A stretch of 64,000 nucleotides of DNA, from contig JAAUZX010000066.1 of the NCBI GenBank assembly GCA_014804365.1, forward strand, positions 1 to 64,000, read 5' to 3'. Shown piece after piece: positions 1 through 64,000 of the stretch. Under the pieces are notes generated by a model. That model had not been told where the DNA came from, did not search any database, and saw nothing but the letters and a program-made list of their open reading frames with translations. The translations under genes were made by a program, and so were the position numbers. The DNA is from Lachnospiraceae bacterium (GTDB taxonomy: Bacteria > Bacillota > Clostridia > Lachnospirales > Lachnospiraceae). How positions within the stretch are numbered: position 1 is the first letter of the stretch; each line of letters begins with the position of its first letter.

Positions 1-937
1 GAAAACCGATAAAGAATCCTGCTTCAACATCTTTTACGTTTGTTTCGTCGTATACGATCCAGTTTTCTCCGTCGAAAGAATACTCTGATATTACCGTGAT
101 TGGTAGAGCTTCCTTCGGCTTCGTGTACCCGCCTCGAAATGTATACCTTGTGCCATCATCCGTTGCCGTCACATCTAAAAAGGTCAGCGGATAATCATTA
201 TAAGCTACCGTACACAGCGCAGGTTCCGCGGATGCAGCCTGTAAGAAAGAGCCCTGTAACTGAAAACGCCGCCTGTCCGCCTGCTGATCGTCAGACCCTT
301 CAAGATTCCATGAGAGCGGCATCTGCTCATTATGGCTGAGCTGCCCCTGACGATTGACCGTACAACTGATCTCTGTCGGGAGTACATCGTTTACAGTTTG
401 TTCTTTTTCCACAACAACGTAGGCAGTATTCTGATATATCACAAAAGGCGTATCCGCGTAATGGATATTCCCTGATATATGGCAATCTTCAATTACCAGT
501 CCGGCGCCTTCTTCCTGCCATAGCGCACATTGTCCGCTCTCTACTGCAACACCCATCATGGAAAGCGAACCTTTCGGAGCCACATAAAATATACTTTTAC
601 CGTCCGGCTGCCCTGAAAAGATAAGATGATTGTCACTCATAAGTTCAATCTCTCCGGTTACGGTGATCGTATATTGATCGGTATCAACGAAAACAGAGGG
701 TCTGTTTATGCCATTGGGGCAATAAGTGTAGTCCTCCTCTAAAACCACGTGCTCTGTCAGCTTTACTGTGCCGCCGATGTCCTTGTGCGACTCCAGCCAT
801 TCGATCAGAGCCGGGCCGGTGGATACGGAATCCGGGGTAGGTTCCTCATTTGCCATTGCAACAGCTGAGTCTGCCCTATAAAATAGAAACACCATCGTCA
901 ACGCCGATATAAATAACAGTTTACACTTTTTTATCAT
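1..937 (-). CDS. Secreted protein of unknown function (3' end outside window)
   Basis: An open frame runs from an ATG at 937 to the window edge without a stop (312 codons seen). The N-terminus (MIKKCKLLF, then a hydrophobic stretch ending near AVAMA) is a typical Sec signal peptide with a likely cleavage about residue 32. The mature part is rich in beta-prone residues: a section with repeated short strands (residues about 50-150) resembles right-handed beta-helix/pectate-lyase-like folds, and the later part (about 170-300) looks like immunoglobulin-type strands. No catalytic motif was recognised. It is divergent from the histidine kinase at 1012, with only 74 bp between them, so the two may be co-regulated. 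Function unknown; surface adhesin or polysaccharide-associated protein is a guess. Confidence 0.7.
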   Translation of the reverse strand, partial: MIKKCKLLFISALTMVFLFYRADSAVAMANEEPTPDSVSTGPALIEWLESHKDIGGTVKLTEHVVLEEDYTYCPNGINRPSVFVDTDQYTITVTGEIELMSDNHLIFSGQPDGKSIFYVAPKGSLSMMGVAVESGQCALWQEEGAGLVIEDCHISGNIHYADTPFVIYQNTAYVVVEKEQTVNDVLPTEISCTVNRQGQLSHNEQMPLSWNLEGSDDQQADRRRFQLQGSFLQAASAEPALCTVAYNDYPLTFLDVTATDDGTRYTFRGGYTKPKEALPITVISEYSFDGENWIVYDETNVKDVEAGFFIGF

Positions 938-954
938 ATATTTATTCCTTTATC

Positions 955-975
955 GTAACTGTACTTTATAGTTAC
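955..975. repeat. Short palindrome GTAACT-N9-AGTTAC in divergent intergenic region
   Basis: GTAACT (955-960) and AGTTAC (970-975) form a perfect 6-bp inverted repeat in the 74-bp gap between two divergent genes. The same half-sites recur at 12493, 23970, 26097 and 39318, so it may be a short member of the dispersed GTAACTGTTCA family rather than an operator for these genes. Confidence 0.45.
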
Positions 976-1011
976 CTTTTATCATTATTTCGGGAAGGAT
1001 GAGCAGCTATC

Positions 1012-3054
1012 ATGAAGCAAACCCTGTTTACAAAATCTGCATTTCATACAATTCTGCTAATCGCGGGTACGATTATTTTAAGCCTGCTTGGATTGTTGAC
1101 AATTACTCACCACGATAATAAATATATAACAAAGGCGGCGCTTACACAAGACAATCTGTGTATCATTCCGGAAAAAGGTTATTGCTCGCTTGTGGACGGC
1201 TGGGAGCTTTATCCGGATCTCCTGCTCTTTCCGGAGGATTTCACAGATAAGACACCGTCCTATTACAGCACATGGGCGGGTGAATATCCAAATCTTTCCT
1301 TATTTCATGAAAATAAAAGCCCTTACGGGGTTGCAACATGGCGTCTGCACCTTACAGGAAGCGGTAATGTCCTGCTCTATCTGCAGGAGCCTCTCTGTGC
1401 TGCAAGAGTTTATGTAGACGGACTATATCTTGGCGAAACCGGCGAAGTACCTTATGGCGAACATTCTTCCAATGGAGACAACTCTTCCGGTGGAGATTAT
1501 TCTCTCAGAGAAGAGTACTCTCCCCTTATAAAAGACACTGATTATTCCTTTTATCTTGGCGGCGAAACGGAACTGATTATCCAGACTGCCAATTATTCCC
1601 ACTATTATGGCGGAATCTGGTATGCACCCGTAATCGGGGACGCTGACGGTGTCAGCCACCTTATTGCTTCCCGCATGCTCATCTATGGGCTGCTGTTCTT
1701 CTCTTCCCTCACACTCTCTTTATTTTGTATCGTACTGTGGGAGCGCAAAGAAGACGGCGGCAGGGCTGCTACATTCTATTTCGGCATGTTAAGCCTGTCC
1801 TTTGCCGTACGGATCTGCTATCCCTTCTTAAGATTGTTCGGCGTGCCTCTTGTACGCACGCTTTATGCGATAGAAGACGCTGCCGCTGTATCCGGCATTT
1901 TCTTTTCCATACAGATTGCCCTCCTGCTATTTCTGCCGGATGGTTTGAAATGCCTGAAAAAAGCGCTTCACATTCTTTCTTTAGGCGTCTGCGGCATTGT
2001 TATTATCGCCCCTTTATTTGTGTTTCCTGCTGTTCCCGGCCTTGTGCTGTGGTACGGCCCGTTCATTTCATGGTATAAAGCAATCATGGCGGTTTTGCTG
2101 ATCAGTCTAACAGTCTATGGCGCTTTTATGGGACTGCTTCATATTAAAATAATTCTTGCCGCCGCTATCGCAAATGGCATATGCCTTTTCTACAGTGTCC
2201 TGACAATCGGATACTATGAACCGTTTGCCGGCGCTTATCCGGAAGAATACGGCGCATTTTGCATGGTAATTGCTTTCGCCGTCCTGATGGTACAGCGCAG
2301 CAGGGAAATGGCGGCGGAAAACCTAAAACTTAATCTTCACCTGCAGGAGGAAGTCGAAGAGAAAACAGAACATCTGCAAAAGCTTCTCGTAGAGAGAGGA
2401 CAACTCATCGCGGAATTGGGACATGATATGAAATCTCCCCTGACATCCCTCTCGAACATGGCGCAGATTATACGGCTGAACGATATTATGCTGGATGAAG
2501 ACACTCACAGAAGAATGATTCTCATAGAAGAACAGTGTGATATTTTATCCGAGCGCCTTAAATCCATTCAGAAAATAGCCGACCAGACCAGCTCTCCTGT
2601 CAAAATGGAGCCTATGCTGCTCAACACATTCCTTTCGGATTTTTATCACACCTGCCGCCCGATCATAGAACTATACGGGCCCAATTTTTTTGAAAATATT
2701 ACCTCGCACCCCTGCCGGATCATGGCAAACCGCGAGCAGCTTTTCCGTGCCTTGGAAAATCTGTTATACAATGCCGCCGACTTTACGCCGCCGGAGGGTA
2801 AGATAATACTTTCACTGACAACGGACGAAAACTATGCCTATATCATGGTTTCCGATACCGGCTGCGGCATACCGGAAAAAGATCTCCCCAATATTTTCCG
2901 CCGCTCTTACACTACCCGCATCGACAAGGGCGGACAGGGGCTGGGGCTTGCCATTACCCGCACCATTGTCTTAGAGCACGCAGGGCAGATCGACGCAGTT
3001 TCCACGGAAGGTGAGGGAACCACGTTCACGATCAGACTTCCTGTACTTGATTAA
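1012..3054 (+). CDS. 7TM-type sensor histidine kinase
   Basis: 680 aa membrane histidine kinase. Domains in order: N-terminal membrane segment (about 12-33); extracellular beta-rich domain (about 50-212) of the kind found before 7TMR-DISM regions; seven hydrophobic segments (about 218-430); coiled coil (434-460); HisKA dimerisation domain with the phospho-acceptor His471 in AELGHDMKSP; HATPase domain with N box ENLLYNAAD (N583, N587), G1 box DTGCGIP (from D615) and G2 box GQGLGLA. All catalytic motifs are intact. No response regulator gene follows, so the partner is upstream of the window or elsewhere. It converges on mtnA with a 4-bp tail-to-tail overlap of coding sequence. The ligand cannot be read from the sequence. 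Confidence 0.9.
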   Translation: MKQTLFTKSAFHTILLIAGTIILSLLGLLTITHHDNKYITKAALTQDNLCIIPEKGYCSLVDGWELYPDLLLFPEDFTDKTPSYYSTWAGEYPNLSLFHENKSPYGVATWRLHLTGSGNVLLYLQEPLCAARVYVDGLYLGETGEVPYGEHSSNGDNSSGGDYSLREEYSPLIKDTDYSFYLGGETELIIQTANYSHYYGGIWYAPVIGDADGVSHLIASRMLIYGLLFFSSLTLSLFCIVLWERKEDGGRAATFYFGMLSLSFAVRICYPFLRLFGVPLVRTLYAIEDAAAVSGIFFSIQIALLLFLPDGLKCLKKALHILSLGVCGIVIIAPLFVFPAVPGLVLWYGPFISWYKAIMAVLLISLTVYGAFMGLLHIKIILAAAIANGICLFYSVLTIGYYEPFAGAYPEEYGAFCMVIAFAVLMVQRSREMAAENLKLNLHLQEEVEEKTEHLQKLLVERGQLIAELGHDMKSPLTSLSNMAQIIRLNDIMLDEDTHRRMILIEEQCDILSERLKSIQKIADQTSSPVKMEPMLLNTFLSDFYHTCRPIIELYGPNFFENITSHPCRIMANREQLFRALENLLYNAADFTPPEGKIILSLTTDENYAYIMVSDTGCGIPEKDLPNIFRRSYTTRIDKGGQGLGLAITRTIVLEHAGQIDAVSTEGEGTTFTIRLPVLD

Positions 3055-4145
3055 TATACCGCCTCTTTCTTTGCAAAAATCTCCTTAAGCGATTCCGAAT
3101 ACGGCTCCCTCGCGATGCCGTACTCCGTCACGATACCCGCGATCAGATCATGATCCGTCACGTCAAATGCCGGGTTAAAGACTTTGACACCGGCAGGCGC
3201 CATGGGCTTCTCATACCACATATCCGTCACTTCATGGGCCGGTCGCTGCTCGATGGTGATATCCGCACCGGTAGGCGTATTCATGTCGATAGTCGATGTG
3301 GGTGCGCAGATATACACCGGCACGTTATAGCGTTTCGCCACTGTTGCCACAACAGACGTGCCGATCTTATTGGCGGTATCGCCGTTTGCCGCCACCCGGT
3401 CACAGCCTACGAAGACTGCATTCACCCAGCCGTTTCTCATGACAGTTGCCGACATATTGTCGCAGATCAGCGTCACATCTACTCCCGAAGAGTATAATTC
3501 ATAAGAGGTCAGTCTTGCCCCCTGCAATAGAGGTCTTGTCTCATCCGCAAAAACATGAAAATTGTATCCCTGTTCCTGCCCCAGATAGATCGGAGCCGTT
3601 GCCGTGCCGTATTTACAAGTGGCAAGCTGTCCCGCATTACAGTGTGTCAGAATGCCGTCCCCCGGTTTCACCAGTGTCAGTCCGTACTCGCCGATCGCCC
3701 TACATACACGGATATCCTCTTCCTTCATGGCGATGGACTCTTCTTTTAACTTCTGTTTGATCTCGAACACTGGAAGCTCTCGATTCGCTATGCACACCTG
3801 CTCCATTCTGTTTAATGCCCACGATAAGTTAACCGCTGTAGGCCTCGCAGAGTTCAGATAATCCTTCTGCTTACAGAATTCCTCATAAAAAGTTGCATAA
3901 TCCTGTGTCTCGATCTCCTTCGCCAGCAGATAGATTCCGAAAGCCGCCGCCACGCCGATTGCCGGTGCCCCACGTACCTTTAAAAGATATATGGCATCCC
4001 AGATCTCCTCCCCGGTGTGCAGACTGATCAATTCCGCCTTCCCCGGAAGAAGCGTCTGATCCAGAATCACCAGCGCACTGTTCTCATCATCCAGCGCCAC
4101 TGTCTCATACTCCATAATGTTTTTCTCAGGTTTTACGTTACTCAT
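3051..4145 (-). CDS. mtnA: S-methyl-5-thioribose-1-phosphate isomerase
   Basis: 364 aa enzyme of the eIF-2B-alpha/MtnA family, which isomerises methylthioribose-1-phosphate to methylthioribulose-1-phosphate in methionine salvage. Seen: the RGAPAIGVAAAFG substrate loop, catalytic Cys169 in THCNAGQLAT, and catalytic Asp249 in VGCDRVAANGD; their 80-residue separation matches the Cys160/Asp240 pair known in Bacillus MtnA. Length is normal for the family. The ATG at 4145 follows AGGAGGAGAAAG. No other salvage gene (mtnK, mtnB, mtnW) is adjacent, so it stands alone. No S-box riboswitch was seen in the 113 bp upstream. The related ribose-1,5-bisphosphate isomerase is the main alternative; the length and Cys/Asp context favour MtnA. 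Confidence 0.92.
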   Translation of the reverse strand: MSNVKPEKNIMEYETVALDDENSALVILDQTLLPGKAELISLHTGEEIWDAIYLLKVRGAPAIGVAAAFGIYLLAKEIETQDYATFYEEFCKQKDYLNSARPTAVNLSWALNRMEQVCIANRELPVFEIKQKLKEESIAMKEEDIRVCRAIGEYGLTLVKPGDGILTHCNAGQLATCKYGTATAPIYLGQEQGYNFHVFADETRPLLQGARLTSYELYSSGVDVTLICDNMSATVMRNGWVNAVFVGCDRVAANGDTANKIGTSVVATVAKRYNVPVYICAPTSTIDMNTPTGADITIEQRPAHEVTDMWYEKPMAPAGVKVFNPAFDVTDHDLIAGIVTEYGIAREPYSESLKEIFAKKEAVY

Positions 4146-4258
4146 CTTTCTCCTCCTGTTTTCTTATAATTGCCGAATCCCACTCCGGAATATTTAGAAA
4201 ATCCATTTTCTGGAGCCGACACGGACAGCCACTTGGTGCAATCTGCTTCTCCTCCGCT

Positions 4259-5491
4259 TCATAGCATCAAATAATACGTCACTGGAAACAACTTCTCCAA
4301 CACCCCGAAAACCGGCACATAAGTCGCCAGCCTGATAAACACCGGTGCACATACAAGACTTCCCATCGCAAAAACCGGAATCGCCGCCGCGACCGCCTCC
4401 TGTCTTCTGAGTATGATTCCCAGTACGCCGCAATAGATCACGACAATACACTGATACAGAAACAGATTCCAAATCTGCCTCCCCCACATACCCACGCCCC
4501 AGACAGACAGCAGCCCATTTAACCTGCTTATCCCTTCCACGTCGTTACCGTACCGGATTCCGTCAGAAATCCACAGACATAACAGCACCGCAAGAGAGAC
4601 AAAAACAGTGGAAATCCATATATCGACTATATAAGTCAACATATTGGGCGCCATCCGCAGAAATCTTTTTTCACTTTTGTCCGTGTCATATTCCAGCATT
4701 CCGCACATGCCGCTTATGAAAATAATCACTGCAAATACCCCTTTTACAGGGAAGACAGTCGTGTCAGATATAACATTTGTGTCAGAAGTATCTTGACTAT
4801 ATCGGTCATACCCATGATACGTAAATCCGAAAGTACTTCCGTCCACCAAGTGCCGCTCATATGCCTCTTTCGCAAAATCTACAAATTCATCGGCCTTATC
4901 CTGCACCGCTGCGGCCCTTGTTTCATCCTCTATCACCCCTATATTATCCGCTTCCGCAGATATATCTTCCGCTTTATCCGACATATTTTCCGCCGCCAGT
5001 CTCATATACTCTTCATAACACTGCTCAGAGTACAGCTTAAAGATCACACTGCCGATTCTCTCCTTTGCCATACCGCTAATACTGCCGGAAGGAGTCTCAT
5101 AAACAGTGATACATTTCGCCCAATCATTCCCGATGACCCGCTCGTCAATATCACTTCCGATCACAAAGCCACAGTCCGCAGTGCTTCGCATCACGCTGCG
5201 TTCCACATCTACAGCCTCCTCATGGAACACAAACCGAAGACTGCTGTCCGCCGCCTGTTCCCGCAGTGCTTCCACAATCTCTCCGCTCCAAGCGCTCTTT
5301 TCCACGCAGACCGCCACCACTGCGCCACCCGGCTCCCCCTGTTCCATCCTGCCGACTACCCATCCCAGAACCGGAATCAACACCAGCAACATGACATATG
5401 CAGGCTGCCTCCACAACCTCTTCATCAGAAGCCATATCCATATACAATATTGTCTGCCCCTGCCCGTCCGTCTCTCTTTCCCTACACCCAC
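4259..5491 (-). CDS. ABC-2 type exporter permease (second of pair)
   Basis: 410 aa membrane protein with ABC-2 permease topology: one membrane helix near the N-terminus (about 28-46), a long extracytoplasmic part (about 50-260), then several C-terminal helices ending PVTYYLML. The GTG start at 5491 is chosen because a purine-rich AAGGGAAG lies about 10 nt upstream; an internal ATG at residue 23 would also keep all helices. It is the last gene of the minus-strand operon 9749-4259, 140 bp behind the other permease, and presumably forms a heterodimer with it powered by the ATPase at 9018. Substrate unknown. The 113 bp between it and mtnA holds small inverted repeats (AGAAAATGGATTTTCT near 4196) but no convincing terminator. 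Confidence 0.85.
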   Translation of the reverse strand: MGVGKERRTGRGRQYCIWIWLLMKRLWRQPAYVMLLVLIPVLGWVVGRMEQGEPGGAVVAVCVEKSAWSGEIVEALREQAADSSLRFVFHEEAVDVERSVMRSTADCGFVIGSDIDERVIGNDWAKCITVYETPSGSISGMAKERIGSVIFKLYSEQCYEEYMRLAAENMSDKAEDISAEADNIGVIEDETRAAAVQDKADEFVDFAKEAYERHLVDGSTFGFTYHGYDRYSQDTSDTNVISDTTVFPVKGVFAVIIFISGMCGMLEYDTDKSEKRFLRMAPNMLTYIVDIWISTVFVSLAVLLCLWISDGIRYGNDVEGISRLNGLLSVWGVGMWGRQIWNLFLYQCIVVIYCGVLGIILRRQEAVAAAIPVFAMGSLVCAPVFIRLATYVPVFGVLEKLFPVTYYLML

Positions 5492-5631
5492 AGTCCGAGT
5501 CTTCCCTTCTCAATATCTCTTCGTATCTCTTTATATCTATATATCTACCAATATCCTAAACTATTCAATCAAAACTATTTCCAATACCCAGCGTCTTCAC
5601 GAACCAAAATTATCTCATAACTTAAAATATT

Positions 5632-6879
5632 CTACTCTCCACGCCTAAATAGATACGCCATCGCTCCGAAGACCGCCGTATACACACCCATTCCCGCCGC
5701 GCACCGCCCAAGCGTTCCCGCACCGTATCCAGCATAGAGCCCGCCGACAGCACGGATCAGATAAGCCGTAGGCAGCTTTTCCCCCACCTTCTGTACCGTC
5801 CCCGACAGAAACACTGACGGAATCAAACCGCCCGACAAATAGACCATCACTACGGAAATCAGACAGATCAGCAGTATACTGCCCGTCCTGCTGCCCGCCA
5901 TACTGTACAGCAGATAGATATATGTGGACACCGTCACCGTCACGAGCAGAAACATCCCTATCTTCATGCCCGTACTGCCTGCACTGCCTCTTCCCACAAG
6001 CGCTGCGGTTATCTTCCCCACCGCCTCCGGCGCCATGACCCCCGCCGCTTTCCATAGAAGCCACAGCACACAGATCAGAAGCTCCATACAAGCAAACCCG
6101 CCCATCCACTGGCAGAATCCCTGCCATATGCCGCCCGTTCCCTGACGTGCAAGCTGTCTTCGAAACGCAAGCGGTTCCCGCCGCATAACCGGATACAGCG
6201 CCATGCCGGACAACAGCAGAAACAGCACCGCTCCGGAAGCCGCATAATATTGCAGTACGCTCATCTGCCCGGTGGCGGACACTGTCTCTGTATCGTAGAC
6301 CGCCAGCCGGTCAAGCGCAAACGCCAGATTATAGCTGTCGATATCAGTCTCCATAACGGACAACTGCTCCATCATCCCGTATGCCGCCGCCGTGTCATAA
6401 GCGCCGTAGATCTGTGCCTGCGCCACTCGCAGAAGTCCCGCTCCCGACTCGGTCAGCTCCCGCAGAAGCATAGCCTCCAGTCCCGCATTCTTCGGGAAGA
6501 AAATGTCTACCGTAGGGTTGTGTCCATCCATGATCCCCTGCACGATCTGCTCCGGCAATACGACAAGCGCCGCAATCTCCCCTTTTTCCAGTGCAAGGAA
6601 ACCTTCTTCTTCCGGCATCTGAATAAAATGACATACCTGCGACGCGCTCTCAAGATTTTCCACATACTGCAAAGCCATCCGGGTCACCCTGTCATCTTCC
6701 CGTGCCACCACACCGATGTCAGCCCTGACCGCCAGTGGTTCCCGTTCCATCGTTTTTACTGCACAAAAAGCAATCATACCTATGAGCGCCATAAGTAGGA
6801 TTGCCTGTAATAACATGCGCGGGAACATATATACTGCTTTCCTGATCTCCGTATACAGATAACGTATTCTCTGTCCCAT
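5632..6879 (-). CDS. ABC-2 type exporter permease (first of pair)
   Basis: 415 aa integral membrane protein: basic N-terminus, one helix (about 18-42), an extracytoplasmic domain (about 45-200), then a cluster of about five helices (from about residue 210 to the C-terminus). This is the usual arrangement of ABC2_membrane_3 permeases. It starts 5 bp after the stop of the 76-aa gene and shares topology, though little sequence, with the permease at 4259. With the ATPase at 9018 it should form an exporter. What is exported is not evident; no precursor peptide gene is visible nearby. Confidence 0.85.
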   Translation of the reverse strand: MGQRIRYLYTEIRKAVYMFPRMLLQAILLMALIGMIAFCAVKTMEREPLAVRADIGVVAREDDRVTRMALQYVENLESASQVCHFIQMPEEEGFLALEKGEIAALVVLPEQIVQGIMDGHNPTVDIFFPKNAGLEAMLLRELTESGAGLLRVAQAQIYGAYDTAAAYGMMEQLSVMETDIDSYNLAFALDRLAVYDTETVSATGQMSVLQYYAASGAVLFLLLSGMALYPVMRREPLAFRRQLARQGTGGIWQGFCQWMGGFACMELLICVLWLLWKAAGVMAPEAVGKITAALVGRGSAGSTGMKIGMFLLVTVTVSTYIYLLYSMAGSRTGSILLICLISVVMVYLSGGLIPSVFLSGTVQKVGEKLPTAYLIRAVGGLYAGYGAGTLGRCAAGMGVYTAVFGAMAYLFRRGE

Positions 6880-6884
6880 AGCAG

Positions 6885-7115
6885 TTACGCCTTCCGATCA
6901 GGTTCCCCTGCATTCATATCCGTGTACATATCTAACAGACCCACCGTTTCCGAGGCAGGTCTGCCGTACATATTGCAGCATTTGTGAGAAACAGTTTTGC
7001 TCTGCTCCTCCTCGTCGTCAAAAGTAATACTCATCCGGTATACACCCTGTGCAGACTCACTGTCCAGATGTTTCATGATCTCCTCGATCATATCCTGATC
7101 TCCCGTTCCGCCCAT
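6885..7115 (-). CDS. Small soluble protein in ABC exporter operon
   Basis: 76 aa, not recognised. The middle is acidic (TFDDEEEQSK) and is followed by a CC pair (KCCNMYG); no signal peptide or membrane segment. It fits tightly between its neighbours (18 bp after the 600-aa gene, 5 bp before the permease), which supports it being a real translated gene. It could be an accessory or regulatory subunit of the exporter. No homologous family is claimed. Confidence 0.6.
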   Translation of the reverse strand: MGGTGDQDMIEEIMKHLDSESAQGVYRMSITFDDEEEQSKTVSHKCCNMYGRPASETVGLLDMYTDMNAGEPDRKA

Positions 7116-7133
7116 GCGCGTATGTCCTCCTTA

Positions 7134-8936
7134 TTACCACAAAGAATTCAAAATGCTTCCGTACGCATCGTCCAGCTTATCAATAATTTTTTGCCAATCG
7201 GACAATGACATCTCAAAAAACGCCGTATCCGGCTTCACCGTAGGTTTTATCTTATCCCGCAGCGGCTCTATGGCAATATCACCGCTGATTCGGTAAACTT
7301 CTTCGTCATCAGTACTGAAAGTCACCTTGTCAAGACTGATTTCCAGACTCTCACCCGCCACAATATCATCCAGGCTGCCTTCCAGCGCAACCTCTATATC
7401 GTCCGTATCGTCTTTCGCTGTGAATGTCATGTCAAATTCGTCCCTGGCCGCATAACAGTTCATGATAAACTTAATCCTGCCACTTTCTTCCTCTTCTGAA
7501 TATTTGATATCCATATTCATCTGATACGTATCGCTGTCGGAGATCTGCTCGATCTGCCCCAGCATTTCCCTCTTCTTTCCGTCCACACCGCCTATCGTCA
7601 CCTTGCCCTGCACCTTGTCGATACTCCTCTCCTCTCCCAGGAAAAAGAGTTCTCCCTCGATGGAAGCATTGTTATCCCACAGGCTGACAGGCTCTTCCAG
7701 CATGATACTGTCGATACGGCTGCCGTTAATTTCAAACAGCAGACTGATATCGGAGCAAAGCAGCTTCTTATAATCTTTCCACAAATCCTGCATCTCCTCA
7801 ACGCCGCCCATTTCCGCATAACTGTCCAGAAGATCTTTGAGCAGTTTGTCGGTCTCCTTCTGCGGAAGCGTCACCCGATACAGCCCTTTCTCTACCTTGC
7901 CGATCGTCATCCCTTCCTTACAGGCTTCCAGATCACCCTCAAAATTCTCCCATATCTTATCCAGATTTCTCCACTCCTGCGGACGCACCTTATTATCCGC
8001 ATCCTCAAACAGTTCTATGGAAAAGTCTTCCATGCTGCTCTGAGAACCGAGCTGCGCCAGAATAGAGTTATTATACTGGCTCACCACATGTTCATTCTCA
8101 ATATACATGTTTTCCAGAAACAGTTCCGGTATGGAAAAACAGAGATTCTCCTCGTCTGCATATATATTCAAATGGGCAAAATCCATATTCATCAGGCTGA
8201 GAGTCGTATCCGCATTCAGCTCCTTGGCCTGCATATCCTTATAGAAATCTGTATCGATTCCTATTGTGGTGTTACCCAAAAGGGGAAGGTCTGTAGCAAA
8301 ATTCAGGGAAGAATCCACATGACTGCCCTCTTCCTGCATCATCAAAAGAAGTTCGTTTATACCAATCTTCTCCACCAGCCGGTTCTGTGTCTGACTCATC
8401 TCCTCACCGAGATTGCGGAATCCTCTGCTGATCTTATAGACAGGCGTACTTCTCAAATATACTATCCCGCCAATGAGCAGCGCCACGATCAGCACCAGCA
8501 CACATGCCGCCCCGATCACGATCTTTACGGCATTTCCCCTCTTCTGTTCTTGTGGTATATACGGTCGTACTCGTTGACCATATGGGTCGATTGGTTGATT
8601 ATAGGAATTAAACTGTCCACCATAAGGATCTTCCAACTGCTGTCCGTACGGATTGTGCTGATACGGATTATTCATCTGCTGCACAGCATAGGGGTCATTT
8701 ACCTGTTGTCCTGCGTACGGGTTATTCGTTTGCTGTCCTGCATAAGGATCATTCGTCTGCTGCCCGTACGGATTATGCTGATACGGGTTACTCATTTGCT
8801 GTCCCGTATAGTGATCGTTCATCTGTTGTCCCGCACCGGAATCATTTGTCTGCTGTTCCACACCTGGGATCGGTATCTCCTGCGGTAAAGAATTGTCTAT
8901 ATTGTTCTGATTCATTCCATCCTTTTGCTCTTCCAT
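7134..8936 (-). CDS. Q/N/P/Y-rich single-pass membrane protein of exporter operon
   Basis: 600 aa. Residues about 28-122 are a low-complexity cytoplasmic tail built from variants of NPYGQQ and NDPYAGQQ. One strong membrane helix follows (about 137-158, VIGAACVLVLIVALLIGG), then a roughly 430-residue extracytoplasmic domain rich in D, E and amphipathic strands, with no Cys pattern, hydrolase motif or sorting signal that I recognise. It lies between the ATPase (82 bp upstream) and the permease genes, so it is probably an accessory component of this exporter, perhaps a sensor or periplasmic-side adaptor. Family not recognised; it may be a Lachnospiraceae-type DUF. Confidence 0.8.
   Translation of the reverse strand: MEEQKDGMNQNNIDNSLPQEIPIPGVEQQTNDSGAGQQMNDHYTGQQMSNPYQHNPYGQQTNDPYAGQQTNNPYAGQQVNDPYAVQQMNNPYQHNPYGQQLEDPYGGQFNSYNQPIDPYGQRVRPYIPQEQKRGNAVKIVIGAACVLVLIVALLIGGIVYLRSTPVYKISRGFRNLGEEMSQTQNRLVEKIGINELLLMMQEEGSHVDSSLNFATDLPLLGNTTIGIDTDFYKDMQAKELNADTTLSLMNMDFAHLNIYADEENLCFSIPELFLENMYIENEHVVSQYNNSILAQLGSQSSMEDFSIELFEDADNKVRPQEWRNLDKIWENFEGDLEACKEGMTIGKVEKGLYRVTLPQKETDKLLKDLLDSYAEMGGVEEMQDLWKDYKKLLCSDISLLFEINGSRIDSIMLEEPVSLWDNNASIEGELFFLGEERSIDKVQGKVTIGGVDGKKREMLGQIEQISDSDTYQMNMDIKYSEEEESGRIKFIMNCYAARDEFDMTFTAKDDTDDIEVALEGSLDDIVAGESLEISLDKVTFSTDDEEVYRISGDIAIEPLRDKIKPTVKPDTAFFEMSLSDWQKIIDKLDDAYGSILNSLW
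8570..8855 (-). repeat. Degenerate coding repeat: Q/N/P/Y-rich segment
   Basis: Within the 600-aa membrane protein gene, this stretch encodes about ten degenerate copies of a 7-9 residue unit (NPYGQQ, NDPYAGQQ, NNPYAGQQ). The DNA repeats imperfectly with CTGCTGTCC and TACGGGTTA-type words, so copy number could change by slippage or recombination. Confidence 0.8.
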
Positions 8937-9017
8937 CTCGCCCTCATTCTTTCCACGCTTCTCAAGCGTATCATATGAATCGCCTTGATATTTATCTGTG
9001 TCATCACGATCCGTACA

Positions 9018-9749
9018 TCAGAACATCCGGACCAGCGCCGCACCGCGCAACCTGCTGTCCGCCTGCTGCAAACGCCCATCTTTCATCACATACAGTTTAT
9101 GACACAGATCCAGCTCACTTTCCTCATGGGTTGTGATCACTACCGTCCCCTTGCGCTCCAGATACACCTGTAAATATCTGCGGATATCCTCCTTACAGAC
9201 CAGATCCAGCGCCGCGCTCGGTTCATCCAGTAACAGAATCGGCGGCATACCCGCCATAGCGATTCCGATGCTGACCCGCTTCTTCATCCCGCCGGACAGC
9301 TTGCTCACCTGCCTGCCCTGATACGCTCCGATTCCCAGAAGACTTAGGAATCCCTGCGCCAGTTCCTCCTCCAGCTTCCGTCTGTCCGGATACCACAGCC
9401 GCAGGTTATCATAGACAGTCAATTCCGGAATCAGCGGATTTTCCTGCGGTACATATCCGGTCATCTGTCGAATCACTTCCCTGTCACCGCGCATACCGCC
9501 GACTCTCTGGCGGGTATCCCGCTCTGCACCTTTACCGTCGCCCCACGCGCATCTCCCGTAATAGAGCACCTCTCCCGACTTCGGCTTCAGCGTACCCGCC
9601 AGCACTGACAGAAGTGTTGATTTCCCACAGCCGTTAGCGCCTACAATGCCGACACACTCGCCTCTTTGTGCCGTAAAAGATGCACCTTGCAGAATCTGCT
9701 TCCTTCCGTATGCACTTGTGATATCCGTGACCGTAATCATGTTCTCCAT
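9018..9749 (-). CDS. ABC exporter ATP-binding protein
   Basis: 243 aa nucleotide-binding domain with all motifs: Walker A GANGCGKST, Q-loop near YVPQENPL, signature LSGGMKKR, Walker B ILLLDEPSA, D-loop ALD and H-loop TTHEE. This is the CcmA/ABC-2 exporter class. It is first in the operon with the 600-aa protein, the 76-aa protein and both permeases. The ATG at 9749 has no clear ribosome binding site; the ATG at 9740 follows GGAG closely and is an alternative. A partial, decayed copy of its first roughly 32 codons lies at 10204-10299. Confidence 0.92.
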   Translation of the reverse strand: MENMITVTDITSAYGRKQILQGASFTAQRGECVGIVGANGCGKSTLLSVLAGTLKPKSGEVLYYGRCAWGDGKGAERDTRQRVGGMRGDREVIRQMTGYVPQENPLIPELTVYDNLRLWYPDRRKLEEELAQGFLSLLGIGAYQGRQVSKLSGGMKKRVSIGIAMAGMPPILLLDEPSAALDLVCKEDIRRYLQVYLERKGTVVITTHEESELDLCHKLYVMKDGRLQQADSRLRGAALVRMF

Positions 9750-9862
9750 ATTTCTATAGTAACACAGATTACCGCAAACGAGTAGGAAGAAATTCTTACA
9801 AAATAAAAAACTGATTTTGGGTGACTACGATTACCGCCCGCCTTATCTACATAGATAAAAAG

Positions 9863-9903
9863 AGGTGTAAAGCCTTTATAATTCAACAAAGACTTTACAC
9901 CCT
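9863..9903 (-). terminator. Terminator of small-protein cassette (copy 1)
   Basis: Inverted repeat GGTGTAAAG / CTTTACACC with an inner CTTT/AAAG extension, followed on the minus strand by TCTTTTTATC. It lies 28 bp behind the stop of the 55-aa gene. A weaker T-run on the other side makes it possibly bidirectional. Confidence 0.75.
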
Positions 9904-9930
9904 GCTTTTTGTTGGTTATATGGTTGTTGT

Positions 9931-10098
9931 TTAAAGTGTTATATCTTCAACATTCACGCCCATTGAGGATAACTTTGCAATGGTTATTTTAATCAGATAA
10001 TCAAGCTCGGCATTTTCATGATCGCCATTTGCTTTTTTTACCCGCTGTAAATCTGTGTATCTGTCAATAGTAACTGTAATTAACTCTTTATCTGACAT
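9931..10098 (-). CDS. 55-aa protein, copy 1 of a paired small-protein cassette
   Basis: Starts MSDKELITVTIDRY and ends GVNVEDITL; charged, helix-forming and soluble, with no recognised family. It is paralogous to the 61-aa gene at 59719: MSDKEL matches MTEKEM, and both end with a leucine/isoleucine-rich helix followed by SxGxN. The start at 10098 is chosen because it matches the paralogue and has GGATGG 8 nt upstream; ATG at 10110 lacks proper spacing. The -35/-10 and downstream AAAAGAGGTGTA are shared with the paralogue, so the whole unit was copied. It looks like a two-helix protein, perhaps Spo0E-like in size, but the characteristic Spo0E motif is not visible. Confidence 0.65.
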   Translation of the reverse strand: MSDKELITVTIDRYTDLQRVKKANGDHENAELDYLIKITIAKLSSMGVNVEDITL

Positions 10099-10155
10099 AT
10101 CTTGTACCATCCTTTCACCGCCTTCTTGATTGATAGTATTTACTGATACAATCCT

Positions 10156-10184
10156 ATTATAGCGAATTATGTACAAGGCGTAAA
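10156..10184 (-). promoter_or_regulatory. Sigma-A promoter of 55-aa cassette gene
   Basis: TTTACG (10184-10179), 17-bp spacer, TATAAT (10161-10156) on the minus strand. Spacing and flanks (CTTTAC upstream, TGTAnCAGTnAAT downstream) match the promoter of the paralogue at 59950. Confidence 0.8.
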
Positions 10185-10203
10185 GTATTTATGTAATTAT
10201 TCC

Positions 10204-10299
10204 GCAGCCGTTCGCGCCTACAATGCCGACACACTCACCTCTAAGCGCGGTAAAAGGTGCGCCTTGCAGAATCCGCCCCTTCCGTATGCAAGTCCGTGA
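10204..10299 (-). pseudogene. Relic of the 5' end of the ABC ATPase gene
   Basis: About 95 bp are nearly identical to 9640-9740: the minus strand encodes GRILQGAPFTALRGECVGIVGANGCG, the N-terminus through most of Walker A of the ATPase at 9018, and then stops matching before the GKST residues. No intact gene remains. The small-protein cassette lies between the relic and the intact gene. Confidence 0.85.
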
Positions 10300-10313
10300 A
10301 AGTATAGTATAAT
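10285..10313 (+). promoter_or_regulatory. Likely promoter of LytTR regulator gene
   Basis: TATAAT at 10308-10313 with a weak -35 TATGCA at 10285-10290 and a 17-bp spacer. The -35 lies inside the ATPase relic. About 37 nt separate the -10 from the ATG at 10351. Confidence 0.55.
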
Positions 10314-10314
10314 G

Positions 10315-10346
10315 GTAACTGTTCAGAAGATGCTTAAGCGAGGTGA
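10315..10346 (+). repeat. Dispersed repeat half: GTAACTGTTCAGAAG...GCGAGGT
   Basis: The 29-bp block GTAACTGTTCAGAAG-ATGCTT-AA-GCGAGGT matches the ends of the elements at 23931-23970 and 26036-26097 (both on the other strand). Here the GCGAGGTGAT tail serves as the ribosome binding site of the response regulator gene. Confidence 0.7.
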
Positions 10347-10350
10347 TACT

Positions 10351-11070
10351 ATGCTGCGCATAGCGATATGCGATGACGATCAGACAGCCCTTTCCACACA
10401 TAAAGAAATAACAAAAAAATGTTTAAAGCAATGCGGAAATATGGGGCAAATCGATGTTTACGCCTCCGGCAGCAATCTGCTCTATGACATCACGGAAGAT
10501 CACTTTTATTTCGATCTGATCTTATTGGACATAGAAATGCCGGGGATCACAGGGATGGATATTGCAGAAAAAATAAAACCACATCTGCCGAACGTGAAGA
10601 TTATCTTTATTACTTCCCACATTGAATACGCCATAGATGCCTTTGAACTGTCCGTCTTTCGTTATGTGCCCAAAAGCGATATCGACAAAAGGCTTTCCCT
10701 GGCCATAAAAGAAGCCATCAGGCTTATTTCCTTAGAAGACGGAAAAGCTTATACCATTCAGACAAACAGCCGGCTGGAAAAAATCCCTTACAGGGAAATT
10801 CTCTATATTGAACGTGACGGCAAAAATGCCGGTTTTGTCACGGAAAAGGGAGTATCCAAAGTGCGCAAAAGTCTCGGACAGGTTTATGAAGAATTGGACG
10901 CAGAAGAATTTATCTACATTGATCACGGCTGCATTGTCAATATGATCCATATTATGCAGGTACGGGACGGCATGGCCCTCTTGAAAAACAATATCTCGCT
11001 TCCCATAAGCCGCTCCCATCTGCCGGGTGTCAAAGAACAGATCAATCAGTATTGGGGGACGCATATATGA
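10351..11070 (+). CDS. LytTR-family response regulator (AgrA-like)
   Basis: 239 aa. Receiver domain (1 to about 120) with acidic pocket CDDDQ, phospho-acceptor Asp60 in LILLDIEMPG, the conserved FITSH threonine/serine position and K in VPKSD. A linker is followed by a LytTR DNA-binding domain (about 137-237: EKIPYREILYIERDG ... RSHLPGVKEQINQYW). The ATG at 10351 is preceded by GAGGTGAT. It overlaps the following kinase start by 4 bp (ATGA), the usual arrangement of agr-like systems. Known LytTR regulators bind pairs of 9-bp repeats one or two turns apart; such repeats lie at 12507-12535 before the downstream transporter genes. Confidence 0.93.
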   Translation: MLRIAICDDDQTALSTHKEITKKCLKQCGNMGQIDVYASGSNLLYDITEDHFYFDLILLDIEMPGITGMDIAEKIKPHLPNVKIIFITSHIEYAIDAFELSVFRYVPKSDIDKRLSLAIKEAIRLISLEDGKAYTIQTNSRLEKIPYREILYIERDGKNAGFVTEKGVSKVRKSLGQVYEELDAEEFIYIDHGCIVNMIHIMQVRDGMALLKNNISLPISRSHLPGVKEQINQYWGTHI

Positions 11071-12372
11071 CAGAGCCGATTTTTTTTATTTTACAGACCG
11101 CGGCCGGGGGGCGTGCGTGCCATCGTCTGCCTGTTCCTTATCCATCGACTGTTATCCGCACAGAAGCCCTATCGGAAAGAGAGCGTGGCGGCACTTCTCG
11201 GCTGCGCTGCAATTTCCGTCCTCTTATCCGCGACAAAACTGCCGGAATATTACCGCATGGGCTTAGAAACCGTCTGGTTTACGGTCTGCGCCGTCCGTTT
11301 TCAGAAGGCGGACACCAGAATGAGCTTATTTATCGGGATTTTCTATGAGGTTGCCGTTTTCCTCTGGCAGTTTCTTTTTACCGCGTGGCTGGCTGTCATG
11401 CTACGATATCCGGTACTTCCCGACACCGACTCCGTCGTCGGACAGACCGCAGTCTGGCTGCTTCACGCGCTGCTTGTTGTCCTAATGGTATATCTTGCCG
11501 GACGGCAGGATATCACAGCAGAGGGTGCTTTTCGCCTGATATCCGCCCTTCTTGTCGCAGGATTCCTGGCGGTGATCACGCTGTCCGAGCAGACAACGCT
11601 TACGGTCTCGGAAGATACGATTACCATGTGGACCATTCTATCGGTCGTCTTAATGATGTCCATTCTGGTCTTCCGCCTGCGCCGGCAGTATGAATCCGAG
11701 CGGGAACTGGCAAGACTTAAATCCGAACAGGCCGAACTTCTGGAACGGGATTACACCACCTTAAACCATGCCTATGAAATCAACGCAAAGCTTTTTCATG
11801 ATTTTCATAACCACATCGGCGTGCTGCAGCAGCTCCTTTCCCATCGAAAGACAGAGGAAGCCCTGCAATACCTGAATGACTTGCAGGCTCCCGTACGCGA
11901 AATGACATCTGCTGTATGGACCGGTGAGGAAACCGCAGACTATCTCATAGGCAGCAAAGCTCTTGCCGCTGAGGTGGAGGGAATCCATCTGCAGGCACAG
12001 GTCGAATATCCCCGCCACACTAACATCCGAAGCGCTGACCTATGTGCGATCCTGGGCAACTTCCTTGACAACGCGCTGGAAGCCGCCAAGCAGGTGCCGG
12101 AACCGAAACGGAAATTCATACGGCTGACCATACGACGAATTAACCAAATGCTCATTATTAAATGTGAAAATGGTTTTTCAGTTCTGCCGGTAGAGAAAGA
12201 TCGGACGCTGCAAACGACAAAACAGGACGGCGGACTGCATGGCTGGGGATTAAAAAGCGCACGAACCGCCGCTGAGAAATATGACGGCACGATACAGACC
12301 TCTTACGCCGACAACATATTTCGGGCCGTTGCCACCCTGTCCTATCAGTGCATATCGACCGACGAAACCTGA
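11067..12372 (+). CDS. GHKL sensor histidine kinase (AgrC-like), frameshifted near its start
   Basis: Membrane sensor (about six helices in the first 190 residues) followed by HPK10-type kinase: phospho-acceptor in LFHDFHNHI, N box ILGNFLDNALEAA, G box GWGLKSA. The natural start is the ATG at 11067 overlapping the regulator stop (MTEPIFFILQTAAGG), but that frame breaks at a run of six G at 11106-11111. With five G it would read straight into VRAIVCLFLIHRLL and on to 12372. As it stands, the uninterrupted frame begins at GTG 11113 (419 aa), which has no good ribosome binding site. The break is either a real or phase-variable slippage or a sequencing error. A terminator follows at 12377. Confidence 0.88.
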
Positions 12373-12376
12373 TATA

Positions 12377-12421
12377 AGCTGTAGAGCATGTAATTACACC
12401 AAAATGCTTTACAGCTTTTTT
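12377..12421 (+). terminator. Intrinsic terminator after GHKL kinase
   Basis: AAGCTGTAgAGCAT pairs with ATGCTtTACAGCTT, followed by T6 (12416-12421). It separates regulator-kinase transcription from the transporter genes at 12580, so these need their own promoter or read-through. Confidence 0.8.
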
Positions 12422-12471
12422 CGCAGTCAAAAATCTGCCGTTCGCGGACACTTGCGCACAGACCTCCTTTT

Positions 12472-12535
12472 ACAGTTATGATTAAGACACAACGTAACTG
12501 ATCTTCACAGTTACAAAGCAGCTTATGAACAGTTA
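12472..12535 (+). promoter_or_regulatory. ACAGTTA repeats, candidate LytTR operator
   Basis: ACAGTTA occurs at 12472-12478, 12507-12513 and 12529-12535. The last two start 22 bp apart, the spacing expected of LytTR direct repeats, and lie 45 bp before the ATG of the 58-aa gene. AAGACACAAC also follows the first and third copies. Caution: GTAACTG...CAGTTAC (12494-12514) resembles the dispersed palindromic repeat of this genome, which contains the same heptamer. A -10 box is not obvious downstream. Confidence 0.45.
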
Positions 12536-12579
12536 AGACACAACAAACAATGCAAAATGCACACAAGGAGGTAATGATT

Positions 12580-12756
12580 ATGCGTCATGTATATATTCGC
12601 GGGATTCTGGCTGTGCTATGGCTGGCCGCCGCCATCGTAAGCGGCATATCCGGCCGATTCGAGATGGCAATGCTCTATGTCATCATATGCGGTATCTTCC
12701 TATACTCCGCTTATAGGGCACACCATAAGGAACAAGACGGCGAAGGAGAACGGTAA
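12580..12756 (+). CDS. 58-aa two-helix membrane protein
   Basis: Starts MRHVYIRGILAVLW and has two membrane helices (about 8-24 and 29-48) with a charged cytoplasmic tail (HHKEQDGEGER). The start at 12580 is set by AAGGAGG at 12565-12571, 8 nt upstream. The next gene, an ABC ATPase, begins 1 bp after its stop. No family recognised. Small two-helix proteins in such positions can be immunity or accessory subunits of peptide-resistance ABC transporters; that is inference only. Confidence 0.7.
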   Translation: MRHVYIRGILAVLWLAAAIVSGISGRFEMAMLYVIICGIFLYSAYRAHHKEQDGEGER

Positions 12757-12757
12757 C

Positions 12758-13453
12758 ATGGGCAATTCTCTCCTGACAATCCAAAACTTAAGCGCCTGGT
12801 ATTCCGAAGAGAGAAAAGTGCTGTCAAATGTTTCTCTCGAACTGGCAGAGCACGAAGTGGTGGGACTGATCGGATTAAACGGTGCCGGCAAAACCACTTT
12901 TATCAAAACGCTTTCCGGACTGCTTGACAGCTTTCAAGTAGAAACCGCGTGGTGGCAGGGTAACCCGCTTATATTCCGCAACCGAAGGTTTAAAAAAGAG
13001 CGGTATACCGTATTTGCCGAAGATCATTCCTTTCAATTTTTTACATTTCGTGAGTATGCTTCCTATGTGGCGGCATCTTACGGAAAGAAATTATCTGATA
13101 TTGATGAATTGGTTCATGGCTTTCAATTTGAGGAATACACCGATATTTTGCTGAAAGAACTGTCCACAGGAAATCTGAAAAAGGCTTACCTGATTACGGC
13201 TTTTGCCCTGAAGCCAAAACTGCTTATACTGGACGAGCCGGTGAACGGACTTGATTTTCAAAGTACCGAATACCTGTACCGACAGATCTGCGACTATCGA
13301 CAGTACGGAACGATCCTCTTTTCGTCCCATATTCTTGAAAGTATCTGCCTTACATCCGACCGGGTAGTGGTATTGGAACAAGGACAGATAAAAAGATGTT
13401 TTACCGGACAGGAGATTGAAGCGGACAAAATCCGGGAGGTGTTGAAGAAGTGA
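12758..13453 (+). CDS. ABC transporter ATP-binding protein (LytTR-linked)
   Basis: 231 aa NBD: Walker A GLNGAGKTT, Walker B LLILDEPVNGLDF, H-loop SSHILE. The signature is degenerate (LSTGNLKK instead of LSGGQ) and the Q-loop region is unusual (VFAEDHS), so ATPase activity may be altered. The ATG at 12758 follows GAAGGAGA. The stop overlaps the GTG of the permease at 13450, indicating translational coupling. This is the bacteriocin-immunity/ABC-2 exporter type by architecture. Confidence 0.88.
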   Translation: MGNSLLTIQNLSAWYSEERKVLSNVSLELAEHEVVGLIGLNGAGKTTFIKTLSGLLDSFQVETAWWQGNPLIFRNRRFKKERYTVFAEDHSFQFFTFREYASYVAASYGKKLSDIDELVHGFQFEEYTDILLKELSTGNLKKAYLITAFALKPKLLILDEPVNGLDFQSTEYLYRQICDYRQYGTILFSSHILESICLTSDRVVVLEQGQIKRCFTGQEIEADKIREVLKK

Positions 13454-14667
13454 ATATTTTGCAGGCTCTTTCAAGACAATTTTTCGGTGCAAAGTATGAG
13501 CGTGTCGCTAAAAGTATTATTACTTGCATCATTCTCTTTCTTGCCGTTCACACCGCAGGCATTGAAATAAAGATTGCACCCTTTGTTCTCTTTCTGACGG
13601 CTACGGTTTCTTCTACCGTTATCATGTGGCAGACTCTTAACTCGTCCGGGAACACAGAGCGCATGATCGGGCTGTTTATGCTACCGTTTCAGAACCGGAA
13701 AATGACTTTTTCTCTTGTACTGGTATATACCGGCTATACACTGATTACAAGAACATTTCTTATACTGGCTTTGTTCTTTGCCGTATGTGAGTGGAACACA
13801 TTGCAAATAGCCGTGTCTCTGCTCTGTGCCTGTAACGGTTGTTTGATGGCTGCGGCATGGTACACCGTGACGTCGCAAAAGAAACAGCTGACCTTTGCGG
13901 CTTGCTGGTGCGGGACAATGCTCTTTTCCATTTTCTTTGTGCGAAAAATTATTACTTTTTCCTTAATTGTGCTTACAAGCATGTTTCTTTCCTGTTTGAG
14001 ATTGCTGGTGGCGGACGCTTATGGGTTCTATCGCCCGTTATCTTCAAAAATTCTGATCAGGCACACGAAAGGAACCGGGAGTATACTGCTATATCTGCTG
14101 CGCTATCTGCTCACAAATAAAAACTATCTTATAAATACTGCCGGCTTGTGTGTTATTGCCGGTGCTATACCGCTAATGCTGGGACAATTCGAGGGATTGC
14201 ATGTTATGCCTCTGGGTTTCGCCGTTCTTTGCCTGAACACGCCGATCTGCATATTGCTTTCCTGTGACCCCGATTTGGAAAAGGCTGTCCGGACGCTGCC
14301 CGGACAGGCAGAACGCTTTTGCACACGCTATTGTCTCTTTATCTTCTCTGTCAATATTGCTGTGAACAGCGTATATCTAATCAGCTGGCAAATATGGTAT
14401 GGCCGTGTAGGCGGCAGAGAAATCATTACTGCATTGTTAATTGCATTGCAAAGTGCTGTCTTATCCGTCCTGTTGGAATGGTTTTACCCAATCCGCAACC
14501 GGAAGGTTGAAAATGATCTATGGCGCCATCCACGGAAGTATATTGTACCGCTCATAATGTTGTTAATTGCAGGTCTTATCGGTATGTGGCCTGTGACTAT
14601 ATGGATTTTGCTCTGTATTGTCATCGCTGAAGTTTTCAGCCTATCACTTATTGCAAGGAGGATATAA
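13450..14667 (+). CDS. ABC transporter membrane protein (LytTR-linked)
   Basis: 405 aa with about 10-12 predicted membrane helices and short loops, in two halves (about 20-200 and 215-403). No recognisable substrate-binding motif. The GTG start at 13450 overlaps the ATPase stop (GTGA) by 4 bp. It forms a transporter with the ATPase at 12758; together with the upstream 58-aa protein and the downstream zinc-ribbon gene it makes a four-gene unit behind an agr-like regulator pair. Peptide export or self-protection is plausible but no precursor peptide is visible. Confidence 0.8.
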   Translation: MNILQALSRQFFGAKYERVAKSIITCIILFLAVHTAGIEIKIAPFVLFLTATVSSTVIMWQTLNSSGNTERMIGLFMLPFQNRKMTFSLVLVYTGYTLITRTFLILALFFAVCEWNTLQIAVSLLCACNGCLMAAAWYTVTSQKKQLTFAACWCGTMLFSIFFVRKIITFSLIVLTSMFLSCLRLLVADAYGFYRPLSSKILIRHTKGTGSILLYLLRYLLTNKNYLINTAGLCVIAGAIPLMLGQFEGLHVMPLGFAVLCLNTPICILLSCDPDLEKAVRTLPGQAERFCTRYCLFIFSVNIAVNSVYLISWQIWYGRVGGREIITALLIALQSAVLSVLLEWFYPIRNRKVENDLWRHPRKYIVPLIMLLIAGLIGMWPVTIWILLCIVIAEVFSLSLIARRI

Positions 14668-14671
14668 TACC

Positions 14672-14890
14672 ATGAAGAATACGAAATGCTGTCCTAAATG
14701 CGGTTCACACAATATTGTCCGTGTTCCCGATGATGCACATCGCTATCTGGCAAACAGCATTGCTATCACTAACATTGCATGGGTCAAGAGAATTCCGGTT
14801 GCCCGCTATGTCTGCTGTGATTGCGGCTATGTGGAAAATTGGGTTGAAACAGAGAGGGGGCGGGACGAACTCAGGCAGACGTTTGGGTAA
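14672..14890 (+). CDS. 72-aa zinc-ribbon protein
   Basis: Starts MKNTKCCPKCGSHNI and carries two CxxC knuckles (CPKCGS near residue 7-10 and CCDCGY near 50-53) that should bind one zinc. No membrane segment. The ATG at 14672 has AAGGAGG 11 nt upstream, so initiation is efficient; it begins 4 bp after the permease stop. Could be a nucleic-acid- or protein-binding adaptor. Terminator follows at 14914. Confidence 0.75.
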   Translation: MKNTKCCPKCGSHNIVRVPDDAHRYLANSIAITNIAWVKRIPVARYVCCDCGYVENWVETERGRDELRQTFG

Positions 14891-14913
14891 AGACCGCGCC
14901 GCATATCAAAAAA

Positions 14914-14937
14914 CGCCCGGTCAAAACCGGGCGCTTT
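14914..14937 (+). terminator. Terminator after zinc-ribbon gene
   Basis: Perfect 8-bp stem CGCCCGGT / ACCGGGCG, 4-nt loop CAAA, followed by CTTTT. Ends the transporter operon. Confidence 0.85.
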
Positions 14938-14957
14938 TGCTATACTACTATTGTTTG

Positions 14958-15044
14958 GGAAGAATCGCTCTTAGCGATTCTTCCGGAGATAATATAGATT
15001 TGCTTGGGCGGCGTCTTTTGACGCCCTAGAAAATCTTTATCTCC
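14958..15044 (-). repeat. Two-hairpin element A behind etfA stop
   Basis: In plus orientation: a 12-bp perfect hairpin GGAAGAATCGCT/AGCGATTCTTCC (14958-14984), then outer arm GGAGATAA (14985-14992) pairing with TTATCTCC (15037-15044) around a core AGATTT-CTTGGGCG ... CGCCCTAG-AAATCT. The outer arm ends 2 bp from the etfA stop codon. The same plan occurs at 20062, 45018 and 52528 with different but still complementary arms. No T-run follows, so it is not a standard terminator. Confidence 0.85.
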
Positions 15045-15046
15045 TT

Positions 15047-16093
15047 TTATTTTGCTGCCGCAATCTCAGCCTTCAGAGCTGCTGTCAGCTTCGGAACGAT
15101 CTTATTCAGATCACCTACTACGCCATAGTCAGCTACATCGAAGATCGGAGCGTCTGCATCCTTGTTGATTGCTACGATGATATCAGACTCTTCCATACCT
15201 GCCACGTGCTGGATCGCACCGGAGATACCGATTGCGAAATATACGTTAGGACGAACAGTCTTACCTGTCTGACCTACCTGCAGATCCTTCGGCTTCCAGC
15301 CGGAATCAACAACTGCACGGGAGCAGCTAACCGTACCGCCGAGCACTTCTGCAAGCTCTTCCAGAATCTTGAAGTTCTCCGGGCTTCCTACACCACGTCC
15401 GCCGGATACGAGGATCTTAGCATCCATGATATCTACTGTCTCAGTAACAGCCTTCACGATATCAAGAATCTCTACGTATTTGTTATCTGGTGTAAAGCCG
15501 GGATTGTACTCTTCTACTACAGCCTTTGCGCCTTTGATCGGGTCAATCTTCTGCATAACGCCTGCACGAACCGTAGCCATCTGAGGACGGTTGTAAGGAC
15601 AAGCGATGGTTGCGATGGTGTTACCGCCGAATGCCGGACGGGTCATGAGGAGCTGGTTATGTAACTGCTCCTGTCCCGGAACTGCCTGCAGCGGGAAATC
15701 ACCGATCTCCAGAACGGTACAGTCTGCTGTCAGACCTGTAGCAACTCTTGCGGATACTCTCGGTCCCAAATCTCTACCGATCGCTGTAGCGCCGACCAGC
15801 ATGATCTCGGGTTTATACTGATTGATTACGGAAGCAAGTGCATGTGCGTAGGGCTCTGTTCTGTAATCCTTCAGCTCAGGATCATCCACTACGATCACCT
15901 TGTCTGCACCGTATTCAGCAAGCTGGTCTGCAAGCCCTTTGATTCCGGAGCCGATCAACACAGCCGTCACGTCTGTACTTAAGTCTTTAGCGAGGTCTTT
16001 TGCTTTGCCAAGTAACTCGAATGCAATACTGCTGATCTCATTGTCTACCTGCTGCGCAAAGACATATACACCCTTGTATTCTTCTAAATTCAT
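15047..16093 (-). CDS. etfA: Electron transfer flavoprotein, alpha subunit
   Basis: 348 aa. N-terminal ETF fold (about 1-200) and C-terminal FAD domain (about 222-340) with [14 protein letters not shown], the SRAVVDSGW segment and [24 protein letters not shown]. With EtfB it passes electrons from NADH to Bcd and ferredoxin in bifurcating complexes of Clostridia. It is the last gene of the butyryl-CoA operon, 260 bp after etfB; the long structured gap is unusual because Etf subunits are needed in equal amounts. Confidence 0.96.
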
Positions 16094-16353
16094 TTTTTAT
16101 ATTCCTTTCTCTATACCTGGATATAGTCTTATTTTCGTTGAAAACATCTAGACTCGCAAACTTGCGCTGTCGCGCTTCTTCTTGCGAGTATTCTATTTTG
16201 TTCAGCCCACGCCATGCGCAAAACCGCGTCTTCGACGCTTTCCGCTGCTTCGCAGCTCCTTTTGCTTATGAACGGGCGTTCCCTCAGGCCATCGTCCGTC
16301 CGTCAAATCTGTGCAAGCACAATTTGCCTGACAGATTCGGTCTGGCTGAACTG
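16094..16353 (-). other. Structured 260-bp intergenic region between etfB and etfA
   Basis: No gene seen. Several inverted repeats: ACTCGCAA/TTGCGAGT (16152-16191), GCGTCTTCGACGC and GCTGCTTCGCAGC (16226-16258, both with TTCG loops) enclosed by GCAAAA/TTTTGC, and CAAATcTGTGC-AA-GCACAaTTTG (16305-16326). The plan (outer stem around hairpins) recalls the elements at 14958 and 20062, but the sequence is different. It could tune etfA expression or mRNA stability. Confidence 0.6.
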
Positions 16354-17136
16354 TTAGATAACATGTTTCACTTTTAACTTGTCAACAATGTAGCTTACTG
16401 ACTCGTCGGGATCAAGAGTAACCTTTTCGCCGGCACCTTTTCTTACCTTATCGGAAGCCTTAGCGATCTTCGTCGGTGAACCTTTCAGACCTAAGTTTGC
16501 ATCGTCTACATCCTTTAAGTCTGCTCTGCCCCATACGGTGATCTCCTGCTTATATGCATCGAAGATTCCGCCGGGTGTCATATAACGAGGCTCGTTCAAC
16601 TCGGAAAGCGCCGTGATCAGGCAAGGCATTTTAGCCTTTACAACATGATATCTGTCTTCGTACTGACGCTCAACGATCACGCTGTCGCCTTCGATCTTGA
16701 TATTCTGCGCATAAGAGATTACAGGGATATCAAGATGCTCGGAGATCTGAGGACCTACCTGAGCCGTATCACCATCGATCGCCTGACGGCCTGTGATGAT
16801 GAGATCGTATTCAAGATTTCTGATCGCACCTGCAAGTGTTGTGGAGGTTGCCCATGTATCCGCACCGCCGAGTACTCTGTCAGTTACGAGAACGCCCTTG
16901 TCTGCGCCCATAGCCATCGCCTCACGCAGAACTTCTTCCGCCTTGGGAAGACCCATCGTTACAACAGTTACTTCCGCACCATACTGATCTTTTAATCTGA
17001 GTGCTGCTTCCAGACCTGCTTTATCATCCGGGTTCATGATCGTAAGCATAGCGCCTCTGTCAAGTGTTCCGTCAGGATTAAACTTAACGCCGCCCTTTGT
17101 ATCAGGAACCTGTTTAATACAAACAACAATTTTCAT
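16354..17136 (-). CDS. etfB: Electron transfer flavoprotein, beta subunit
   Basis: 260 aa, begins MKIVVCIKQVPDTKGG. Contains the ETF beta signature region (VIVERQYEDRYHVVKAKMPCLITALSE) and the DPDD/GLEAALRLKD segment. In bifurcating Etf of Clostridia the beta subunit binds a second FAD near the NADH site; ITGRQAIDGDTAQVGP is the conserved nucleotide-contact segment. It starts 53 bp after bcd, preceded by GGAGAGAAA. Partner of EtfA (15047) and Bcd (17190). Confidence 0.96.
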   Translation of the reverse strand: MKIVVCIKQVPDTKGGVKFNPDGTLDRGAMLTIMNPDDKAGLEAALRLKDQYGAEVTVVTMGLPKAEEVLREAMAMGADKGVLVTDRVLGGADTWATSTTLAGAIRNLEYDLIITGRQAIDGDTAQVGPQISEHLDIPVISYAQNIKIEGDSVIVERQYEDRYHVVKAKMPCLITALSELNEPRYMTPGGIFDAYKQEITVWGRADLKDVDDANLGLKGSPTKIAKASDKVRKGAGEKVTLDPDESVSYIVDKLKVKHVI

Positions 17137-17189
17137 TGTATTTCTCTCCTTATATTATTTATTCGTTTATGTTGATCTATGTTGCCGAC

Positions 17190-18341
17190 TTACTTTAACA
17201 GTGAACCGGAGATAACCATTCTCTGAACTTCGCTTGTTCCTTCGTAGATCTCCGTGATCTTAGCGTCACGCATCATACGCTCTACATCGTACTCTCTGAT
17301 GTAGCCGTAACCGCCGTGTAACTGAACAGCCTTGGTGGTCACTTCCATAGCAACCTCTGCAGCGTATAACTTAGCCATAGCAGCCTCTACGGAATATACC
17401 TTCTGGGTAGCCTTAGCCATAGCAGCCTTGTATACGAGCATCTGAGCAGCCTGTACCTTGGTAGCCATATCTGCCAGCTGGAACTGTGTATTCTGGAAAG
17501 CGCCGATTGTTCTGCCGAACTGCTTTCTTTCTTTTACATACTGGATGGTTGTCTCCAAAGCGCCCTCAGCAAGACCGAGTGCCTGAGAAGCGATACCGAT
17601 ACGTCCGCCGTCCAGTGTGTGCATAGCGATACCGAAACCTTTACCCTGCTGTCCGAGTAAGTTGTCCTTCGGGATACGGCAGTCCGTGAAGATCAGCTCG
17701 TATGTAGAAGAACCGCGGATACCCATCTTCTTCTCTTTCGTACCGAAGGTGAAGCCGGGTGTTCCTTTTTCTACGATAAATGCGGAGATTTCTTTGGTCA
17801 TTCTGCCGCGCTTCTCAACTGTTCCGGTGATTGCGAAGATAACATATACGTCAGCTTCCTTACCGTTTGTGATAAAGCACTTGGAGCCGTTAAGTACCCA
17901 CTCGTCTCCGTCAAGTACAGCCTTAGTCTGCTGTCCCTGCGCGTCTGTACCTGCACCGGGCTCTGTCAGACCGAAAGCGCCTAACTTCTCACCTTTAGCA
18001 AGGGGAATCAGATATTTCTGTTTCTGCTCTTCTGTACCGTATGTCATGATCGGATCACAGCACAGAGATGTATGTGCGGATACAATAACGCCTGTTGTTC
18101 CGCATACCTTGGAGAGCTCCTCTACACACATAGCATATGTCAGAGGATCACAGCCCTGTCCGCCGTACTCCTTCGGAACAGGGATTCCCAGGAAACCTAA
18201 CTTAGCCATTTTCTCAACGGTCTCTCTCGGGAAAACTTCTGTCTCGTCTACCTCTTGAGCGAGAGGTTTTACTTCTTTTTCAGCGAACTCTTTAAAGAGA
18301 GCTCTCGCCATTTCATGTTCTTTGCTTAAAGTAAAATCCAT
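17190..18341 (-). CDS. bcd: Butyryl-CoA dehydrogenase
   Basis: 383 aa acyl-CoA dehydrogenase reducing crotonyl-CoA to butyryl-CoA. N-terminal helical domain, middle beta domain with GLTEPGAGTDAQG and CFITNG, C-terminal helical domain with the catalytic base in ITEIYEGTSEVQR (Glu about 367). Length equals clostridial Bcd. It lies 27 bp behind hbd and directly before etfBA, so the bifurcating Bcd-EtfAB complex is encoded in order. Confidence 0.96.
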   Translation of the reverse strand: MDFTLSKEHEMARALFKEFAEKEVKPLAQEVDETEVFPRETVEKMAKLGFLGIPVPKEYGGQGCDPLTYAMCVEELSKVCGTTGVIVSAHTSLCCDPIMTYGTEEQKQKYLIPLAKGEKLGAFGLTEPGAGTDAQGQQTKAVLDGDEWVLNGSKCFITNGKEADVYVIFAITGTVEKRGRMTKEISAFIVEKGTPGFTFGTKEKKMGIRGSSTYELIFTDCRIPKDNLLGQQGKGFGIAMHTLDGGRIGIASQALGLAEGALETTIQYVKERKQFGRTIGAFQNTQFQLADMATKVQAAQMLVYKAAMAKATQKVYSVEAAMAKLYAAEVAMEVTTKAVQLHGGYGYIREYDVERMMRDAKITEIYEGTSEVQRMVISGSLLK

Positions 18342-18368
18342 GATTTTTTATTCCTCCATGTTTATTTA

Positions 18369-19208
18369 TTATTTTGAATAGTCGAAAAATCCTACGCCGG
18401 TCTTTCTGCCGAGTTTCTTCTCTTCAACCATCTTCTTCAGAAGCGGCTGCGGAGCATATTTCTCATCCTTAGTCTCATTATAGAGAACTTCCATAATCGC
18501 AAGGCAGATATCCAGACCGATCAAATCGCCCAAATGAAGCGGTCCCATAGGATGGGATGCGCCGAGCTGCATAGCAACATCGATATCTTCTGCGGAAGCC
18601 GTGCCAGCATCCAGTACACCGATCGCCTCGTTGATCATCGGGATCAGGATTCTGTTTACAACGAAGCCGGGAGCTTCCTTAACCTGTACGGGAGTCTTGC
18701 CGATCTCTGTAGCGATGGCTGTGATCTTGTCTACCATCTCCTGAGGAGTATTCTCGCCTCTGATAACCTCTACCAGTTTCATTCTGTCAGCAGGATTGAA
18801 GAAGTGCATACCGATCATCGGTCTGTCTAAGCCTTCTCCGATCTTAGTGATGGAAAGAGAGGATGTGTTGGAAGCAAACATACAATCTTTCTTAACGATA
18901 CCCATCAGCTCTTTAAAGATAGACTGCTTGATTTCCATTTTCTCAAGAGCAACCTCTATGATCAGGTCGCAGTCTGTACAGATGCCGTTTAAGCCGGTTG
19001 TGATCTTACCCATGATCTCGTCAGCTTTTTCCTGTGTGATCTTCTCTTTGCCGACAAGGAAGTTCATGTTCTTCTGAATCTTCGCCTTGCCGCCTTCTGC
19101 GTACTCTTCTTTGATATCGCAAAGGCAAACTTCATATCCGTCTGTCATAGCGAATGCCTGTGCAATACCGGAACCCATTGTTCCTGCACCGATAATACCT
19201 ACTTTCAT
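18369..19208 (-). CDS. hbd: 3-hydroxybutyryl-CoA dehydrogenase
   Basis: 279 aa, reduces acetoacetyl-CoA to 3-hydroxybutyryl-CoA. N-terminal Rossmann fold with GAGTMGSGIAQ; catalytic HFFNPADRMKLVEV (His about 138) and the Glu of the EVIRG segment; C-terminal dimerisation domain ending KTGVGFFDYSK. Whether it prefers NADH or NADPH cannot be judged with certainty. The gap to crt is 26 bp with AAGGAGG before the ATG. Confidence 0.96.
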   Translation of the reverse strand: MKVGIIGAGTMGSGIAQAFAMTDGYEVCLCDIKEEYAEGGKAKIQKNMNFLVGKEKITQEKADEIMGKITTGLNGICTDCDLIIEVALEKMEIKQSIFKELMGIVKKDCMFASNTSSLSITKIGEGLDRPMIGMHFFNPADRMKLVEVIRGENTPQEMVDKITAIATEIGKTPVQVKEAPGFVVNRILIPMINEAIGVLDAGTASAEDIDVAMQLGASHPMGPLHLGDLIGLDICLAIMEVLYNETKDEKYAPQPLLKKMVEEKKLGRKTGVGFFDYSK

Positions 19209-19234
19209 TGTAAGTCCTCCTTATTTATTTAATA

Positions 19235-20020
19235 TTATTTGTTTTTAAAAGGCTCTTTCACCTTCTCCTTATTCTTGTCAAGGAAGAATGCCATACCGTA
19301 CTTCTGGTCTTCTGTCTCGAAGCAGTCACCAAACAGCTTCTCTTCGATCACGATTGCCTCGTCCATGCCAACCTCTAAGCCGTCATTGATCGCTTTCTTG
19401 CAGTTGCGGACAGCGATCGGTGCATTCTTAGCAATGCCTGCTGCCATCTTCTCAGCGGCTGCCATCAGCTCTTCCTGCGGATATACAGCGTTTACAAGAC
19501 CGATTCTAAGCGCCTCATCAGCCTTGATATTTCTTGCCGTGTAGATCATCTGCTTCGCCATGCCCGGTCCTACGATCCTGGCAAGTCTCTGTGTGCCGCC
19601 GAAGCCCGGTGTAATACCGAGACCAACCTCAGGCTGACCGAATACCGCATTATCGGAACAGATTCTGATATCACAGCTCATGGAGATTTCACATCCGCCA
19701 CCCAATGCAAAGCCGTTTACTGCCGCAATGACGGGAATCGGGAATGTCTCTAACTTACGGAATACGTCATTACCCTTCTTACCGAAAGCTTCGCCCTCTG
19801 CCTTGGTCAGTGTGCTCATCTCGCCGATGTCTGCACCCGCCACGAAGGATTTCTGACCTGCGCCTGTTAAGATCAGGCATCTTACTTCATCCAGATTCAC
19901 GCCGTCCAGAGTCTCATTCAGCTCGTCCAGCACGGTAGAATTAAGTGCATTAAGCGCTTTCTCACGATTGATGGTGATAACGCCGACCTGTCCTTTTACC
20001 TCATATAATACAAATTCCAT
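19235..20020 (-). CDS. crt: 3-hydroxybutyryl-CoA dehydratase (crotonase)
   Basis: 261 aa enoyl-CoA hydratase family enzyme dehydrating 3-hydroxybutyryl-CoA to crotonyl-CoA. Motifs: NALNSTVLDEL, oxyanion-hole AGADIGEM and GFALGGGCEISMSCDIR, and catalytic glutamates in FGQPEVGLGITPGFGGTQRL. Second gene of the operon; 152 bp separate it from thl, filled by the two-hairpin element D. Confidence 0.96.
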   Translation of the reverse strand: MEFVLYEVKGQVGVITINREKALNALNSTVLDELNETLDGVNLDEVRCLILTGAGQKSFVAGADIGEMSTLTKAEGEAFGKKGNDVFRKLETFPIPVIAAVNGFALGGGCEISMSCDIRICSDNAVFGQPEVGLGITPGFGGTQRLARIVGPGMAKQMIYTARNIKADEALRIGLVNAVYPQEELMAAAEKMAAGIAKNAPIAVRNCKKAINDGLEVGMDEAIVIEEKLFGDCFETEDQKYGMAFFLDKNKEKVKEPFKNK

Positions 20021-20061
20021 TATATATGTCTCCTTCTAATATATTTCAATCTATACACTTC

Positions 20062-20173
20062 GGAGAATGCCGTCTTTATGGCATTCTCCTGCGTGAGAAA
20101 GATTTGCATTGCAAATCGTAGAACTTCTTAGCGAAACAGCCCTTGCTGTGAGCTTTAGAAGTTCTTCTCACGC
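20062..20173 (-). repeat. Two-hairpin element D behind thl stop
   Basis: Plus orientation: hairpin GGAGAATGCC/GGCATTCTCC (20062-20089), then outer arm GCGTGAGAA (20091-20099) pairing with TTCTCACGC (20165-20173), whose last base is part of the thl stop codon. Inside lie a small hairpin ATTTGC/GCAAAT and a core AGAACTTCTTAGC ... GCTTTAGAAGTTCT. It has the same layout as the elements at 14958, 45018 and 52528, with one extra inner hairpin. Confidence 0.75.
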
Positions 20174-21354
20174 TAGTCTCTCTCAACGATAGTAGCACAT
20201 CCCATACCGCCGCCGATACACAGTGTAGCAAGACCCTTCTTAGCGTCCTTAGCTTCCATCTCATGAAGCAGCGTTACAAGGATACGGCATCCGGAAGCTC
20301 CTACCGGATGGCCCAGTGCGATTGCACCGCCGTTCGGGTTAAGCTGCTTGTCTACATCAATGCCGAGCTCTTTGCCTACTGCTACGGACTGTGCTGCAAA
20401 TGCCTCGTTTGCCTCGATGATATCGAAGTCTTCGATCTTGTAGCCTGCTTTCTCCATAACTTTCTTAGTAGCCGGAACAGGACCGATACCCATAACCTCA
20501 GGTCTGCATCCTGCAAGAGCGCCTGCTACGAAAGTAGCCATCGGCTTAACGCCTAATTCTTTTGCCTTCTCTTCACTCATCACAACGATTGCTGCCGCAC
20601 CGTCGTTGATACCGGAAGCGTTACCTGCCGTAACAAATCCGTTGGGATTGATGGGACGAAGTTTCTGAAGTCCTTCGATCGTGGAACCCGGTCTCGGTCC
20701 CTCATCAACCTTGAACTCAACCATCTCTTTTTTCTTCTTAACCATAACAGGTACGATCTCTTTATCAAAAGCGCCGCTCTTCTGAGCTGCCTCAGCCTTT
20801 GCCTGACTCTTTAATGCAAACTCATCGAGTTCTTCACGGGTAAGTCCCCACTCTTCACAGATATTGTCTGCGGTCTTGATCATATGATAGTTATTAAAAG
20901 CATCCCACAATGCATCGTTTACCATGGTATCTACCAGAGTACCGTTATTCATTCTGTAACCGTAACGTCCCTGCATCATAGCGTAAGGAGCCATGGACAT
21001 GTTCTCCATACCGCCCGCTACAACGATATCGGCATCTCCTGCCTGAATCATCTGTGCTGCCATGTTGACACAATTAAGACCGGAACCGCACACTACATTG
21101 ATGGTAACTGCCGGAACCTCATTGGGAAGTCCTGCTTTGATGGATGCCTGACGAGCCACGTTCTGACCCTGACCTGCCTGAATAACGCATCCCATGTAAA
21201 CATGGTCAACCTGATCGGGCGCTACTCCTGCTCTGTTCAACGCTTCCTTAATTACGATTGCTCCAAGCTCTGCTGCCGGAGTCGTGCTTAAGCCTCCGCC
21301 CATAGTACCGATAGCCGTACGGCAAGCACCTGCCAAAACAACTTTTTTTGCCAT
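20173..21354 (-). CDS. thl: Acetyl-CoA C-acetyltransferase (thiolase)
   Basis: 393 aa biosynthetic thiolase condensing two acetyl-CoA to acetoacetyl-CoA, the first step to butyryl-CoA. Active-site Cys in [12 protein letters not shown] (about 89), NEAFAAQ, His in [14 protein letters not shown] and the C-terminal CIGGGMGCA. The ATG at 21354 is chosen over upstream codons because GGAGGGAAAGAAG precedes it and the protein then begins MAKKVVLAG like other thiolases. First gene of the operon; its promoter at 21450 gives an about 90-nt leader. Confidence 0.95.
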
Positions 21355-21447
21355 CTTCTTTCCCTCCATTGTGGTATGATTGTTAGATAGATCTTTGATT
21401 TTCCAGAGTGACAACGATTGTTATTTTTTTGTCATTGTCCGCTTCTC

Positions 21448-22632
21448 CTATTGTAGCATAGAGGTATCCTTTTTGCAATGGTTTTCTACCTCGGGATCTG
21501 CCATTTCACGGGTACGTTTCCACTCTTTTGTGCCCTCGATTTTCGCCACCTCACTGCGGTTGCGATAGAGGAATTTGGTCAGCTCATAGCAGTCCACCCA
21601 GATCTCGTTATTTCCTTCTTTCTGGGATTCGTCGAAAATGAGCTGCAGGCCCCAGTGGAGATGTACCGTCTCGATATTATTGACATTTTCTTTCGTGCTG
21701 TAACCGGTGTGTCCCATATAGCCGATCACGTCCCCCGCCGTGACTACACTGCCTTCCTCAAGTCCTTCCGCGTACGGGTAATTCTGGCGCAGGTGGGCAT
21801 AATAATAGTATCTGCTGCCGTCGAAGCTGCGGATGCCGATGCGCCAGCCGCCGTACTGGTTCCAGCCCAGCGCCTCCACGACACCGGACTCGATGGCGAT
21901 AATCGGCGTACCGATCATGCCCATCATATCATGGCCCAGATGCGGTCTGGAATATCCATAGCTTCTGGAAGCTCCGAAGTCGTCATAATGGCTGTAATCA
22001 AAACCTTTTGCAATCGGAGAGAAAGCCTTCAGCCCGTAATAACGGTTCCACTGATTCTCCTCACGTAAGGAAAACTCTCCCACCATCCCGCCGAGCACTG
22101 CCGAGTATGCCTCCAGGTAATAATCGTAATACTCCATATCCTTCGTCAGCTCTTCCATGGTTGTCTCACCTTCGGTCAGCTGCCTCGCCGTCTCGTTGAT
22201 TTTCTTGACACTGTTCTTATCGAATTGGCCTCCCGTCCTTGCGCCCACATAGGCGAGAAGTTCGATCCAGTTAAGGTGCACATCCTTTTCATAAGATTCC
22301 ACGTCCAGATCGTAGGCTGCCGCCATCGCCTCGCAAGTCACGTTATACTCCACCCATTTTATGAAATTGCCATCCGCCGTCACCTCGATCGCCTCACCGG
22401 CATCCGACGTCCGTCCTATCTCCTCTCGCACGCTCTCCGAACCCTGCCATCTGCCTGTCAGTTCTTTAGTGATCGCTACACAGCCCAGCGCAATCAACAG
22501 GAGCAATTCGATCCGTATGGCATATCCGATCCTGCTGCCTGTCTTTCCGGCGCTCCTGTACATGTTTCTGCCTCTGCCGCCGCTGTGATCTTTGATTTTC
22601 CTGACTTTTCTACTGTCTCTCCCTATCCCCAT
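21448..22632 (-). CDS. M23 family metallopeptidase, membrane anchored
   Basis: About 394 aa from the chosen ATG at 22632, which has GGAG 5 nt upstream. A longer frame reaches 22752 but would begin inside the terminator hairpin at 22747. One membrane helix (about 40-57) is followed by an extracytoplasmic helical region and a LytM/M23 domain with zinc ligands HLGHDM (His, Asp) and HLHWG (HxH), so it probably cleaves peptidoglycan cross-bridges. The C-terminus TSMLQ overlaps the thl promoter. It may be activator- or sporulation-type (SpoIIQ-like) by architecture, but this is not established. Confidence 0.85.
   Translation of the reverse strand: MGIGRDSRKVRKIKDHSGGRGRNMYRSAGKTGSRIGYAIRIELLLLIALGCVAITKELTGRWQGSESVREEIGRTSDAGEAIEVTADGNFIKWVEYNVTCEAMAAAYDLDVESYEKDVHLNWIELLAYVGARTGGQFDKNSVKKINETARQLTEGETTMEELTKDMEYYDYYLEAYSAVLGGMVGEFSLREENQWNRYYGLKAFSPIAKGFDYSHYDDFGASRSYGYSRPHLGHDMMGMIGTPIIAIESGVVEALGWNQYGGWRIGIRSFDGSRYYYYAHLRQNYPYAEGLEEGSVVTAGDVIGYMGHTGYSTKENVNNIETVHLHWGLQLIFDESQKEGNNEIWVDCYELTKFLYRNRSEVAKIEGTKEWKRTREMADPEVENHCKKDTSMLQ
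21450..21478 (-). promoter_or_regulatory. Promoter of thl-crt-hbd-bcd-etfBA operon
   Basis: TTGCAA (21478-21473), 17-bp spacer, TACAAT (21455-21450) on the minus strand, overlapping the last codons of the M23 peptidase gene. It is the only good sigma-A match in front of thl. Confidence 0.75.
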
Positions 22633-22746
22633 ATACACTCCATATGTCACTGCTGCCCGCCCGTGTCGTGAACGCCACTGAAACATTCCTGTTTCAATCA
22701 CCCTTGTGACAATGCGGGCAAATTTATGGTTATGTATATGAAAAAT

Positions 22747-22774
22747 CCCCACGGGTTATGACAGCCCGCAGGGG
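22747..22774 (-). terminator. Terminator after glycosyltransferase gene
   Basis: CCCC-CGGG pairs with CCCG-GGGG around an 8-nt loop; on the minus strand it is followed by ATTTTT. It sits 52 bp behind the GT2-GtrA stop and separates it from the M23 gene. Confidence 0.8.
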
Positions 22775-22826
22775 TTTGTACGTTTGAACGTATCTTTCTG
22801 CTCATTCTGTCGGAAAGGCAGACACA

Positions 22827-23900
22827 TTAATTCTTGAAACGGTATACAAATTCCCTCTGAATCACAAAGCTTAAGAAGAACAGAAGGATGTCCACCGGCA
22901 TTTTGATAAGCACTTCCGTTCCGCCGATCAGACCATACAGCGCATTTACAAGAAAAGCGCTGCACAACATCTGGCAGAGGGCCAGCAGACAGTACTTGCC
23001 CGCGGTGGCCGCAAGATTTCCCTTACTCTTAAACACGACCCTGTAATTGATCAGGAAATTATATACGGCGGAAATCACCCGTGCGCACACGGTCGCCGCC
23101 ACAATATACGGAATGCCGCGCCCCGCCTCTCCAAGCGGTTCAAACATCATACAGAACATGTGAAAAAGCAACAGATCCAGCACGCTTGATGAGATCGACG
23201 AGAACAGGAACTTCCCGAACACCAGATAGATCCGCACGGAATCCTTGATCGGATTGAAATGGCTTGTCCTGTTTTCCTCGATGTAAACCGTCTCCACCGG
23301 CACTTCTGTAATCGGAATGTTCAGATTCTTCGTCTCGATCAGCATATTGGTCTCATACTCGAACCGCTCCCCTTTTACCTGCAGCAATTCTTTCATGAAA
23401 AAAGCCGGAATCGCCCGCAGTCCGGTCTGGGTATCCGAGACGGATAATCCCAAAAGATACCGGAATACCTTCCTCGTGCACTTGTTGCCAAAAGATGACC
23501 TTGCCGGAACAGAGGGTGCATCGAAATCCCTGCATCCCAGTATCAGTGCCGTCGGATTCTCCCACAACTTGCGCATGCATGCCAGAATATCCTCCGGGGT
23601 ATGCTGTCCGTCGGAGTCCGCCGTCACACAGCCCGCAGCGTCGCCGTATACCCACAGACAATGATTGAACGCCGTCTTAAGCGCACGGCCTTTACCCAGA
23701 TTCACGGCATGATGCAGCACGGTGCAGTTATCCACCGTCTCCGCCTGTGTAAAAAGCTCCTCATACCGCTCCCCGCTGCCATCATCCACCACAATCACGT
23801 GACGGATTCCCGCCTCCTCCAGTGCGCGAAGAAGTGTAATCAACTTTTCGTCCGGTTCATACGCAGGTATGATCACCGGTATATCATAGTAGGAAGCCAT
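22827..23900 (-). CDS. Family 2 glycosyltransferase fused to GtrA-like membrane domain
   Basis: 357 aa. Residues about 8-230 form a DPM1/GtrB-type GT2 domain: PVIIPAYEPDE, VVDDGSGE, the TADSDGQH metal-binding DxD-like segment and TQTGLRA. Residues about 235-357 are a GtrA-like domain with four helices (KFLFSSISSSVLDLLLF, NFLINYRVVFKS, IQREFVYRF). GtrB makes polyprenyl-phosphate-sugar and GtrA is thought to flip it, so the fusion joins synthesis to flipping. The polytopic GT-C gene upstream at 23980 is the probable transferase partner. The sugar acceptor is not known. Confidence 0.88.
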   Translation of the reverse strand: MASYYDIPVIIPAYEPDEKLITLLRALEEAGIRHVIVVDDGSGERYEELFTQAETVDNCTVLHHAVNLGKGRALKTAFNHCLWVYGDAAGCVTADSDGQHTPEDILACMRKLWENPTALILGCRDFDAPSVPARSSFGNKCTRKVFRYLLGLSVSDTQTGLRAIPAFFMKELLQVKGERFEYETNMLIETKNLNIPITEVPVETVYIEENRTSHFNPIKDSVRIYLVFGKFLFSSISSSVLDLLLFHMFCMMFEPLGEAGRGIPYIVAATVCARVISAVYNFLINYRVVFKSKGNLAATAGKYCLLALCQMLCSAFLVNALYGLIGGTEVLIKMPVDILLFFLSFVIQREFVYRFKN

Positions 23901-23930
23901 TTCCTGTTCTCCTTCCGCTTACGCTTCACT

Positions 23931-23970
23931 CACAAAAAACACCTCGCAGAAGCATCTTCTGAATAGTTAC
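23931..23970 (-). repeat. Dispersed repeat, GTAACTATTCAGAAG type
   Basis: On the minus strand: GTAACTATTCAGAAG-ATGCTT-CT-GCGAGGT-GTTTTTTGTG, lying just before the GT2-GtrA gene. Nearly identical to half of the element at 26036 and to 10315. Confidence 0.7.
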
Positions 23971-23979
23971 AATATTTTT

Positions 23980-25992
23980 TCAGCCACTTTTTGACACTCG
24001 TGTCAGTTCCATATTTACACCGTTATCCTGGATACGGTACAACACACCGCAGGCAAAAGCGCCCTCCCTCGTAATCTCATCGAAAACCTCTCCTGCGTCC
24101 GCATCTGTATCCTCCGCATAGAGATAGGCGGCATGGGAGGCTCTGATCTCCTGCACCATCCATTCCGTGGGCGCATCATCCAAGTTGACGCTCCTATACA
24201 CTACCGATATCGGAGAAGCCTCATAAGCCGTATAACTGTTATTCACCCAGCGGGGCGTATCGTCTCTGCGGATATAGCACACCCTCGCACCCGTATCCAT
24301 TTCGAGAATCCGTATCGTTTCCAAAAATTTCGCCTCATCCGCACCGATCATCTCTGCACGCTCAGCAAGTTTTGCCTCTGTCTCCTGCCGATAACCGACC
24401 AGACCATGATACCCAACCCGATAGCCTGCTGTCAATGCCACAAAAAGAATAAAACACAAGTATGCACCGTATTTTCGTAGGAAGGCCGGCATCTTTTCAC
24501 TCTGAAATATCACATCTCCCCGATTCAGCCATATGCCTGCCAGGAACAGAAGCGTGCCAATGGTAAAGGGCGCCCCGTAACGCTCGATGGACGAGATCAT
24601 CCCCGCCGCTTCCAGATACTGCGTCTCCGTAGCAAAGATCGTGATATGCGCCACAAAAATGATTCCATAGAAAAGTGCGCCGCTGACTACGGTAAACCAT
24701 AATATGATCCGTCTCTGCCATCCGGACAATAGCGGGCGCATAAGAATCACAAGCACACAGATGCACAGATACAGACCAAGCGGTGTCAGATCAATAACGA
24801 CACTCTTTTCCTTATGAAGGGGCGAACTCACGAATGCCTTCAGAAAAGCCCTTGCAAATTCGCCCGTGTAACCTGAGATACCGTACTCATCGGTGGTCAT
24901 ATACTTCACCGCCGTAGCCGTCGTCTTAGTTACACGCCGCATAATGAGGCAGAAGACCATCCAACTGCCGCCCGTAAGCACCGGTACTGACGCCACCGCT
25001 ACCACGGATAACAATCCCCGGAATTTACGGTGATCTGCTGCCACAGATGACGCTCCGCGCGATTTATGCCTATCTGCCGCCACGGTTTCACTGCGTTGGT
25101 ACAACAACATAAATATCAACCCGAATAACGCCCAGACAAAACCGATGGATTTGACTAATACCAGAACTCCCAAATAGAGCCCCAGCCTGCCGTAATAGTA
25201 AATTTCTTCGGAATTAACTTTGCGAGATTCGTCTCGAGAACTTGAACTCCGGATACGCTCTCTCTGCGGCATATCGGTCACCGCATACAGGAAACCGCCG
25301 TAGATGCACGCCATGGTCAGGTCGGCGCAGAAACCGTCGTAGCCGTATACCTCCGCTATACTCGGCGTAAACCACAACGCTGCCGCCATGAAAAACATCA
25401 CAAACACATTCCTGCCTCTTAGTCCCCTAAGCAGTGGCAGCAAAAACACCAGATTCATCACATAGTAGCCGGCAAACGCCAATCCTTCCCGAAATTCGTG
25501 GGGACTCAAATGCAGAAACCACCACTTAATCAGCTGTGCTGCCGGCGGATAATCTCCGAATTCCGGTGCCACATTAGCATATTTCTTCGCAAAACCATCT
25601 AAGAAATACAATGCTTTCACGTCTGTCGCCCAGAAGTTGATATCATCCCACCATGTTACGACTTTACCCGATGTACACAGCATTGTCGCGACCAGCAGAA
25701 ACACGGCCGTAAGAAATGACGCTTCTGTCATATTATTCAGGCATACCCTGCCAAATTCTTTACGCTGTTCCCGCCGCCTGCTCACCAGCCAAATGCCAAA
25801 CGACACCACCGCCAATACTGCAATCCCGTCGATCCACGACAGCCGCCCCGCCATCGCAAGCACATAGAGAAGCAGTACAAGTCCACAGGTAAAAACCGGC
25901 ATGATTTCCACCGTACTAACCTGAAAGCAATATGCCAGAAAAAATATACAAACCAAAACGGCAGCTATGTGTAGTATCGTCAAATATATCAT
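23980..25992 (-). CDS. Polytopic GT-C-like glycosyltransferase
   Basis: 670 aa, about 12-14 predicted membrane helices followed by a soluble C-terminal part (about 555-670). The first large loop carries TWWDDINFWATDVKALY, an acidic DD motif typical of GT-C enzymes, and GDYPPAAQLIKWW, a YPP motif found in many of them. It precedes the GT2-GtrA fusion on the same strand, giving a GtrA/B/C-like set that would glycosylate a wall polymer or lipid outside the cell. It could instead be an uncharacterised DUF family polytopic protein; the reaction is inferred. Confidence 0.7.
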   Translation of the reverse strand: MIYLTILHIAAVLVCIFFLAYCFQVSTVEIMPVFTCGLVLLLYVLAMAGRLSWIDGIAVLAVVSFGIWLVSRRREQRKEFGRVCLNNMTEASFLTAVFLLVATMLCTSGKVVTWWDDINFWATDVKALYFLDGFAKKYANVAPEFGDYPPAAQLIKWWFLHLSPHEFREGLAFAGYYVMNLVFLLPLLRGLRGRNVFVMFFMAAALWFTPSIAEVYGYDGFCADLTMACIYGGFLYAVTDMPQRERIRSSSSRDESRKVNSEEIYYYGRLGLYLGVLVLVKSIGFVWALFGLIFMLLYQRSETVAADRHKSRGASSVAADHRKFRGLLSVVAVASVPVLTGGSWMVFCLIMRRVTKTTATAVKYMTTDEYGISGYTGEFARAFLKAFVSSPLHKEKSVVIDLTPLGLYLCICVLVILMRPLLSGWQRRIILWFTVVSGALFYGIIFVAHITIFATETQYLEAAGMISSIERYGAPFTIGTLLFLAGIWLNRGDVIFQSEKMPAFLRKYGAYLCFILFVALTAGYRVGYHGLVGYRQETEAKLAERAEMIGADEAKFLETIRILEMDTGARVCYIRRDDTPRWVNNSYTAYEASPISVVYRSVNLDDAPTEWMVQEIRASHAAYLYAEDTDADAGEVFDEITREGAFACGVLYRIQDNGVNMELTRVSKSG

Positions 25993-26035
25993 TACCTTTT
26001 AAACCCCGTATCTCACACTTTATATTCCTTTTCAT

Positions 26036-26097
26036 AATTGTTCAGAAGCCTGTTCTTCACAAAAAATACCTCGCCTAAGCACCTTCTGAACAGTTAC
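26036..26097. repeat. Dispersed palindromic repeat, complete copy
   Basis: 62 bp bounded by AATTGTTCAGAAG at the left and CTTCTGAACAGTTAC at the right (an inverted repeat about 12 bp long), with an A/T-rich middle CACAAAAAATACC. The right half matches 10315 and 23931. It stands between the GT-C gene and hpf. Confidence 0.75.
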
Positions 26098-26158
26098 TCC
26101 TCTGCTTATTATACATACTTAGAAGCAACATTGCATCTGCTTCTTTTGCACATAATAT

Positions 26159-26182
26159 CACCCTGTCATTGCTGACAGGGTG
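26159..26182 (-). terminator. Hairpin behind hpf
   Basis: Perfect 10-bp stem CACCCTGTCA / TGACAGGGTG with a 4-nt loop, 12 bp after the hpf stop. No T-run follows on the minus strand, so termination is likely but not certain. Confidence 0.55.
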
Positions 26183-26194
26183 ACGGTTAACTCC

Positions 26195-26722
26195 TTATTC
26201 TTCCGGCTCAATCAATCCGTAGGTATTGCCTTTTCTCTTATAAACTACGTTGACCTGATCTGTCTCCGCGTTGCAGAACACGAAGAAGCTGTGTCCGAGC
26301 AGTTCCATCTGCACGCATGCATCCTCCGGATACATGGGTTTGATATCAAACTTCTTGCTTCGGATGATCTGAACGTCCTCATCTTCCATGAAGTCCTTCT
26401 CCATAAACTCCTGCTTAAAGAAAGAACCTGCCTGCTTCTTGTCGATCAGTTTGTTCTTGTACTTCTTAAGCTGTCTCTCGATAATCTCTTCCACCAGATC
26501 AATGGACACATACATATCGCTGCTGACCTGTTCAGAACGAATGATATTACCTTTCATCGGAATCGTTACTTCTATCTTCTGTCTGTCCTTCTCGACACTC
26601 AAAGTAACATGTACTTCCGTATCCTCGTTAAAATACTTCTCCAGTTTGCCGATCTTGTCCTCCACTGCCGCCCGTAAGCCGTCTGTTACATCAATATTTT
26701 TCCCAATAATTACAAATTTCAT
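26195..26722 (-). CDS. hpf: Ribosome hibernation promoting factor, long form
   Basis: 175 aa. N-terminal S30AE domain (about 1-100) beginning MKFVIIGKNIDVTDGL, a linker, and a C-terminal dimerisation domain (about 120-175: IIRSKKFDIKPMYPEDACVQMELLGHSFFVFCNAETDQVNVVY). The long form makes 100S ribosome dimers in stationary phase. The ATG at 26722 is chosen over 26740: the shorter start matches the family and has AAGGG upstream, and the longer one would lie only about 11 nt from the predicted transcription start. Confidence 0.95.
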   Translation of the reverse strand: MKFVIIGKNIDVTDGLRAAVEDKIGKLEKYFNEDTEVHVTLSVEKDRQKIEVTIPMKGNIIRSEQVSSDMYVSIDLVEEIIERQLKKYKNKLIDKKQAGSFFKQEFMEKDFMEDEDVQIIRSKKFDIKPMYPEDACVQMELLGHSFFVFCNAETDQVNVVYKRKGNTYGLIEPEE

Positions 26723-26757
26723 ATCACTCATCCCTTCCATTGGATTATTGTATAGTC

Positions 26758-26787
26758 ATTATAGCATATTTGTCCCACTTGTTGCAA
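26758..26787 (-). promoter_or_regulatory. Promoter of hpf
   Basis: TTGCAA (26787-26782), 18-bp spacer, TATAAT (26763-26758). The -35 is inside a perfect 12-bp palindrome TTGTTGCAACAA (26779-26790), a possible regulator site. Confidence 0.75.
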
Positions 26788-26790
26788 CAA

Positions 26791-27112
26791 TTCATAAGAC
26801 ATGTTTCTTCTTTTTTGACACCTCAAAAGTCAAGTGTTTTATATGTTTTATTTTCAAAAATTGTTTTTTCATGACAACTTCACAAAACATCCGTTCTTTC
26901 AGTTACCATAAATACAGAGTACCAATCCGGTCAAAAATCTGTGGATACGGTGGATAATTCCGTGCATAAATCCATTTCTCGCCGAAATATGTCCTTTTGT
27001 AATGTGGATAACCCACTTTTTCACATGATATAGAAAAAAGGACGTGCCATCTTTTTTGTACAAGATACACAAACCATTGGGAGTGCAAGTAGGAGTTTCC
27101 TATAGCATACAT
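26791..27112. other. Gene-free A/T-rich region with DnaA-box-like sites
   Basis: No credible gene. On the plus strand TGTGGATAC (26940-26948), GGTGGATAA (26949-26957) and TGTGGATAA (27003-27011) match or nearly match the DnaA box complement TGTGGATAA; the last is perfect. A 69-codon frame on the minus strand (27112-26903) has poor composition for a protein. Confidence 0.45.
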
Positions 27113-27114
27113 AA

Positions 27115-27138
27115 AGGCGGCTGATTTCTCAGCCGCCT
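27115..27138 (-). terminator. Terminator of SH3-NlpC/P60 gene
   Basis: Perfect 10-bp stem AGGCGGCTGA / TCAGCCGCCT with a 4-nt loop, followed by TTTATG on the minus strand; 24 bp after the stop. Confidence 0.8.
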
Positions 27139-27162
27139 CTGCAATCTCTATCTTATATAGTT

Positions 27163-28470
27163 TTAGAAAATTCTTCTGATCGAAAGAATGGAACGATAGG
27201 TTGCGCTGGAAACGATGATGCCGGTCTTCGACGTGGAAGCGTGTACAATCTGTCCGTCTCCTGCATAGATTCCCACATGTCCGGAATAACAGATGATATC
27301 ACCCGGCTGTGCATTCTCTATACCGTTTACGGCTGCACCTACATTTCTGTCTGCTGCCGAAGAATGCGGCAGGCTTACACCGAAATTGCTGTATACGCTC
27401 ATAACGAATCCGGAGCAGTCGGCACCTTTCGTCAAACTTGTTCCGCCATACACATAAGGGTTGCCGACAAACTGCTTTGCAAATTTTACTACGTCAGCTC
27501 CCGTACTGCCGGTAGGACTTTCATAAGTCTTACCGCTATCAGTCTTGCTTCCCGAAGAAGAATTCTCAGCCATCTTCTTGCTTGCCGCTTCTCGTGCCGC
27601 TTTAGTAGCTGCCGCTTCCTTGGCAAGTCTTGCTTTCTCTTCCTCAATGGACTCTGCCTTCACGAACTCGGTGGAAAGGGTCACATAATCGGTAGACACA
27701 TAACCGTCACCTTCCTCGATGTTTACCTTCACCCATCCGTCCAGCTCTTCCGTAACGATCAACTCGGCTTCAAGCGGAACCATACCGAGTACGGATTCCT
27801 CTAAGCCCGGCTGCTCACGTACAAACAGCGTTTCCGTCGTAACCGTAGCGATACGGATACCGACTTCCTTCGCATAATCAACCGCGTCATCTCCTGTTAC
27901 GCAGAACTCGCCTTTCACGTAACCTTCTACGGAACCGGAACTGATCTTATACCATCCGTCTACCTCTTCAATATAGTTACCGACGGATTTATCATATAAC
28001 TTACCTACAATATTTCCTTCTTCACTGGGAAGATCTCTGACATTCACATAGTCATTGACCTTCGCGATTACCAGATTCTTAAAACTTTCTTCCTCTTCCG
28101 ACAGCCCGATATTCGCTGCCTCCTTCAAGTCTTCTGTATATCCTTTGCTGACAACAACCGTATCTTCGATCTTCTTGGAAACAGTACTGACCTTGTCTTC
28201 AGTACTTGCCATATCCGCAAATGCACCGACCTGTATGCTTCCTACGCTGATTCCACTTACTTCCTCATTCTTTGCCGCTTCCTTCTCGGAATCTTCCTGC
28301 AGGGAAGAAAGAGAAGTGGACTTATCTTCATTCTGCAGCGAAAAGTCAATACCCGATGACGGCAGGACGGAACCCACATTGCCCGAAGCGTTTACTTCAA
28401 GTCCCAAGCCCGAAAAAGAAAGCACCGCGGCCATTGTACATGCTGCCATTTTTACGTGTTTTTTCTTCAT
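27163..28470 (-). CDS. Secreted NlpC/P60 peptidoglycan hydrolase with SH3 repeats
   Basis: 435 aa. Signal peptide (1 to about 29, ending VNASG); acidic linker; two bacterial SH3 domains (about 130-195 and 205-265: NVRDLPSEEGNIVGKLY and FVREQPGLEESVLG); Ala/Lys-rich spacer (about 270-325); NlpC/P60 domain (about 325-435) with catalytic Cys in GADCSGFVMS, His in GHVGIY and polar residue His in IVHAST. Such enzymes cut gamma-D-Glu-diamino acid bonds in stem peptides during growth or separation. Single gene with its own promoter and terminator. Confidence 0.95.
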   Translation of the reverse strand: MKKKHVKMAACTMAAVLSFSGLGLEVNASGNVGSVLPSSGIDFSLQNEDKSTSLSSLQEDSEKEAAKNEEVSGISVGSIQVGAFADMASTEDKVSTVSKKIEDTVVVSKGYTEDLKEAANIGLSEEEESFKNLVIAKVNDYVNVRDLPSEEGNIVGKLYDKSVGNYIEEVDGWYKISSGSVEGYVKGEFCVTGDDAVDYAKEVGIRIATVTTETLFVREQPGLEESVLGMVPLEAELIVTEELDGWVKVNIEEGDGYVSTDYVTLSTEFVKAESIEEEKARLAKEAAATKAAREAASKKMAENSSSGSKTDSGKTYESPTGSTGADVVKFAKQFVGNPYVYGGTSLTKGADCSGFVMSVYSNFGVSLPHSSAADRNVGAAVNGIENAQPGDIICYSGHVGIYAGDGQIVHASTSKTGIIVSSATYRSILSIRRIF

Positions 28471-28511
28471 AGCTTACCTCATTTGTTACAAAATTGTTAC
28501 ATCTTGGGTAT

Positions 28512-28540
28512 AATATAGCATTGAAAATTTATTTTGTCAA
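28512..28540 (-). promoter_or_regulatory. Promoter of SH3-NlpC/P60 gene
   Basis: TTGACA (28540-28535), 17-bp spacer, TATATT (28517-28512). The -35 is consensus. Two TTGTTACA/TTGTAACA words follow in the leader. Confidence 0.85.
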
Positions 28541-28653
28541 CTACAGCATATACCACTAAAATCGCGTATTTACGCAACTTCTTGTGCTATTTCTACAAAA
28601 ACCCAAAAATTTCACATCTGTAACAAAAGTAAATTTGCTACGCAAACTCGGAA

Positions 28654-29577
28654 TCATCTGCGCGTACCATTCAAATACCGCTCCGCCGCCGCAACCGCGC
28701 AGGCCCCGTCCGCCACCGCGGTAACGATCTGGCGCACCTGCTTCGTGCGGATATCCCCCGCCGCCAGAATCCCGGGCACCTGTGTGGCACAGTCCTCCCC
28801 CGCGATCACATATCCCCCGTCGTCGCAGGGAACACTGTCCCGGAATGCCTCCGTGTTAGGCTGCATGCCTACTGCGATAAATACGCCTTCCACCGGTAAT
28901 ATTTCTTCCGTCTGCTCCGTCACATGCCGCAGCTTCACGCTCTCCACCAGATCGGAACCGCAGATAGCCGACACCGTCCTGTTCCATAACACTTCCACTC
29001 GATCAGAGCTAAACAGCTTGTCCTGAAGGCTCCCGGCGGCGCGCAGACTGTCCCGCCTGTGGATCAGATACACCTTCCTGCACATCCGTGCCAGATAGAT
29101 CGCATCTTCCACGGCCACGTCGCCGCCTCCGACTACCGCCACATCTCTTCCCTTAAAAAAAGCACCGTCGCATGTGGCACAATAAGATACGCCCTTTCCC
29201 ACATACTGCGTCTCTCCTTCTGCCCCCAACTTCTTATGTGTCGCCCCCGCAGCAAGGATCAGCGCTTTCGCTTCATATTCCGTCCCATCGGCAGTGGTAA
29301 CCACTTTGACCTCTCCCCGGTCGGCAATCGCCGTAACAGTTGCCGTCTTATACTGTGCACCCATGGCATCCGCATGTTCCTTAAATTTTACTCCCATGTC
29401 GAAACCGTTGATACCGGGCAGACCGAGATAATTATCCACCTCATAAGTATTCAGTACCTGGCCGCCGCTCATGGGCTTTTCTTCTATCACTAACAGATTC
29501 AGTCCCGCACGCCTGCCGTAGACCGCCGCCGACAACCCTGCCGGTCCGGAACCGATTATGATCAGATCATATACCAT
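28654..29577 (-). CDS. trxB: Thioredoxin reductase
   Basis: 307 aa NADPH-dependent flavoenzyme that reduces thioredoxin. FAD-binding GSGPAGLSAA at the N-terminus, redox-active CATC in SYCATCDGAFF, NADPH-binding GGGDVAVEDA and HRRDSLRA, and C-terminal FAD segment GDIRTKQVRQIVTA. The ATG at 29577 is chosen over a longer frame to 29643 because it has GGAGG 10 nt upstream and gives the standard MVYDLIIIG start. No thioredoxin gene is adjacent. Confidence 0.95.
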   Translation of the reverse strand: MVYDLIIIGSGPAGLSAAVYGRRAGLNLLVIEEKPMSGGQVLNTYEVDNYLGLPGINGFDMGVKFKEHADAMGAQYKTATVTAIADRGEVKVVTTADGTEYEAKALILAAGATHKKLGAEGETQYVGKGVSYCATCDGAFFKGRDVAVVGGGDVAVEDAIYLARMCRKVYLIHRRDSLRAAGSLQDKLFSSDRVEVLWNRTVSAICGSDLVESVKLRHVTEQTEEILPVEGVFIAVGMQPNTEAFRDSVPCDDGGYVIAGEDCATQVPGILAAGDIRTKQVRQIVTAVADGACAVAAAERYLNGTRR

Positions 29578-29777
29578 TTCTCCCTTGCCTCCATTCTTCT
29601 GGTTTGAAAACCTCATTTCCTCGCTTATACAGTAACAATGCATTCCTTCGATTGCATAACCTACAAAATCGTAAACTGTCTTTGCATTCTATCTTTTTTT
29701 CTATATAATAGAACATTATAACACGAAATGCACGTTTTTATAAAACCAAGCAGCGCGGACAATATGGAACTCTTTCC

Positions 29778-29783
29778 TATAAT
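29778..29783 (+). promoter_or_regulatory. -10 box of SDR gene
   Basis: TATAAT 25 bp before the ATG; the best -35 (CGGACA, 16 bp upstream) is weak. On the opposite strand another TATAAT-like word (about 29717) probably serves trxB. Confidence 0.45.
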
Positions 29784-29807
29784 AAAGAAAGGAATCACCC
29801 CGACACT

Positions 29808-30548
29808 ATGCAAAAAGAACTCATCTCTCCCCCAAAATATGCTCTGATCACCGGCGCCTCCCGCGGAATCGGCCGCGCCGTCGCAGAGTATCTGGCACAG
29901 GAAGGTTATCATCTTTACCTCGTCTGTAAGCAGTCCACAGACAAGCTGACTGCATTGGCCGAACAGCTCTCAACACAGTACGGTATCTGCTGCACACCGT
30001 TTACGGCGGATGTGGGAAACCCTGATGATGTAGAGAAACTTTTTGCACAGATTAACGTATTGGACGTACTGGTCAACAACGCCGGAATCTCCTATGTGGG
30101 ATTGCTGCATGAGATGTCCGTCGATGACTGGCGGCAGGTTATGCAGACTAATCTGGATTCCCTCTTCTACACAAGCCGTCTGGCCGTGCCGCTCATGCTG
30201 CGCAGACACAGCGGCAGAATCATCAACATCTCCTCCGTGTGGGGCAGCGTGGGAGCTTCTATGGAAACCGCATACTCCGCTTCCAAAGGCGGCGTCAACA
30301 GTTTCACGAAGGCTCTCGCCAAGGAACTGGCTCCCAGCGGCATTCAGGTGAACGCCATCGCCTGCGGAGTGATTGATACGGACATGAATCAGTGCTTTAC
30401 CGAAGAAGATATGACTGCTCTGAAAAACGAAATACCGGCCGACCGAATCGGTCAGCCGGAAGAAGTGGCTCAAATGGTAGTTTCTCTGCTTCATGCGCCG
30501 GCATACTTGACCGGTCAGGTCGTCACCCTGGACGGCGGCTGGATATAA
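29808..30548 (+). CDS. Short-chain dehydrogenase, FabG-like
   Basis: 246 aa classical SDR: cofactor loop TGASRGIGRA, NNAG, catalytic Ser in NISSVWG, Tyr/Lys in YSASKGG, and C-terminal YLTGQVVTLDGGWI. NADP preference is suggested by the Arg after the glycine loop. Sequence features match 3-oxoacyl-ACP reductase FabG, but it is not in a fatty-acid cluster, so the substrate is open. AAAGGA lies upstream. It converges on the methyltransferase gene with 39 bp between stops. Confidence 0.88.
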   Translation: MQKELISPPKYALITGASRGIGRAVAEYLAQEGYHLYLVCKQSTDKLTALAEQLSTQYGICCTPFTADVGNPDDVEKLFAQINVLDVLVNNAGISYVGLLHEMSVDDWRQVMQTNLDSLFYTSRLAVPLMLRRHSGRIINISSVWGSVGASMETAYSASKGGVNSFTKALAKELAPSGIQVNAIACGVIDTDMNQCFTEEDMTALKNEIPADRIGQPEEVAQMVVSLLHAPAYLTGQVVTLDGGWI

Positions 30549-30587
30549 GTCAATTTGATTTTCAGGTACCGCCATGCCGCCCCGGAT

Positions 30588-32717
30588 CTAATAATTGATC
30601 ACCAGCACTTCCCTGGTGACATCACCTTTTTGTGTCTGATAATTGGAATTAGAATAATCATACGACAGCGGTATCGCCTTGAACTGCGGGTTCCTCTCGA
30701 TCCAGTCCGCCAGAATATCGTTTCTCTTGCCCTTGCTTTCCAGTACATTGGATAAGGCAAAGCGAATCCCCCGCCGGTCCAGCTTTTCCAGATAATCTAA
30801 CAGATCCTTCTCATCCGCTTTCGTCCATCCGCCCTGCTCGTTGTAAGTCGCGCAGGTAATCAGATAAGGCGGATCCACATAGAAAAAGCTTTGATTTGTA
30901 AATTCCTCCGGCTTCACATCCCGAAAATCACCGCAGGTAAACCGATAGTCTCCGCTCTTCAACCGGTCCAGAAAACCGGCCAGCTTCTCCTGCATCCTGA
31001 TATTGAAATCCCGCTTGCCCACCGGCAGATTAAACTCGCCTTTTCTGTTAAATCGAAGCTGATTATTAAAAGAATAAACAATCAACAGATACAGCATGAG
31101 ATAATATTCATCATCCTGCTTTGCCCTGCCGTTGAAATCCTCCCTCAGCTTCTTGTAGCCTTTCGCGTTGTAGCTGGTTAATCCCTTAGAGCTCTCGCAG
31201 CCATAATATTCATATCCATCCCTGCTTACAAGAGACAGGCCGTACCGGTCAATCGTCTCAAACAGCCATGAGAATACGACTTCACGGGATAATTTCTTCA
31301 ATGTATTAAGGAGTCCGATCAAATGCTCATCGGCATCATTAAACCATACCTTACTGCAATTTACATTAATGCCCACATTACAGCCGCCGCAGAATAAATC
31401 CACCGCCTGATCCGCATCCTGCGGAAAAAGAGGCAATATCTGGGGCAAAAGCTTAAATTTTCCCCCTGTATAATTCAGTGCGGACGGTATCATCTCTTTT
31501 GCTTCCCCGTCACAAGTACACAGAAACAGTCTTTCCTGATTTTCTTTAATGTCGGATTTGCCGGTGGAAAAAGCCTTATAATCCTCCGAAAAAACTTTTA
31601 CTGTTCCCTTTTTCTGCAGGATGCGCATGATATCATCATCACTGATCTTGGCATTCGAGCGGTCGTTTCCTTTCTCCGCCATATTATTATAGGAAAGAAC
31701 TATGTATTTTGCATGTATGGAATCAATCAGGCTTTCGAACGCTGCCGCCGCTTTCTTAGTGCAGTAATCGCTCTTGAGGGCTGTTCTGTCCATCTTTCTG
31801 GCAACGCCGAACACTTCGGGTCTATCCCACCTCGCTACATTCTCCAGCAAATGATATGCGTCGCAATACTGTCTGGAATTGTACGGCGGGTCAATATAGA
31901 CCAAATCAGCTTCGATCCTCGCCGCCAGTTCATTCGTATCCATATTATAACATATGTTATTTTCATTCAGATCGGCCTCGGGCTGCGGAACCGCCAGTTC
32001 AAGATGCCGCTCAAACTCTACGCCCTGCCTATATGCATCGTAATGTCCGCAGGTATTGGCAATCTTGTCCATCGCATACAGAAGAGAGGTGATCACCAGC
32101 GCCCGCTCTCTGCCGTTCACTTCTCCGGCATGATATCTGTCTTCTATATCCTGCCTGATAAATCCGATCTTCCTACAGTCTTCCCGCGAAAAATAGGTGT
32201 CGGCAAAATTGTCACTCATGTAGTTATCCTGCTCTACACACACCGCGTTATATTCCGCAATCAGATCAATGATCTTCTCCTCGGAATAACTTTCGCTGCC
32301 GAACCACGCCACATGGCAGATGTAATTGCTGTACATAATATCATTTGTGATCAATTTCTTATCGGTAAACGCGGACGCAACAGCTCCCGTTCCCGCAAAT
32401 ATATCCGCCACGGTATTGATATTGCTGCATTCCTCTTCTGCAATTCTCGTGATAAAAGACAAAAGCTTGTATTTATTCCCCAAATAACGCCTGTTATTGA
32501 TCCTGATCGTCTTATAAGACGGCTCATTCGGTTCTGCTTTCTCTGTAATCCTGTTTTTCTTAATATAATCCTTCAATTTATAATAGATGTCATCAGACCA
32601 AACATGCTTTCCGTTTACATCAATCTCCGGCTCGACTACGCCATGATCTTTTAGATAATATAAATAGGATCTCGAAATACCTAATTTTTTCGCTATCTGC
32701 GTCGCCGAATAGTTCAC
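30588..32717 (-). CDS. Two-domain D12-class DNA adenine methyltransferase with N-terminal HTH
   Basis: 709 aa. An N-terminal MerR-like HTH (residues 4-25: ATQIAKKLGISRSYLYYLKDHG) precedes two D12-class N6-adenine methyltransferase modules. Module 1 (about 70-395): RRYLGNKYKLL, FAGTGAVASAF and catalytic YIDPPYNS (about 275). Module 2 (about 405-705): LNYTGGKFKLL, DLFCGGCNVG and YVDPPYLIT (about 615). Two fused domains are known in M.FokI, where each methylates one strand of an asymmetric site. The GTG start at 32717 has GGAAGG upstream. No restriction endonuclease gene is adjacent, so it is an orphan or its partner is distant; recognition site unknown. Confidence 0.88.
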   Translation of the reverse strand: MNYSATQIAKKLGISRSYLYYLKDHGVVEPEIDVNGKHVWSDDIYYKLKDYIKKNRITEKAEPNEPSYKTIRINNRRYLGNKYKLLSFITRIAEEECSNINTVADIFAGTGAVASAFTDKKLITNDIMYSNYICHVAWFGSESYSEEKIIDLIAEYNAVCVEQDNYMSDNFADTYFSREDCRKIGFIRQDIEDRYHAGEVNGRERALVITSLLYAMDKIANTCGHYDAYRQGVEFERHLELAVPQPEADLNENNICYNMDTNELAARIEADLVYIDPPYNSRQYCDAYHLLENVARWDRPEVFGVARKMDRTALKSDYCTKKAAAAFESLIDSIHAKYIVLSYNNMAEKGNDRSNAKISDDDIMRILQKKGTVKVFSEDYKAFSTGKSDIKENQERLFLCTCDGEAKEMIPSALNYTGGKFKLLPQILPLFPQDADQAVDLFCGGCNVGINVNCSKVWFNDADEHLIGLLNTLKKLSREVVFSWLFETIDRYGLSLVSRDGYEYYGCESSKGLTSYNAKGYKKLREDFNGRAKQDDEYYLMLYLLIVYSFNNQLRFNRKGEFNLPVGKRDFNIRMQEKLAGFLDRLKSGDYRFTCGDFRDVKPEEFTNQSFFYVDPPYLITCATYNEQGGWTKADEKDLLDYLEKLDRRGIRFALSNVLESKGKRNDILADWIERNPQFKAIPLSYDYSNSNYQTQKGDVTREVLVINY

Positions 32718-32775
32718 TTTACCTTCCCCGTCTTATGCAGCAATTTTCTTCCGTTATTGGACACTTTTCTCCTTA

Positions 32776-32803
32776 ATTATATCATTACTATACAAATTAT
32801 CAA
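32776..32803 (-). promoter_or_regulatory. Promoter of methyltransferase gene
   Basis: TTGATA (32803-32798), 16-bp spacer, TATAAT (32781-32776); TTAAGGAG follows. The leader is about 52 nt. Confidence 0.7.
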
Positions 32804-32851
32804 TTTATTTTGGGGGAATGCACTAGGAAATGGATGCTAAATGGTATCTGT

Positions 32852-33032
32852 TTATCTCTTGGTGAAGTTCCGGACGTTATCTGCGAACGCAAGAAGAACC
32901 TCGATTCCGCTTCGCTTCATCTCGGTCATTCTTGCGTTCCTATGAACAGAGACATATAAAAACGCCATGAAATGCAAGCATTCCATGGCGTTCCCATATA
33001 TCTCTGTTCGCAGATAACTGCTTATCTCTTGG
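32852..33032. repeat. Large cruciform element flanked by 11-bp direct repeats behind rpsI
   Basis: TTATCTCTTGG occurs at 32852-32862 and again at 33022-33032. Between them GTTATCTGCGAAC (32876-32888) pairs perfectly with GTTCGCAGATAAC (33006-33018). Inside are GAACGCAAGAA/TTCTTGCGTTC (32885-32939), GAACAGAGA/TCTCTGTTC (32944-33009) and AACGCCATG/CATGGCGTT (32961-32992). No gene in this stretch. TTATCTCTT also begins the complement of the rpsI stop region at 33091. Confidence 0.8.
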
Positions 33033-33090
33033 AAAACTCGGAAACAAGTTTCCTCGTTCAGTCGATAAAAATGCTCGCAAGCGGCATTTA

Positions 33091-33498
33091 TTATCTCTTT
33101 GAAAACTGTGGTGCGCGTCTTGCGGCTTTGAGACCGTATTTCTTTCTCTCTTTCATACGAGGGTCTCTTGTTAAGTAGCCGGCTTTCTTTAAAGTCGGTC
33201 TGTAATCAGCATCTGCCTGAAGTAAAGCTCTTGCAATACCGTGTCTGACAGCACCCGCCTGACCCGTATAACCGCCGCCTTTTACGGTAACGATCACATC
33301 AAACTTATCAACGGTGTCCGTAGCCACGAGAGGCTGACGAACGATAACCTTCAGTGTCTCTAATCCGAAATAATCATCAATACTTCTCTTATTGATCGTA
33401 ACATCACCTTTGCCCGGCACTAAGTATACTCTGGCAATAGATTTCTTTCTTCTGCCGGTACCATAATATTTTGCTGCTGCTTTCGCTGACTTAGCCAT
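33091..33498 (-). CDS. rpsI: 30S ribosomal protein S9
   Basis: 135 aa. Contains [14 protein letters not shown] and [25 protein letters not shown]; the C-terminal tail ending SKR reaches the P-site tRNA in known ribosomes. It begins 29 bp after rplM, the usual pair. Behind the stop lie imperfect copies of the last codons (33022 and 32852) and a large palindrome rather than a standard terminator. Confidence 0.97.
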
Positions 33499-33527
33499 TA
33501 TTATTTTCTCCTTTCAGTCCTTGTGAA

Positions 33528-33956
33528 TTAAAATGTTAATACTTCCGGCTTCTGTGCTGCCTGCTGATGATCAGGTCCCGCATATACATGAAGCTTCGTG
33601 TACATTTGTCTTCCCAAAGGTCCTTTTGGAAGCATGCCTTTTACTGCGTGCTCTACAACTCTCTCCGGATGTTTCTGCATCATCTCTTTCAGGGTAGTCT
33701 CTTTCATACCGCCTACATAATCAGAGTGATGATAATAGATCTTCTGGTCTAACTTCTTACCAGTCACCTTTACCTTCTCGGCATTGACTACAATCACATA
33801 GTCTCCCGTGTCAATGTGCGGTGTAAAGATCGGCTTATTCTTACCTCTAAGCACCTTAGCAACCTCAGATGCCAAACGTCCGAGTGTCATATCTGTCGCA
33901 TCAACTACATACCATTTTCTTTCGATCGTAGCCGGACTTGCCATAAAAGTCTTCAT
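33528..33956 (-). CDS. rplM: 50S ribosomal protein L13
   Basis: 142 aa, an early 23S-binding protein. Motifs [34 protein letters not shown] and [21 protein letters not shown] are family typical. GGAGGTAATACA precedes the ATG. It is driven by its own promoter at 34173 with a roughly 210-nt leader that probably mediates autoregulation, as known for L13 in Firmicutes. Confidence 0.97.
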
Positions 33957-34166
33957 TGTATTACCTCCATACTAGCGATTGTCTTTCGACTGTCTGTGTT
34001 GTTCTTCCGATTCCTCATGCGGATGTCCGGCCACACTCGGCAACCCTCGTAACAACGGTTTATTCTTCATTGCATAGATTAATCCACTAACCGGATCATA
34101 ATCTATTTCTTTATTTAAAATGTCTTCGCCGGGGCTTTGGCTCGACATTTCTAAACACTGTCACAC
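33957..34166 (-). promoter_or_regulatory. 5' leader of rplM-rpsI
   Basis: About 210 nt from the predicted transcription start to the rplM ATG. It contains AAATGTC/GACATTT and TAGATT/AATCTA stems. L13 leader RNAs are known in Firmicutes; I cannot confirm a match by eye. The same stretch also holds a 58-codon open frame (33972-34148). Confidence 0.5.
33972..34148 (-). CDS. Possible 58-aa leader protein upstream of rplM
   Basis: ATG at 34148 to TAG at 33972: begins MSSQSPGEDILNKEIDYD, then GLIYAMKNKPLLRGLP, and ends with a charged QHRQSKDNR tail. The stop is 15 bp before the rplM ATG. Composition is protein-like, but no ribosome binding site is visible, and a 58-codon frame could arise by chance. 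If real it may be a translated leader; otherwise the stretch is purely a structured leader. The alternative start is an inner ATG at codon 27. Confidence 0.3.
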   Translation of the reverse strand: MSSQSPGEDILNKEIDYDPVSGLIYAMKNKPLLRGLPSVAGHPHEESEEQHRQSKDNR

Positions 34167-34172
34167 TTGCCT

Positions 34173-34201
34173 ATTATATTATACGCTTCCGCGTGTGTCA
34201 A
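34173..34201 (-). promoter_or_regulatory. Promoter of rplM-rpsI
   Basis: TTGACA (34201-34196), 17-bp spacer, TATAAT (34178-34173): full consensus in both boxes. Confidence 0.92.
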
Positions 34202-34213
34202 TATTTTTTTGTA

Positions 34214-34246
34214 TTGAGTTTCCATTGAGTTTCCATTGAGTTTCCG
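34214..34246 (+). repeat. Three tandem copies of ATTGAGTTTCC
   Basis: Perfect 11-bp direct repeats at 34214-34224, 34225-34235 and 34236-34246. The third copy covers the -35 of the GH43 promoter, so a helically phased operator or a local slippage product is possible. Confidence 0.85.
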
Positions 34247-34265
34247 TAGCTGCCTCACTATAATT
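34237..34265 (+). promoter_or_regulatory. Promoter of GH43 gene
   Basis: TTGAGT (34237-34242), 17-bp spacer, TATAAT (34260-34265), 38 bp before the ATG. Confidence 0.75.
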
Positions 34266-34303
34266 ATTTATAGATCAATACATACCACGCGGAGGAAAAT
34301 AAC

Positions 34304-35833
34304 ATGCGCTATACTAATCCCATTGTGAAAGGCTTCTATCCCGATCCGAGTCTCTGTGAGGCAGACGGCATATTCTATCTGGCCTGCAGCTCTTTTCAAT
34401 ATTTCCCGGGTGTACCGCTGTTTCAAAGCACCGATCTGGTCAACTGGACACCGATCGGCCATGCCCTGACCAGAAAAAGTCAGGTTATGCTGGAAAAGGT
34501 CAACAGTTCCGGCGGCGTCTTCGCACCTACTCTCCGGTTTCACGAAGGACGCTTTTATATGGTAACCAATAATAATACGACACAGGAAAACTTCTATGTA
34601 TATACGGACGATATCCACGGTGAATGGTCAGACCCGATCACCGTAGATCAGGGCGGTATCGACCCCTCCCTGCTATTCGACGACGGCCACGTATATTTTA
34701 GCAGCAACGGCGCGGATGAACACGGCGTGGGCAGTGTCATTCAATGCGAGATCGACATCTGTACCGGACATAAGCTTACACCCAGTAAGCCGATCTGGCA
34801 GGGTTCCGGCGGCCGTTATCTGGAAAGCCCGCATATGTACCGCATAGGTAGCACGTACTATCTTGTAGCCGCCGAAGGAGGCACGGAGTACGGTCATATG
34901 GTCACCTATGCCGTATCCGACAATGTCTGGGGACCTTTCCGCAATTATCCCCACAATCCCGTACTGACCAACCGTAACAAAGCGCCCGGAATCATACAGG
35001 GCATCGGGCACGGCGATCTGATCCGTACCGCAGACGGCGACTGGTTCCTTCTCACGCTGGGATTCCGTCAGATCCATAAGTGGCAGCCTTATCATCATCT
35101 GGGAAGGGAAGTGTTCCTTACGCCTGTCTTCTTTGACAAGGACGGCTGGTTTCACGCGGGAACAGACGGAACCACAGAACACTCCTATGAGATCTCCGGA
35201 GATTTCCCACAGCTTCACAAAAACCTTTATACCTTTAAAAATACTTCCTGGGATTTAGACTGGATCTACCTGCGCCATCCTCATATGCACAACTACACGT
35301 TGGAAAACAGTCATCTGACGTTGCGCGGCTCTGACATTACTTTAGATGAAGCAGACTCACCCACATTCCTCGGTATCCGACAACGGGATTTTGATATGAC
35401 TGTTTCAGTCAATATCAAATACAAACCCTCTGTCATATCCGACAGCAGTGCCGCTATGACACATAATGAGGCTGGATTAACCCTGTATATGGATGAATTG
35501 CAACACTATGACATATATGTCACAAAATCCGTCTCCGGTTATGAAGCGGTATTAAAGTTAAACATCGGCAACATTAAACATATTCAGACCATCGTACCAC
35601 TGGAAAACGGAACGACTCGGCTGGTCATTGAATCCGATTCTCTGGAATATCATTTTTATCTGGTATCCGGAACGGAAAATCCACAGAAGATCAAGCTTGG
35701 CTCCGCATATACGAAATATTTGTCCAGCGAAGTGGCCGGCGGTTTCACCGGAGTCGTGATCGGGCTCTATGCTGTCGGTGAGTGCACTGCCGTATTCGAT
35801 GACTTTAGCTGCGAATACCATAATCCGGCTTAA
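34304..35833 (+). CDS. Glycoside hydrolase family 43 beta-xylosidase
   Basis: 509 aa, no signal peptide, so intracellular. Five-bladed propeller (about 1-300) with general base Asp14 in FYPDPSL, modulator Asp120 in GGIDPSL and acid Glu174 in LESPHMYRI, spacing as in XynB enzymes (14/127/186). A C-terminal lectin-like sandwich (about 315-507) matches the GH43 C2 domain. It would split xylose or arabinose from imported xylo-oligosaccharides. GGAGGAAAATAAC precedes the ATG. It is a lone plus-strand gene set into a conserved minus-strand ribosomal/ecf neighbourhood; its stop is 1 bp from the truA stop. Confidence 0.92.
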   Translation: MRYTNPIVKGFYPDPSLCEADGIFYLACSSFQYFPGVPLFQSTDLVNWTPIGHALTRKSQVMLEKVNSSGGVFAPTLRFHEGRFYMVTNNNTTQENFYVYTDDIHGEWSDPITVDQGGIDPSLLFDDGHVYFSSNGADEHGVGSVIQCEIDICTGHKLTPSKPIWQGSGGRYLESPHMYRIGSTYYLVAAEGGTEYGHMVTYAVSDNVWGPFRNYPHNPVLTNRNKAPGIIQGIGHGDLIRTADGDWFLLTLGFRQIHKWQPYHHLGREVFLTPVFFDKDGWFHAGTDGTTEHSYEISGDFPQLHKNLYTFKNTSWDLDWIYLRHPHMHNYTLENSHLTLRGSDITLDEADSPTFLGIRQRDFDMTVSVNIKYKPSVISDSSAAMTHNEAGLTLYMDELQHYDIYVTKSVSGYEAVLKLNIGNIKHIQTIVPLENGTTRLVIESDSLEYHFYLVSGTENPQKIKLGSAYTKYLSSEVAGGFTGVVIGLYAVGECTAVFDDFSCEYHNPA

Positions 35834-35834
35834 A

Positions 35835-36653
35835 TCATTCTTCACTTGTAATCCGTCCAAGCTCCGGATACTCGATCCCGATCAGGGTAAGTCCACAGGC
35901 GGGCGCTGTAGGACCCGCCGCCTGCCTGTCTCTTGCTTCCAGAATGAGCTGCACGTCCTGTGGTGCAATATGCCCTCTGCCGACTTCCATCAAAGTTCCC
36001 GCTATGATCCGTACCATATTATAGAGAAAACCATATCCGGTCACACGTATCACAATCTCCCGATCCGCATACCGTTCTGATTGGCCCGTTTCTTCCGCGA
36101 TACGTTCGTTTCCACTGGATTCTGTCCACACTTCCAGAGACTCTATCTGTCTCACGGTAGTTTCCACCTGAGCTCCTACAGTGCAAAAACTCTTGAAATC
36201 ATGTGTTCCCACCAGATATTCTCCCGCTCGGCTCATTAAGTTAACCTCCAGCGGCACATAGGTAAAATGGGTATACAGCCTTTTCACCGGCATGGGAAAA
36301 GGCGCGCAGTAGATTCGATATTCATAAGTCTTACGACTGACGCAGCGGCGCGGGTGAAAGTCCGACGGTACCTCCTCGGATCTGCGGACTCTGATATCCT
36401 CCGGAAGTCTTCTGTTGAGCGCATAAGCTATCTTGTCCGCCGGGATCGGACTATCCGTATCGAAGACAGCGACATTCCCCATGGCATGCACCCCGGAATC
36501 CGTGCGGCTGGCGCCGATCACCTCTATCCGTTCCCCCATAAGATCAGAAAGGCACCTGTTCAAGATGCCTTCGATCGTCTCCCCATTCGGTTGTATCTGC
36601 CACCCACGATAGTTCGTCCCATCATAAGCGACGGTCAGCATAACTCTCTTCAT
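35835..36653 (-). CDS. truA: tRNA pseudouridine(38-40) synthase
   Basis: 272 aa. Isomerises U38-U40 in the tRNA anticodon arm. Catalytic Asp52 in GASRTDSGVHA; conserved YDGTNYRGWQ near the N-terminus, TYEYRIY and GYGFLYNMVRIIAGTL. The ATG at 36653 with GGAG upstream is chosen over a TTG at 36671. It follows ecfT by 28 bp, the standard Firmicutes order ecfA1-ecfA2-ecfT-truA. Confidence 0.96.
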   Translation of the reverse strand: MKRVMLTVAYDGTNYRGWQIQPNGETIEGILNRCLSDLMGERIEVIGASRTDSGVHAMGNVAVFDTDSPIPADKIAYALNRRLPEDIRVRRSEEVPSDFHPRRCVSRKTYEYRIYCAPFPMPVKRLYTHFTYVPLEVNLMSRAGEYLVGTHDFKSFCTVGAQVETTVRQIESLEVWTESSGNERIAEETGQSERYADREIVIRVTGYGFLYNMVRIIAGTLMEVGRGHIAPQDVQLILEARDRQAAGPTAPACGLTLIGIEYPELGRITSEE

Positions 36654-36681
36654 AGTTCTCCACTCGCTCAACTCAAATGCG

Positions 36682-37482
36682 TCACAAATAAATCCGTATC
36701 ACCACACACATCGCAAAGTACGCCGCCAGCACCCCATATGCGATCCGATCCCTGCCTGCATATTTCAGCGGTTTCATCTTCGTTCTGTTCTCCCCGCCCC
36801 GATAACATCTGGCTTCCATCGCCATCGCCAGATCATTCGCCCGGCGGAATGCCGAGATGAACAGTGGTACAAGCAGCGGTACCATGGCTTTCGCTTTTTT
36901 AATCAGATTTCCGCTCTCAAAATCCGCGCCTCTGGCGATCTGCGCTTTCATGATCTTATCAGTCTCTTCCAACAGGATCGGAATAAAACGCAGCGCGATC
37001 GACATCATCATCGCCACCTCATGTACCGGTACCCGAAACACTTTGAGTGGCTTCATCAATTTCTCCATGCCGTCCGTCAGGCTGTTGGGCGTAGTCGTCA
37101 GCGTCATCACCGAGGAACCGATAATCAGGAAAGACAGTCGTACAGCCATCATCACCGCCGTATGCAGCCCTTCTTTCGTGATTTTTAATTTCCACACTGA
37201 CCATAGAACCTCTCCCGGTGTCAGGAACAGATTGAAGACGACCGTTATCAGCAAAATGAAAATAATAGCCTTCATGCCTTTAACCATATATCGAAAAGGC
37301 ACATTGGACAGTTTAATCATCACCACCAGAAAAACGGCAGCCAATACATACCCTACCCAGTTCTTGACCACAAAAAGCGATATAATAAAACAAATAGTCG
37401 CTATCAGTTTCACTCTCGGGTCCAATTTATGTATGACGGAGTCCGTCTGATAATACTGGCCCAGTGTAATGTCTCGTAACAT
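36682..37482 (-). CDS. ecfT: Energy-coupling factor transporter transmembrane protein EcfT
   Basis: 266 aa with about six helices and the two Ala-Arg-Gly-type coupling motifs; ARGADFE is seen (about 183) and a second basic MEARCYRGG (about 227). These helices transmit ATPase movement to vitamin-binding S-components in group II ECF transporters. It begins 12 bp after ecfA2. No S-component is encoded here, as is usual for a shared module. Confidence 0.94.
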   Translation of the reverse strand: MLRDITLGQYYQTDSVIHKLDPRVKLIATICFIISLFVVKNWVGYVLAAVFLVVMIKLSNVPFRYMVKGMKAIIFILLITVVFNLFLTPGEVLWSVWKLKITKEGLHTAVMMAVRLSFLIIGSSVMTLTTTPNSLTDGMEKLMKPLKVFRVPVHEVAMMMSIALRFIPILLEETDKIMKAQIARGADFESGNLIKKAKAMVPLLVPLFISAFRRANDLAMAMEARCYRGGENRTKMKPLKYAGRDRIAYGVLAAYFAMCVVIRIYL

Positions 37483-37494
37483 AACCTATTCCTT

Positions 37495-38340
37495 TCAAAA
37501 AAATATTCGCAGTATCTCCTGCGCCGCTTCCTCTATCGTCGTGGCGTCGATCGCAACCGGCATCCCGCTCTTATGAAGCGCCTGCATGATATACGTCACC
37601 TGCGGCGCCGCAAGCCCCACTTCCTCCAATTCGCGATAGTGCTTAAACACTTCCTTCGGCACATCGTCATACAGCACGCTGCCCTGATTCATCACGATAA
37701 TACGATCCACATACTTGGCCACGTCTTCCATGCTGTGAGATACCAGAATAACCGTGATGCCAGTTTCCTCTTTCAGCTTGGCAACCTGATCGAGAATCTC
37801 GTCTCTTCCCTTCGGGTCCAGTCCCGCTGTCGGCTCATCCAGTATGAGCACATCCGGTTTCATGGCAAGCACACCGGCAATCGCCACTCTGCGCTTCTGT
37901 CCACCCGACAGATCAAACGGCGACTGGTAGAAATATTCGTCCTCCAACCCTACCTGCTTAAGCGCTGCATAGGCTCGAAGCTCCGCCTCTTTCTGCGTCA
38001 GCCCCAGATTCTTCGGTCCGAAACAAACATCTTTGAAAACATCAATCTCAAACAGCTGGTGCTCCGGATACTGAAACACCAGTCCGACTTTGCTCCGCAG
38101 CTTCTTCTTATCATACCCTTCCGCATGGATATCCTCGCCGTTAAAATATATACTGCCGCCGGTAGGTTTGATCAGCCCATTCAAATGCTGCACAAGCGTA
38201 GACTTTCCGGAACCTGTATGTCCGATCAGTCCGATGAACTGACCGTCCGGAATCACCAGATTCACATCATTCAGTGCATGCACCGCGAGCGTCGTGTCCT
38301 CACCGTATACATAATCTACATGATCTAATATAATCGACAT
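37495..38340 (-). CDS. ecfA2: Energy-coupling factor transporter ATPase EcfA2
   Basis: 281 aa. Walker A GHTGSGKST, Q-loop GLVFQYPEHQLF, signature DLSGGQKRR, Walker B VLILDEPTAGLD, H-loop VSHSM. The FQYPEHQLF Q-loop distinguishes it from EcfA1 (FQNPDNQ). It heterodimerises with EcfA1 under EcfT. Gap of 61 bp from ecfA1. Confidence 0.94.
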   Translation of the reverse strand: MSIILDHVDYVYGEDTTLAVHALNDVNLVIPDGQFIGLIGHTGSGKSTLVQHLNGLIKPTGGSIYFNGEDIHAEGYDKKKLRSKVGLVFQYPEHQLFEIDVFKDVCFGPKNLGLTQKEAELRAYAALKQVGLEDEYFYQSPFDLSGGQKRRVAIAGVLAMKPDVLILDEPTAGLDPKGRDEILDQVAKLKEETGITVILVSHSMEDVAKYVDRIIVMNQGSVLYDDVPKEVFKHYRELEEVGLAAPQVTYIMQALHKSGMPVAIDATTIEEAAQEILRIFF

Positions 38341-38401
38341 CTTGTTTAGTCCTCATTCCCGTATATGATCGTGTACTTTTGACATCTTATATGATCGGTT
38401 T

Positions 38402-39262
38402 TTATTTCATATGATATTTTTGCAACAAGTGCTGTGTCAGTTCCTCCACCGTCAGGATTCCATCCGGCAGTTCTACTCCCTTTCGTTGCAATTCATAGGC
38501 AAGCAGTGTCACCTGCGGCACATCCAGACGCAGTTCCTTGAGTCTTTCCACCTGTGAAAAGATCTCCCGCGGTGTTCCCTCCATTGCGACCTTGCCCTTA
38601 TCCATGACGAAAACTTTATCCGCGTGAATGATTTCTTCCATATAATGGGTGATCAGCACCACTGTGATCCCTTCCACATCATTTAATCCCCTGACGGCGC
38701 GAACTACCTCCTTGCGTCCGTTAGGATCAAGCATCGCCGTCGGCTCATCAAGAATAATGCATTTGGGATGCATTGCAATTACACCTGCTATCGAAACTCT
38801 CTGTTTCTGTCCTCCGGATAGCTTATTCGGTGAGAATTTGCGGTATGCGTACATCCCCACTGCCTTCAGGCTCTCTTCTACGCGCGCCCAGATCTCTTCC
38901 GTAGGCACACCCATATTCTCCGGTCCGAATCCCACATCCTCTTCGACCACCTGTCCGATGATCTGATTATCGGGATTCTGGAAAACCATACCCGCTTCCT
39001 GACGGATATTCCACAGATCTTTCTCGTCCCGCGTATCCATGCCGTCCACCCACACTGCTCCTTCGGTGGGATACAGGATCGCGTTGATATGCTTGGCCAG
39101 CGTGGACTTGCCTGAACCGTTATGCCCCAGAATCGCAACGAAATCGCCCTGCTTCACATCCAGATCGACCTCGTCCACCGCGCGGGTGATTCCCTCCACG
39201 TTGCCTTCTTCGTCACGCCTTATATATTCAAATACCAGTTTATCTGTCTTAATGATTCCCAT
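38402..39262 (-). CDS. ecfA1: Energy-coupling factor transporter ATPase EcfA1
   Basis: 286 aa. Walker [11 protein letters not shown]-loop [10 protein letters not shown], signature KLSGGQKQR, Walker [14 protein letters not shown]-loop ITHYM. The first module gene; a promoter (TTAAAG-16-TACAAT) lies at 39281-39308. In most Firmicutes this gene follows rplQ directly; here an M15 peptidase and a chemoreceptor separate them by 3.4 kb. Confidence 0.94.
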
Positions 39263-39280
39263 CTACGATATATAACTCCT

Positions 39281-39308
39281 ATTGTAAATTCATGTGTATA
39301 CACTTTAA
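39281..39308 (-). promoter_or_regulatory. Likely promoter of ecfA1-ecfA2-ecfT-truA
   Basis: TTAAAG (39308-39303), 16-bp spacer, TACAAT (39286-39281) on the minus strand. Confidence 0.5.
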
Positions 39309-39317
39309 CACTGTAAC

Positions 39318-39350
39318 GTAACTATTCAGAACCCTGTTCTTCACAGTTAT
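39318..39350. repeat. Dispersed palindromic repeat, short copy
   Basis: GTAACTATTCAGAA-CC-CTGTTCTTCACAGTTAT: the same ends as the element at 26036, with a shortened middle (TTCAGAA and TGTTCTTCAC are shared words). Confidence 0.6.
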
Positions 39351-39485
39351 GCCGTACCAATTCAGTCTGTGATAACTTATTCAATTCATCGCTTATTATA
39401 CTAACTAATCCCCCAAAACACAAGGTTTTATGATATACTTTTAGAGGTTCGCGGAATTTAGCTTGAGAAAGGAGATATGACATAT

Positions 39486-40538
39486 ATGTCACAAAATACA
39501 TCATCTAATAAAAAGCCCGGCACTCTGAAAGAATTATTGCATCTTGCCGCCGGACCTTTCCTTTTTATCGTGCTGCTGATTATGGTATGTGCATTCCTTA
39601 CCCATCTTCTGCTCGGTTCGGAAACGCTGGAGGAATACGCCAAAGCAAATCCCGAGATCGCATACGGTACTGCACCGGAGGATCAAGAGGCTGGCAGTGC
39701 CGAAGCTAACACAGAGCAAGCAGAATCCGAGAGCACTGATTCTGAGCCTGCTGTTACGAATAGCGGCACTGATACCCCTATCAATATGTCCAACCGCTCC
39801 GATCCCGAAACTTCAGACGAGCCTCCCGCATACAATACTTCTAAAGACACGATCCCTGACGGAAACGAAAGCACTACCTCGGATTCCGCAGCAGACCGTA
39901 AGGAGCCGGACAATATGGCAGCTAATACGGAGCGAACTACTTATCAAACAGGATTCTATTATGAACCCCTGAGTGACAGTATCAAGGATAAGATAACGGG
40001 AATCTCCTATCCCGAAAGCGGCTGTACCATAGCTTATGAGGACTTAAATTATGTTGGGCTGCTCTACATTGATTTTAACGGCGAAGAGCAAACCGGTGAA
40101 CTGATCTGTAATAAAGCGATCGCACAGGATATGGTGGAAATATTCTACGAACTGTATCAGAATGACTATCGAATCGAGCGAATCCGCCTTATAGATGAAT
40201 ATGACGGCGATGACACACTCTCCATGATGGACAATAATACTTCCTGTTTTAACTACCGGGTGGTGGACGGCACTACGAATCTGTCAAAGCATGCACTCGG
40301 CTGTGCCATCGACATTAACCCATTCTACAACCCCTACGTCGTATTCAATAAGGATGGCACCGGCGAAACCTATATTTCCCCCAAGGGCAGCGAAGTGTAC
40401 ACGGATCGCTCTCTGGACTTCCCTTATAAGATTGATGAAAACGATCTGTGCTACAAGCTGTTCACGGAACATGGATTCACATGGGGCGGTAATTGGAACT
40501 CCTGTAAGGACTACCAACATTTCCAAATCGTACTGTAA
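39486..40538 (+). CDS. M15 family D,D/L,D-carboxypeptidase, membrane anchored
   Basis: About 350 aa. One N-terminal membrane helix (about 21-40), a Ser/Glu/Asn-rich acidic linker (about 55-145), then an M15 (VanY-like) domain with zinc motifs SKHALGCAIDINP (HxxxxxxD) and YQHFQ (second His). It should trim peptidoglycan stem peptides outside the cell. Two starts are possible: ATG 39477 lies only 2 nt after AAAGGAG, ATG 39486 about 11 nt after; I use the latter. It lies on the plus strand between ecfA1 and the chemoreceptor. Confidence 0.88.
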   Translation: MSQNTSSNKKPGTLKELLHLAAGPFLFIVLLIMVCAFLTHLLLGSETLEEYAKANPEIAYGTAPEDQEAGSAEANTEQAESESTDSEPAVTNSGTDTPINMSNRSDPETSDEPPAYNTSKDTIPDGNESTTSDSAADRKEPDNMAANTERTTYQTGFYYEPLSDSIKDKITGISYPESGCTIAYEDLNYVGLLYIDFNGEEQTGELICNKAIAQDMVEIFYELYQNDYRIERIRLIDEYDGDDTLSMMDNNTSCFNYRVVDGTTNLSKHALGCAIDINPFYNPYVVFNKDGTGETYISPKGSEVYTDRSLDFPYKIDENDLCYKLFTEHGFTWGGNWNSCKDYQHFQIVL

Positions 40539-40570
40539 CAAATCGAGCTACGCTCGATTGCGAGATTTGT
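40538..40570. repeat. Palindrome directly behind M15 peptidase stop
   Basis: ACAAATC (40538-40544) pairs with GATTTGT (40564-40570) and AATCGAGC (40541-40548) with GCTCGATT (40552-40559); the two alternatives share bases. The first arm overlaps the TAA stop. This again is a palindrome abutting a stop codon. Confidence 0.65.
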
Positions 40571-40620
40571 TCGCTTACGCTTCACAAACTCGTGGCAATC
40601 CGAGCAATTTCCTATAGAAT

Positions 40621-40653
40621 AAAAACCCCCGAGTATATTCCCGGGGGTTTTTT
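40621..40653. terminator. Bidirectional terminator
   Basis: AAAAACCCCCG...CGGGGGTTTTTT stem with A-run and T-run on both sides, between the convergent M15 peptidase (+) and chemoreceptor (-) genes. Confidence 0.9.
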
Positions 40654-40696
40654 ATTCCTGATATTTTTTAAGGCTGACCGCTTCCAGTCATATATC

Positions 40697-42397
40697 TTAC
40701 ATCTCAAACATTGACATGCTGTCATCCATTCTGTTGGAAATGCCCTTAAGTTCTGCAGCATTGCCGGCAATCTCTGTAATAATACCGCTGATCTCTGTAA
40801 CAGATGCCGATGTCTCCTGTGTACTTGCTGCATTCTCCTGTGCAATCGCTGACAGGTTCTGTACCGTATCTACTACGCCGCTTCGTACATCATTGACTTT
40901 ATTCGTCTTCTCTGTCACATCACCGATCATAATCAATGACTCGTCTACATCACTCAGAAGCTGTGTTACCTGCGTGCCTGTGTTAGTAACATTCTCATTC
41001 TGCAGCTCCATAATCTCTTTTACTTCATTCATGGTAGCAACTGCCTTGTCAGAATCCTCAATCAGGGAAAGGATAATTCCTTCAATCTGTCTTGCAGACT
41101 CATTAGACTGCTCAGCCAATTTCTGAATCTGTGCAGCAACGACTGCAAATCCTCTACCCTGTTCACCTGCACGTGCTGCCTCAATAGACGCATTCAGTGA
41201 AAGGAGATTGGTCTCTTCCGCAATATTGGTAATCAAAGCGGTTGCCTCTTTAATCTTCTGAGCCGACTCATTCGTTACATTGGTCTGCTCATAAATGATA
41301 TTGATAGCTGCACTGGTCTTCTCATTGGTACTCTGCAATTCACGAAGCGCTCCAATAGCAACCTCACCGCGTTCTTTGATCGAATTAGCTCTCTCATTCA
41401 GATTTGCCAGTTCACTTGCAGTCTCCTCGATCATATTACCCATCAGAATAATAGACTCTGTAGCATCCTGTGTCTCCTCAGCTTGGCTTCCTGCACCGAT
41501 CGCAATCTCATTAACAGCCTTCTCCATCTGTTCTACATGCTCTGTGGTAACATCGGTCTTCTCACGAAGTTTATCGGATGCATCCAACAAGATGGCACTA
41601 TCCTCTTTGATCGTAGCGATGATACCCGAAAGATTCTCTTTCATCTTATCGATTGCCCGACAAATATCGCCGATCTCATCTTTCTCCTCCAAAACCTTAT
41701 CTTCTATATGAATATTCAGCTTTCCTTCCGAGAGCTGTGACAAAGCCGTTACACCACCCGACAGATGCTTAACCATCTTATTAACTGTGAAGAAAATAAG
41801 AATCGCACAGATAACACCGACAATGACAACAAGCGCTACGATCAATACGATAATTCTTCTGATCTGTGCCTTTGCTTCCGCCTGCGGCATTCCCGCAAAT
41901 ACCATACCGATTACTTCATTTGTCCCGAAATCAAATAACGGTACGTAATATCCGAAATAGTCTGCATCATTCACAACAGCATCTGTGGCAAAGAATTCTT
42001 CACCTTTACCCAATACAGTCTCGATCGCTCTGGGGCCTGCCTGTGTACCGATAATACGTTGTCCGTTATCATCAATTATAGAAGACATATATCTTGTGTC
42101 GCCGTAAAAGATCGTAACGTCAATATCTGTACCTTCCTTAATTTCATCTACCAGATCCGGTGTCTGGGAAATGTTGAGATCACCTTTAACCAGTTCATTA
42201 TTCTCATTCAGCCTGTATGGCTCATTATTCATTTTCCTTAAGGTGGTTCGAACAGCTATCGCCGTCGCCTGCAAACCTTCCTCCGTGTTCTCTGTCAACA
42301 CGTTCGTGATCTGCTTGTCACCGAAAACAATAATCACAATACCAAGAAGTAACAACGGTAAAATTGCAATCATAAGTATCTTCTGCTTCAATCTCAT
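40697..42397 (-). CDS. Methyl-accepting chemotaxis protein
   Basis: 566 aa. Membrane helix 1 (about 7-28), extracellular single Cache-type sensor (about 30-180, with [22 protein letters not shown] split by turns), helix 2 (about 188-210), HAMP (about 211-265), and a cytoplasmic signalling coiled coil with the conserved hairpin tip [24 protein letters not shown] in parts around residue 385. The ATG at 42397 has GGAGG upstream; a longer frame to 42433 lacks one. A TATAAT at 42440-42445 (minus strand) may be its -10. Implies a motile or chemotactic host; ligand unknown. Confidence 0.94.
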
Positions 42398-42610
42398 CGT
42401 AATATTCCTCCAATACACTATATTTTTACACACAGCACTATTATAACATATTTGTAAATAAATTCTACAAGAAAATTATAATTTTTGTATTTTTTGCGTT
42501 TTTTCACTAAATTCTACCAATTAGATCGATTTACATATATAATTATATCCATTTTCCAAAAACATGACGACATATCCTTTTTCCCTCACAGAACATGTCT
42601 TTCTGCAAAA

Positions 42611-42640
42611 AAATACCCCGCACATCTGTACAGGGTATTT
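42611..42640 (-). terminator. Terminator of ribosomal superoperon
   Basis: AAATACCC / GGGTATTT stem; on the minus strand followed by T7. It lies 17 bp after the rplQ stop and ends the rpsJ-rplQ transcript. Confidence 0.88.
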
Positions 42641-42656
42641 GCTCACATCATATATA

Positions 42657-43193
42657 TTACACAAGCTCAAGAACTACTTCCATCGCCGCATCTCCCTTAC
42701 GGGGACCGATCTTGATGATTCTTGTGTATCCGCCGTTACGGCTCGCATACTTAGCGCCGTATTCATCGAAAAGCTTTGCAACCAGATCAACTTCCTTGGT
42801 GCCTTTCTTTCTGCCTGCAGGTGTGGAAGGCACTTCCTTTACGGGATATAACACCTTTAACATCTGTCTTCTGGCATGCAGTCTTGAAGGCATATCTTTC
42901 TTAATCTCCTTCTCAACCGTATCGAAAACGGTAACTTTCTTGCCGTCCACTACTTCCTTAACTCTCTTGCCGTCCTTATCCTTACGGGGTACCTTCGCCG
43001 TAACCTTAACGGTCTCGAAATTGTCCTTTTCCTTTACGGCTAAAGCAATCAGACCTTCCGCAATCTTACGCACTTCCTTCGCTCTTGCCTCAGTCGTAAT
43101 GATCTTGCCGTTGTACAGCAGAGCCGTTACCTGACTTCTCAGTAATGCTTTTCTCTGATCAGACGTTCTGCCGAGTTTTCTGTATTTTGCCAT
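42657..43193 (-). CDS. rplQ: 50S ribosomal protein L17, long form
   Basis: 178 aa against about 127 in E. coli. The N-terminal part (MAKYRKLGRTSDQRKALLRS, split as needed) and C-terminal part (GYTRIIKIGPRKGDAA) are standard; the extra roughly 50 residues lie in the middle (about 68-115), rich in K, V and D. Lachnospiraceae L17 proteins are known to be long. The ATG at 43193 follows AAAGGA; 156 bp with small inverted repeats separate it from rpoA. Confidence 0.96.
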   Translation of the reverse strand: MAKYRKLGRTSDQRKALLRSQVTALLYNGKIITTEARAKEVRKIAEGLIALAVKEKDNFETVKVTAKVPRKDKDGKRVKEVVDGKKVTVFDTVEKEIKKDMPSRLHARRQMLKVLYPVKEVPSTPAGRKKGTKEVDLVAKLFDEYGAKYASRNGGYTRIIKIGPRKGDAAMEVVLELV

Positions 43194-43349
43194 AATAAAT
43201 TCCTTTCTCACTGGGGAGTTCTCTCCCACAACATGGTGTACATCCGGCCACGCGCTTCGGACTTACTTACCGAATGTGTTAACAGTTCCATTCATGAGCA
43301 GGCGCACGGGTGCTCTTCGGGCTTATCCTGCACGCCATTCATATATAGA

Positions 43350-44309
43350 TCAGGCCTCGTCGCTTGGATTCAGCTGTAAGCCTAATTCTTTTAATTTTGC
43401 CAATACTTCCTCCAGAGACTTGCGTCCTAAATTGCGGACTTTCATCATATCCTCGGAAGTCTTGTTGGTCAGTTCCTCCACGGTATTGATGCCGGCTCTC
43501 TTTAAGCAGTTGTAAGAGCGTACAGACAGCTCAAGCTCGTCTATGCTCATCTCCAATACTTTCTCTTTCTCATCGTCTTCCTTCTCTACCATAACCTCTG
43601 CGGTCTTGGCATTCTCGGACAGATCAATGAAAAGGCTTAAATGCTCGCTCAGTACCTTAGCAGCCAGACTGACTGCCTCATCGGGAACCAACGTCCCGTT
43701 CGTGTATACGTCCAGTGTCAGTTTATCAAAATCAGTTATCTGACCTACACGTGTATTCTCTACGGTCACATTGACTCTCTCAACAGGTGTATAGATAGAA
43801 TCTATCGCGATCACGCCGATCGGAAGATCTTCCGCCTTATTACGGTCAGAACTTACATAACCTCTGCCCCTTGTGATCGTCAATTCCATGTACAGTTTCG
43901 TATCTTTGCCGCTTAATGTGGCAATCACCTGATCAGGATTTAAAATCTCGATATCCTGATCCACCTGAATATCGGACGCTCTGACAATGCCCTCGCCTTC
44001 ATATTCGATGTATGCGGTCTTAGGTTCATTGGTATCGCTGCTATTCTTGATCGCAAGGCTCTTGATGTTCATAATAATCTCCGTAACATCTTCCTTTACG
44101 CCGGGAATAGAGCTGAATTCATGTAAAACACCTTCGATTTTAACCTGGCTGACTGCTGCGCCCGGCAAAGAAGAAAGCATAATTCTTCTAAGAGAATTAC
44201 CAAGGGTAATACCGTAACCTCTTTCCAAAGGCTCTACAACAAATCTACCATACTTCTTATCTTCAGAGATTTCTGCAACCTCAATATTAGGTCTCTCAAA
44301 ATCAAACAC
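43350..44309 (-). CDS. rpoA: RNA polymerase subunit alpha
   Basis: 319 aa. N-terminal dimerisation domain with [19 protein letters not shown], and C-terminal domain (about 245-310) with [22 protein letters not shown] for UP-element binding. The GTG at 44309 is chosen because AAAGGAGGG lies 7 nt upstream and the protein then starts at [10 protein letters not shown]; the ATG at 44333 is upstream of that ribosome binding site. Confidence 0.96.
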
Positions 44310-44351
44310 GCAAATACCCTCCTTTGCGAACATGTTGGAAAACCACTGCTA

Positions 44352-44945
44352 TTATTTAGAGTACAACTCGACGATAAGCATCTCGTTGACCGGAACGTCG
44401 ATCATCTCTCTTGTGGGAAGATGTTTCACGGTTCCCTTCAGTGCTTCCTGATCTACCTCTAACCACTCCGGAACAAGTCTTCCTGCCGTCACTTCAAGGA
44501 TATCTTTATATCTCTGCAGAGATCTGGATTTCTCTCTTATTTCGATCACATCGCCTGCTTTAACCAGATAAGACGGAATATGCACCGGCTTGCCGTTTAC
44601 GAGAAAATGCTTATGACCTACGACCTGTCTGGCCTCTCTTCTTGTTCTTGCAAAGCCCATTCTGAACACGATACTGTCCAGTCTGCTCTCCAGCATGACC
44701 ATAAGATTCTCACCGGTCATACCTTTCATTCTCTCTGCCTTTTCATAATAGTTTCTGAAAGGCTTCTCCAATACACCATAGATAAATTTAGCTTTCTGTT
44801 TCTCTCTGAGCTGAAGACCATACTCGCTGATCTTCTTACCGGCTCTCGCCGATGTTCTGTTGGATTTCTTATCGTATCCTAAATAAGTAGGATCTAAATC
44901 AAGTGATCTGCATCTTTTCAATACAGGAACTCTGTTTACTGCCAT
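44352..44945 (-). CDS. rpsD: 30S ribosomal protein S4
   Basis: 197 aa, primary 16S-binding protein with an S4 RNA-binding domain (about 87-150: [20 protein letters not shown]) but without the N-terminal four-Cys zinc site of other S4 forms (C-minus type; only RCRSLDLD is seen). In known systems S4 can repress the alpha operon. It begins 164 bp after rpsK, behind element B. Confidence 0.97.
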
Positions 44946-45017
44946 TTCTTTTGGCTCCTCTCATTATAATTTTGTTTACAACGCCGCACTCGGCGCCTTC
45001 ATCCAATGCTTTCATGT

Positions 45018-45107
45018 GGGAAGAATTGCGCTTTTTGCAATTCTTCAGGACGAAACATAGATTTTCTTAGGCTGCGTCCTTTGCTGCCTTAGGAAATCTT
45101 TTCGTTC
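45018..45107 (-). repeat. Two-hairpin element B behind rpsK stop
   Basis: Hairpin GAAGAATTGC/GCAATTCTTC (45020-45046), then outer arm GGACGAAA (45048-45055) with TTTCGTTC (45100-45107; one G.T) around AGATTT-CTTAGGC ... GCCTTAG-AAATCT. It ends 2 bp before the rpsK stop codon. Same plan as A, C and D. Confidence 0.85.
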
Positions 45108-45109
45108 TA

Positions 45110-45505
45110 TTAGACGCGGCGGCGCTTAGGCGGACGACATCCGTTATGAGGCACGGGAGTTACGTCACGGATACTTGTCACTTCCAGACCGCATGCCTGC
45201 AATGCACGGATTGCTGCCTCACGACCCGAACCCGGACCCTTAACCATAACATCTACTGTCTTTAAACCATGTACTAAAGCAGCCTTAGCCGCTGTCTCTG
45301 CAGCCATCTGTGCCGCATATGGAGTAGATTTCCTTGAACCTCTAAAACCAAGACCACCTGCACTTGCCCAGCTTAATGCGTTACCTTCTGTATCTGTCAA
45401 GGTAACGATCGTATTGTTAAAAGAAGACTGGATATGTGCCTGTCCACGTTCAACGTTTTTCTTTACACGCTTTTTTGTCACTTTTTTTGTAACTTTTTTA
45501 GCCAT
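45110..45505 (-). CDS. rpsK: 30S ribosomal protein S11
   Basis: 131 aa. Basic Lys-rich N-terminus ([14 protein letters not shown]), [32 protein letters not shown] and C-terminal [13 protein letters not shown]. Platform protein of the 30S subunit that contacts mRNA near the E site. Gap of 80 bp from rpsM. Confidence 0.97.
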
Positions 45506-45585
45506 AATAAACTAACCTACTTTCTCCTAATCTGCTAACTTCAATTACTAAACAACTTTTCAGAATCCCCGATTACGGGTTCATC

Positions 45586-45954
45586 TTATTTCTTCTTATT
45601 TGCTACTGTTCTCTTCGGACCTTTTCTTGTTCTTGCGTTGGTCTTAGTCTTCTGACCACGAACCGGAAGTCCCTTCCTGTGGCGGATACCTCTGTAACAT
45701 CCGATCTCCTGAAGACGCTTGATGTTCAGTGCGATCTCTCTTCTCAGATCACCTTCCACCATGTAATCCTTATCGATCACCTCAGCAATTCTCTTTACCT
45801 CATCGTCAGTTAATTCTCTGACACGGGTGTCAGGATTTACGTTTGCTGCCTCCAGAATCTTGTTGGAGCTTACTCTACCGATACCGTAGATGTAAGTAAG
45901 TCCAATCTCCACACGTTTCTCTCTGGGTAAGTCAACACCTGCAATACGAGCCAT
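45586..45954 (-). CDS. rpsM: 30S ribosomal protein S13
   Basis: 122 aa. [21 protein letters not shown] start, helix-two-turn-helix region [17 protein letters not shown], and basic C-terminal tail [12 protein letters not shown] that touches P-site tRNA. Follows rpmJ by 240 bp of hairpin-containing sequence. Confidence 0.97.
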
Positions 45955-46194
45955 TTACGTTTCCTCCATTTTCTTTACGTTTCGTACGAGACTGCATCTG
46001 AATTTACGAAGCAAATCCCGTAAGCGGGCTTATACCCGCCTTACTAATTGATTGGGGTAGGTTCTACCCAACCGGATCAGACATCCGATCTTTCCAAACA
46101 TAATTGTTGGTATCAAAAAGTAATCTCCCATTAGGCTCCGGCATCTATCTATATAAAATAGGCAAGAACCCCGTTAAACTATATCGTTCGGGGA
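45955..46194 (-). other. Structured 240-bp gap between rpmJ and rpsM
   Basis: No gene seen. Inverted repeats: GTAA-CGGG/CCCG-TTAC (46020-46044), TTGGG-TAG/CTACCCAA (46052-46071) and CCCCG/CGGGG (46169-46193). The position in front of rpsM-rpsK-rpsD suggests a leader for autoregulation of the alpha operon, but no known fold was identified. Confidence 0.5.
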
Positions 46195-46308
46195 TTAACC
46201 TTGTACCTGCTTATGTTTCGGATTCTCACAGATTACTCTGATCTTTCCTTTTCTTTTGATGATCTTGCATTTTTCGCAGATCGGTTTTACTGATGACCTT
46301 ACTTTCAT
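46195..46308 (-). CDS. rpmJ: 50S ribosomal protein L36
   Basis: 37 aa, [20 protein letters not shown] through [11 protein letters not shown]. Zinc site C-X2-C-X12-C-X4-H is complete (C11, C14, C27, H32), so this is the Cys-containing form. AAAGGAGGG precedes the ATG at 46308. Lies between infA and rpsM as in other Firmicutes. Confidence 0.97.
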
Positions 46309-46324
46309 CTCAAACCCTCCTTTC

Positions 46325-46380
46325 AAAAAAGACCGTTTTACATTATACCATCAAACCCAATCTTTGGCAAGGTCTTTTTT
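46325..46380 (-). terminator. Inverted repeat between infA and rpmJ, terminator-like
   Basis: AAAAAAGACC (46325-46334) and GGTCTTTTTT (46371-46380) form a 10-bp stem with a T6 tail on the minus strand, starting 1 bp after the infA stop. The 36-nt loop contains the rpmJ promoter. Few G-C pairs, so termination would be partial. Confidence 0.5.
46342..46370 (-). promoter_or_regulatory. Internal promoter before rpmJ
   Basis: TTGCCA (46370-46365), 17-bp spacer, TATAAT (46347-46342). It would transcribe rpmJ-rpsM-rpsK-rpsD-rpoA-rplQ independently of the S10 promoter. Confidence 0.8.
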
Positions 46381-46381
46381 C

Positions 46382-46600
46382 TTATTTATCACGCCAGATA
46401 ATTCTGCCTTTGGATAAGTCATAGGGTGACAGCTCCAGTGTTACTTTGTCACCGGGCAGAATACGGATAAAATTCTGGCGGAGTTTACCGCTTATGTGTG
46501 CTAACACCACATGTCCGTTCTCCAGTTCGACCTGAAACATGGTGTTCGGCAGCTTCTCAATGACTGTTCCCTCAATTTCGATTACATCAGCTTTTGACAT
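46382..46600 (-). CDS. infA: Translation initiation factor IF-1
   Basis: 72 aa OB-fold protein: [53 protein letters not shown]. Binds the 30S A site during initiation. Its first 14 bp overlap the end of the KOW gene. Confidence 0.97.
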
Positions 46601-46841
46601 TTGCTTCCTCCTGATATTGTTTGATCACTCTCTTGATTTCCAAATCCTTATAACCGTCCGTCGGTCTTATCATCTGTTTCTTCTTAATAATCTGAATATG
46701 TTTCCTGTTTTTCTTCTTCGGTCTGTCCACGGTTCTTTTTCTGCCGTCGGCTAAATATACATATTCATCGTCTTCATCTATTATGACATATATGGTTTTC
46801 TGATCGTGCCCCGCTTTAGAGCTCGCAAGCATTCCTGTCAT
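46587..46841 (-). CDS. KOW-domain RNA-binding protein
   Basis: 84 aa. An N-terminal KOW/L14e-like segment (about 3-45: [39 protein letters not shown]) is followed by a basic tail and a helical end. GGAGTAGAAT precedes the ATG. It overlaps infA by 14 bp, so it is likely translationally coupled to it. Genes like this are common between map and infA in Clostridia; the exact role on the ribosome is not known. Confidence 0.85.
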
Positions 46842-46918
46842 ATTCTACTCCGTTTCCGCACATCACCATGGCTCATTAAGAGGGCGCAGACACAAATCCT
46901 TCTCATTTCCTGATTCTG

Positions 46919-47668
46919 TCACAGCGTCAGGATCTCCGGTTCGCCTTCCGTGATCAACACCGTGTTTTCATAATGTGCCGATAAGGAATGATCCGCCGAA
47001 ACTACCGTCCAGCCGTCATCCAGCCACTCCACATCCTCTGTCCCCATATTGATCATCGGTTCAATCGCCAGTGTCATGCCCGGCCGCAGCTTCGGCCCTC
47101 TTCTTCTCAGTGCAAAGTTCGGAATCTGCGGCGGCTCATGCAGGCTTGTTCCTATGCCGTGTCCCACCAGATCTCTGACGATACCGTAACCATACGGCGT
47201 GACATATGCGGCGATGGCATTGGAAATGTCATGGAGATGATTGCCTGCCTTCGCCATCTTGATCCCCTCAAAGAAACTCTGTCTGGTCACGTCAATCAAT
47301 TTCTGCGCCTCGGCGCTGATCTGCCCTACCGCGTGGGTTCTGGCAGCATCGGAATGATACCCCCGATAGATCAGTCCCGTATCCAGACTGACGATATCGC
47401 CCTCCCGAATGATATGATCTTCTCTCGGAATACCGTGCACCACTTCCTCATTCACAGAGACACACACGGAAGCCGGATATCCCTGATAGTGCAGAAAATT
47501 CGGCGTACACCCGTAACTTCGGATAAGCTCCTCACACACCCTGTCAATTTCCTTCGTGGATATCCCCGGTCTGATCACCTTCACCAGTTCATTATGAACC
47601 AAACCAAGCAGCCTGCACGATTCCCGCATCAGTTCAATTTCTCCAGGCGATTTAATCGTTATTGCCAT
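46919..47668 (-). CDS. map: Methionine aminopeptidase, type I
   Basis: 249 aa, removes initiator Met from new proteins. Five metal ligands are visible: Asp in SLDTGLIYRGY, Asp in HSDAART, His in GHGIGTSLHEPP, Glu in LAIEPMIN and Glu in ENTVLITEG. The ATG at 47668 (MAITIKSPGE) follows GAGAGGATACAGG; a longer frame to 47704 contains no better site. Between adk and the KOW gene. Confidence 0.96.
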   Translation of the reverse strand: MAITIKSPGEIELMRESCRLLGLVHNELVKVIRPGISTKEIDRVCEELIRSYGCTPNFLHYQGYPASVCVSVNEEVVHGIPREDHIIREGDIVSLDTGLIYRGYHSDAARTHAVGQISAEAQKLIDVTRQSFFEGIKMAKAGNHLHDISNAIAAYVTPYGYGIVRDLVGHGIGTSLHEPPQIPNFALRRRGPKLRPGMTLAIEPMINMGTEDVEWLDDGWTVVSADHSLSAHYENTVLITEGEPEILTL

Positions 47669-47721
47669 CCTGTATCCTCTCCCACAGCACTTCTCACACG
47701 TCAATTTCTCTTTTGCATACT

Positions 47722-48363
47722 TTATGACAAGACTGTCACAATAGCCTCAAACACATCGTTCATATCCATCGTGCCGTCTACCGTCTGTAATACGCCCTTC
47801 TTGCTGTAGAACTCAATTAACGGCTGCGTCTGCTCATGATATACATTCAGACGATTCTGCACCGTCTCCGGCTTATCATCGTCACGCAGCACCAGTTCCT
47901 GCCCACAGCTGTCGCAGATTCCTTCCGCTTTAGGCGGTACATGCTCAATATGGTATGTGGCTCCGCATGAAAGGCATGCGCGTCTGCCGCCCATTCTTCT
48001 TACAATATTTTCATCCGGCACATCCACGTTGATTGCATAATCAATCTTATCTCCCAGCTGACTAAGCGCCTTGTCCAGTACCTCCGCCTGCGGAATGGTC
48101 CTCGGAAAACCGTCCAGCACATAGCCGTTCTTGCAATCTTCCTTCGCCACTCTGTCGAGCAGGATCTTGACCGTCAGCTCATCCGGAACGAGCAATCCCT
48201 GATCCATATACTGTTTTGCTTCCATGCCAAGCTGCGTGCCGTTCTTAATATTTGCCCTGAAAATGTCGCCCGTAGACACATGCGGAATTTCATATTTCTC
48301 CGCGATCATTTTCGCCTGTGTTCCCTTGCCTGCGCCGGGTGCACCCAACATAATAATTTTCAT
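47722..48363 (-). CDS. adk: Adenylate kinase
   Basis: 213 aa. P-loop GAPGAGKGTQA, AMP-binding TGDIFRANI and GFPRTIPQAE, and LID domain with a four-Cys zinc site (CLSCGATYH ... CDSCGQEL) usual for Gram-positive enzymes. Balances adenine nucleotides. Follows secY by 139 bp containing TTGAAAAA/TTTTTCAA and GGGACG/CGTCCC hairpins and no promoter. Confidence 0.97.
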   Translation of the reverse strand: MKIIMLGAPGAGKGTQAKMIAEKYEIPHVSTGDIFRANIKNGTQLGMEAKQYMDQGLLVPDELTVKILLDRVAKEDCKNGYVLDGFPRTIPQAEVLDKALSQLGDKIDYAINVDVPDENIVRRMGGRRACLSCGATYHIEHVPPKAEGICDSCGQELVLRDDDKPETVQNRLNVYHEQTQPLIEFYSKKGVLQTVDGTMDMNDVFEAIVTVLS

Positions 48364-48502
48364 AACTGATACTCACGCCTTTCTCATAACCTGCGGTTTT
48401 GCTGCCGCAAGGCACCAATTTGTGATTGAAAAATCTCTGTTTTTCAATGAAACGTAAGGGACGCCTCGGTTGCCCTGCTCGTCCCCATCATTTCCATATA
48501 AA

Positions 48503-49816
48503 TTAATCGTTTAAAAATCCCTTATAATTACGAACCAGCATCTGTGATTCTATCTGCTTGATCGTCTCCAGAACAACGCTCACGATAATAATCAGGCTTG
48601 TTCCGCTGAAGGATACGCTTGCACCGAATACTCCGTTGAAGAAATACGGTACAACGCATACGATTGTAAGTCCTACCGCGCCAATGAAAATAATATAGGT
48701 AAGCACCTTATTCAGATAATCGCTGGTAGGCTTGCCCGGTCTGATCCCCGGAATAAATCCGCCCTGCTTCTTCATGTTCTCCGCAATCTCTAAAGGATTG
48801 AACGTAATGGATGTGTAGAAGTACGCAAAGAAGATAACCAGTGCAATATATACCAACAGTCCGATGGAATACACAAGCTGTTTCGGATTGCACCAATAAT
48901 TGGAATTAACTCCTTTCAAAATCTCAGCCCACACACCGGTGCCGGTAATGCCGAAAAACGAACAAACGATTACCGGAAGCTGCATCAGGGAAGAGGCAAA
49001 GATTACCGGAATAACACCTGAGGTATTCACCTTTAACGGCAGGCTTGTCATCTGGCCGCCAACCATCTTCCTGCCCTGTACTTTCTTGGCATACTGCACG
49101 GGAATCTTACGAACACCGTCATTTAAGATAATAACGAGCACTACCATCAGTATAATGATTGCAATGATAATGATCGCCGCCACAGCACCCTTTGCAATGG
49201 ATTTACCGATCACAAACTGCTCAAATAACTGCGTAATATCCTGCGGTATACGTGACAGAATATTGATCGTCAGCACGATGGAAATACCGTTGCCAACACC
49301 ACTCTCCGTAATCCGCTCTCCGATCCACATAAGAAACGCACTGCCGGCTGTCAACGCCGCAATAACCGTAATCACATTAATGACATTATATGTCTGCAAC
49401 AGTCCCTGACGTCCGAAGCCGATGGCCATAGCGCTGGATTCAATAAGCGCAAGCGCCACCGTCACATATCTCGTGATGGAAGCAATTTTCTTCCTGCCGT
49501 CGGCACCGTCACGCTGCATCTCTTCCAGTTTCGGAATCGCTATCGTCATAAGCTGCATAATAATGGACGATGTAATATACGGCGTAATATTAAGCGCCAG
49601 AACAGACATGTTCAGGAACGAACCTCCCGTAAAAGCATCGAAAAAGTTGAAAGCGTCTCCGGTCTGCTGTGAAAACCAGTCCGCAAAGAAGCCTCTGTTG
49701 ATGCCCGGAACGGGGAGCTGTGATCCGAAACGGATCACAACTAACATCATAAATGTAAAGAAAAGTTTCTTTCTGATTTCTTTGATTTTAAACGCATTCT
49801 TTAAGGTTGTAAGCAT
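48503..49816 (-). CDS. secY: Sec translocase subunit SecY
   Basis: 437 aa with ten membrane helices forming the protein-conducting channel. Recognised: VVIRFGSQLPVPGIN near the N-terminus, plug-region GGSFLNMSVLALNITPYITSS in parts, and cytoplasmic loops with PTSDYLNKVL and YKGF at the C-terminus. The ATG overlaps the rplO stop (TAATG). Confidence 0.97.
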   Translation of the reverse strand: MLTTLKNAFKIKEIRKKLFFTFMMLVVIRFGSQLPVPGINRGFFADWFSQQTGDAFNFFDAFTGGSFLNMSVLALNITPYITSSIIMQLMTIAIPKLEEMQRDGADGRKKIASITRYVTVALALIESSAMAIGFGRQGLLQTYNVINVITVIAALTAGSAFLMWIGERITESGVGNGISIVLTINILSRIPQDITQLFEQFVIGKSIAKGAVAAIIIIAIIILMVVLVIILNDGVRKIPVQYAKKVQGRKMVGGQMTSLPLKVNTSGVIPVIFASSLMQLPVIVCSFFGITGTGVWAEILKGVNSNYWCNPKQLVYSIGLLVYIALVIFFAYFYTSITFNPLEIAENMKKQGGFIPGIRPGKPTSDYLNKVLTYIIFIGAVGLTIVCVVPYFFNGVFGASVSFSGTSLIIIVSVVLETIKQIESQMLVRNYKGFLND

Positions 49817-50256
49817 TAGATCACCTCTGCTGTTCCACCAAGTGCCTCGATCTTTTCTTTCGCGGATGCGCTGAAAGCATTCACTTTCACATCGAGTTTC
49901 TTAGTAAGTTCTCCGTTTCCAAGAATCTTAACCCCATCACGAGGATTCTTGATGATCCCTTTCTCAAGCAGTACATCCACGTCAACCGTCGCGCCGTTGT
50001 CGAACACTTCCAGCGCACTTAAGTTGATCGCCACGATATCCTTTGAATTCCTGTTGGTAAAACCTCTCTTAGGAATACGTCTGTATAACGGCATCTGACC
50101 GCCTTCGAATCCGATTCTGGGTGCTCCTGAACGAGCTTTCTGTCCCTTATGACCCTTACCGGCTGTCTTACCGTTGCCTGAACCGTGTCCACGACCTCTT
50201 CTAAAATTATCACTGTGTACTGACCCGGGCGCGGGTCTTAAATTTGATAATTCCAT
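49816..50256 (-). CDS. rplO: 50S ribosomal protein L15
   Basis: 146 aa. Glycine/basic N-terminal extension ([20 protein letters not shown]) and C-terminal globular part with [19 protein letters not shown]. Late-assembly 23S-binding protein. 14 bp after rpmD; 1-bp overlap with secY. Confidence 0.97.
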
Positions 50257-50270
50257 TCTGACACCTCCTT

Positions 50271-50471
50271 TTATGCTTCTTCTACTTTAACCATATGTCT
50301 TACTTTCTGAATCTGACCTCTGGTTGATGCATTGTCAGGCAGTTCCACTGTCTGATGAAGTTTCCTGAGACCCATAGCTTCAACCGTTGCTCTGTTTTTC
50401 GGAACCTGACCAATGGTAGATTTAATTAAAGTAATCTTTAATGTTTTAGCTGCTTCTTTCTTTGCTGCCAT
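50271..50471 (-). CDS. rpmD: 50S ribosomal protein L30
   Basis: 66 aa with the [20 protein letters not shown] core and [12 protein letters not shown] end; slightly longer N-terminus than the usual 59-60 aa. AGGAGG precedes the ATG. 47 bp after rpsE. Confidence 0.96.
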
Positions 50472-50518
50472 CTTCTTTTCCTCCTAAATATTCTGACCGA
50501 TCAACAACCTTCGGTAAC

Positions 50519-51028
50519 TTAAGCGCGAATCTCTTCTACGGATTTACCGCGGTTCTTAGCTACTTCTTCAGGAGTCTTTAACTGGCGCAGTCCCGCGATC
50601 GTAGCAAGTACGACATTCTGCTTATTGTTGGAGCCTAAAGATTTCGTACGGATATTCTTGATACCTGCAAGTTCACATACAACACGGGCAGGACCTCCTG
50701 CGATAATACCGGTACCTTCCGGAGCTCTCTTAAGGAGTACGGAAGCAGAACCGAATTTTCCGATAAAATCGTGTGTGATACTGCTGTTATCATCAAGTGC
50801 AACAGAAACTAAGTTCTTGATCGCATCTTCCTTACCTTTGCGAATTGCTTCAGGGATTTCAGTTGCTTTGCCTAAGCCTGCACCAACATGACCATTGCTG
50901 TCACCGACTACTACAAGAGCCGTGAAACGCATGTTACGACCACCTTTAACAACCTTAGTAACACGTTTGATCGTTACTACTTTTTCAGTCAATTCTAACT
51001 GACTTACATCAATGATTGTACGTCTCAT
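50519..51028 (-). CDS. rpsE: 30S ribosomal protein S5
   Basis: 169 aa. Double-stranded RNA-binding N-terminal fold with [20 protein letters not shown] and GVGK-like [15 protein letters not shown]-terminal domain with [19 protein letters not shown] and [13 protein letters not shown]. Supports decoding accuracy and mRNA unwinding at the entry channel. 19 bp after rplR. Confidence 0.97.
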
Positions 51029-51047
51029 GTGATTTCCTTCTCCCTTC

Positions 51048-51416
51048 CTAGAATTCTAAGCCAGCTTCTCTGGCTGCCTCAGCTAATGCTGCAATTTTAC
51101 CCTGATATATAAAGCCGCCTCTGTCAAAGACAACAGTCTTAATACCTTTTTCAATTGCTCTCTTAGCGATTACTGTTCCTAAATATGCTGCTGCATCAAC
51201 GTTATTGGTTTTCTCCAGTTCAGACTTTACAGACTTCTCGAGAGTAGACGCCGAAACTAAAGTATTTCCAACTGTATCGTCAATAATTTGAGCATACATA
51301 TGATTATTACTTCTGAACACAGAAAGACGCGGTCTCTCAGCGGTGCCGCTGAAACGGTTACGCAGTCTGTTGTGTTTTTTTACACGAACTTTTTGTCTTG
51401 ATTCCTTACTAACCAT
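51048..51416 (-). CDS. rplR: 50S ribosomal protein L18
   Basis: 122 aa, 5S rRNA-binding. Contains [30 protein letters not shown] and the [20 protein letters not shown] end. The second ATG (51416) is chosen: it is 9 nt from AAGGAG and gives the normal length; ATG 51422 is only 3 nt from it. 20 bp after rplF. Confidence 0.96.
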
Positions 51417-51436
51417 CTTCATACTCTCCTTATCTG

Positions 51437-51979
51437 TTATTTCTTACCAGTCTTACCAACTTTACGTCTAATTGTCTCATCAGCATACTTGATACCCTTG
51501 CCCTTATAAGGCTCCGGTCTTCTCTTGTCTCTGATCTCAGCCGCAAATTGACCAACTTTTTCTTTATCAATACCTTTGACGATGATTACGTTCTGTCCTT
51601 CCATGACAGTCTCGATACCTTCAGGATCTGTCATTTCCACCGGATGAGAGTAACCAAGGTTAAGTGTCAGAGTCTTGCCTGATTTGGACGCTCTGTAACC
51701 TACACCGTTTACTTCCAGCTTCTTCTCGTATCCTTCCGTTACACCGACAACCATATTGTGGATCAGTGTTCTTGTCAGACCGTGGAAAGATTTCATCTTC
51801 TTTAAATCATTGGGTCTGGATACTACAACCTGATCGCCTTCTACCTTGATTTCCATTTCTGCCGGAAGCACTCTCTCAAGTGTTCCCTTAGGACCTTTTA
51901 CAGTCACTTTATTATTTTCTGCTACCTCAACGGTTACACCCGCAGGAATAGCGATTGGCATTCTTCCTATACGTGACAT
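51437..51979 (-). CDS. rplF: 50S ribosomal protein L6
   Basis: 180 aa, two similar domains. [15 protein letters not shown] start, [19 protein letters not shown] in the linker and [16 protein letters not shown] in the second domain. Located near the factor-binding site of 50S. 37 bp after rpsH. Confidence 0.97.
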
Positions 51980-52016
51980 GCCCGTACCTCCTGTTTTAAA
52001 TTCTTGTTATTGTCCA

Positions 52017-52418
52017 CTACCAGACGAAGGCTAACACTTCGCCGCCTACCTGCAGCTCTCTTGCCTTCTTATCCGTTACAACTCCCTGATTAGTAGAGAT
52101 GATTGCAACGCCCAGACCTCCGAGAACTCTCGGCAGATCCTCTTTGCCGGCATATACACGAAGACCCGGTTTAGAGATTCTCTTGATTCCGGAAATGATC
52201 TTGTCATTCTTATCCTCGCCGTATTTCAATGTGATATGAATGGTCTTGAAACTGCCGTTATCGATCAAATCGAACTTTCTAATATATCCTTCATCCAAAA
52301 GAATCTGCGCGATAGCTAATTTCATCTTAGATGAGGGTACATCTACTGTATCATGTTTTGCAGTATTTGCATTACGGATTCTTGTAAGCATATCTGCAAT
52401 AGGGTCGCTCATTGTCAT
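52017..52418 (-). CDS. rpsH: 30S ribosomal protein S8
   Basis: 133 aa. [47 protein letters not shown] and [10 protein letters not shown] are typical. In E. coli S8 represses the spc operon at rplE; no site was recognised here. AAGGAGG lies 7 nt before the ATG at 52418. It follows rpsN by 202 bp that include element C. Confidence 0.97.
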
Positions 52419-52527
52419 GATTTTTCCTCCTTAAATTATTGATCCGCTTATTTCTAGTCATTTATCATACATCCCGCTCTCGGAAGAACAACACTTTCAT
52501 GCCATTTCATCCTTCCGCCAACACACC

Positions 52528-52619
52528 GGAAGAATGAAAGCGTCAGCGACATTCTTCCCAACAAAGCTATAGTGTTTCTTAGGCGGCGTATTTTGACGCC
52601 TTAGAAACTCTCTTTGTTG
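52528..52619 (-). repeat. Two-hairpin element C behind rpsN stop
   Basis: Hairpin GGAAGAATG/CATTCTTCC (52528-52558), then outer arm CAACAAAG (52559-52566) pairing perfectly with CTTTGTTG (52612-52619) around AGTGTTT-CTTAGGCGGCG ... GACGCCTTAG-AAACTC. It ends 1 bp from the rpsN stop codon. Same plan as A, B and D with different arms. Confidence 0.85.
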
Positions 52620-52620
52620 A

Positions 52621-52806
52621 CTACCAGCTTGCTTTCTTAACGCCGGGGATCTGACCTTTATATGCTAATTCACGGAAGCAAATTCTGCAAATTCCGTATT
52701 TTCTTAAATAAGCATGTGGACGACCACAGATTTTGCAACGATTGTATTCTCTAACGGAGAATTTCGGTTTACGCTGCTGTTTGATCTTCATTGCTGTCTT
52801 AGCCAT
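52621..52806 (-). CDS. rpsN: 30S ribosomal protein S14, zinc-binding type Z
   Basis: 61 aa with C-X2-C ... C-X2-C ([21 protein letters not shown]), the zinc-dependent short form. [20 protein letters not shown] start. 14 bp after rplE. Any zinc-free paralogue would be elsewhere. Confidence 0.97.
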
Positions 52807-52820
52807 GAATTTACCTCCTT

Positions 52821-53363
52821 CTATTTAGCGAATGGCATGTTAAATAATCTCAACAACTCACGAGCTTCCTCATCCGTCTTCGCGGTGGTGACAATGATCA
52901 CGTCCATACCTCTGACCTTATCTACCTTATCATACTCGATCTCCGGGAAGATGATCTGTTCCTTAATACCCAGTGCATAGTTACCTCTGCCGTCAAAGGA
53001 ATTAGGATTAACACCTCTGAAGTCACGTACACGGGGAAGTGCAAGGTTTACGAGACGATCCAAAAACTCATACATCTTATCGCCGCGGAGTGTCGTCTTA
53101 CATCCGATTGCCTGACCTTCTCTGATCTTAAAGTTAGCAACAGAGTTCTTAGCCTTCGTTACGACTGCCTTCTGTCCGGTGATCGTTTCCATATCACTCA
53201 CAGCCGCTTCCAGAACCTTAGCGTTTTCCTTCGCTTCACCGACGCCCATGTTGATTACGATCTTGTCAAGTTTCGGAACTTCCATAACATTTTTATATCC
53301 AAACTTTTTGACCATAGCATCTACGATCTCGTTCTTATACATCTCTTTCAGTCTACTACTCAA
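52821..53363 (-). CDS. rplE: 50S ribosomal protein L5
   Basis: 180 aa, 5S rRNA-binding protein at the central protuberance. Contains [37 protein letters not shown] and [20 protein letters not shown]. The TTG at 53363 is chosen because AGGAGG lies 9 nt upstream; the next ATG (53342) would remove seven residues. Confidence 0.96.
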
Positions 53364-53387
53364 CGTTTTAGACCTCCTTTCTTAGAA

Positions 53388-53699
53388 TTAGTCAATGATG
53401 TCACCTGTGGATTTCGCATAACGGACCTTCTTGTCATTCTCGAACTTGAAACCGATCCTTGTCGCTTTACCCTTGTGTACATACATTACATTGGAAGCGT
53501 TGATAGGTGCTTCCTTCTGAACAATGCCGCCGTTCTGATTAGCTGCGGAAGGCTTCTCATGCTTTGTGATCATGTTGATTCCCTCAACCAGAACCTTATT
53601 GTTCTTTCTGTCTACGGATATAACTTTGCCTTCTTTGTCTTTGTCTTTACCGGCGATTACCTTAACGGTATCACCTTTTTTAATCTTAAATGTTGACAT
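53388..53699 (-). CDS. rplX: 50S ribosomal protein L24
   Basis: 103 aa, assembly-initiating 23S-binding protein. N-terminal KOW motif [20 protein letters not shown] and [20 protein letters not shown]. 11 bp after rplN. Confidence 0.97.
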
Positions 53700-53710
53700 A
53701 CCGGCACCTC

Positions 53711-54079
53711 CTATAATACTTCCGGAGCCAGTGAAACAATTTTCATAAACTGTTTATCACGAAGCTCTCTCGCTACTGGTCCAAAAATACGGGTTCCTCT
53801 CGGAGTCTTATCCTCCTTGATGATAACAGCAGCATTCTCGTCAAATCTGATATAAGATCCGTCTTTACGACGAGCGCCTTTTACACTACGAACAACTACA
53901 GCCTTTACAACGTCGCCTTTTTTTACAACGCCGCCTGGTGTTGCGTCTTTGACCGTAGCAACAATGATATCACCGATACGTGCATATCTTCTTGTAGAAC
54001 CGCCCACAACTCTGATGCACAGAAGCTCTTTTGCACCGGTATTGTCAGCGACCTTAAGTCTGCTTTCCTGTTGAATCAT
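53711..54079 (-). CDS. rplN: 50S ribosomal protein L14
   Basis: 122 aa. [20 protein letters not shown] start, [20 protein letters not shown] and [20 protein letters not shown]. Forms an intersubunit bridge and contacts L19. 33 bp after rpsQ. Confidence 0.97.
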
Positions 54080-54112
54080 GCTGATTTCTCCTTCTTTTCA
54101 TAATCAAATAAA

Positions 54113-54367
54113 CTATTTTGCTTTCTCGACAATCTCAACAAGTCTCCATCTCTTATCCTTGGATAAAGGTCTGGTCTCCATTACCTTAACTGTATCACCG
54201 ATGTTGCACTCATTGTTCTCATCATGTGCTTTCAATTTATAGGTCTTCTTTACAATTTTCTTGTAAAGCGGATGTTTAACATGGTCTTCGATTGCTACCA
54301 CGATCGTCTTATCCATCTTGTTACTGGTTACCTTGCCAGTACGTGTCTTTCTTAAATTTCTGTCCAC
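54113..54367 (-). CDS. rpsQ: 30S ribosomal protein S17
   Basis: 84 aa OB-fold protein: [40 protein letters not shown] and [18 protein letters not shown]. The GTG at 54367 has AAAGGAG 8 nt upstream. A 76-bp gap with two perfect hairpins separates it from rpmC. Confidence 0.97.
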
Positions 54368-54387
54368 GATTGAGTCTCCTTTCCTTT

Positions 54388-54430
54388 GATTTCAGTAAAC
54401 TGAAATCGCAAGAATTGCTTTGCAATTCTT
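54388..54430 (-). repeat. Two perfect hairpins between rpmC and rpsQ
   Basis: GATTTCAG-TAAA-CTGAAATC (54388-54407) and AAGAATTGC-TTT-GCAATTCTT (54410-54430). The second has the same stem as the first hairpin of element B, so this may be a reduced relative of that family, 14 bp behind the rpmC stop. Confidence 0.7.
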
Positions 54431-54443
54431 ACAGCGTCGTTTC

Positions 54444-54653
54444 TTAATTTACTGCTTTTGCCTTCTCAGTGATCACGGTCTGTATTCTGGCGATGTTTCT
54501 TCTGACATCTTTGATTCTTGCCGTGTTATCCAACTGATTGGTTGCATTCTGGAATCTCAAATTGAAAAGTTCTTTCTTCGCATCAACCAATTCCTGCGCT
54601 AATTCTGCATCTGATTTGTTCTTTAAATCTTCTACAAATTTATTAGTTTTCAT
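54444..54653 (-). CDS. rpmC: 50S ribosomal protein L29
   Basis: 69 aa helical protein at the exit tunnel: [21 protein letters not shown] is the conserved centre. The ATG at 54653 ([10 protein letters not shown]) lies inside the end of rplP (11-bp overlap), indicating coupling; a longer frame to 54722 is an artefact of that overlap. Confidence 0.96.
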
Positions 54654-55080
54654 TCGATACACCGCCTTCCAAATCCGCTTTAGAAACGATCTTACATTTG
54701 CATGGAAGCTTATGTGTTGCAAGACGTAACGCTTCTTTAGCTACATCCTCAGCTACTCCCGCAATCTCGAACATAACACGTCCGGGTTTTACAACTGCAA
54801 CCCAGTATTCGAGAGTACCTTTACCGGAGCCCATACGTGTCTCAGCCGGTTTCGCTGTTACAGGTTTATCAGGGAATATTTTGATCCAGACTTTACCGCC
54901 ACGCTTAATATGACGAGTCATAGCAATACGGGCTGCCTCGATCTGGTTGGACTTAATCCAACAGGGCTCTAACGCTACAATACCATACTCACCGTAGGTG
55001 ATCGTGTTGCCACGGGTAGCTTTTCCGCTCATAGAGCCGCGAAACTGTTTACGACGTTTTACTCTTTTAGGCATTAACAT
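54643..55080 (-). CDS. rplP: 50S ribosomal protein L16
   Basis: 145 aa. [38 protein letters not shown] and [19 protein letters not shown]. Near the A-site and peptidyl-transfer centre. The ATG at 55080 overlaps the rpsC stop (TAATG); an ATG two codons on is an alternative. Confidence 0.97.
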
Positions 55081-55736
55081 TATTTATCGCTCCCTTCCAC
55101 ATTAGATTTAGTCGGAAGTACCTCTCCTTTATAGATCCATACTTTGACACCGAGCTTACCGTATGTCGTATCGGCCTCTGCAAAACCGTAGTCAATATCT
55201 GCTCTCAAAGTCTGAAGCGGGATAGTACCCTCGCTGTAGAACTCTGTACGAGCGATATCTGCGCCGCCCAGACGTCCGGATACAGCAGTCTTGATGCCTT
55301 CTGCTCCTGCTTTCATGGTTCTGCCCATGCAGGACTTCATGGCACGTCTGAAAGATACACGATTTTCAAGCTGCTGTGCGATGTTCTCCGCAACAAGCTG
55401 TGCATCTTTATCAGGTCTCTTAATCTCTTTGATGTCTACGAAAACTTTCTTGCTTGTCAGCTTAGAAAGCTCTTTCTTGGTCACTTCGATCTCTGCACCG
55501 CCCTTACCGATCACAACACCCGGTTTTGCAGTGTAGATGATTACTTTCACTCTGTCGGATGCTCTCTCGATCTCGATCTTAGAAATACCGGCACTGTATA
55601 ATTTCTTCTTTAAGTATTCTCTGATGTTGTAGTCTTCTACTAAGAAATCAGAAAACTCTGCATCAGCATACCACTTAGAATCCCAATCTTTAATGATACC
55701 GACTCTTAGGCCGTGTGGATTAACTTTCTGTCCCAT
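55080..55736 (-). CDS. rpsC: 30S ribosomal protein S3
   Basis: 218 aa. [21 protein letters not shown] start, KH domain with [20 protein letters not shown], and C-terminal domain [20 protein letters not shown]. Lines the mRNA entry tunnel. 23 bp after rplV. Confidence 0.97.
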
Positions 55737-55759
55737 GTTGTTCTCCTTCCTATATGATC

Positions 55760-56146
55760 CTATCTTTCATCAAGCACGATTGTGATGTGGCTCATTCTCT
55801 TCTCGATCCTGTAGGCCCTGCCCTGTGCTCTCGGTCTTACTCTCTTCATGGTCGGTCCCTTGTTTGCATAGCACTCTGCAATGTAAAGGTTCTCCACATT
55901 CATACCGTTGTTGTTCTCTGCATTCGCAATCGCAGACTCTAACAGCTTCTTAATAATGCTTGATGCGTATCTCGGATTATATGCAAGGATCGCAAGCGCC
56001 GTCTCCACATCTTTTCCTCTGATGGCATCCAATACGAAACACGCCTTCTGAACAGACACTCTGGCGTAAGATAACTTAGCGGAGGGTCTTGTGTCTTTAT
56101 TCGCGTTTCTCTCTCTCTTTATTTGGGATCTATGTCCTTTAGCCAT
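55760..56146 (-). CDS. rplV: 50S ribosomal protein L22
   Basis: 128 aa. Loop [20 protein letters not shown] is the beta-hairpin that reaches the exit-tunnel constriction (macrolide site); [20 protein letters not shown] is conserved. 21 bp after rpsS. Confidence 0.97.
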
Positions 56147-56167
56147 AGATTTATGCCTCCTTTCAAA

Positions 56168-56449
56168 TTAGCGGACTTTAGACTTTCTCTCGTCCTTGTC
56201 GTGTCCTCTATAAGTTCTGGTCGCTACGAACTCGCCGAGTTTGTGACCAACCATATCCTCTGTAACATATACCGGTACGTGCTTTCTTCCGTCATGAACA
56301 GCGAATGTGTGTCCCACGAAGGAAGGGAAGATCGTAGAGCGGCGGGACCAGGTCTTAATAACCTGCTTCTGTCCTGACGCGTTCATAGCATCTACTTTCT
56401 TCAATAAGCTCGCATCTGCAAACGGTCCTTTTTTCAGTGATCTAGCCAT
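56168..56449 (-). CDS. rpsS: 30S ribosomal protein S19
   Basis: 93 aa. [42 protein letters not shown] and the [18 protein letters not shown] end. Binds S13 in the 30S head. 11 bp after rplB. Confidence 0.97.
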
Positions 56450-56460
56450 GATATCTCCTC

Positions 56461-57303
56461 CTATTTGATTGCTCTGCCGTCTCTTCTTCTTACGATCAGC
56501 TTGTTGGACGCTTTCTTCTTCTTACGTGTCTTCAAGCCGAGTGCCGGTTTACCCCAAGGTGTGCACGGACCGGGACGACCAATCGGCGCTCTTCCTTCAC
56601 CACCGCCGTGCGGATGGTCATTCGGGTTCATAACGGAACCACGGACTGTAGGACGGATACCCATGTGGCGCTTACGTCCTGCTTTACCGATCTTGATCAG
56701 GTTGTGGTCTACGTTGCCGACTGTGCCGACTGTTGCGCGACATACGATCGGAACCATTCTCATTTCGCCGGAGGGAAGTCTCAGTGTCGCATACTTGCCT
56801 TCCTTAGCCATAAGCTGTGCGCTGTTACCAGCAGAACGAACCATCTGTCCGCCCTTGCCGGGATATAATTCAATGTTGTGAACCAGTGTACCTACGGGGA
56901 TTGCAGATAACGGTAAGCAGTTACCTACTCTGACTTCCGCCTCAGGACCGTTCATAACTTTCATGCCGTCCGTCAAACCTTCCGGTGCGAGGATATATGC
57001 TTTCTCACCATCCTCATAACAGATCAGTGCGATGTTTGCCGTTCTGTTGGGATCGTACTCGATGCCGATTACCTTAGCGGCAATACCGTCTTTATTTCTC
57101 TTGAAATCAATGTTTCTGTATAATCTTCTGCTTCCGCCGCCGTGATGTCTCACTGTGATCTTACCCTGGTTGTTACGTCCGGCATTCTTCTTAAGAGAAG
57201 TACATAACGCTTTCTCCGGAGTCTTCTTGGTAATCTCTGAGAAATCAGAACCGGTCATATTACGTCTGGAAGGTGTATATGGGTTATATGTCTTAATTCC
57301 CAT
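56461..57303 (-). CDS. rplB: 50S ribosomal protein L2
   Basis: 280 aa. [20 protein letters not shown] start, [20 protein letters not shown], and the [19 protein letters not shown] segment with the conserved His needed near the peptidyl-transfer centre. 25 bp after rplW. Confidence 0.97.
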
Positions 57304-57328
57304 GATCTTATCTCCTTTTCCTTATATT

Positions 57329-57628
57329 CTATAATCCTGCAAAGATCTCGATATCCTTGCTGTCCTGTGTCAACTGTACGATCGCTTTCTTGGTCTTGGC
57401 TGTCTTGCCGTATACCATGCCGCGTCTCTTGGTCTTGCCGTCCATGTTCATCGTGTTGACCTTAGCTACCTTTGTTCCTTCAAACATCTTCTCAACAGCT
57501 TCTTTGATCTGCGTCTTGTTGGCTTCAGGATGAACTAAGAAAGTATATTTCTTCTCGCTCATGCCTGCCATGCTCTTCTCTGTGATAACCGGTTTGAGGA
57601 TTACATCATAATATTGGATCGCTGCCAT
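57329..57628 (-). CDS. rplW: 50S ribosomal protein L23
   Basis: 99 aa. [40 protein letters not shown] and the [15 protein letters not shown] loop. Docking site for SRP and trigger factor at the tunnel exit. Overlaps the rplD stop by 1 bp. Confidence 0.97.
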
Positions 57629-58248
57629 TATGCATACACCTCCTCGATCTTTGCTACGGCATCCTTAGTGAGTACTAAAGTGTCGCCCTTCAAGATATCA
57701 TATACGTTGATATTTTCTGCTACTGCTGTAGATACTGTAGGAAGATTTCTTGCGGAAAGGATCACGTTCTTATCCTGCTCGCCGATCACTACCATTGCCT
57801 TCTCTACCTTAAGGTTATCCATAACCTCTTTAAACTTCTTTGTCTTGATCTCATCAAGCTTAAGCTCGTCTAAAACGATCAGCTTGTTGTCCTGCACTCT
57901 GCTGGTCAATACAGACTTAAGAGCCGCCTGCTTCTCTTTCTTATTTAACTTGAAAGAGTAATCTCTCGGAACGGGTGCGAATACAACACCGCCGCCCTTC
58001 CACTGGGGAGCTCTCGTGGAACCCTGTCTTGCATGTCCTGTCCCCTTCTGTCTCCAAGGCTTTCTGCCGCCGCCGGACACTTCGGAACGGGTCTTTGCTT
58101 TCTGTGTTCCCTGACGTTTATTGGCAAGTGTCTGGACAACCGCCATGTGTACTAAGTGTTCATTGATCTCGACACCGAATACCGCATCGTTTAAGTCCAT
58201 CTTGCCGACTTCTTTACCTTCCATATTATAAACAGATACGTTTGCCAT
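57628..58248 (-). CDS. rplD: 50S ribosomal protein L4
   Basis: 206 aa. Extended loop [20 protein letters not shown] reaches the exit tunnel. L4 is the known autogenous repressor of S10 operons in several bacteria, and the leader at 59348 may be its target. 35 bp after rplC. Confidence 0.97.
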
Positions 58249-58283
58249 CTGAATGGTCCTCCTTTCATCTGTGACTCAGGTCA

Positions 58284-58970
58284 CTATTTCACATCCACCT
58301 TAGTTGTCTCTTTAATGGTTACCAAGGCTTTTCTCGGTCCGGGTACAGCGCCTTTAACAAGAATCAGATTCTTATCTGCGTCAACCCTTACGATCGTAAG
58401 ATTCTGAACCGTTACCCTTACACAGCCCATGTGTCCCGGCATGCCTTTTCCTTTGAACACCTTACTCGGTGAGGAACATGCACCGTTGGAACCCTGATGG
58501 CGATGGAATTTGGAACCGTGAGTCATAGGTCCTCTGTGCTGACCATGTCTCTTGATCGCGCCCTGGAATCCCTTACCTTTAGAGATTGCAGTTGCGTCGA
58601 TATGATCACCCACTTCAAAGATATCTGCTTTGATCTCGCTTCCGAGCGTGTACTCTTCCGCATTCTCCAGCTTAAGCTCTCTTACAAATCTCTTGCTCGA
58701 TACGCCTGCCTTATCAAAGTGACCTTTCTGTGCCTTATTGACACCGTGTCTGTGGATTACTTCTTTCTTACCGCCTTTGTCCTTGTTGACAATTCTGTCT
58801 TTCTTATCTACAAAACCAACCTGTACTGCACTGTAACCGTCATTCTCTTTTGTTTTGATCTGTGTTACTGCGCAAGGTCCTGCCTGAAGTACGGTAACAG
58901 GTGTTAATGTTCCGTCTTCGCTGAAGATTTGAGTCATTCCGACTTTTGTTGCTAAGATAGCTTTCTTCAT
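58284..58970 (-). CDS. rplC: 50S ribosomal protein L3
   Basis: 228 aa. [20 protein letters not shown] start, [20 protein letters not shown] with the modified-Gln region in other bacteria, and [20 protein letters not shown]. Slightly longer than E. coli L3 (209 aa), with extra residues around 75-100. 59 bp after rpsJ with a GACCCC-CAT-GGGGTC hairpin in the gap. Confidence 0.97.
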
Positions 58971-59029
58971 TCCTTCTTACCTCCTGTTGTTCTACAGCGG
59001 ACCCCATGGGGGTCGTCCTAGTAGGGGTC

Positions 59030-59347
59030 TTATTTGTTTTTCATCTTGATGTCGATATACACACCTGCAGGCATCTCTAATCTCTGCAGCGCATCCACCG
59101 TCTTAGGTGTCGGTGTGATGATGTCGATGAGTCTCTTATGGGTTCTCTGTTCGAACTGCTCTCTGGAGTCCTTATACTTGTGAACCGCTCTGAGGATCGT
59201 AACAACTTCCTTCTTAGTGGGAAGCGGTACGGGTCCGCTCACCTGAGATCCATTCTTCTTCACTGTTTCGATGATTTTTTTTGCAGATGCATCAACTAAC
59301 TGATGATCATAAGCCTTTAATGTAATTCTCATTACTTGACTTGCCAT
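59030..59347 (-). CDS. rpsJ: 30S ribosomal protein S10
   Basis: 105 aa. [60 protein letters not shown]. Part of 30S head; also NusE in antitermination. First gene of the superoperon; AAAAGGAGGCGAC precedes the ATG. Confidence 0.97.
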
Positions 59348-59583
59348 AAAAAAAGTCGCCTCCTTTTCGCACTTTTACTTCTTAAGTACGACAAGCGGTG
59401 ACTGTACACTCTCCCGTGTGTGTCCTATGTTAAAAAGGCACTAACCACGTTGTTTCCGGTTGTACCGGACATTTTTGCCTGTACAGTGACTTGTCGTCAG
59501 TTTCCTAACTTGACATTCGCTCCACGGAAAACCTGCCACATAGGGCAGCAACCTCACGCTTCATAGCTATCATGCCACAGCAA
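59348..59583 (-). promoter_or_regulatory. S10 operon leader RNA
   Basis: About 236 nt of untranslated leader. A long-range stem pairs CGACAAG and ACTGTACA (59391-59410) with TGTACAGT and CTTGTCG (59476-59496); within it the minus strand carries TCCGGT-ACA-ACCGGA (59456-59470) and a GGCA/TGCC pair. L4-responsive leaders of S10 operons are known in Firmicutes; that this one has the same fold is inference from position and paired segments. Confidence 0.65.
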
Positions 59584-59588
59584 TGACT

Positions 59589-59617
59589 AGTATACATGAT
59601 GTTTTTTTAGGATGCAA
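59589..59617 (-). promoter_or_regulatory. Promoter of S10-spc-alpha superoperon
   Basis: TTGCAT (59617-59612), 17-bp spacer, TATACT (59594-59589), with an A/T-rich UP-like stretch (CAAATTTTCTGAAAAAA) just upstream. Confidence 0.85.
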
Positions 59618-59665
59618 GTATTTTTTCAGAAAATTTGAAAAAAAGAGGTGTATGAAAGAACATAA

Positions 59666-59699
59666 GGCATAAATCCCTATCTGCCACAGGATTTATGCC
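59666..59699 (-). terminator. Hairpin behind 61-aa cassette gene (copy 2)
   Basis: GGCATAAATCC / GGATTTATGCC, an 11-bp perfect stem 19 bp after the stop. The T-run is weak (TTATGTTCTTTC). Confidence 0.65.
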
Positions 59700-59718
59700 C
59701 TTGATCAGTCTAAAACAA

Positions 59719-59904
59719 CTATTCTTTTATTTTATCCAATTCCGTAAGATTAATACCCGAAGCTGTCAGTATAATTTTTAATTCGATATACCGATCCCTG
59801 ATCTCTCTATATGCAGCCGAATCCTTATCCTGAATTAAAAGCATATATTTCTGTACCCGTGAGAACTCCTCAACAGAGACCTTCAGCATTTCTTTTTCAG
59901 TCAT
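59719..59904 (-). CDS. 61-aa protein, copy 2 of the paired small-protein cassette
   Basis: Starts MTEKEMLKVSVEEFSRVQKY, ends GINLTELDKIKE; charged and alpha-helical. Paralogue of the 55-aa gene at 9931 with conserved ends and a few extra residues in the middle. The ATG at 59904 is chosen because GGTGATC, complementary to the 16S 3' end, lies just upstream and the paralogue starts at the same place; the frame extends to 59988 through the promoter. It stands immediately upstream of the S10 promoter but has its own promoter and hairpin. Function unknown. Confidence 0.65.
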   Translation of the reverse strand: MTEKEMLKVSVEEFSRVQKYMLLIQDKDSAAYREIRDRYIELKIILTASGINLTELDKIKE

Positions 59905-59949
59905 ACGATCACCCGCTTTCTTTCCGCCTGCATTGACTGTTACACTTCT

Positions 59950-59978
59950 ATTATAATAGATTGCTGAAAAAGTGTAAA
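59950..59978 (-). promoter_or_regulatory. Promoter of 61-aa cassette gene
   Basis: TTTACA (59978-59973), 17-bp spacer, TATAAT (59955-59950). Identical spacing and similar flanks to the promoter at 10156; TGTAACAGTCAAT follows the -10, matching TGTATCAGTAAAT there. Confidence 0.88.
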
Positions 59979-59991
59979 GCTTATTCACCGA

Positions 59992-60013
59992 ACAGTCCGT
60001 AAACAGTCCGTAA
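59992..60013 (+). repeat. Two tandem copies of ACAGTCCGTAA
   Basis: Perfect 11-bp direct repeats (59992-60002, 60003-60013), with a third partial AAGTCC after. They lie between the 61-aa gene promoter and the methyltransferase gene, a possible operator of either. Confidence 0.7.
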
Positions 60014-60094
60014 AAGTCCTGTGGATTTCGCAGATAAAATATGCTATCCTTAATTCATTATGATTATATATAAGGAAGAGAAAGGATATATAAA

Positions 60095-60958
60095 ATGTGG
60101 ATCGCAGGCGACTGGAAAGACTACGAAGTGATAGACACCTCAAAAGGAGAGAAACTGGAACGCTGGGGAGATTATATTCTCGTGCGTCCCGACCCTCAGG
60201 TCATATGGGATACGGAGCGCACTGACAAGCGCTGGAAGCATATGAACGGGCATTACCACAGAAGTTCCAAGGGCGGCGGCGAATGGGAGTTCTTTAATCT
60301 GCCGCAGGAATGGAGCATACATTACAGGGATCTCACTTTCCGTCTGAAGCCTTTCAGCTTTAAACACACGGGGCTTTTTCCCGAACAGGCTGTCAACTGG
60401 GATTGGTTTTCTTCTATTATAAAGGGAGCCGGCAGGCCGGTGAAAGTATTAAACCTGTTCGCATACACCGGAGGCGCTACGCTTGCCGCCGCTAAAGCCG
60501 GAGCATCCGTCACTCATGTAGATGCCTCGAAAGGCATGGTCCAATGGGCGAAGGAGAACGCCGCAGCCTCCGGTCTTTCCGATGCGCCGATCCGCTGGCT
60601 GGTAGACGACTGCGTGAAATTCGTAGAACGCGAGATCAGACGGGGCAATACCTACGATGCCATTATCATGGACCCACCTTCCTACGGCAGAGGTCCTAAG
60701 GGTGAAATCTGGAAAATAGAAGAGAGCATCTTTCCTTTCATCCGCCTTACCACGCAGATTCTGTCAAAAGATGCCCTGTTTTATCTTGTAAATTCATATA
60801 CCACCGGTTTACAGCCCGCCGTGCTGACTTATATGATCCGGTCAGCTCTCACACCTGCCTTCGGCGGCAACACAGAATCTTCCGAGATCGGTCTGCCGGT
60901 CACCGCAAACGGTCTGATTCTGCCCTGCGGCGCGTCCGGGCGTTGGAGCGCTGTTTAA
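60095..60958 (+). CDS. Class I SAM-dependent methyltransferase, RlmI/RlmK-like
   Basis: 287 aa. N-terminal beta-rich part (1 to about 95, WIAGDWKDYEVIDTSKGEKL), then a Rossmann fold with SAM motif LNLFAYTGGATLAAAKAG, acidic VDASKGMV, and catalytic-type MDPPSYGRGPKGEIW. The DPPS motif is that of rRNA base methyltransferases; the target nucleotide is unknown. No PUA domain is present, unlike RlmI. AAAGGA lies 8 nt before the ATG. Its stop overlaps the convergent gene at 60955 by 4 bp. Confidence 0.85.
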   Translation: MWIAGDWKDYEVIDTSKGEKLERWGDYILVRPDPQVIWDTERTDKRWKHMNGHYHRSSKGGGEWEFFNLPQEWSIHYRDLTFRLKPFSFKHTGLFPEQAVNWDWFSSIIKGAGRPVKVLNLFAYTGGATLAAAKAGASVTHVDASKGMVQWAKENAAASGLSDAPIRWLVDDCVKFVEREIRRGNTYDAIIMDPPSYGRGPKGEIWKIEESIFPFIRLTTQILSKDALFYLVNSYTTGLQPAVLTYMIRSALTPAFGGNTESSEIGLPVTANGLILPCGASGRWSAV

Positions 60959-61599
60959 CTTAATGCCAGCGCGAACAGCAGAATACCGAGCCACATCAGC
61001 ACGACAAGCGCCATCGCAATCGCAAAGAAGATCAGATACGCCTTGAAGAAATTAGATTTACTCTTCTTCTCGGTACTGCTGAACGCCCATACAAACATCA
61101 TAATAATATTGACGCAGGGAATCATCATCAACACCATTGACAGAACCCACTCGCTGACTTTGACAGGTTCTTCCAGCTCGAGCTGGTCATTCCCGTAGGG
61201 CGGTACATTGTTGTAAGGCTGATAAGCGTTCGGATAGCCGCCACCTGGGTAGCCGCCGTTTGTATAACCGTTATTTGGGTAACCATCGTTTTGATATGCA
61301 TTATTCTGATAGCTGCTGTTTTGATAGCTGCTATTCTGGTAACTGTTATTCTGGTAACTATCAGTTTGAAATCTGCCGTTCTGGTAACCGTTATTCTGAT
61401 AGCCATCATTTTGGTAACCGCTATTCTGGTAGCCATCGGTTTGATAGCCGCTACTCTGATCGCCGCCGGTTTGATAGCTTTCATTTTGATAGCTGTTATC
61501 CGGCTGACTGCCACTGTATTGCGCCTCGCTGTCAGGCTGATTATAATCCGTCTGACTGTTGTCCTCTCCGTAATTCCGGTTCGTGTTGTTCTCCTCCAT
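60955..61599 (-). CDS. Y/Q/N-rich repeat protein with two membrane helices
   Basis: 214 aa. Residues about 30-130 consist of roughly 18 copies of a 5-residue unit such as YQNNG or YQNDG, ending in a Gly/Pro/Tyr stretch; then two membrane helices (about 152-170 and 186-212) with a short basic loop TEKKSKSN. The layout (low-complexity cytoplasmic tail, two helices) resembles DUF4190/CD225-like bacterial proteins. Function unknown. GGAGG lies 5 nt before the ATG. Downstream of DUF2752 in the same direction. Confidence 0.75.
   Translation of the reverse strand: MEENNTNRNYGEDNSQTDYNQPDSEAQYSGSQPDNSYQNESYQTGGDQSSGYQTDGYQNSGYQNDGYQNNGYQNGRFQTDSYQNNSYQNSSYQNSSYQNNAYQNDGYPNNGYTNGGYPGGGYPNAYQPYNNVPPYGNDQLELEEPVKVSEWVLSMVLMMIPCVNIIMMFVWAFSSTEKKSKSNFFKAYLIFFAIAMALVVLMWLGILLFALALS
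61230..61510 (-). repeat. Tandem pentapeptide-coding repeat (YQNxG/S)
   Basis: 15-bp DNA units encoding tyrosine-glutamine-asparagine variants, about 18 copies with drift (words like TGATAGCTGCTGTTT and TGGTAACCGTTATTC on the plus strand). A likely site of copy-number change. Confidence 0.85.
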
Positions 61600-61634
61600 A
61601 ATATCCTCCGTTTTCTTTCGTTATACTTTTAACA

Positions 61635-62096
61635 TCATAGAGCGCTCTTTATAATACGAATCATAGTATAAAAGTGCGCCATCACATTATCTTCCTTATA
61701 GACATAGGGCTCTCTGTCCGGAAAGTACATACTCATCCGCACCAGATAGACTATAACCAAAAGCGCTGCAATCAGCACGAGACACCCCTTTAATCCTTTG
61801 GCCTTCCTTCCGCGAAAATATCGGTTCCACGCAAAATAAGCTGCTGCTATCATAATGGGAAAAATCATCGGATTAAGCTGCCACGCCTGCTGCCATCTGC
61901 CCGACAGGAAACACACTGTCGCTCTGGTAACCCCACAACCCGGGCAGGGCAGTCCGCAGAAGATCACTAAGGGACAGAACGCGTGAAAAACCAGATTAAC
62001 GACGACGGTATACAGAAGCAACCCCGCGCCTGCCATGCCGTATTGCTTTACATCCGCTGTAATTCGTCCGCAGACCGTCCTCACATATTTTTTCAT
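61635..62096 (-). CDS. DUF2752 membrane protein
   Basis: 153 aa with three to four helices. The family signature is clear: FCGLPCPGCGVTRATVCFLS followed by a W-rich turn and LNPMIFPI. Function of DUF2752 proteins is not established. The start overlaps the TraX-like stop by 4 bp (ATGA), so the two are co-translated. Confidence 0.88.
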   Translation of the reverse strand: MKKYVRTVCGRITADVKQYGMAGAGLLLYTVVVNLVFHAFCPLVIFCGLPCPGCGVTRATVCFLSGRWQQAWQLNPMIFPIMIAAAYFAWNRYFRGRKAKGLKGCLVLIAALLVIVYLVRMSMYFPDREPYVYKEDNVMAHFYTMIRIIKSAL

Positions 62097-62932
62097 ATAA
62101 CCGTCACCACCCAGTGTAAAGCCAGCAAATGTACCGGATAGAAGCCGTAACAGACTGCCTTCGGAAGCTGCCGCCCTTTGCTCCCGTCATAGAGCGCTAT
62201 CGGAACAAACGCAGCCAGTCCGTATAGTTCCCGCATGGAAAACCGGAACAGATAAGCCTTTGTATACAGCCCGTTATACTTCAGACAGTTGACGCTCCAT
62301 ATACCGAACAGCATCACGCAACCCACCAGCGCAATCTTCGGAATCAGTTTCCCGTCATGCATGAGATAGAAGGTAAAGATCAGAAGTACACCCATATATT
62401 TATAATCCGTATGCAGTGCATACGCTATCACACAGCAACAAACCACTGTGCCAAACTGCACCACACGAAATGCGATCACGCAAACCCACCACCTCCGGTC
62501 CCGTCTGTCCGATCGGCACTCCTGCAGCTGCCGGGCATTGTTTCCGGCCCACTCCCACACGATCAGAGTCAGCACACCCAGAAACAGGGTAAAGAACACA
62601 TTCTGGCTTCCGCGATCCACAATCTCTCCCGAAAAGGCAAGATCGAAAGGCACCTCCGACACCAGCGCGAAGATACCAAGCCGCAACAGATAAGCCCGCC
62701 TGCTTCTCGTGTACAGAAATCCCTCCACGGCCAGATAAGCAAACAGCACAAAGGAAATCCTGCCCACTGCCCTTCCCGCCGAATAGATCTGACGGAGTAT
62801 ATCCGTCTCATACCCTGCCGCGGACTGCCGTCTGATCATCTCCATAATAACAACTGCGAAAAAATGATCAATGAACATCGTCAGATACGCTATATTCTTC
62901 AGCCCTGCATTGGTAAACACGATCTTCTTCAT
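62093..62932 (-). CDS. TraX-like membrane acetyltransferase family protein
   Basis: About 279 aa with eight to ten helices. N-terminal LKNIAYLTMFIDHFFAVV carries the family Asp-His; VGRISFVLFAYLAVEGFLYT is also typical. TraX of F plasmid acetylates pilin; chromosomal relatives in Firmicutes are of unknown substrate. The ATG at 62932 (MKKIVFTNAG) follows GGTGGAGGAT; a longer frame to 62965 overlaps the upstream gene end. Not a sign of a conjugative element by itself. Confidence 0.82.
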   Translation of the reverse strand: MKKIVFTNAGLKNIAYLTMFIDHFFAVVIMEMIRRQSAAGYETDILRQIYSAGRAVGRISFVLFAYLAVEGFLYTRSRRAYLLRLGIFALVSEVPFDLAFSGEIVDRGSQNVFFTLFLGVLTLIVWEWAGNNARQLQECRSDRRDRRWWVCVIAFRVVQFGTVVCCCVIAYALHTDYKYMGVLLIFTFYLMHDGKLIPKIALVGCVMLFGIWSVNCLKYNGLYTKAYLFRFSMRELYGLAAFVPIALYDGSKGRQLPKAVCYGFYPVHLLALHWVVTVI

Positions 62933-62945
62933 ATCCTCCACCGCT

Positions 62946-64000
62946 TCAATGGTGCTTCGCCACATCCTTCTTACGCTTCTGTTTCACCAGATACAGGCGC
63001 TCATCCGCCTGCTGCAGCGCTTCCTTGAGCGTGATCTGCTGCCCCGGCTGTATAACACAGGCTCCAGCCGATACGGTGATATTGTAGTCCTTATCACTGT
63101 TTTCGTTATATACCTCAAATTTATGATACAGACTTTCCAGCACGGCCTCTCCGCCGTCATTACCGTCATATACAATCGCAAAGGCGTACTCGTCGCCGCC
63201 GATTCGTCCCGCCACTCCCTGCTCGGCTATCATTTCTTTCAGGAAGGTTCCGATCAGTTTCAGAGAGTGATCTCCCTCCTCATGCCCGTATCTGTCGTTG
63301 ATGATCTTCAGGTTATTCATATCCACATAGACAGCAAGAACCGATTGCTGTTTCCCGCCACACTCATCGATCATCTTCTGTGTCACGTCATAAAATCCTC
63401 TTCTGTTATAGATCCCCGTGAGTACATCGGATTTGGAAAGCGTATCCAGCTTGATATTAGAGTCCTTAAGCGCTGCCAGATTATCCTCAAGCTGCTGCTG
63501 GATCTTCTCGTTTGCCTCTAACAGCTTTAACATCTTCACCGCCGCACTCATCTGATTTACAAGCAGCTCACCGTTGTCGTGAAGCGCATCCGTCATATCG
63601 CAAAGCAGAATTCCGTATATCGTTTCGTCCGAAAATAGCGGCAGTACAACACGATAACTACTCTCTCCTGTCTTGTCCATGTAAATATCATCGAAGTCTA
63701 TCTTCTGCTGCATTGCCGGAACAGTGCTTACCACACCGTCTCTGCGCTCAGCTTTCAGATACAGTGCCTCAGGTACGGAGTATGCCTCCTTGAACAGATG
63801 CAGCTCCGGCTGCTTTAGCATGTACAGCTTCGCATTTCTGATCCCCAGCCATTCCAGCCGCTCCAACAACACCCCGTAACTCTGATCCTTCCCTTTCTCA
63901 AACTGCAGGATATCCTGTACGAAAACTTTCATATCGTAGCTTTCTTTGATCTTCTCCTGCTCCATATCGCCCACCAGCACATTCATGGCGCGCACCGTCT
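62946..64000 (-). CDS. Diguanylate cyclase, GGDEF type (5' end outside window)
   Basis: At least 351 residues; the frame is open to the window edge, and the first internal starts (GTG 63995, ATG 63986) have no clear ribosome binding site, so the N-terminus is missing. Seen part: a GAF-like sensory region (about 20-165), a coiled-coil linker (about 170-195) and a GGDEF domain (about 195-345) with YNRRGFYDV, NNLKIINDRYGHEEGD and active site GGDEY, a functional variant of GGDEF. No RxxD inhibitory site is obvious. First of a four-gene minus-strand group. Confidence 0.88.
   Translation of the reverse strand, partial: TVRAMNVLVGDMEQEKIKESYDMKVFVQDILQFEKGKDQSYGVLLERLEWLGIRNAKLYMLKQPELHLFKEAYSVPEALYLKAERRDGVVSTVPAMQQKIDFDDIYMDKTGESSYRVVLPLFSDETIYGILLCDMTDALHDNGELLVNQMSAAVKMLKLLEANEKIQQQLEDNLAALKDSNIKLDTLSKSDVLTGIYNRRGFYDVTQKMIDECGGKQQSVLAVYVDMNNLKIINDRYGHEEGDHSLKLIGTFLKEMIAEQGVAGRIGGDEYAFAIVYDGNDGGEAVLESLYHKFEVYNENSDKDYNITVSAGACVIQPGQQITLKEALQQADERLYLVKQKRKKDVAKHH

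Follow-up and report, generated by a model that had tools for sequence, protein, structure and literature searches.

The window analyzed here, a stretch of 64,000 nucleotides from a Lachnospiraceae bacterium, carries four hairpin elements behind the stop codons of etfA, thl, rpsK and rpsN, exactly where the initial annotation had placed them. All four lie on the minus strand, the strand of their genes, so that the claimed constant orientation to the gene holds for every copy. We verified the gene identities with NCBIfam models. The S11 (rpsK) and S14 (rpsN) products score above cut-off and the thl product exceeds the cut-off of TIGR01930 (thiolase); for etfA, strong matches to ETF-alpha models (best 1e-113) stop short of the equivalog cut-offs. 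The elements and the features adjoining them are as follows.

14911..14938, minus strand: separate terminator-like hairpin with a T-run, downstream of the etfA element, identified by eye
14957..15044, minus strand: etfA element; core of stems P1, P2 and P3 at 14985-15044, second hairpin P4 at 14958-14984; 104.5 bits with covariance model R1
15045..15049, minus strand: target motif at etfA, stop codon TAA followed by AA (TAAAA), directly before the element
20060..20173, minus strand: thl element, divergent; outer stem at 20091-20099, its partner overlapping the stop codon; extra hairpin at about 20101-20117; P4 at 20062-20089; 14.2 bits, E 0.22 in the model search of the window
45018..45107, minus strand: rpsK element; core at 45048-45107, P4 at 45019-45047; 99.7 bits
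45108..45112, minus strand: target motif at rpsK, stop codon TAA followed by TA (TAATA); motif from the logo of 134 copies
52528..52619, minus strand: rpsN element; core at 52559-52619 with a 4-nt bulge, P4 at 52528-52558; 86.5 bits

The unit is about 90-100 nt long. In mRNA order it opens with an outer stem, P1, of 8 bp whose letters vary between copies, followed by an inner stem, P2, with a conserved A.A mismatch, and an upper stem, P3, that ends in a seven-base loop, AAARNAC. A bulge, usually of three bases, separates P2 from P1 on the 3' side, and the second hairpin, P4 (GGAAGAAT.../...ATTCTTCC), comes last. Both hairpins of the initial annotation are real, but because the elements are on the minus strand their order is reversed: the large stem leads, and the hairpin that had been called the first is the second. 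The distance from the stop codon to the outer stem is two bases at etfA, two at rpsK and one at rpsN, and at thl the stem overlaps the TAG, in agreement with the proposed proximity to stops. The folding z-scores are -9.2 (etfA), -8.3 (thl), -6.7 (rpsK) and -5.0 (rpsN), and for each element none of 200 shuffles was as stable as the native fold. Stable hairpins behind genes could be intrinsic transcription terminators. We consider this very improbable: when the window copies were read directly, neither hairpin was followed by a T-run, as had been noted before, and the etfA element is itself not the terminator given that a separate hairpin with a T-run sits downstream of it.

We built the first covariance model (R1) from three of the window copies. 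The etfA, rpsK and rpsN copies are close relatives, and the thl copy is of a divergent type, with another upper stem and an extra hairpin within the bulge; it is missing from the list of model matches in the host genome at E ≤ 1. By eye, the thl-type core is also found at rpsK in congeners. The initial annotation had staked its reading of one family with compensatory stems on further copies in the host genome and on covariation, and both were found. With 150 of 297 first-look candidates scored, the host genome holds copies in at least 45 places at E ≤ 1e-5. Covariation over 33 copies was strong: 95.6% of the cells were paired, and two-sided changes occurred in 19 of 24 pairs, in 110 cells compared with 26 in shuffles. 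The covariation score was 0.433, against 0.157 for the shuffles and at most 0.088 for slid controls. Across 130 cores, the A.A mismatch was kept in 114, the commonest loops were AAAAGAC, AAAGAAC, AAAATAC, AAAGGAC and AAAGTAC, and the foot of the inner stem read GAAG in 85, AAAG in 33, GGAG in 8, AGAG in 2 and otherwise in 2. One genome (G399) has seven copies with one identical 60-nt core, unrelated flanks and differing P4 loops. Whole units also occur as tandem duplications with a spacer (roughly 115-145 bases) at six loci (L091, L096, L098, L102, L106 and L111). At another (L080, contig G027:C48), four same-strand copies are spaced by about 2.7 kb, each behind a similar gene end, in an array of related genes that are each followed by an element.

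We compared the elements with described RNA families. In the window, Rfam at gathering thresholds matched only the S10 and S4 leaders, both away from the elements. When seven loci with elements were searched at E ≤ 5, every match to an element stayed below gathering, the best being STAXI at L102 (25.1 against a threshold of 40.5). We found no description of the hairpin family in the literature searched, which includes only a minority of subscription journals.

The family was then sought in other Lachnospiraceae, as had been suggested. Among 61 relatives, a second model (R2) matched 34 genomes, all of them among the 37 of the same genus; none of the 24 genomes from other families of the order had a match. 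In a wider draw from the family, with strict filters, R2 matched at least 32 of 397 genomes and at least 28 of 334 genera. A 35-nt core model (R3) matched two of 398 genomes of the phylum under strict filters that lose weak matches, namely the host and G267, both of the Lachnospiraceae. Some gut Lachnospiraceae carry tens of copies per genome. A scan of named genomes for the exact pattern gave only nine stretches, eight of them confirmed by R2, and is no measure of distribution; the named matches are Lachnospiraceae MAGs, including one Acetatifactor, one Lachnoclostridium and one Ruminococcus. We rejected a phage origin, as there was no phage match and viral contigs had no exact-pattern match, and a plasmid origin, as the single plasmid match covered 27 bases in Paenibacillus bovis at E 0.02. 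This last match, which may be due to chance, is a lone core-like hairpin in a plasmid from another class, 20-odd bases after a stop codon (L181, 838-872).

We determined the gene setting of 134 copies, retained from 162 matches after removal of 24 opposite-strand duplicates and four weak copies that were partial or adjoining. The sample consists of the top-scoring copies, of which some are orthologous, and is neither unbiased nor independent. Of these, 83 begin between -8 and +11 bases from the in-frame stop codon of an ORF at least 60 codons long, the most frequent positions being stop+2 (31 copies) and the one at which bases 6-8 of the element form the stop (20 copies). Most copies (101 of 134) lie between two co-directional genes in sense, and 16 are flanked by a divergent gene upstream and a sense gene downstream, so that they fall in 5' regions; both settings also speak against terminators. 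A further eight are convergent, behind a sense gene, and five lack one neighbor. Only four of the 129 copies with both neighbors called are antisense to both. Another 21 copies without such a stop codon are preceded by a -10-like box, TA[TC]A[AC]TA. An extended -10 TG is present in 11 of these 21 TATAATA-type copies compared with 6% in shuffles, and their mean -35 match is 3.38 of 6 compared with 2.57, a value of 3.38 being reached in none of 500 shuffles. In a few cases among the 21 (e.g., L012, L015 and L116), the copy is embedded in what remains of another. One copy (L027) follows what we take to be the 3' end of a 23S rRNA gene.

The heptamer preceding the element has the consensus TATAATA, which is strongest at -1 (A at 0.89-0.94) and at -4. 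We scanned element-free co-directional gaps (136 in one run) with a target matrix. A matrix derived from non-stop copies only placed its top weight at stop+2 (4274, compared with 1112 at +4, the next best position in the range -12 to +15). Judged from these sequences, the target is better described as TATAATA or TAANA than as a stop codon. Adjacency to stops looks largely like a target effect, since the motif favors stop+2 and few other places would tolerate an insertion. The "stop-codon-targeting palindromic repeat" suggested in the initial annotation thus keeps its palindromic repeat at stops and gains a refined target that also covers the 21 of 134 copies after a -10-like box. Orientation goes beyond the target. 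The matrix predicts sense insertion in 58-61% of all cases, in 73-77% of those near stops and in 86% of those from -1 to +3. Even at 14% antisense, 4 of 129 antisense copies has a binomial probability of 3.4e-5 and 4 of 105 one of 5.7e-4, both under an assumption of independence; the near-exclusive sense orientation exceeds what the motif predicts. We also rejected replication strand as the control of promoter-copy orientation, because four of seven such copies were opposed to the majority strand on the contigs read. For stop copies the strand is uninformative in this respect, since of 349 co-directional gaps 313 are on the majority strand in any case.

Filled and unfilled sites were compared across congeners. 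At rpsK, R2 (E ≤ 0.01) finds an element in 9 of 30 congener loci, our own included, and one more locus (L171) has the thl-type core by eye. The arms of the rpsK elements differ widely across congeners and stay complementary, and the remaining loci hold unrelated palindromes, remnants of the 5' arm, or nothing. In other species, four loci after rpsK (L163-L166) carry a different palindrome array, of GGAGAAAT...ATATCTCC units, from which it appears that this gap attracts several hairpin families. In the same gap of the window, between rpsK and rpsD, lies a block at about 44957-45010 on the minus strand (GGAAGAAGG...TGTAAACAAA...GAGGAGCC) whose sequence is conserved among the congeners compared and which has no Rfam match at gathering. 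It is possibly a further rpsD leader; we rejected its identification as the S4 leader, which Rfam places upstream of rpsM/rpsK.

Six loci were queried together. At the etfA site, R2 had no match in eight loci of eight congeners, and the unfilled site of G463 and G465 reads the same TAAAA as the target of the etfA copy. Of 10 congener loci of secA type, presumably secA-prfB, one has the element; in the gap behind the secA-like gene, where the host has an element, G027 (L241) has a long unrelated palindrome. At a further locus, with an R2 element in two of six relatives, the element sits within the stop codon: the filled site reads GAATA-A (the dash marking the junction) and the unfilled site, in G009, GAATAG. 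Core-deleted relics occur in G465 and G013, and we rejected G465 at the L026 locus as an empty site because it is such a deletion relic. Comparison by eye made out no target duplication, at a resolution that does not extend to the 3' junction. The element is gained and lost between congeners, and the same gene ends hold it in several species with different compensated arms.

The occupancy of the same gene ends brings in a rival reading, that the unit is a cis-acting mRNA element selected for its function, its hairpins, behind the stop codon or at the 5' end of the transcript, protecting or processing the mRNA or slowing the terminating ribosome, with copies retained and spread for their usefulness. 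It would account for this occupancy, for the almost exclusively sense orientation with most copies between co-directional genes, and for the very stable folds with their conserved loop and A.A mismatch. Furthermore, REPs within 15 nt of a stop codon are reported, in the part of the source considered here, to lower translation in E. coli (PMC12306157). On the other side, the element seems dispensable, as it is absent by model from 21 of the 30 rpsK sites, and the helices do not change as RNA helices might. We counted helix cells in 111 copies (23 of the 134 were excluded for length, N or loop). In P1 and P2 together, 1887 cells include 24 G.T, 20 A.C and 26 other non-pairs, and all helices including P3 include 32 G.T compared with 39 A.C, whereas selection on RNA would be expected to favor G.T. 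Because G.T is no commoner than A.C, covariation, even when strong, does not by itself prove an RNA function. P1 is also equally intact in both settings: Watson-Crick pairs fill 134 of its 136 cells in the 17 promoter copies and 577 of 592 in the 74 stop copies. Yet where a -10 box ends one base ahead of the element, the predicted transcript start falls inside P1, and the RNA should lack the 5' arm. The lack of a G.T excess and the intact P1 of promoter copies lead us to favor upkeep of the stems at the DNA level. The mRNA processing or stability role proposed in the initial annotation is thus weakened by the helices and retains the sense-only orientation and the retention at the same gene ends in its favor; the elements may have a role in mRNA, and as the primary explanation we regard this one as doubtful, though a serious contender.

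Upkeep at the DNA level could also come from mutation alone, if template switching corrects palindromes and keeps the arms complementary with neither hairpin recognition nor function. Two-sided changes without G.T intermediates would fit, as would the tandem duplications and 5'-arm repeats, which are typical of hairpin slippage. We think this improbable because the A.A mismatch (114 of 130), the bulge and the loop recur, and template correction should erase a mismatch.

We searched for a mover. A Y1 transposase (IS200/IS605, RAYT) was rejected, being absent from most of the element-rich genomes tested. Y1_Tnp was not found in the host (G000) or in G013, G001, G027 and G032, of which G013 is 100% complete with 29 R2 matches. 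It is present in G023 (16 R2 matches), the sole positive among nine same-genus genomes tested, and in 5 of 17 genomes tested overall; R2 found no element at E ≤ 1 in 12 Y1 loci. The family may thus lack a dedicated Y1 transposase, and a search for an autonomous partner element, which covered Y1_Tnp, found none. Two genomes, G170 and G267, hold RAYT-like Y1 proteins. We rejected these as partners because their genes are flanked by other repeats, unrelated to the element. The GTAG-like long hairpins of these genomes have the same 35-nt core at their tip, with the loop AAARNAC and, in most, the A.A mismatch, and differ in a foot of CGTAG or CGTAA, a 5'-side bulge and an outer stem that is tens of bp long. 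At L072-L079 in both genomes, very long hairpins have outer arms that differ between most copies yet pair, and a three-way junction with a CGCTYTCGCTT side loop.

The element resembles REPs, as these are described in the portions of PMC3733652 considered here, in being a short dispersed palindrome with compensated stem variants and hairpin pairs, in lying near gene 3' ends between co-directional or convergent ORFs, and in having termini that sometimes supply the stop codon; some REP families have no dedicated transposase (PMC3733652), as may be the case here. In contrast to REPs, it lacks the unpaired GTAG/CGTC end tag (GTAG in 0 of 130 cores), has an extra outer stem P1, a fixed second hairpin and a fixed sense orientation, and also occurs after -10 boxes. 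GTAG REPs are further reported to have frequent G.T pairs (PMC3733652), whereas the element shows no G.T excess, and we found no RAYT flanked by it as in GTAG REP families. The same portions of that paper make no mention of Firmicutes, Clostridia or Lachnospiraceae (PMC3733652). We do not file the element as a REP, given that it has neither the tag nor the transposase, although it behaves in a REP-like way. MITEs such as Correia/NEMIS and RUP are likewise small non-autonomous intergenic repeats, some of which fold in RNA, NEMIS being cut by RNase III, according to the part of PMC2229807 considered. Their terminal inverted repeats are linked to a known transposase, and their target is TA (PMC2229807), whereas the outer arms of the element vary between copies and a search for Y1_Tnp found no partner transposase.

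On balance, we think that the four copies probably belong to a mobile, REP-like family of structured palindromic DNA repeats that is dispersed in the genomes of some Lachnospiraceae. In this model the unit of about 90-100 nt would spread by joining directly 3' of a short AT-rich target with the consensus TATAATA, or TAANA or GAATA in a coding context. Its two settings would arise because the targets that tolerate insertion are above all stop codons with the two bases that follow them and promoter -10 boxes. The copying machinery would recognize the hairpin itself, by its A.A mismatch, AAARNAC loop and bulge, as single-stranded DNA or as a cruciform, and for this reason the arms would remain complementary while their letters drift. 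After insertion, transcription would probably include the hairpins, which may adjust the expression of the gene before or after them. Several observations weigh against the mobile-repeat model: the same gene ends keep the element with compensated arms in several species, as a functional RNA would; the sense bias exceeds the motif; the transposase sought (Y1_Tnp) was not found; and no target duplication was made out.

If the model is right, gut Lachnospiraceae would have a REP-like family of their own, of defined structure, with a target motif and with filled and empty sites that occur naturally. It would offer one system for two old questions about REPs, namely how they spread without a RAYT and whether a hairpin directly after a stop codon affects translation or mRNA stability. 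More speculatively, and in our estimate rather unlikely, a hairpin-recognizing mobile element with a TATAATA-specific, sense-only spread, directed by this specificity to -10 boxes and stop codons and without a known REP transposase, would represent a new transposition route in Lachnospiraceae, one that supplies genomes with preformed hairpins for 5' and 3' UTRs.
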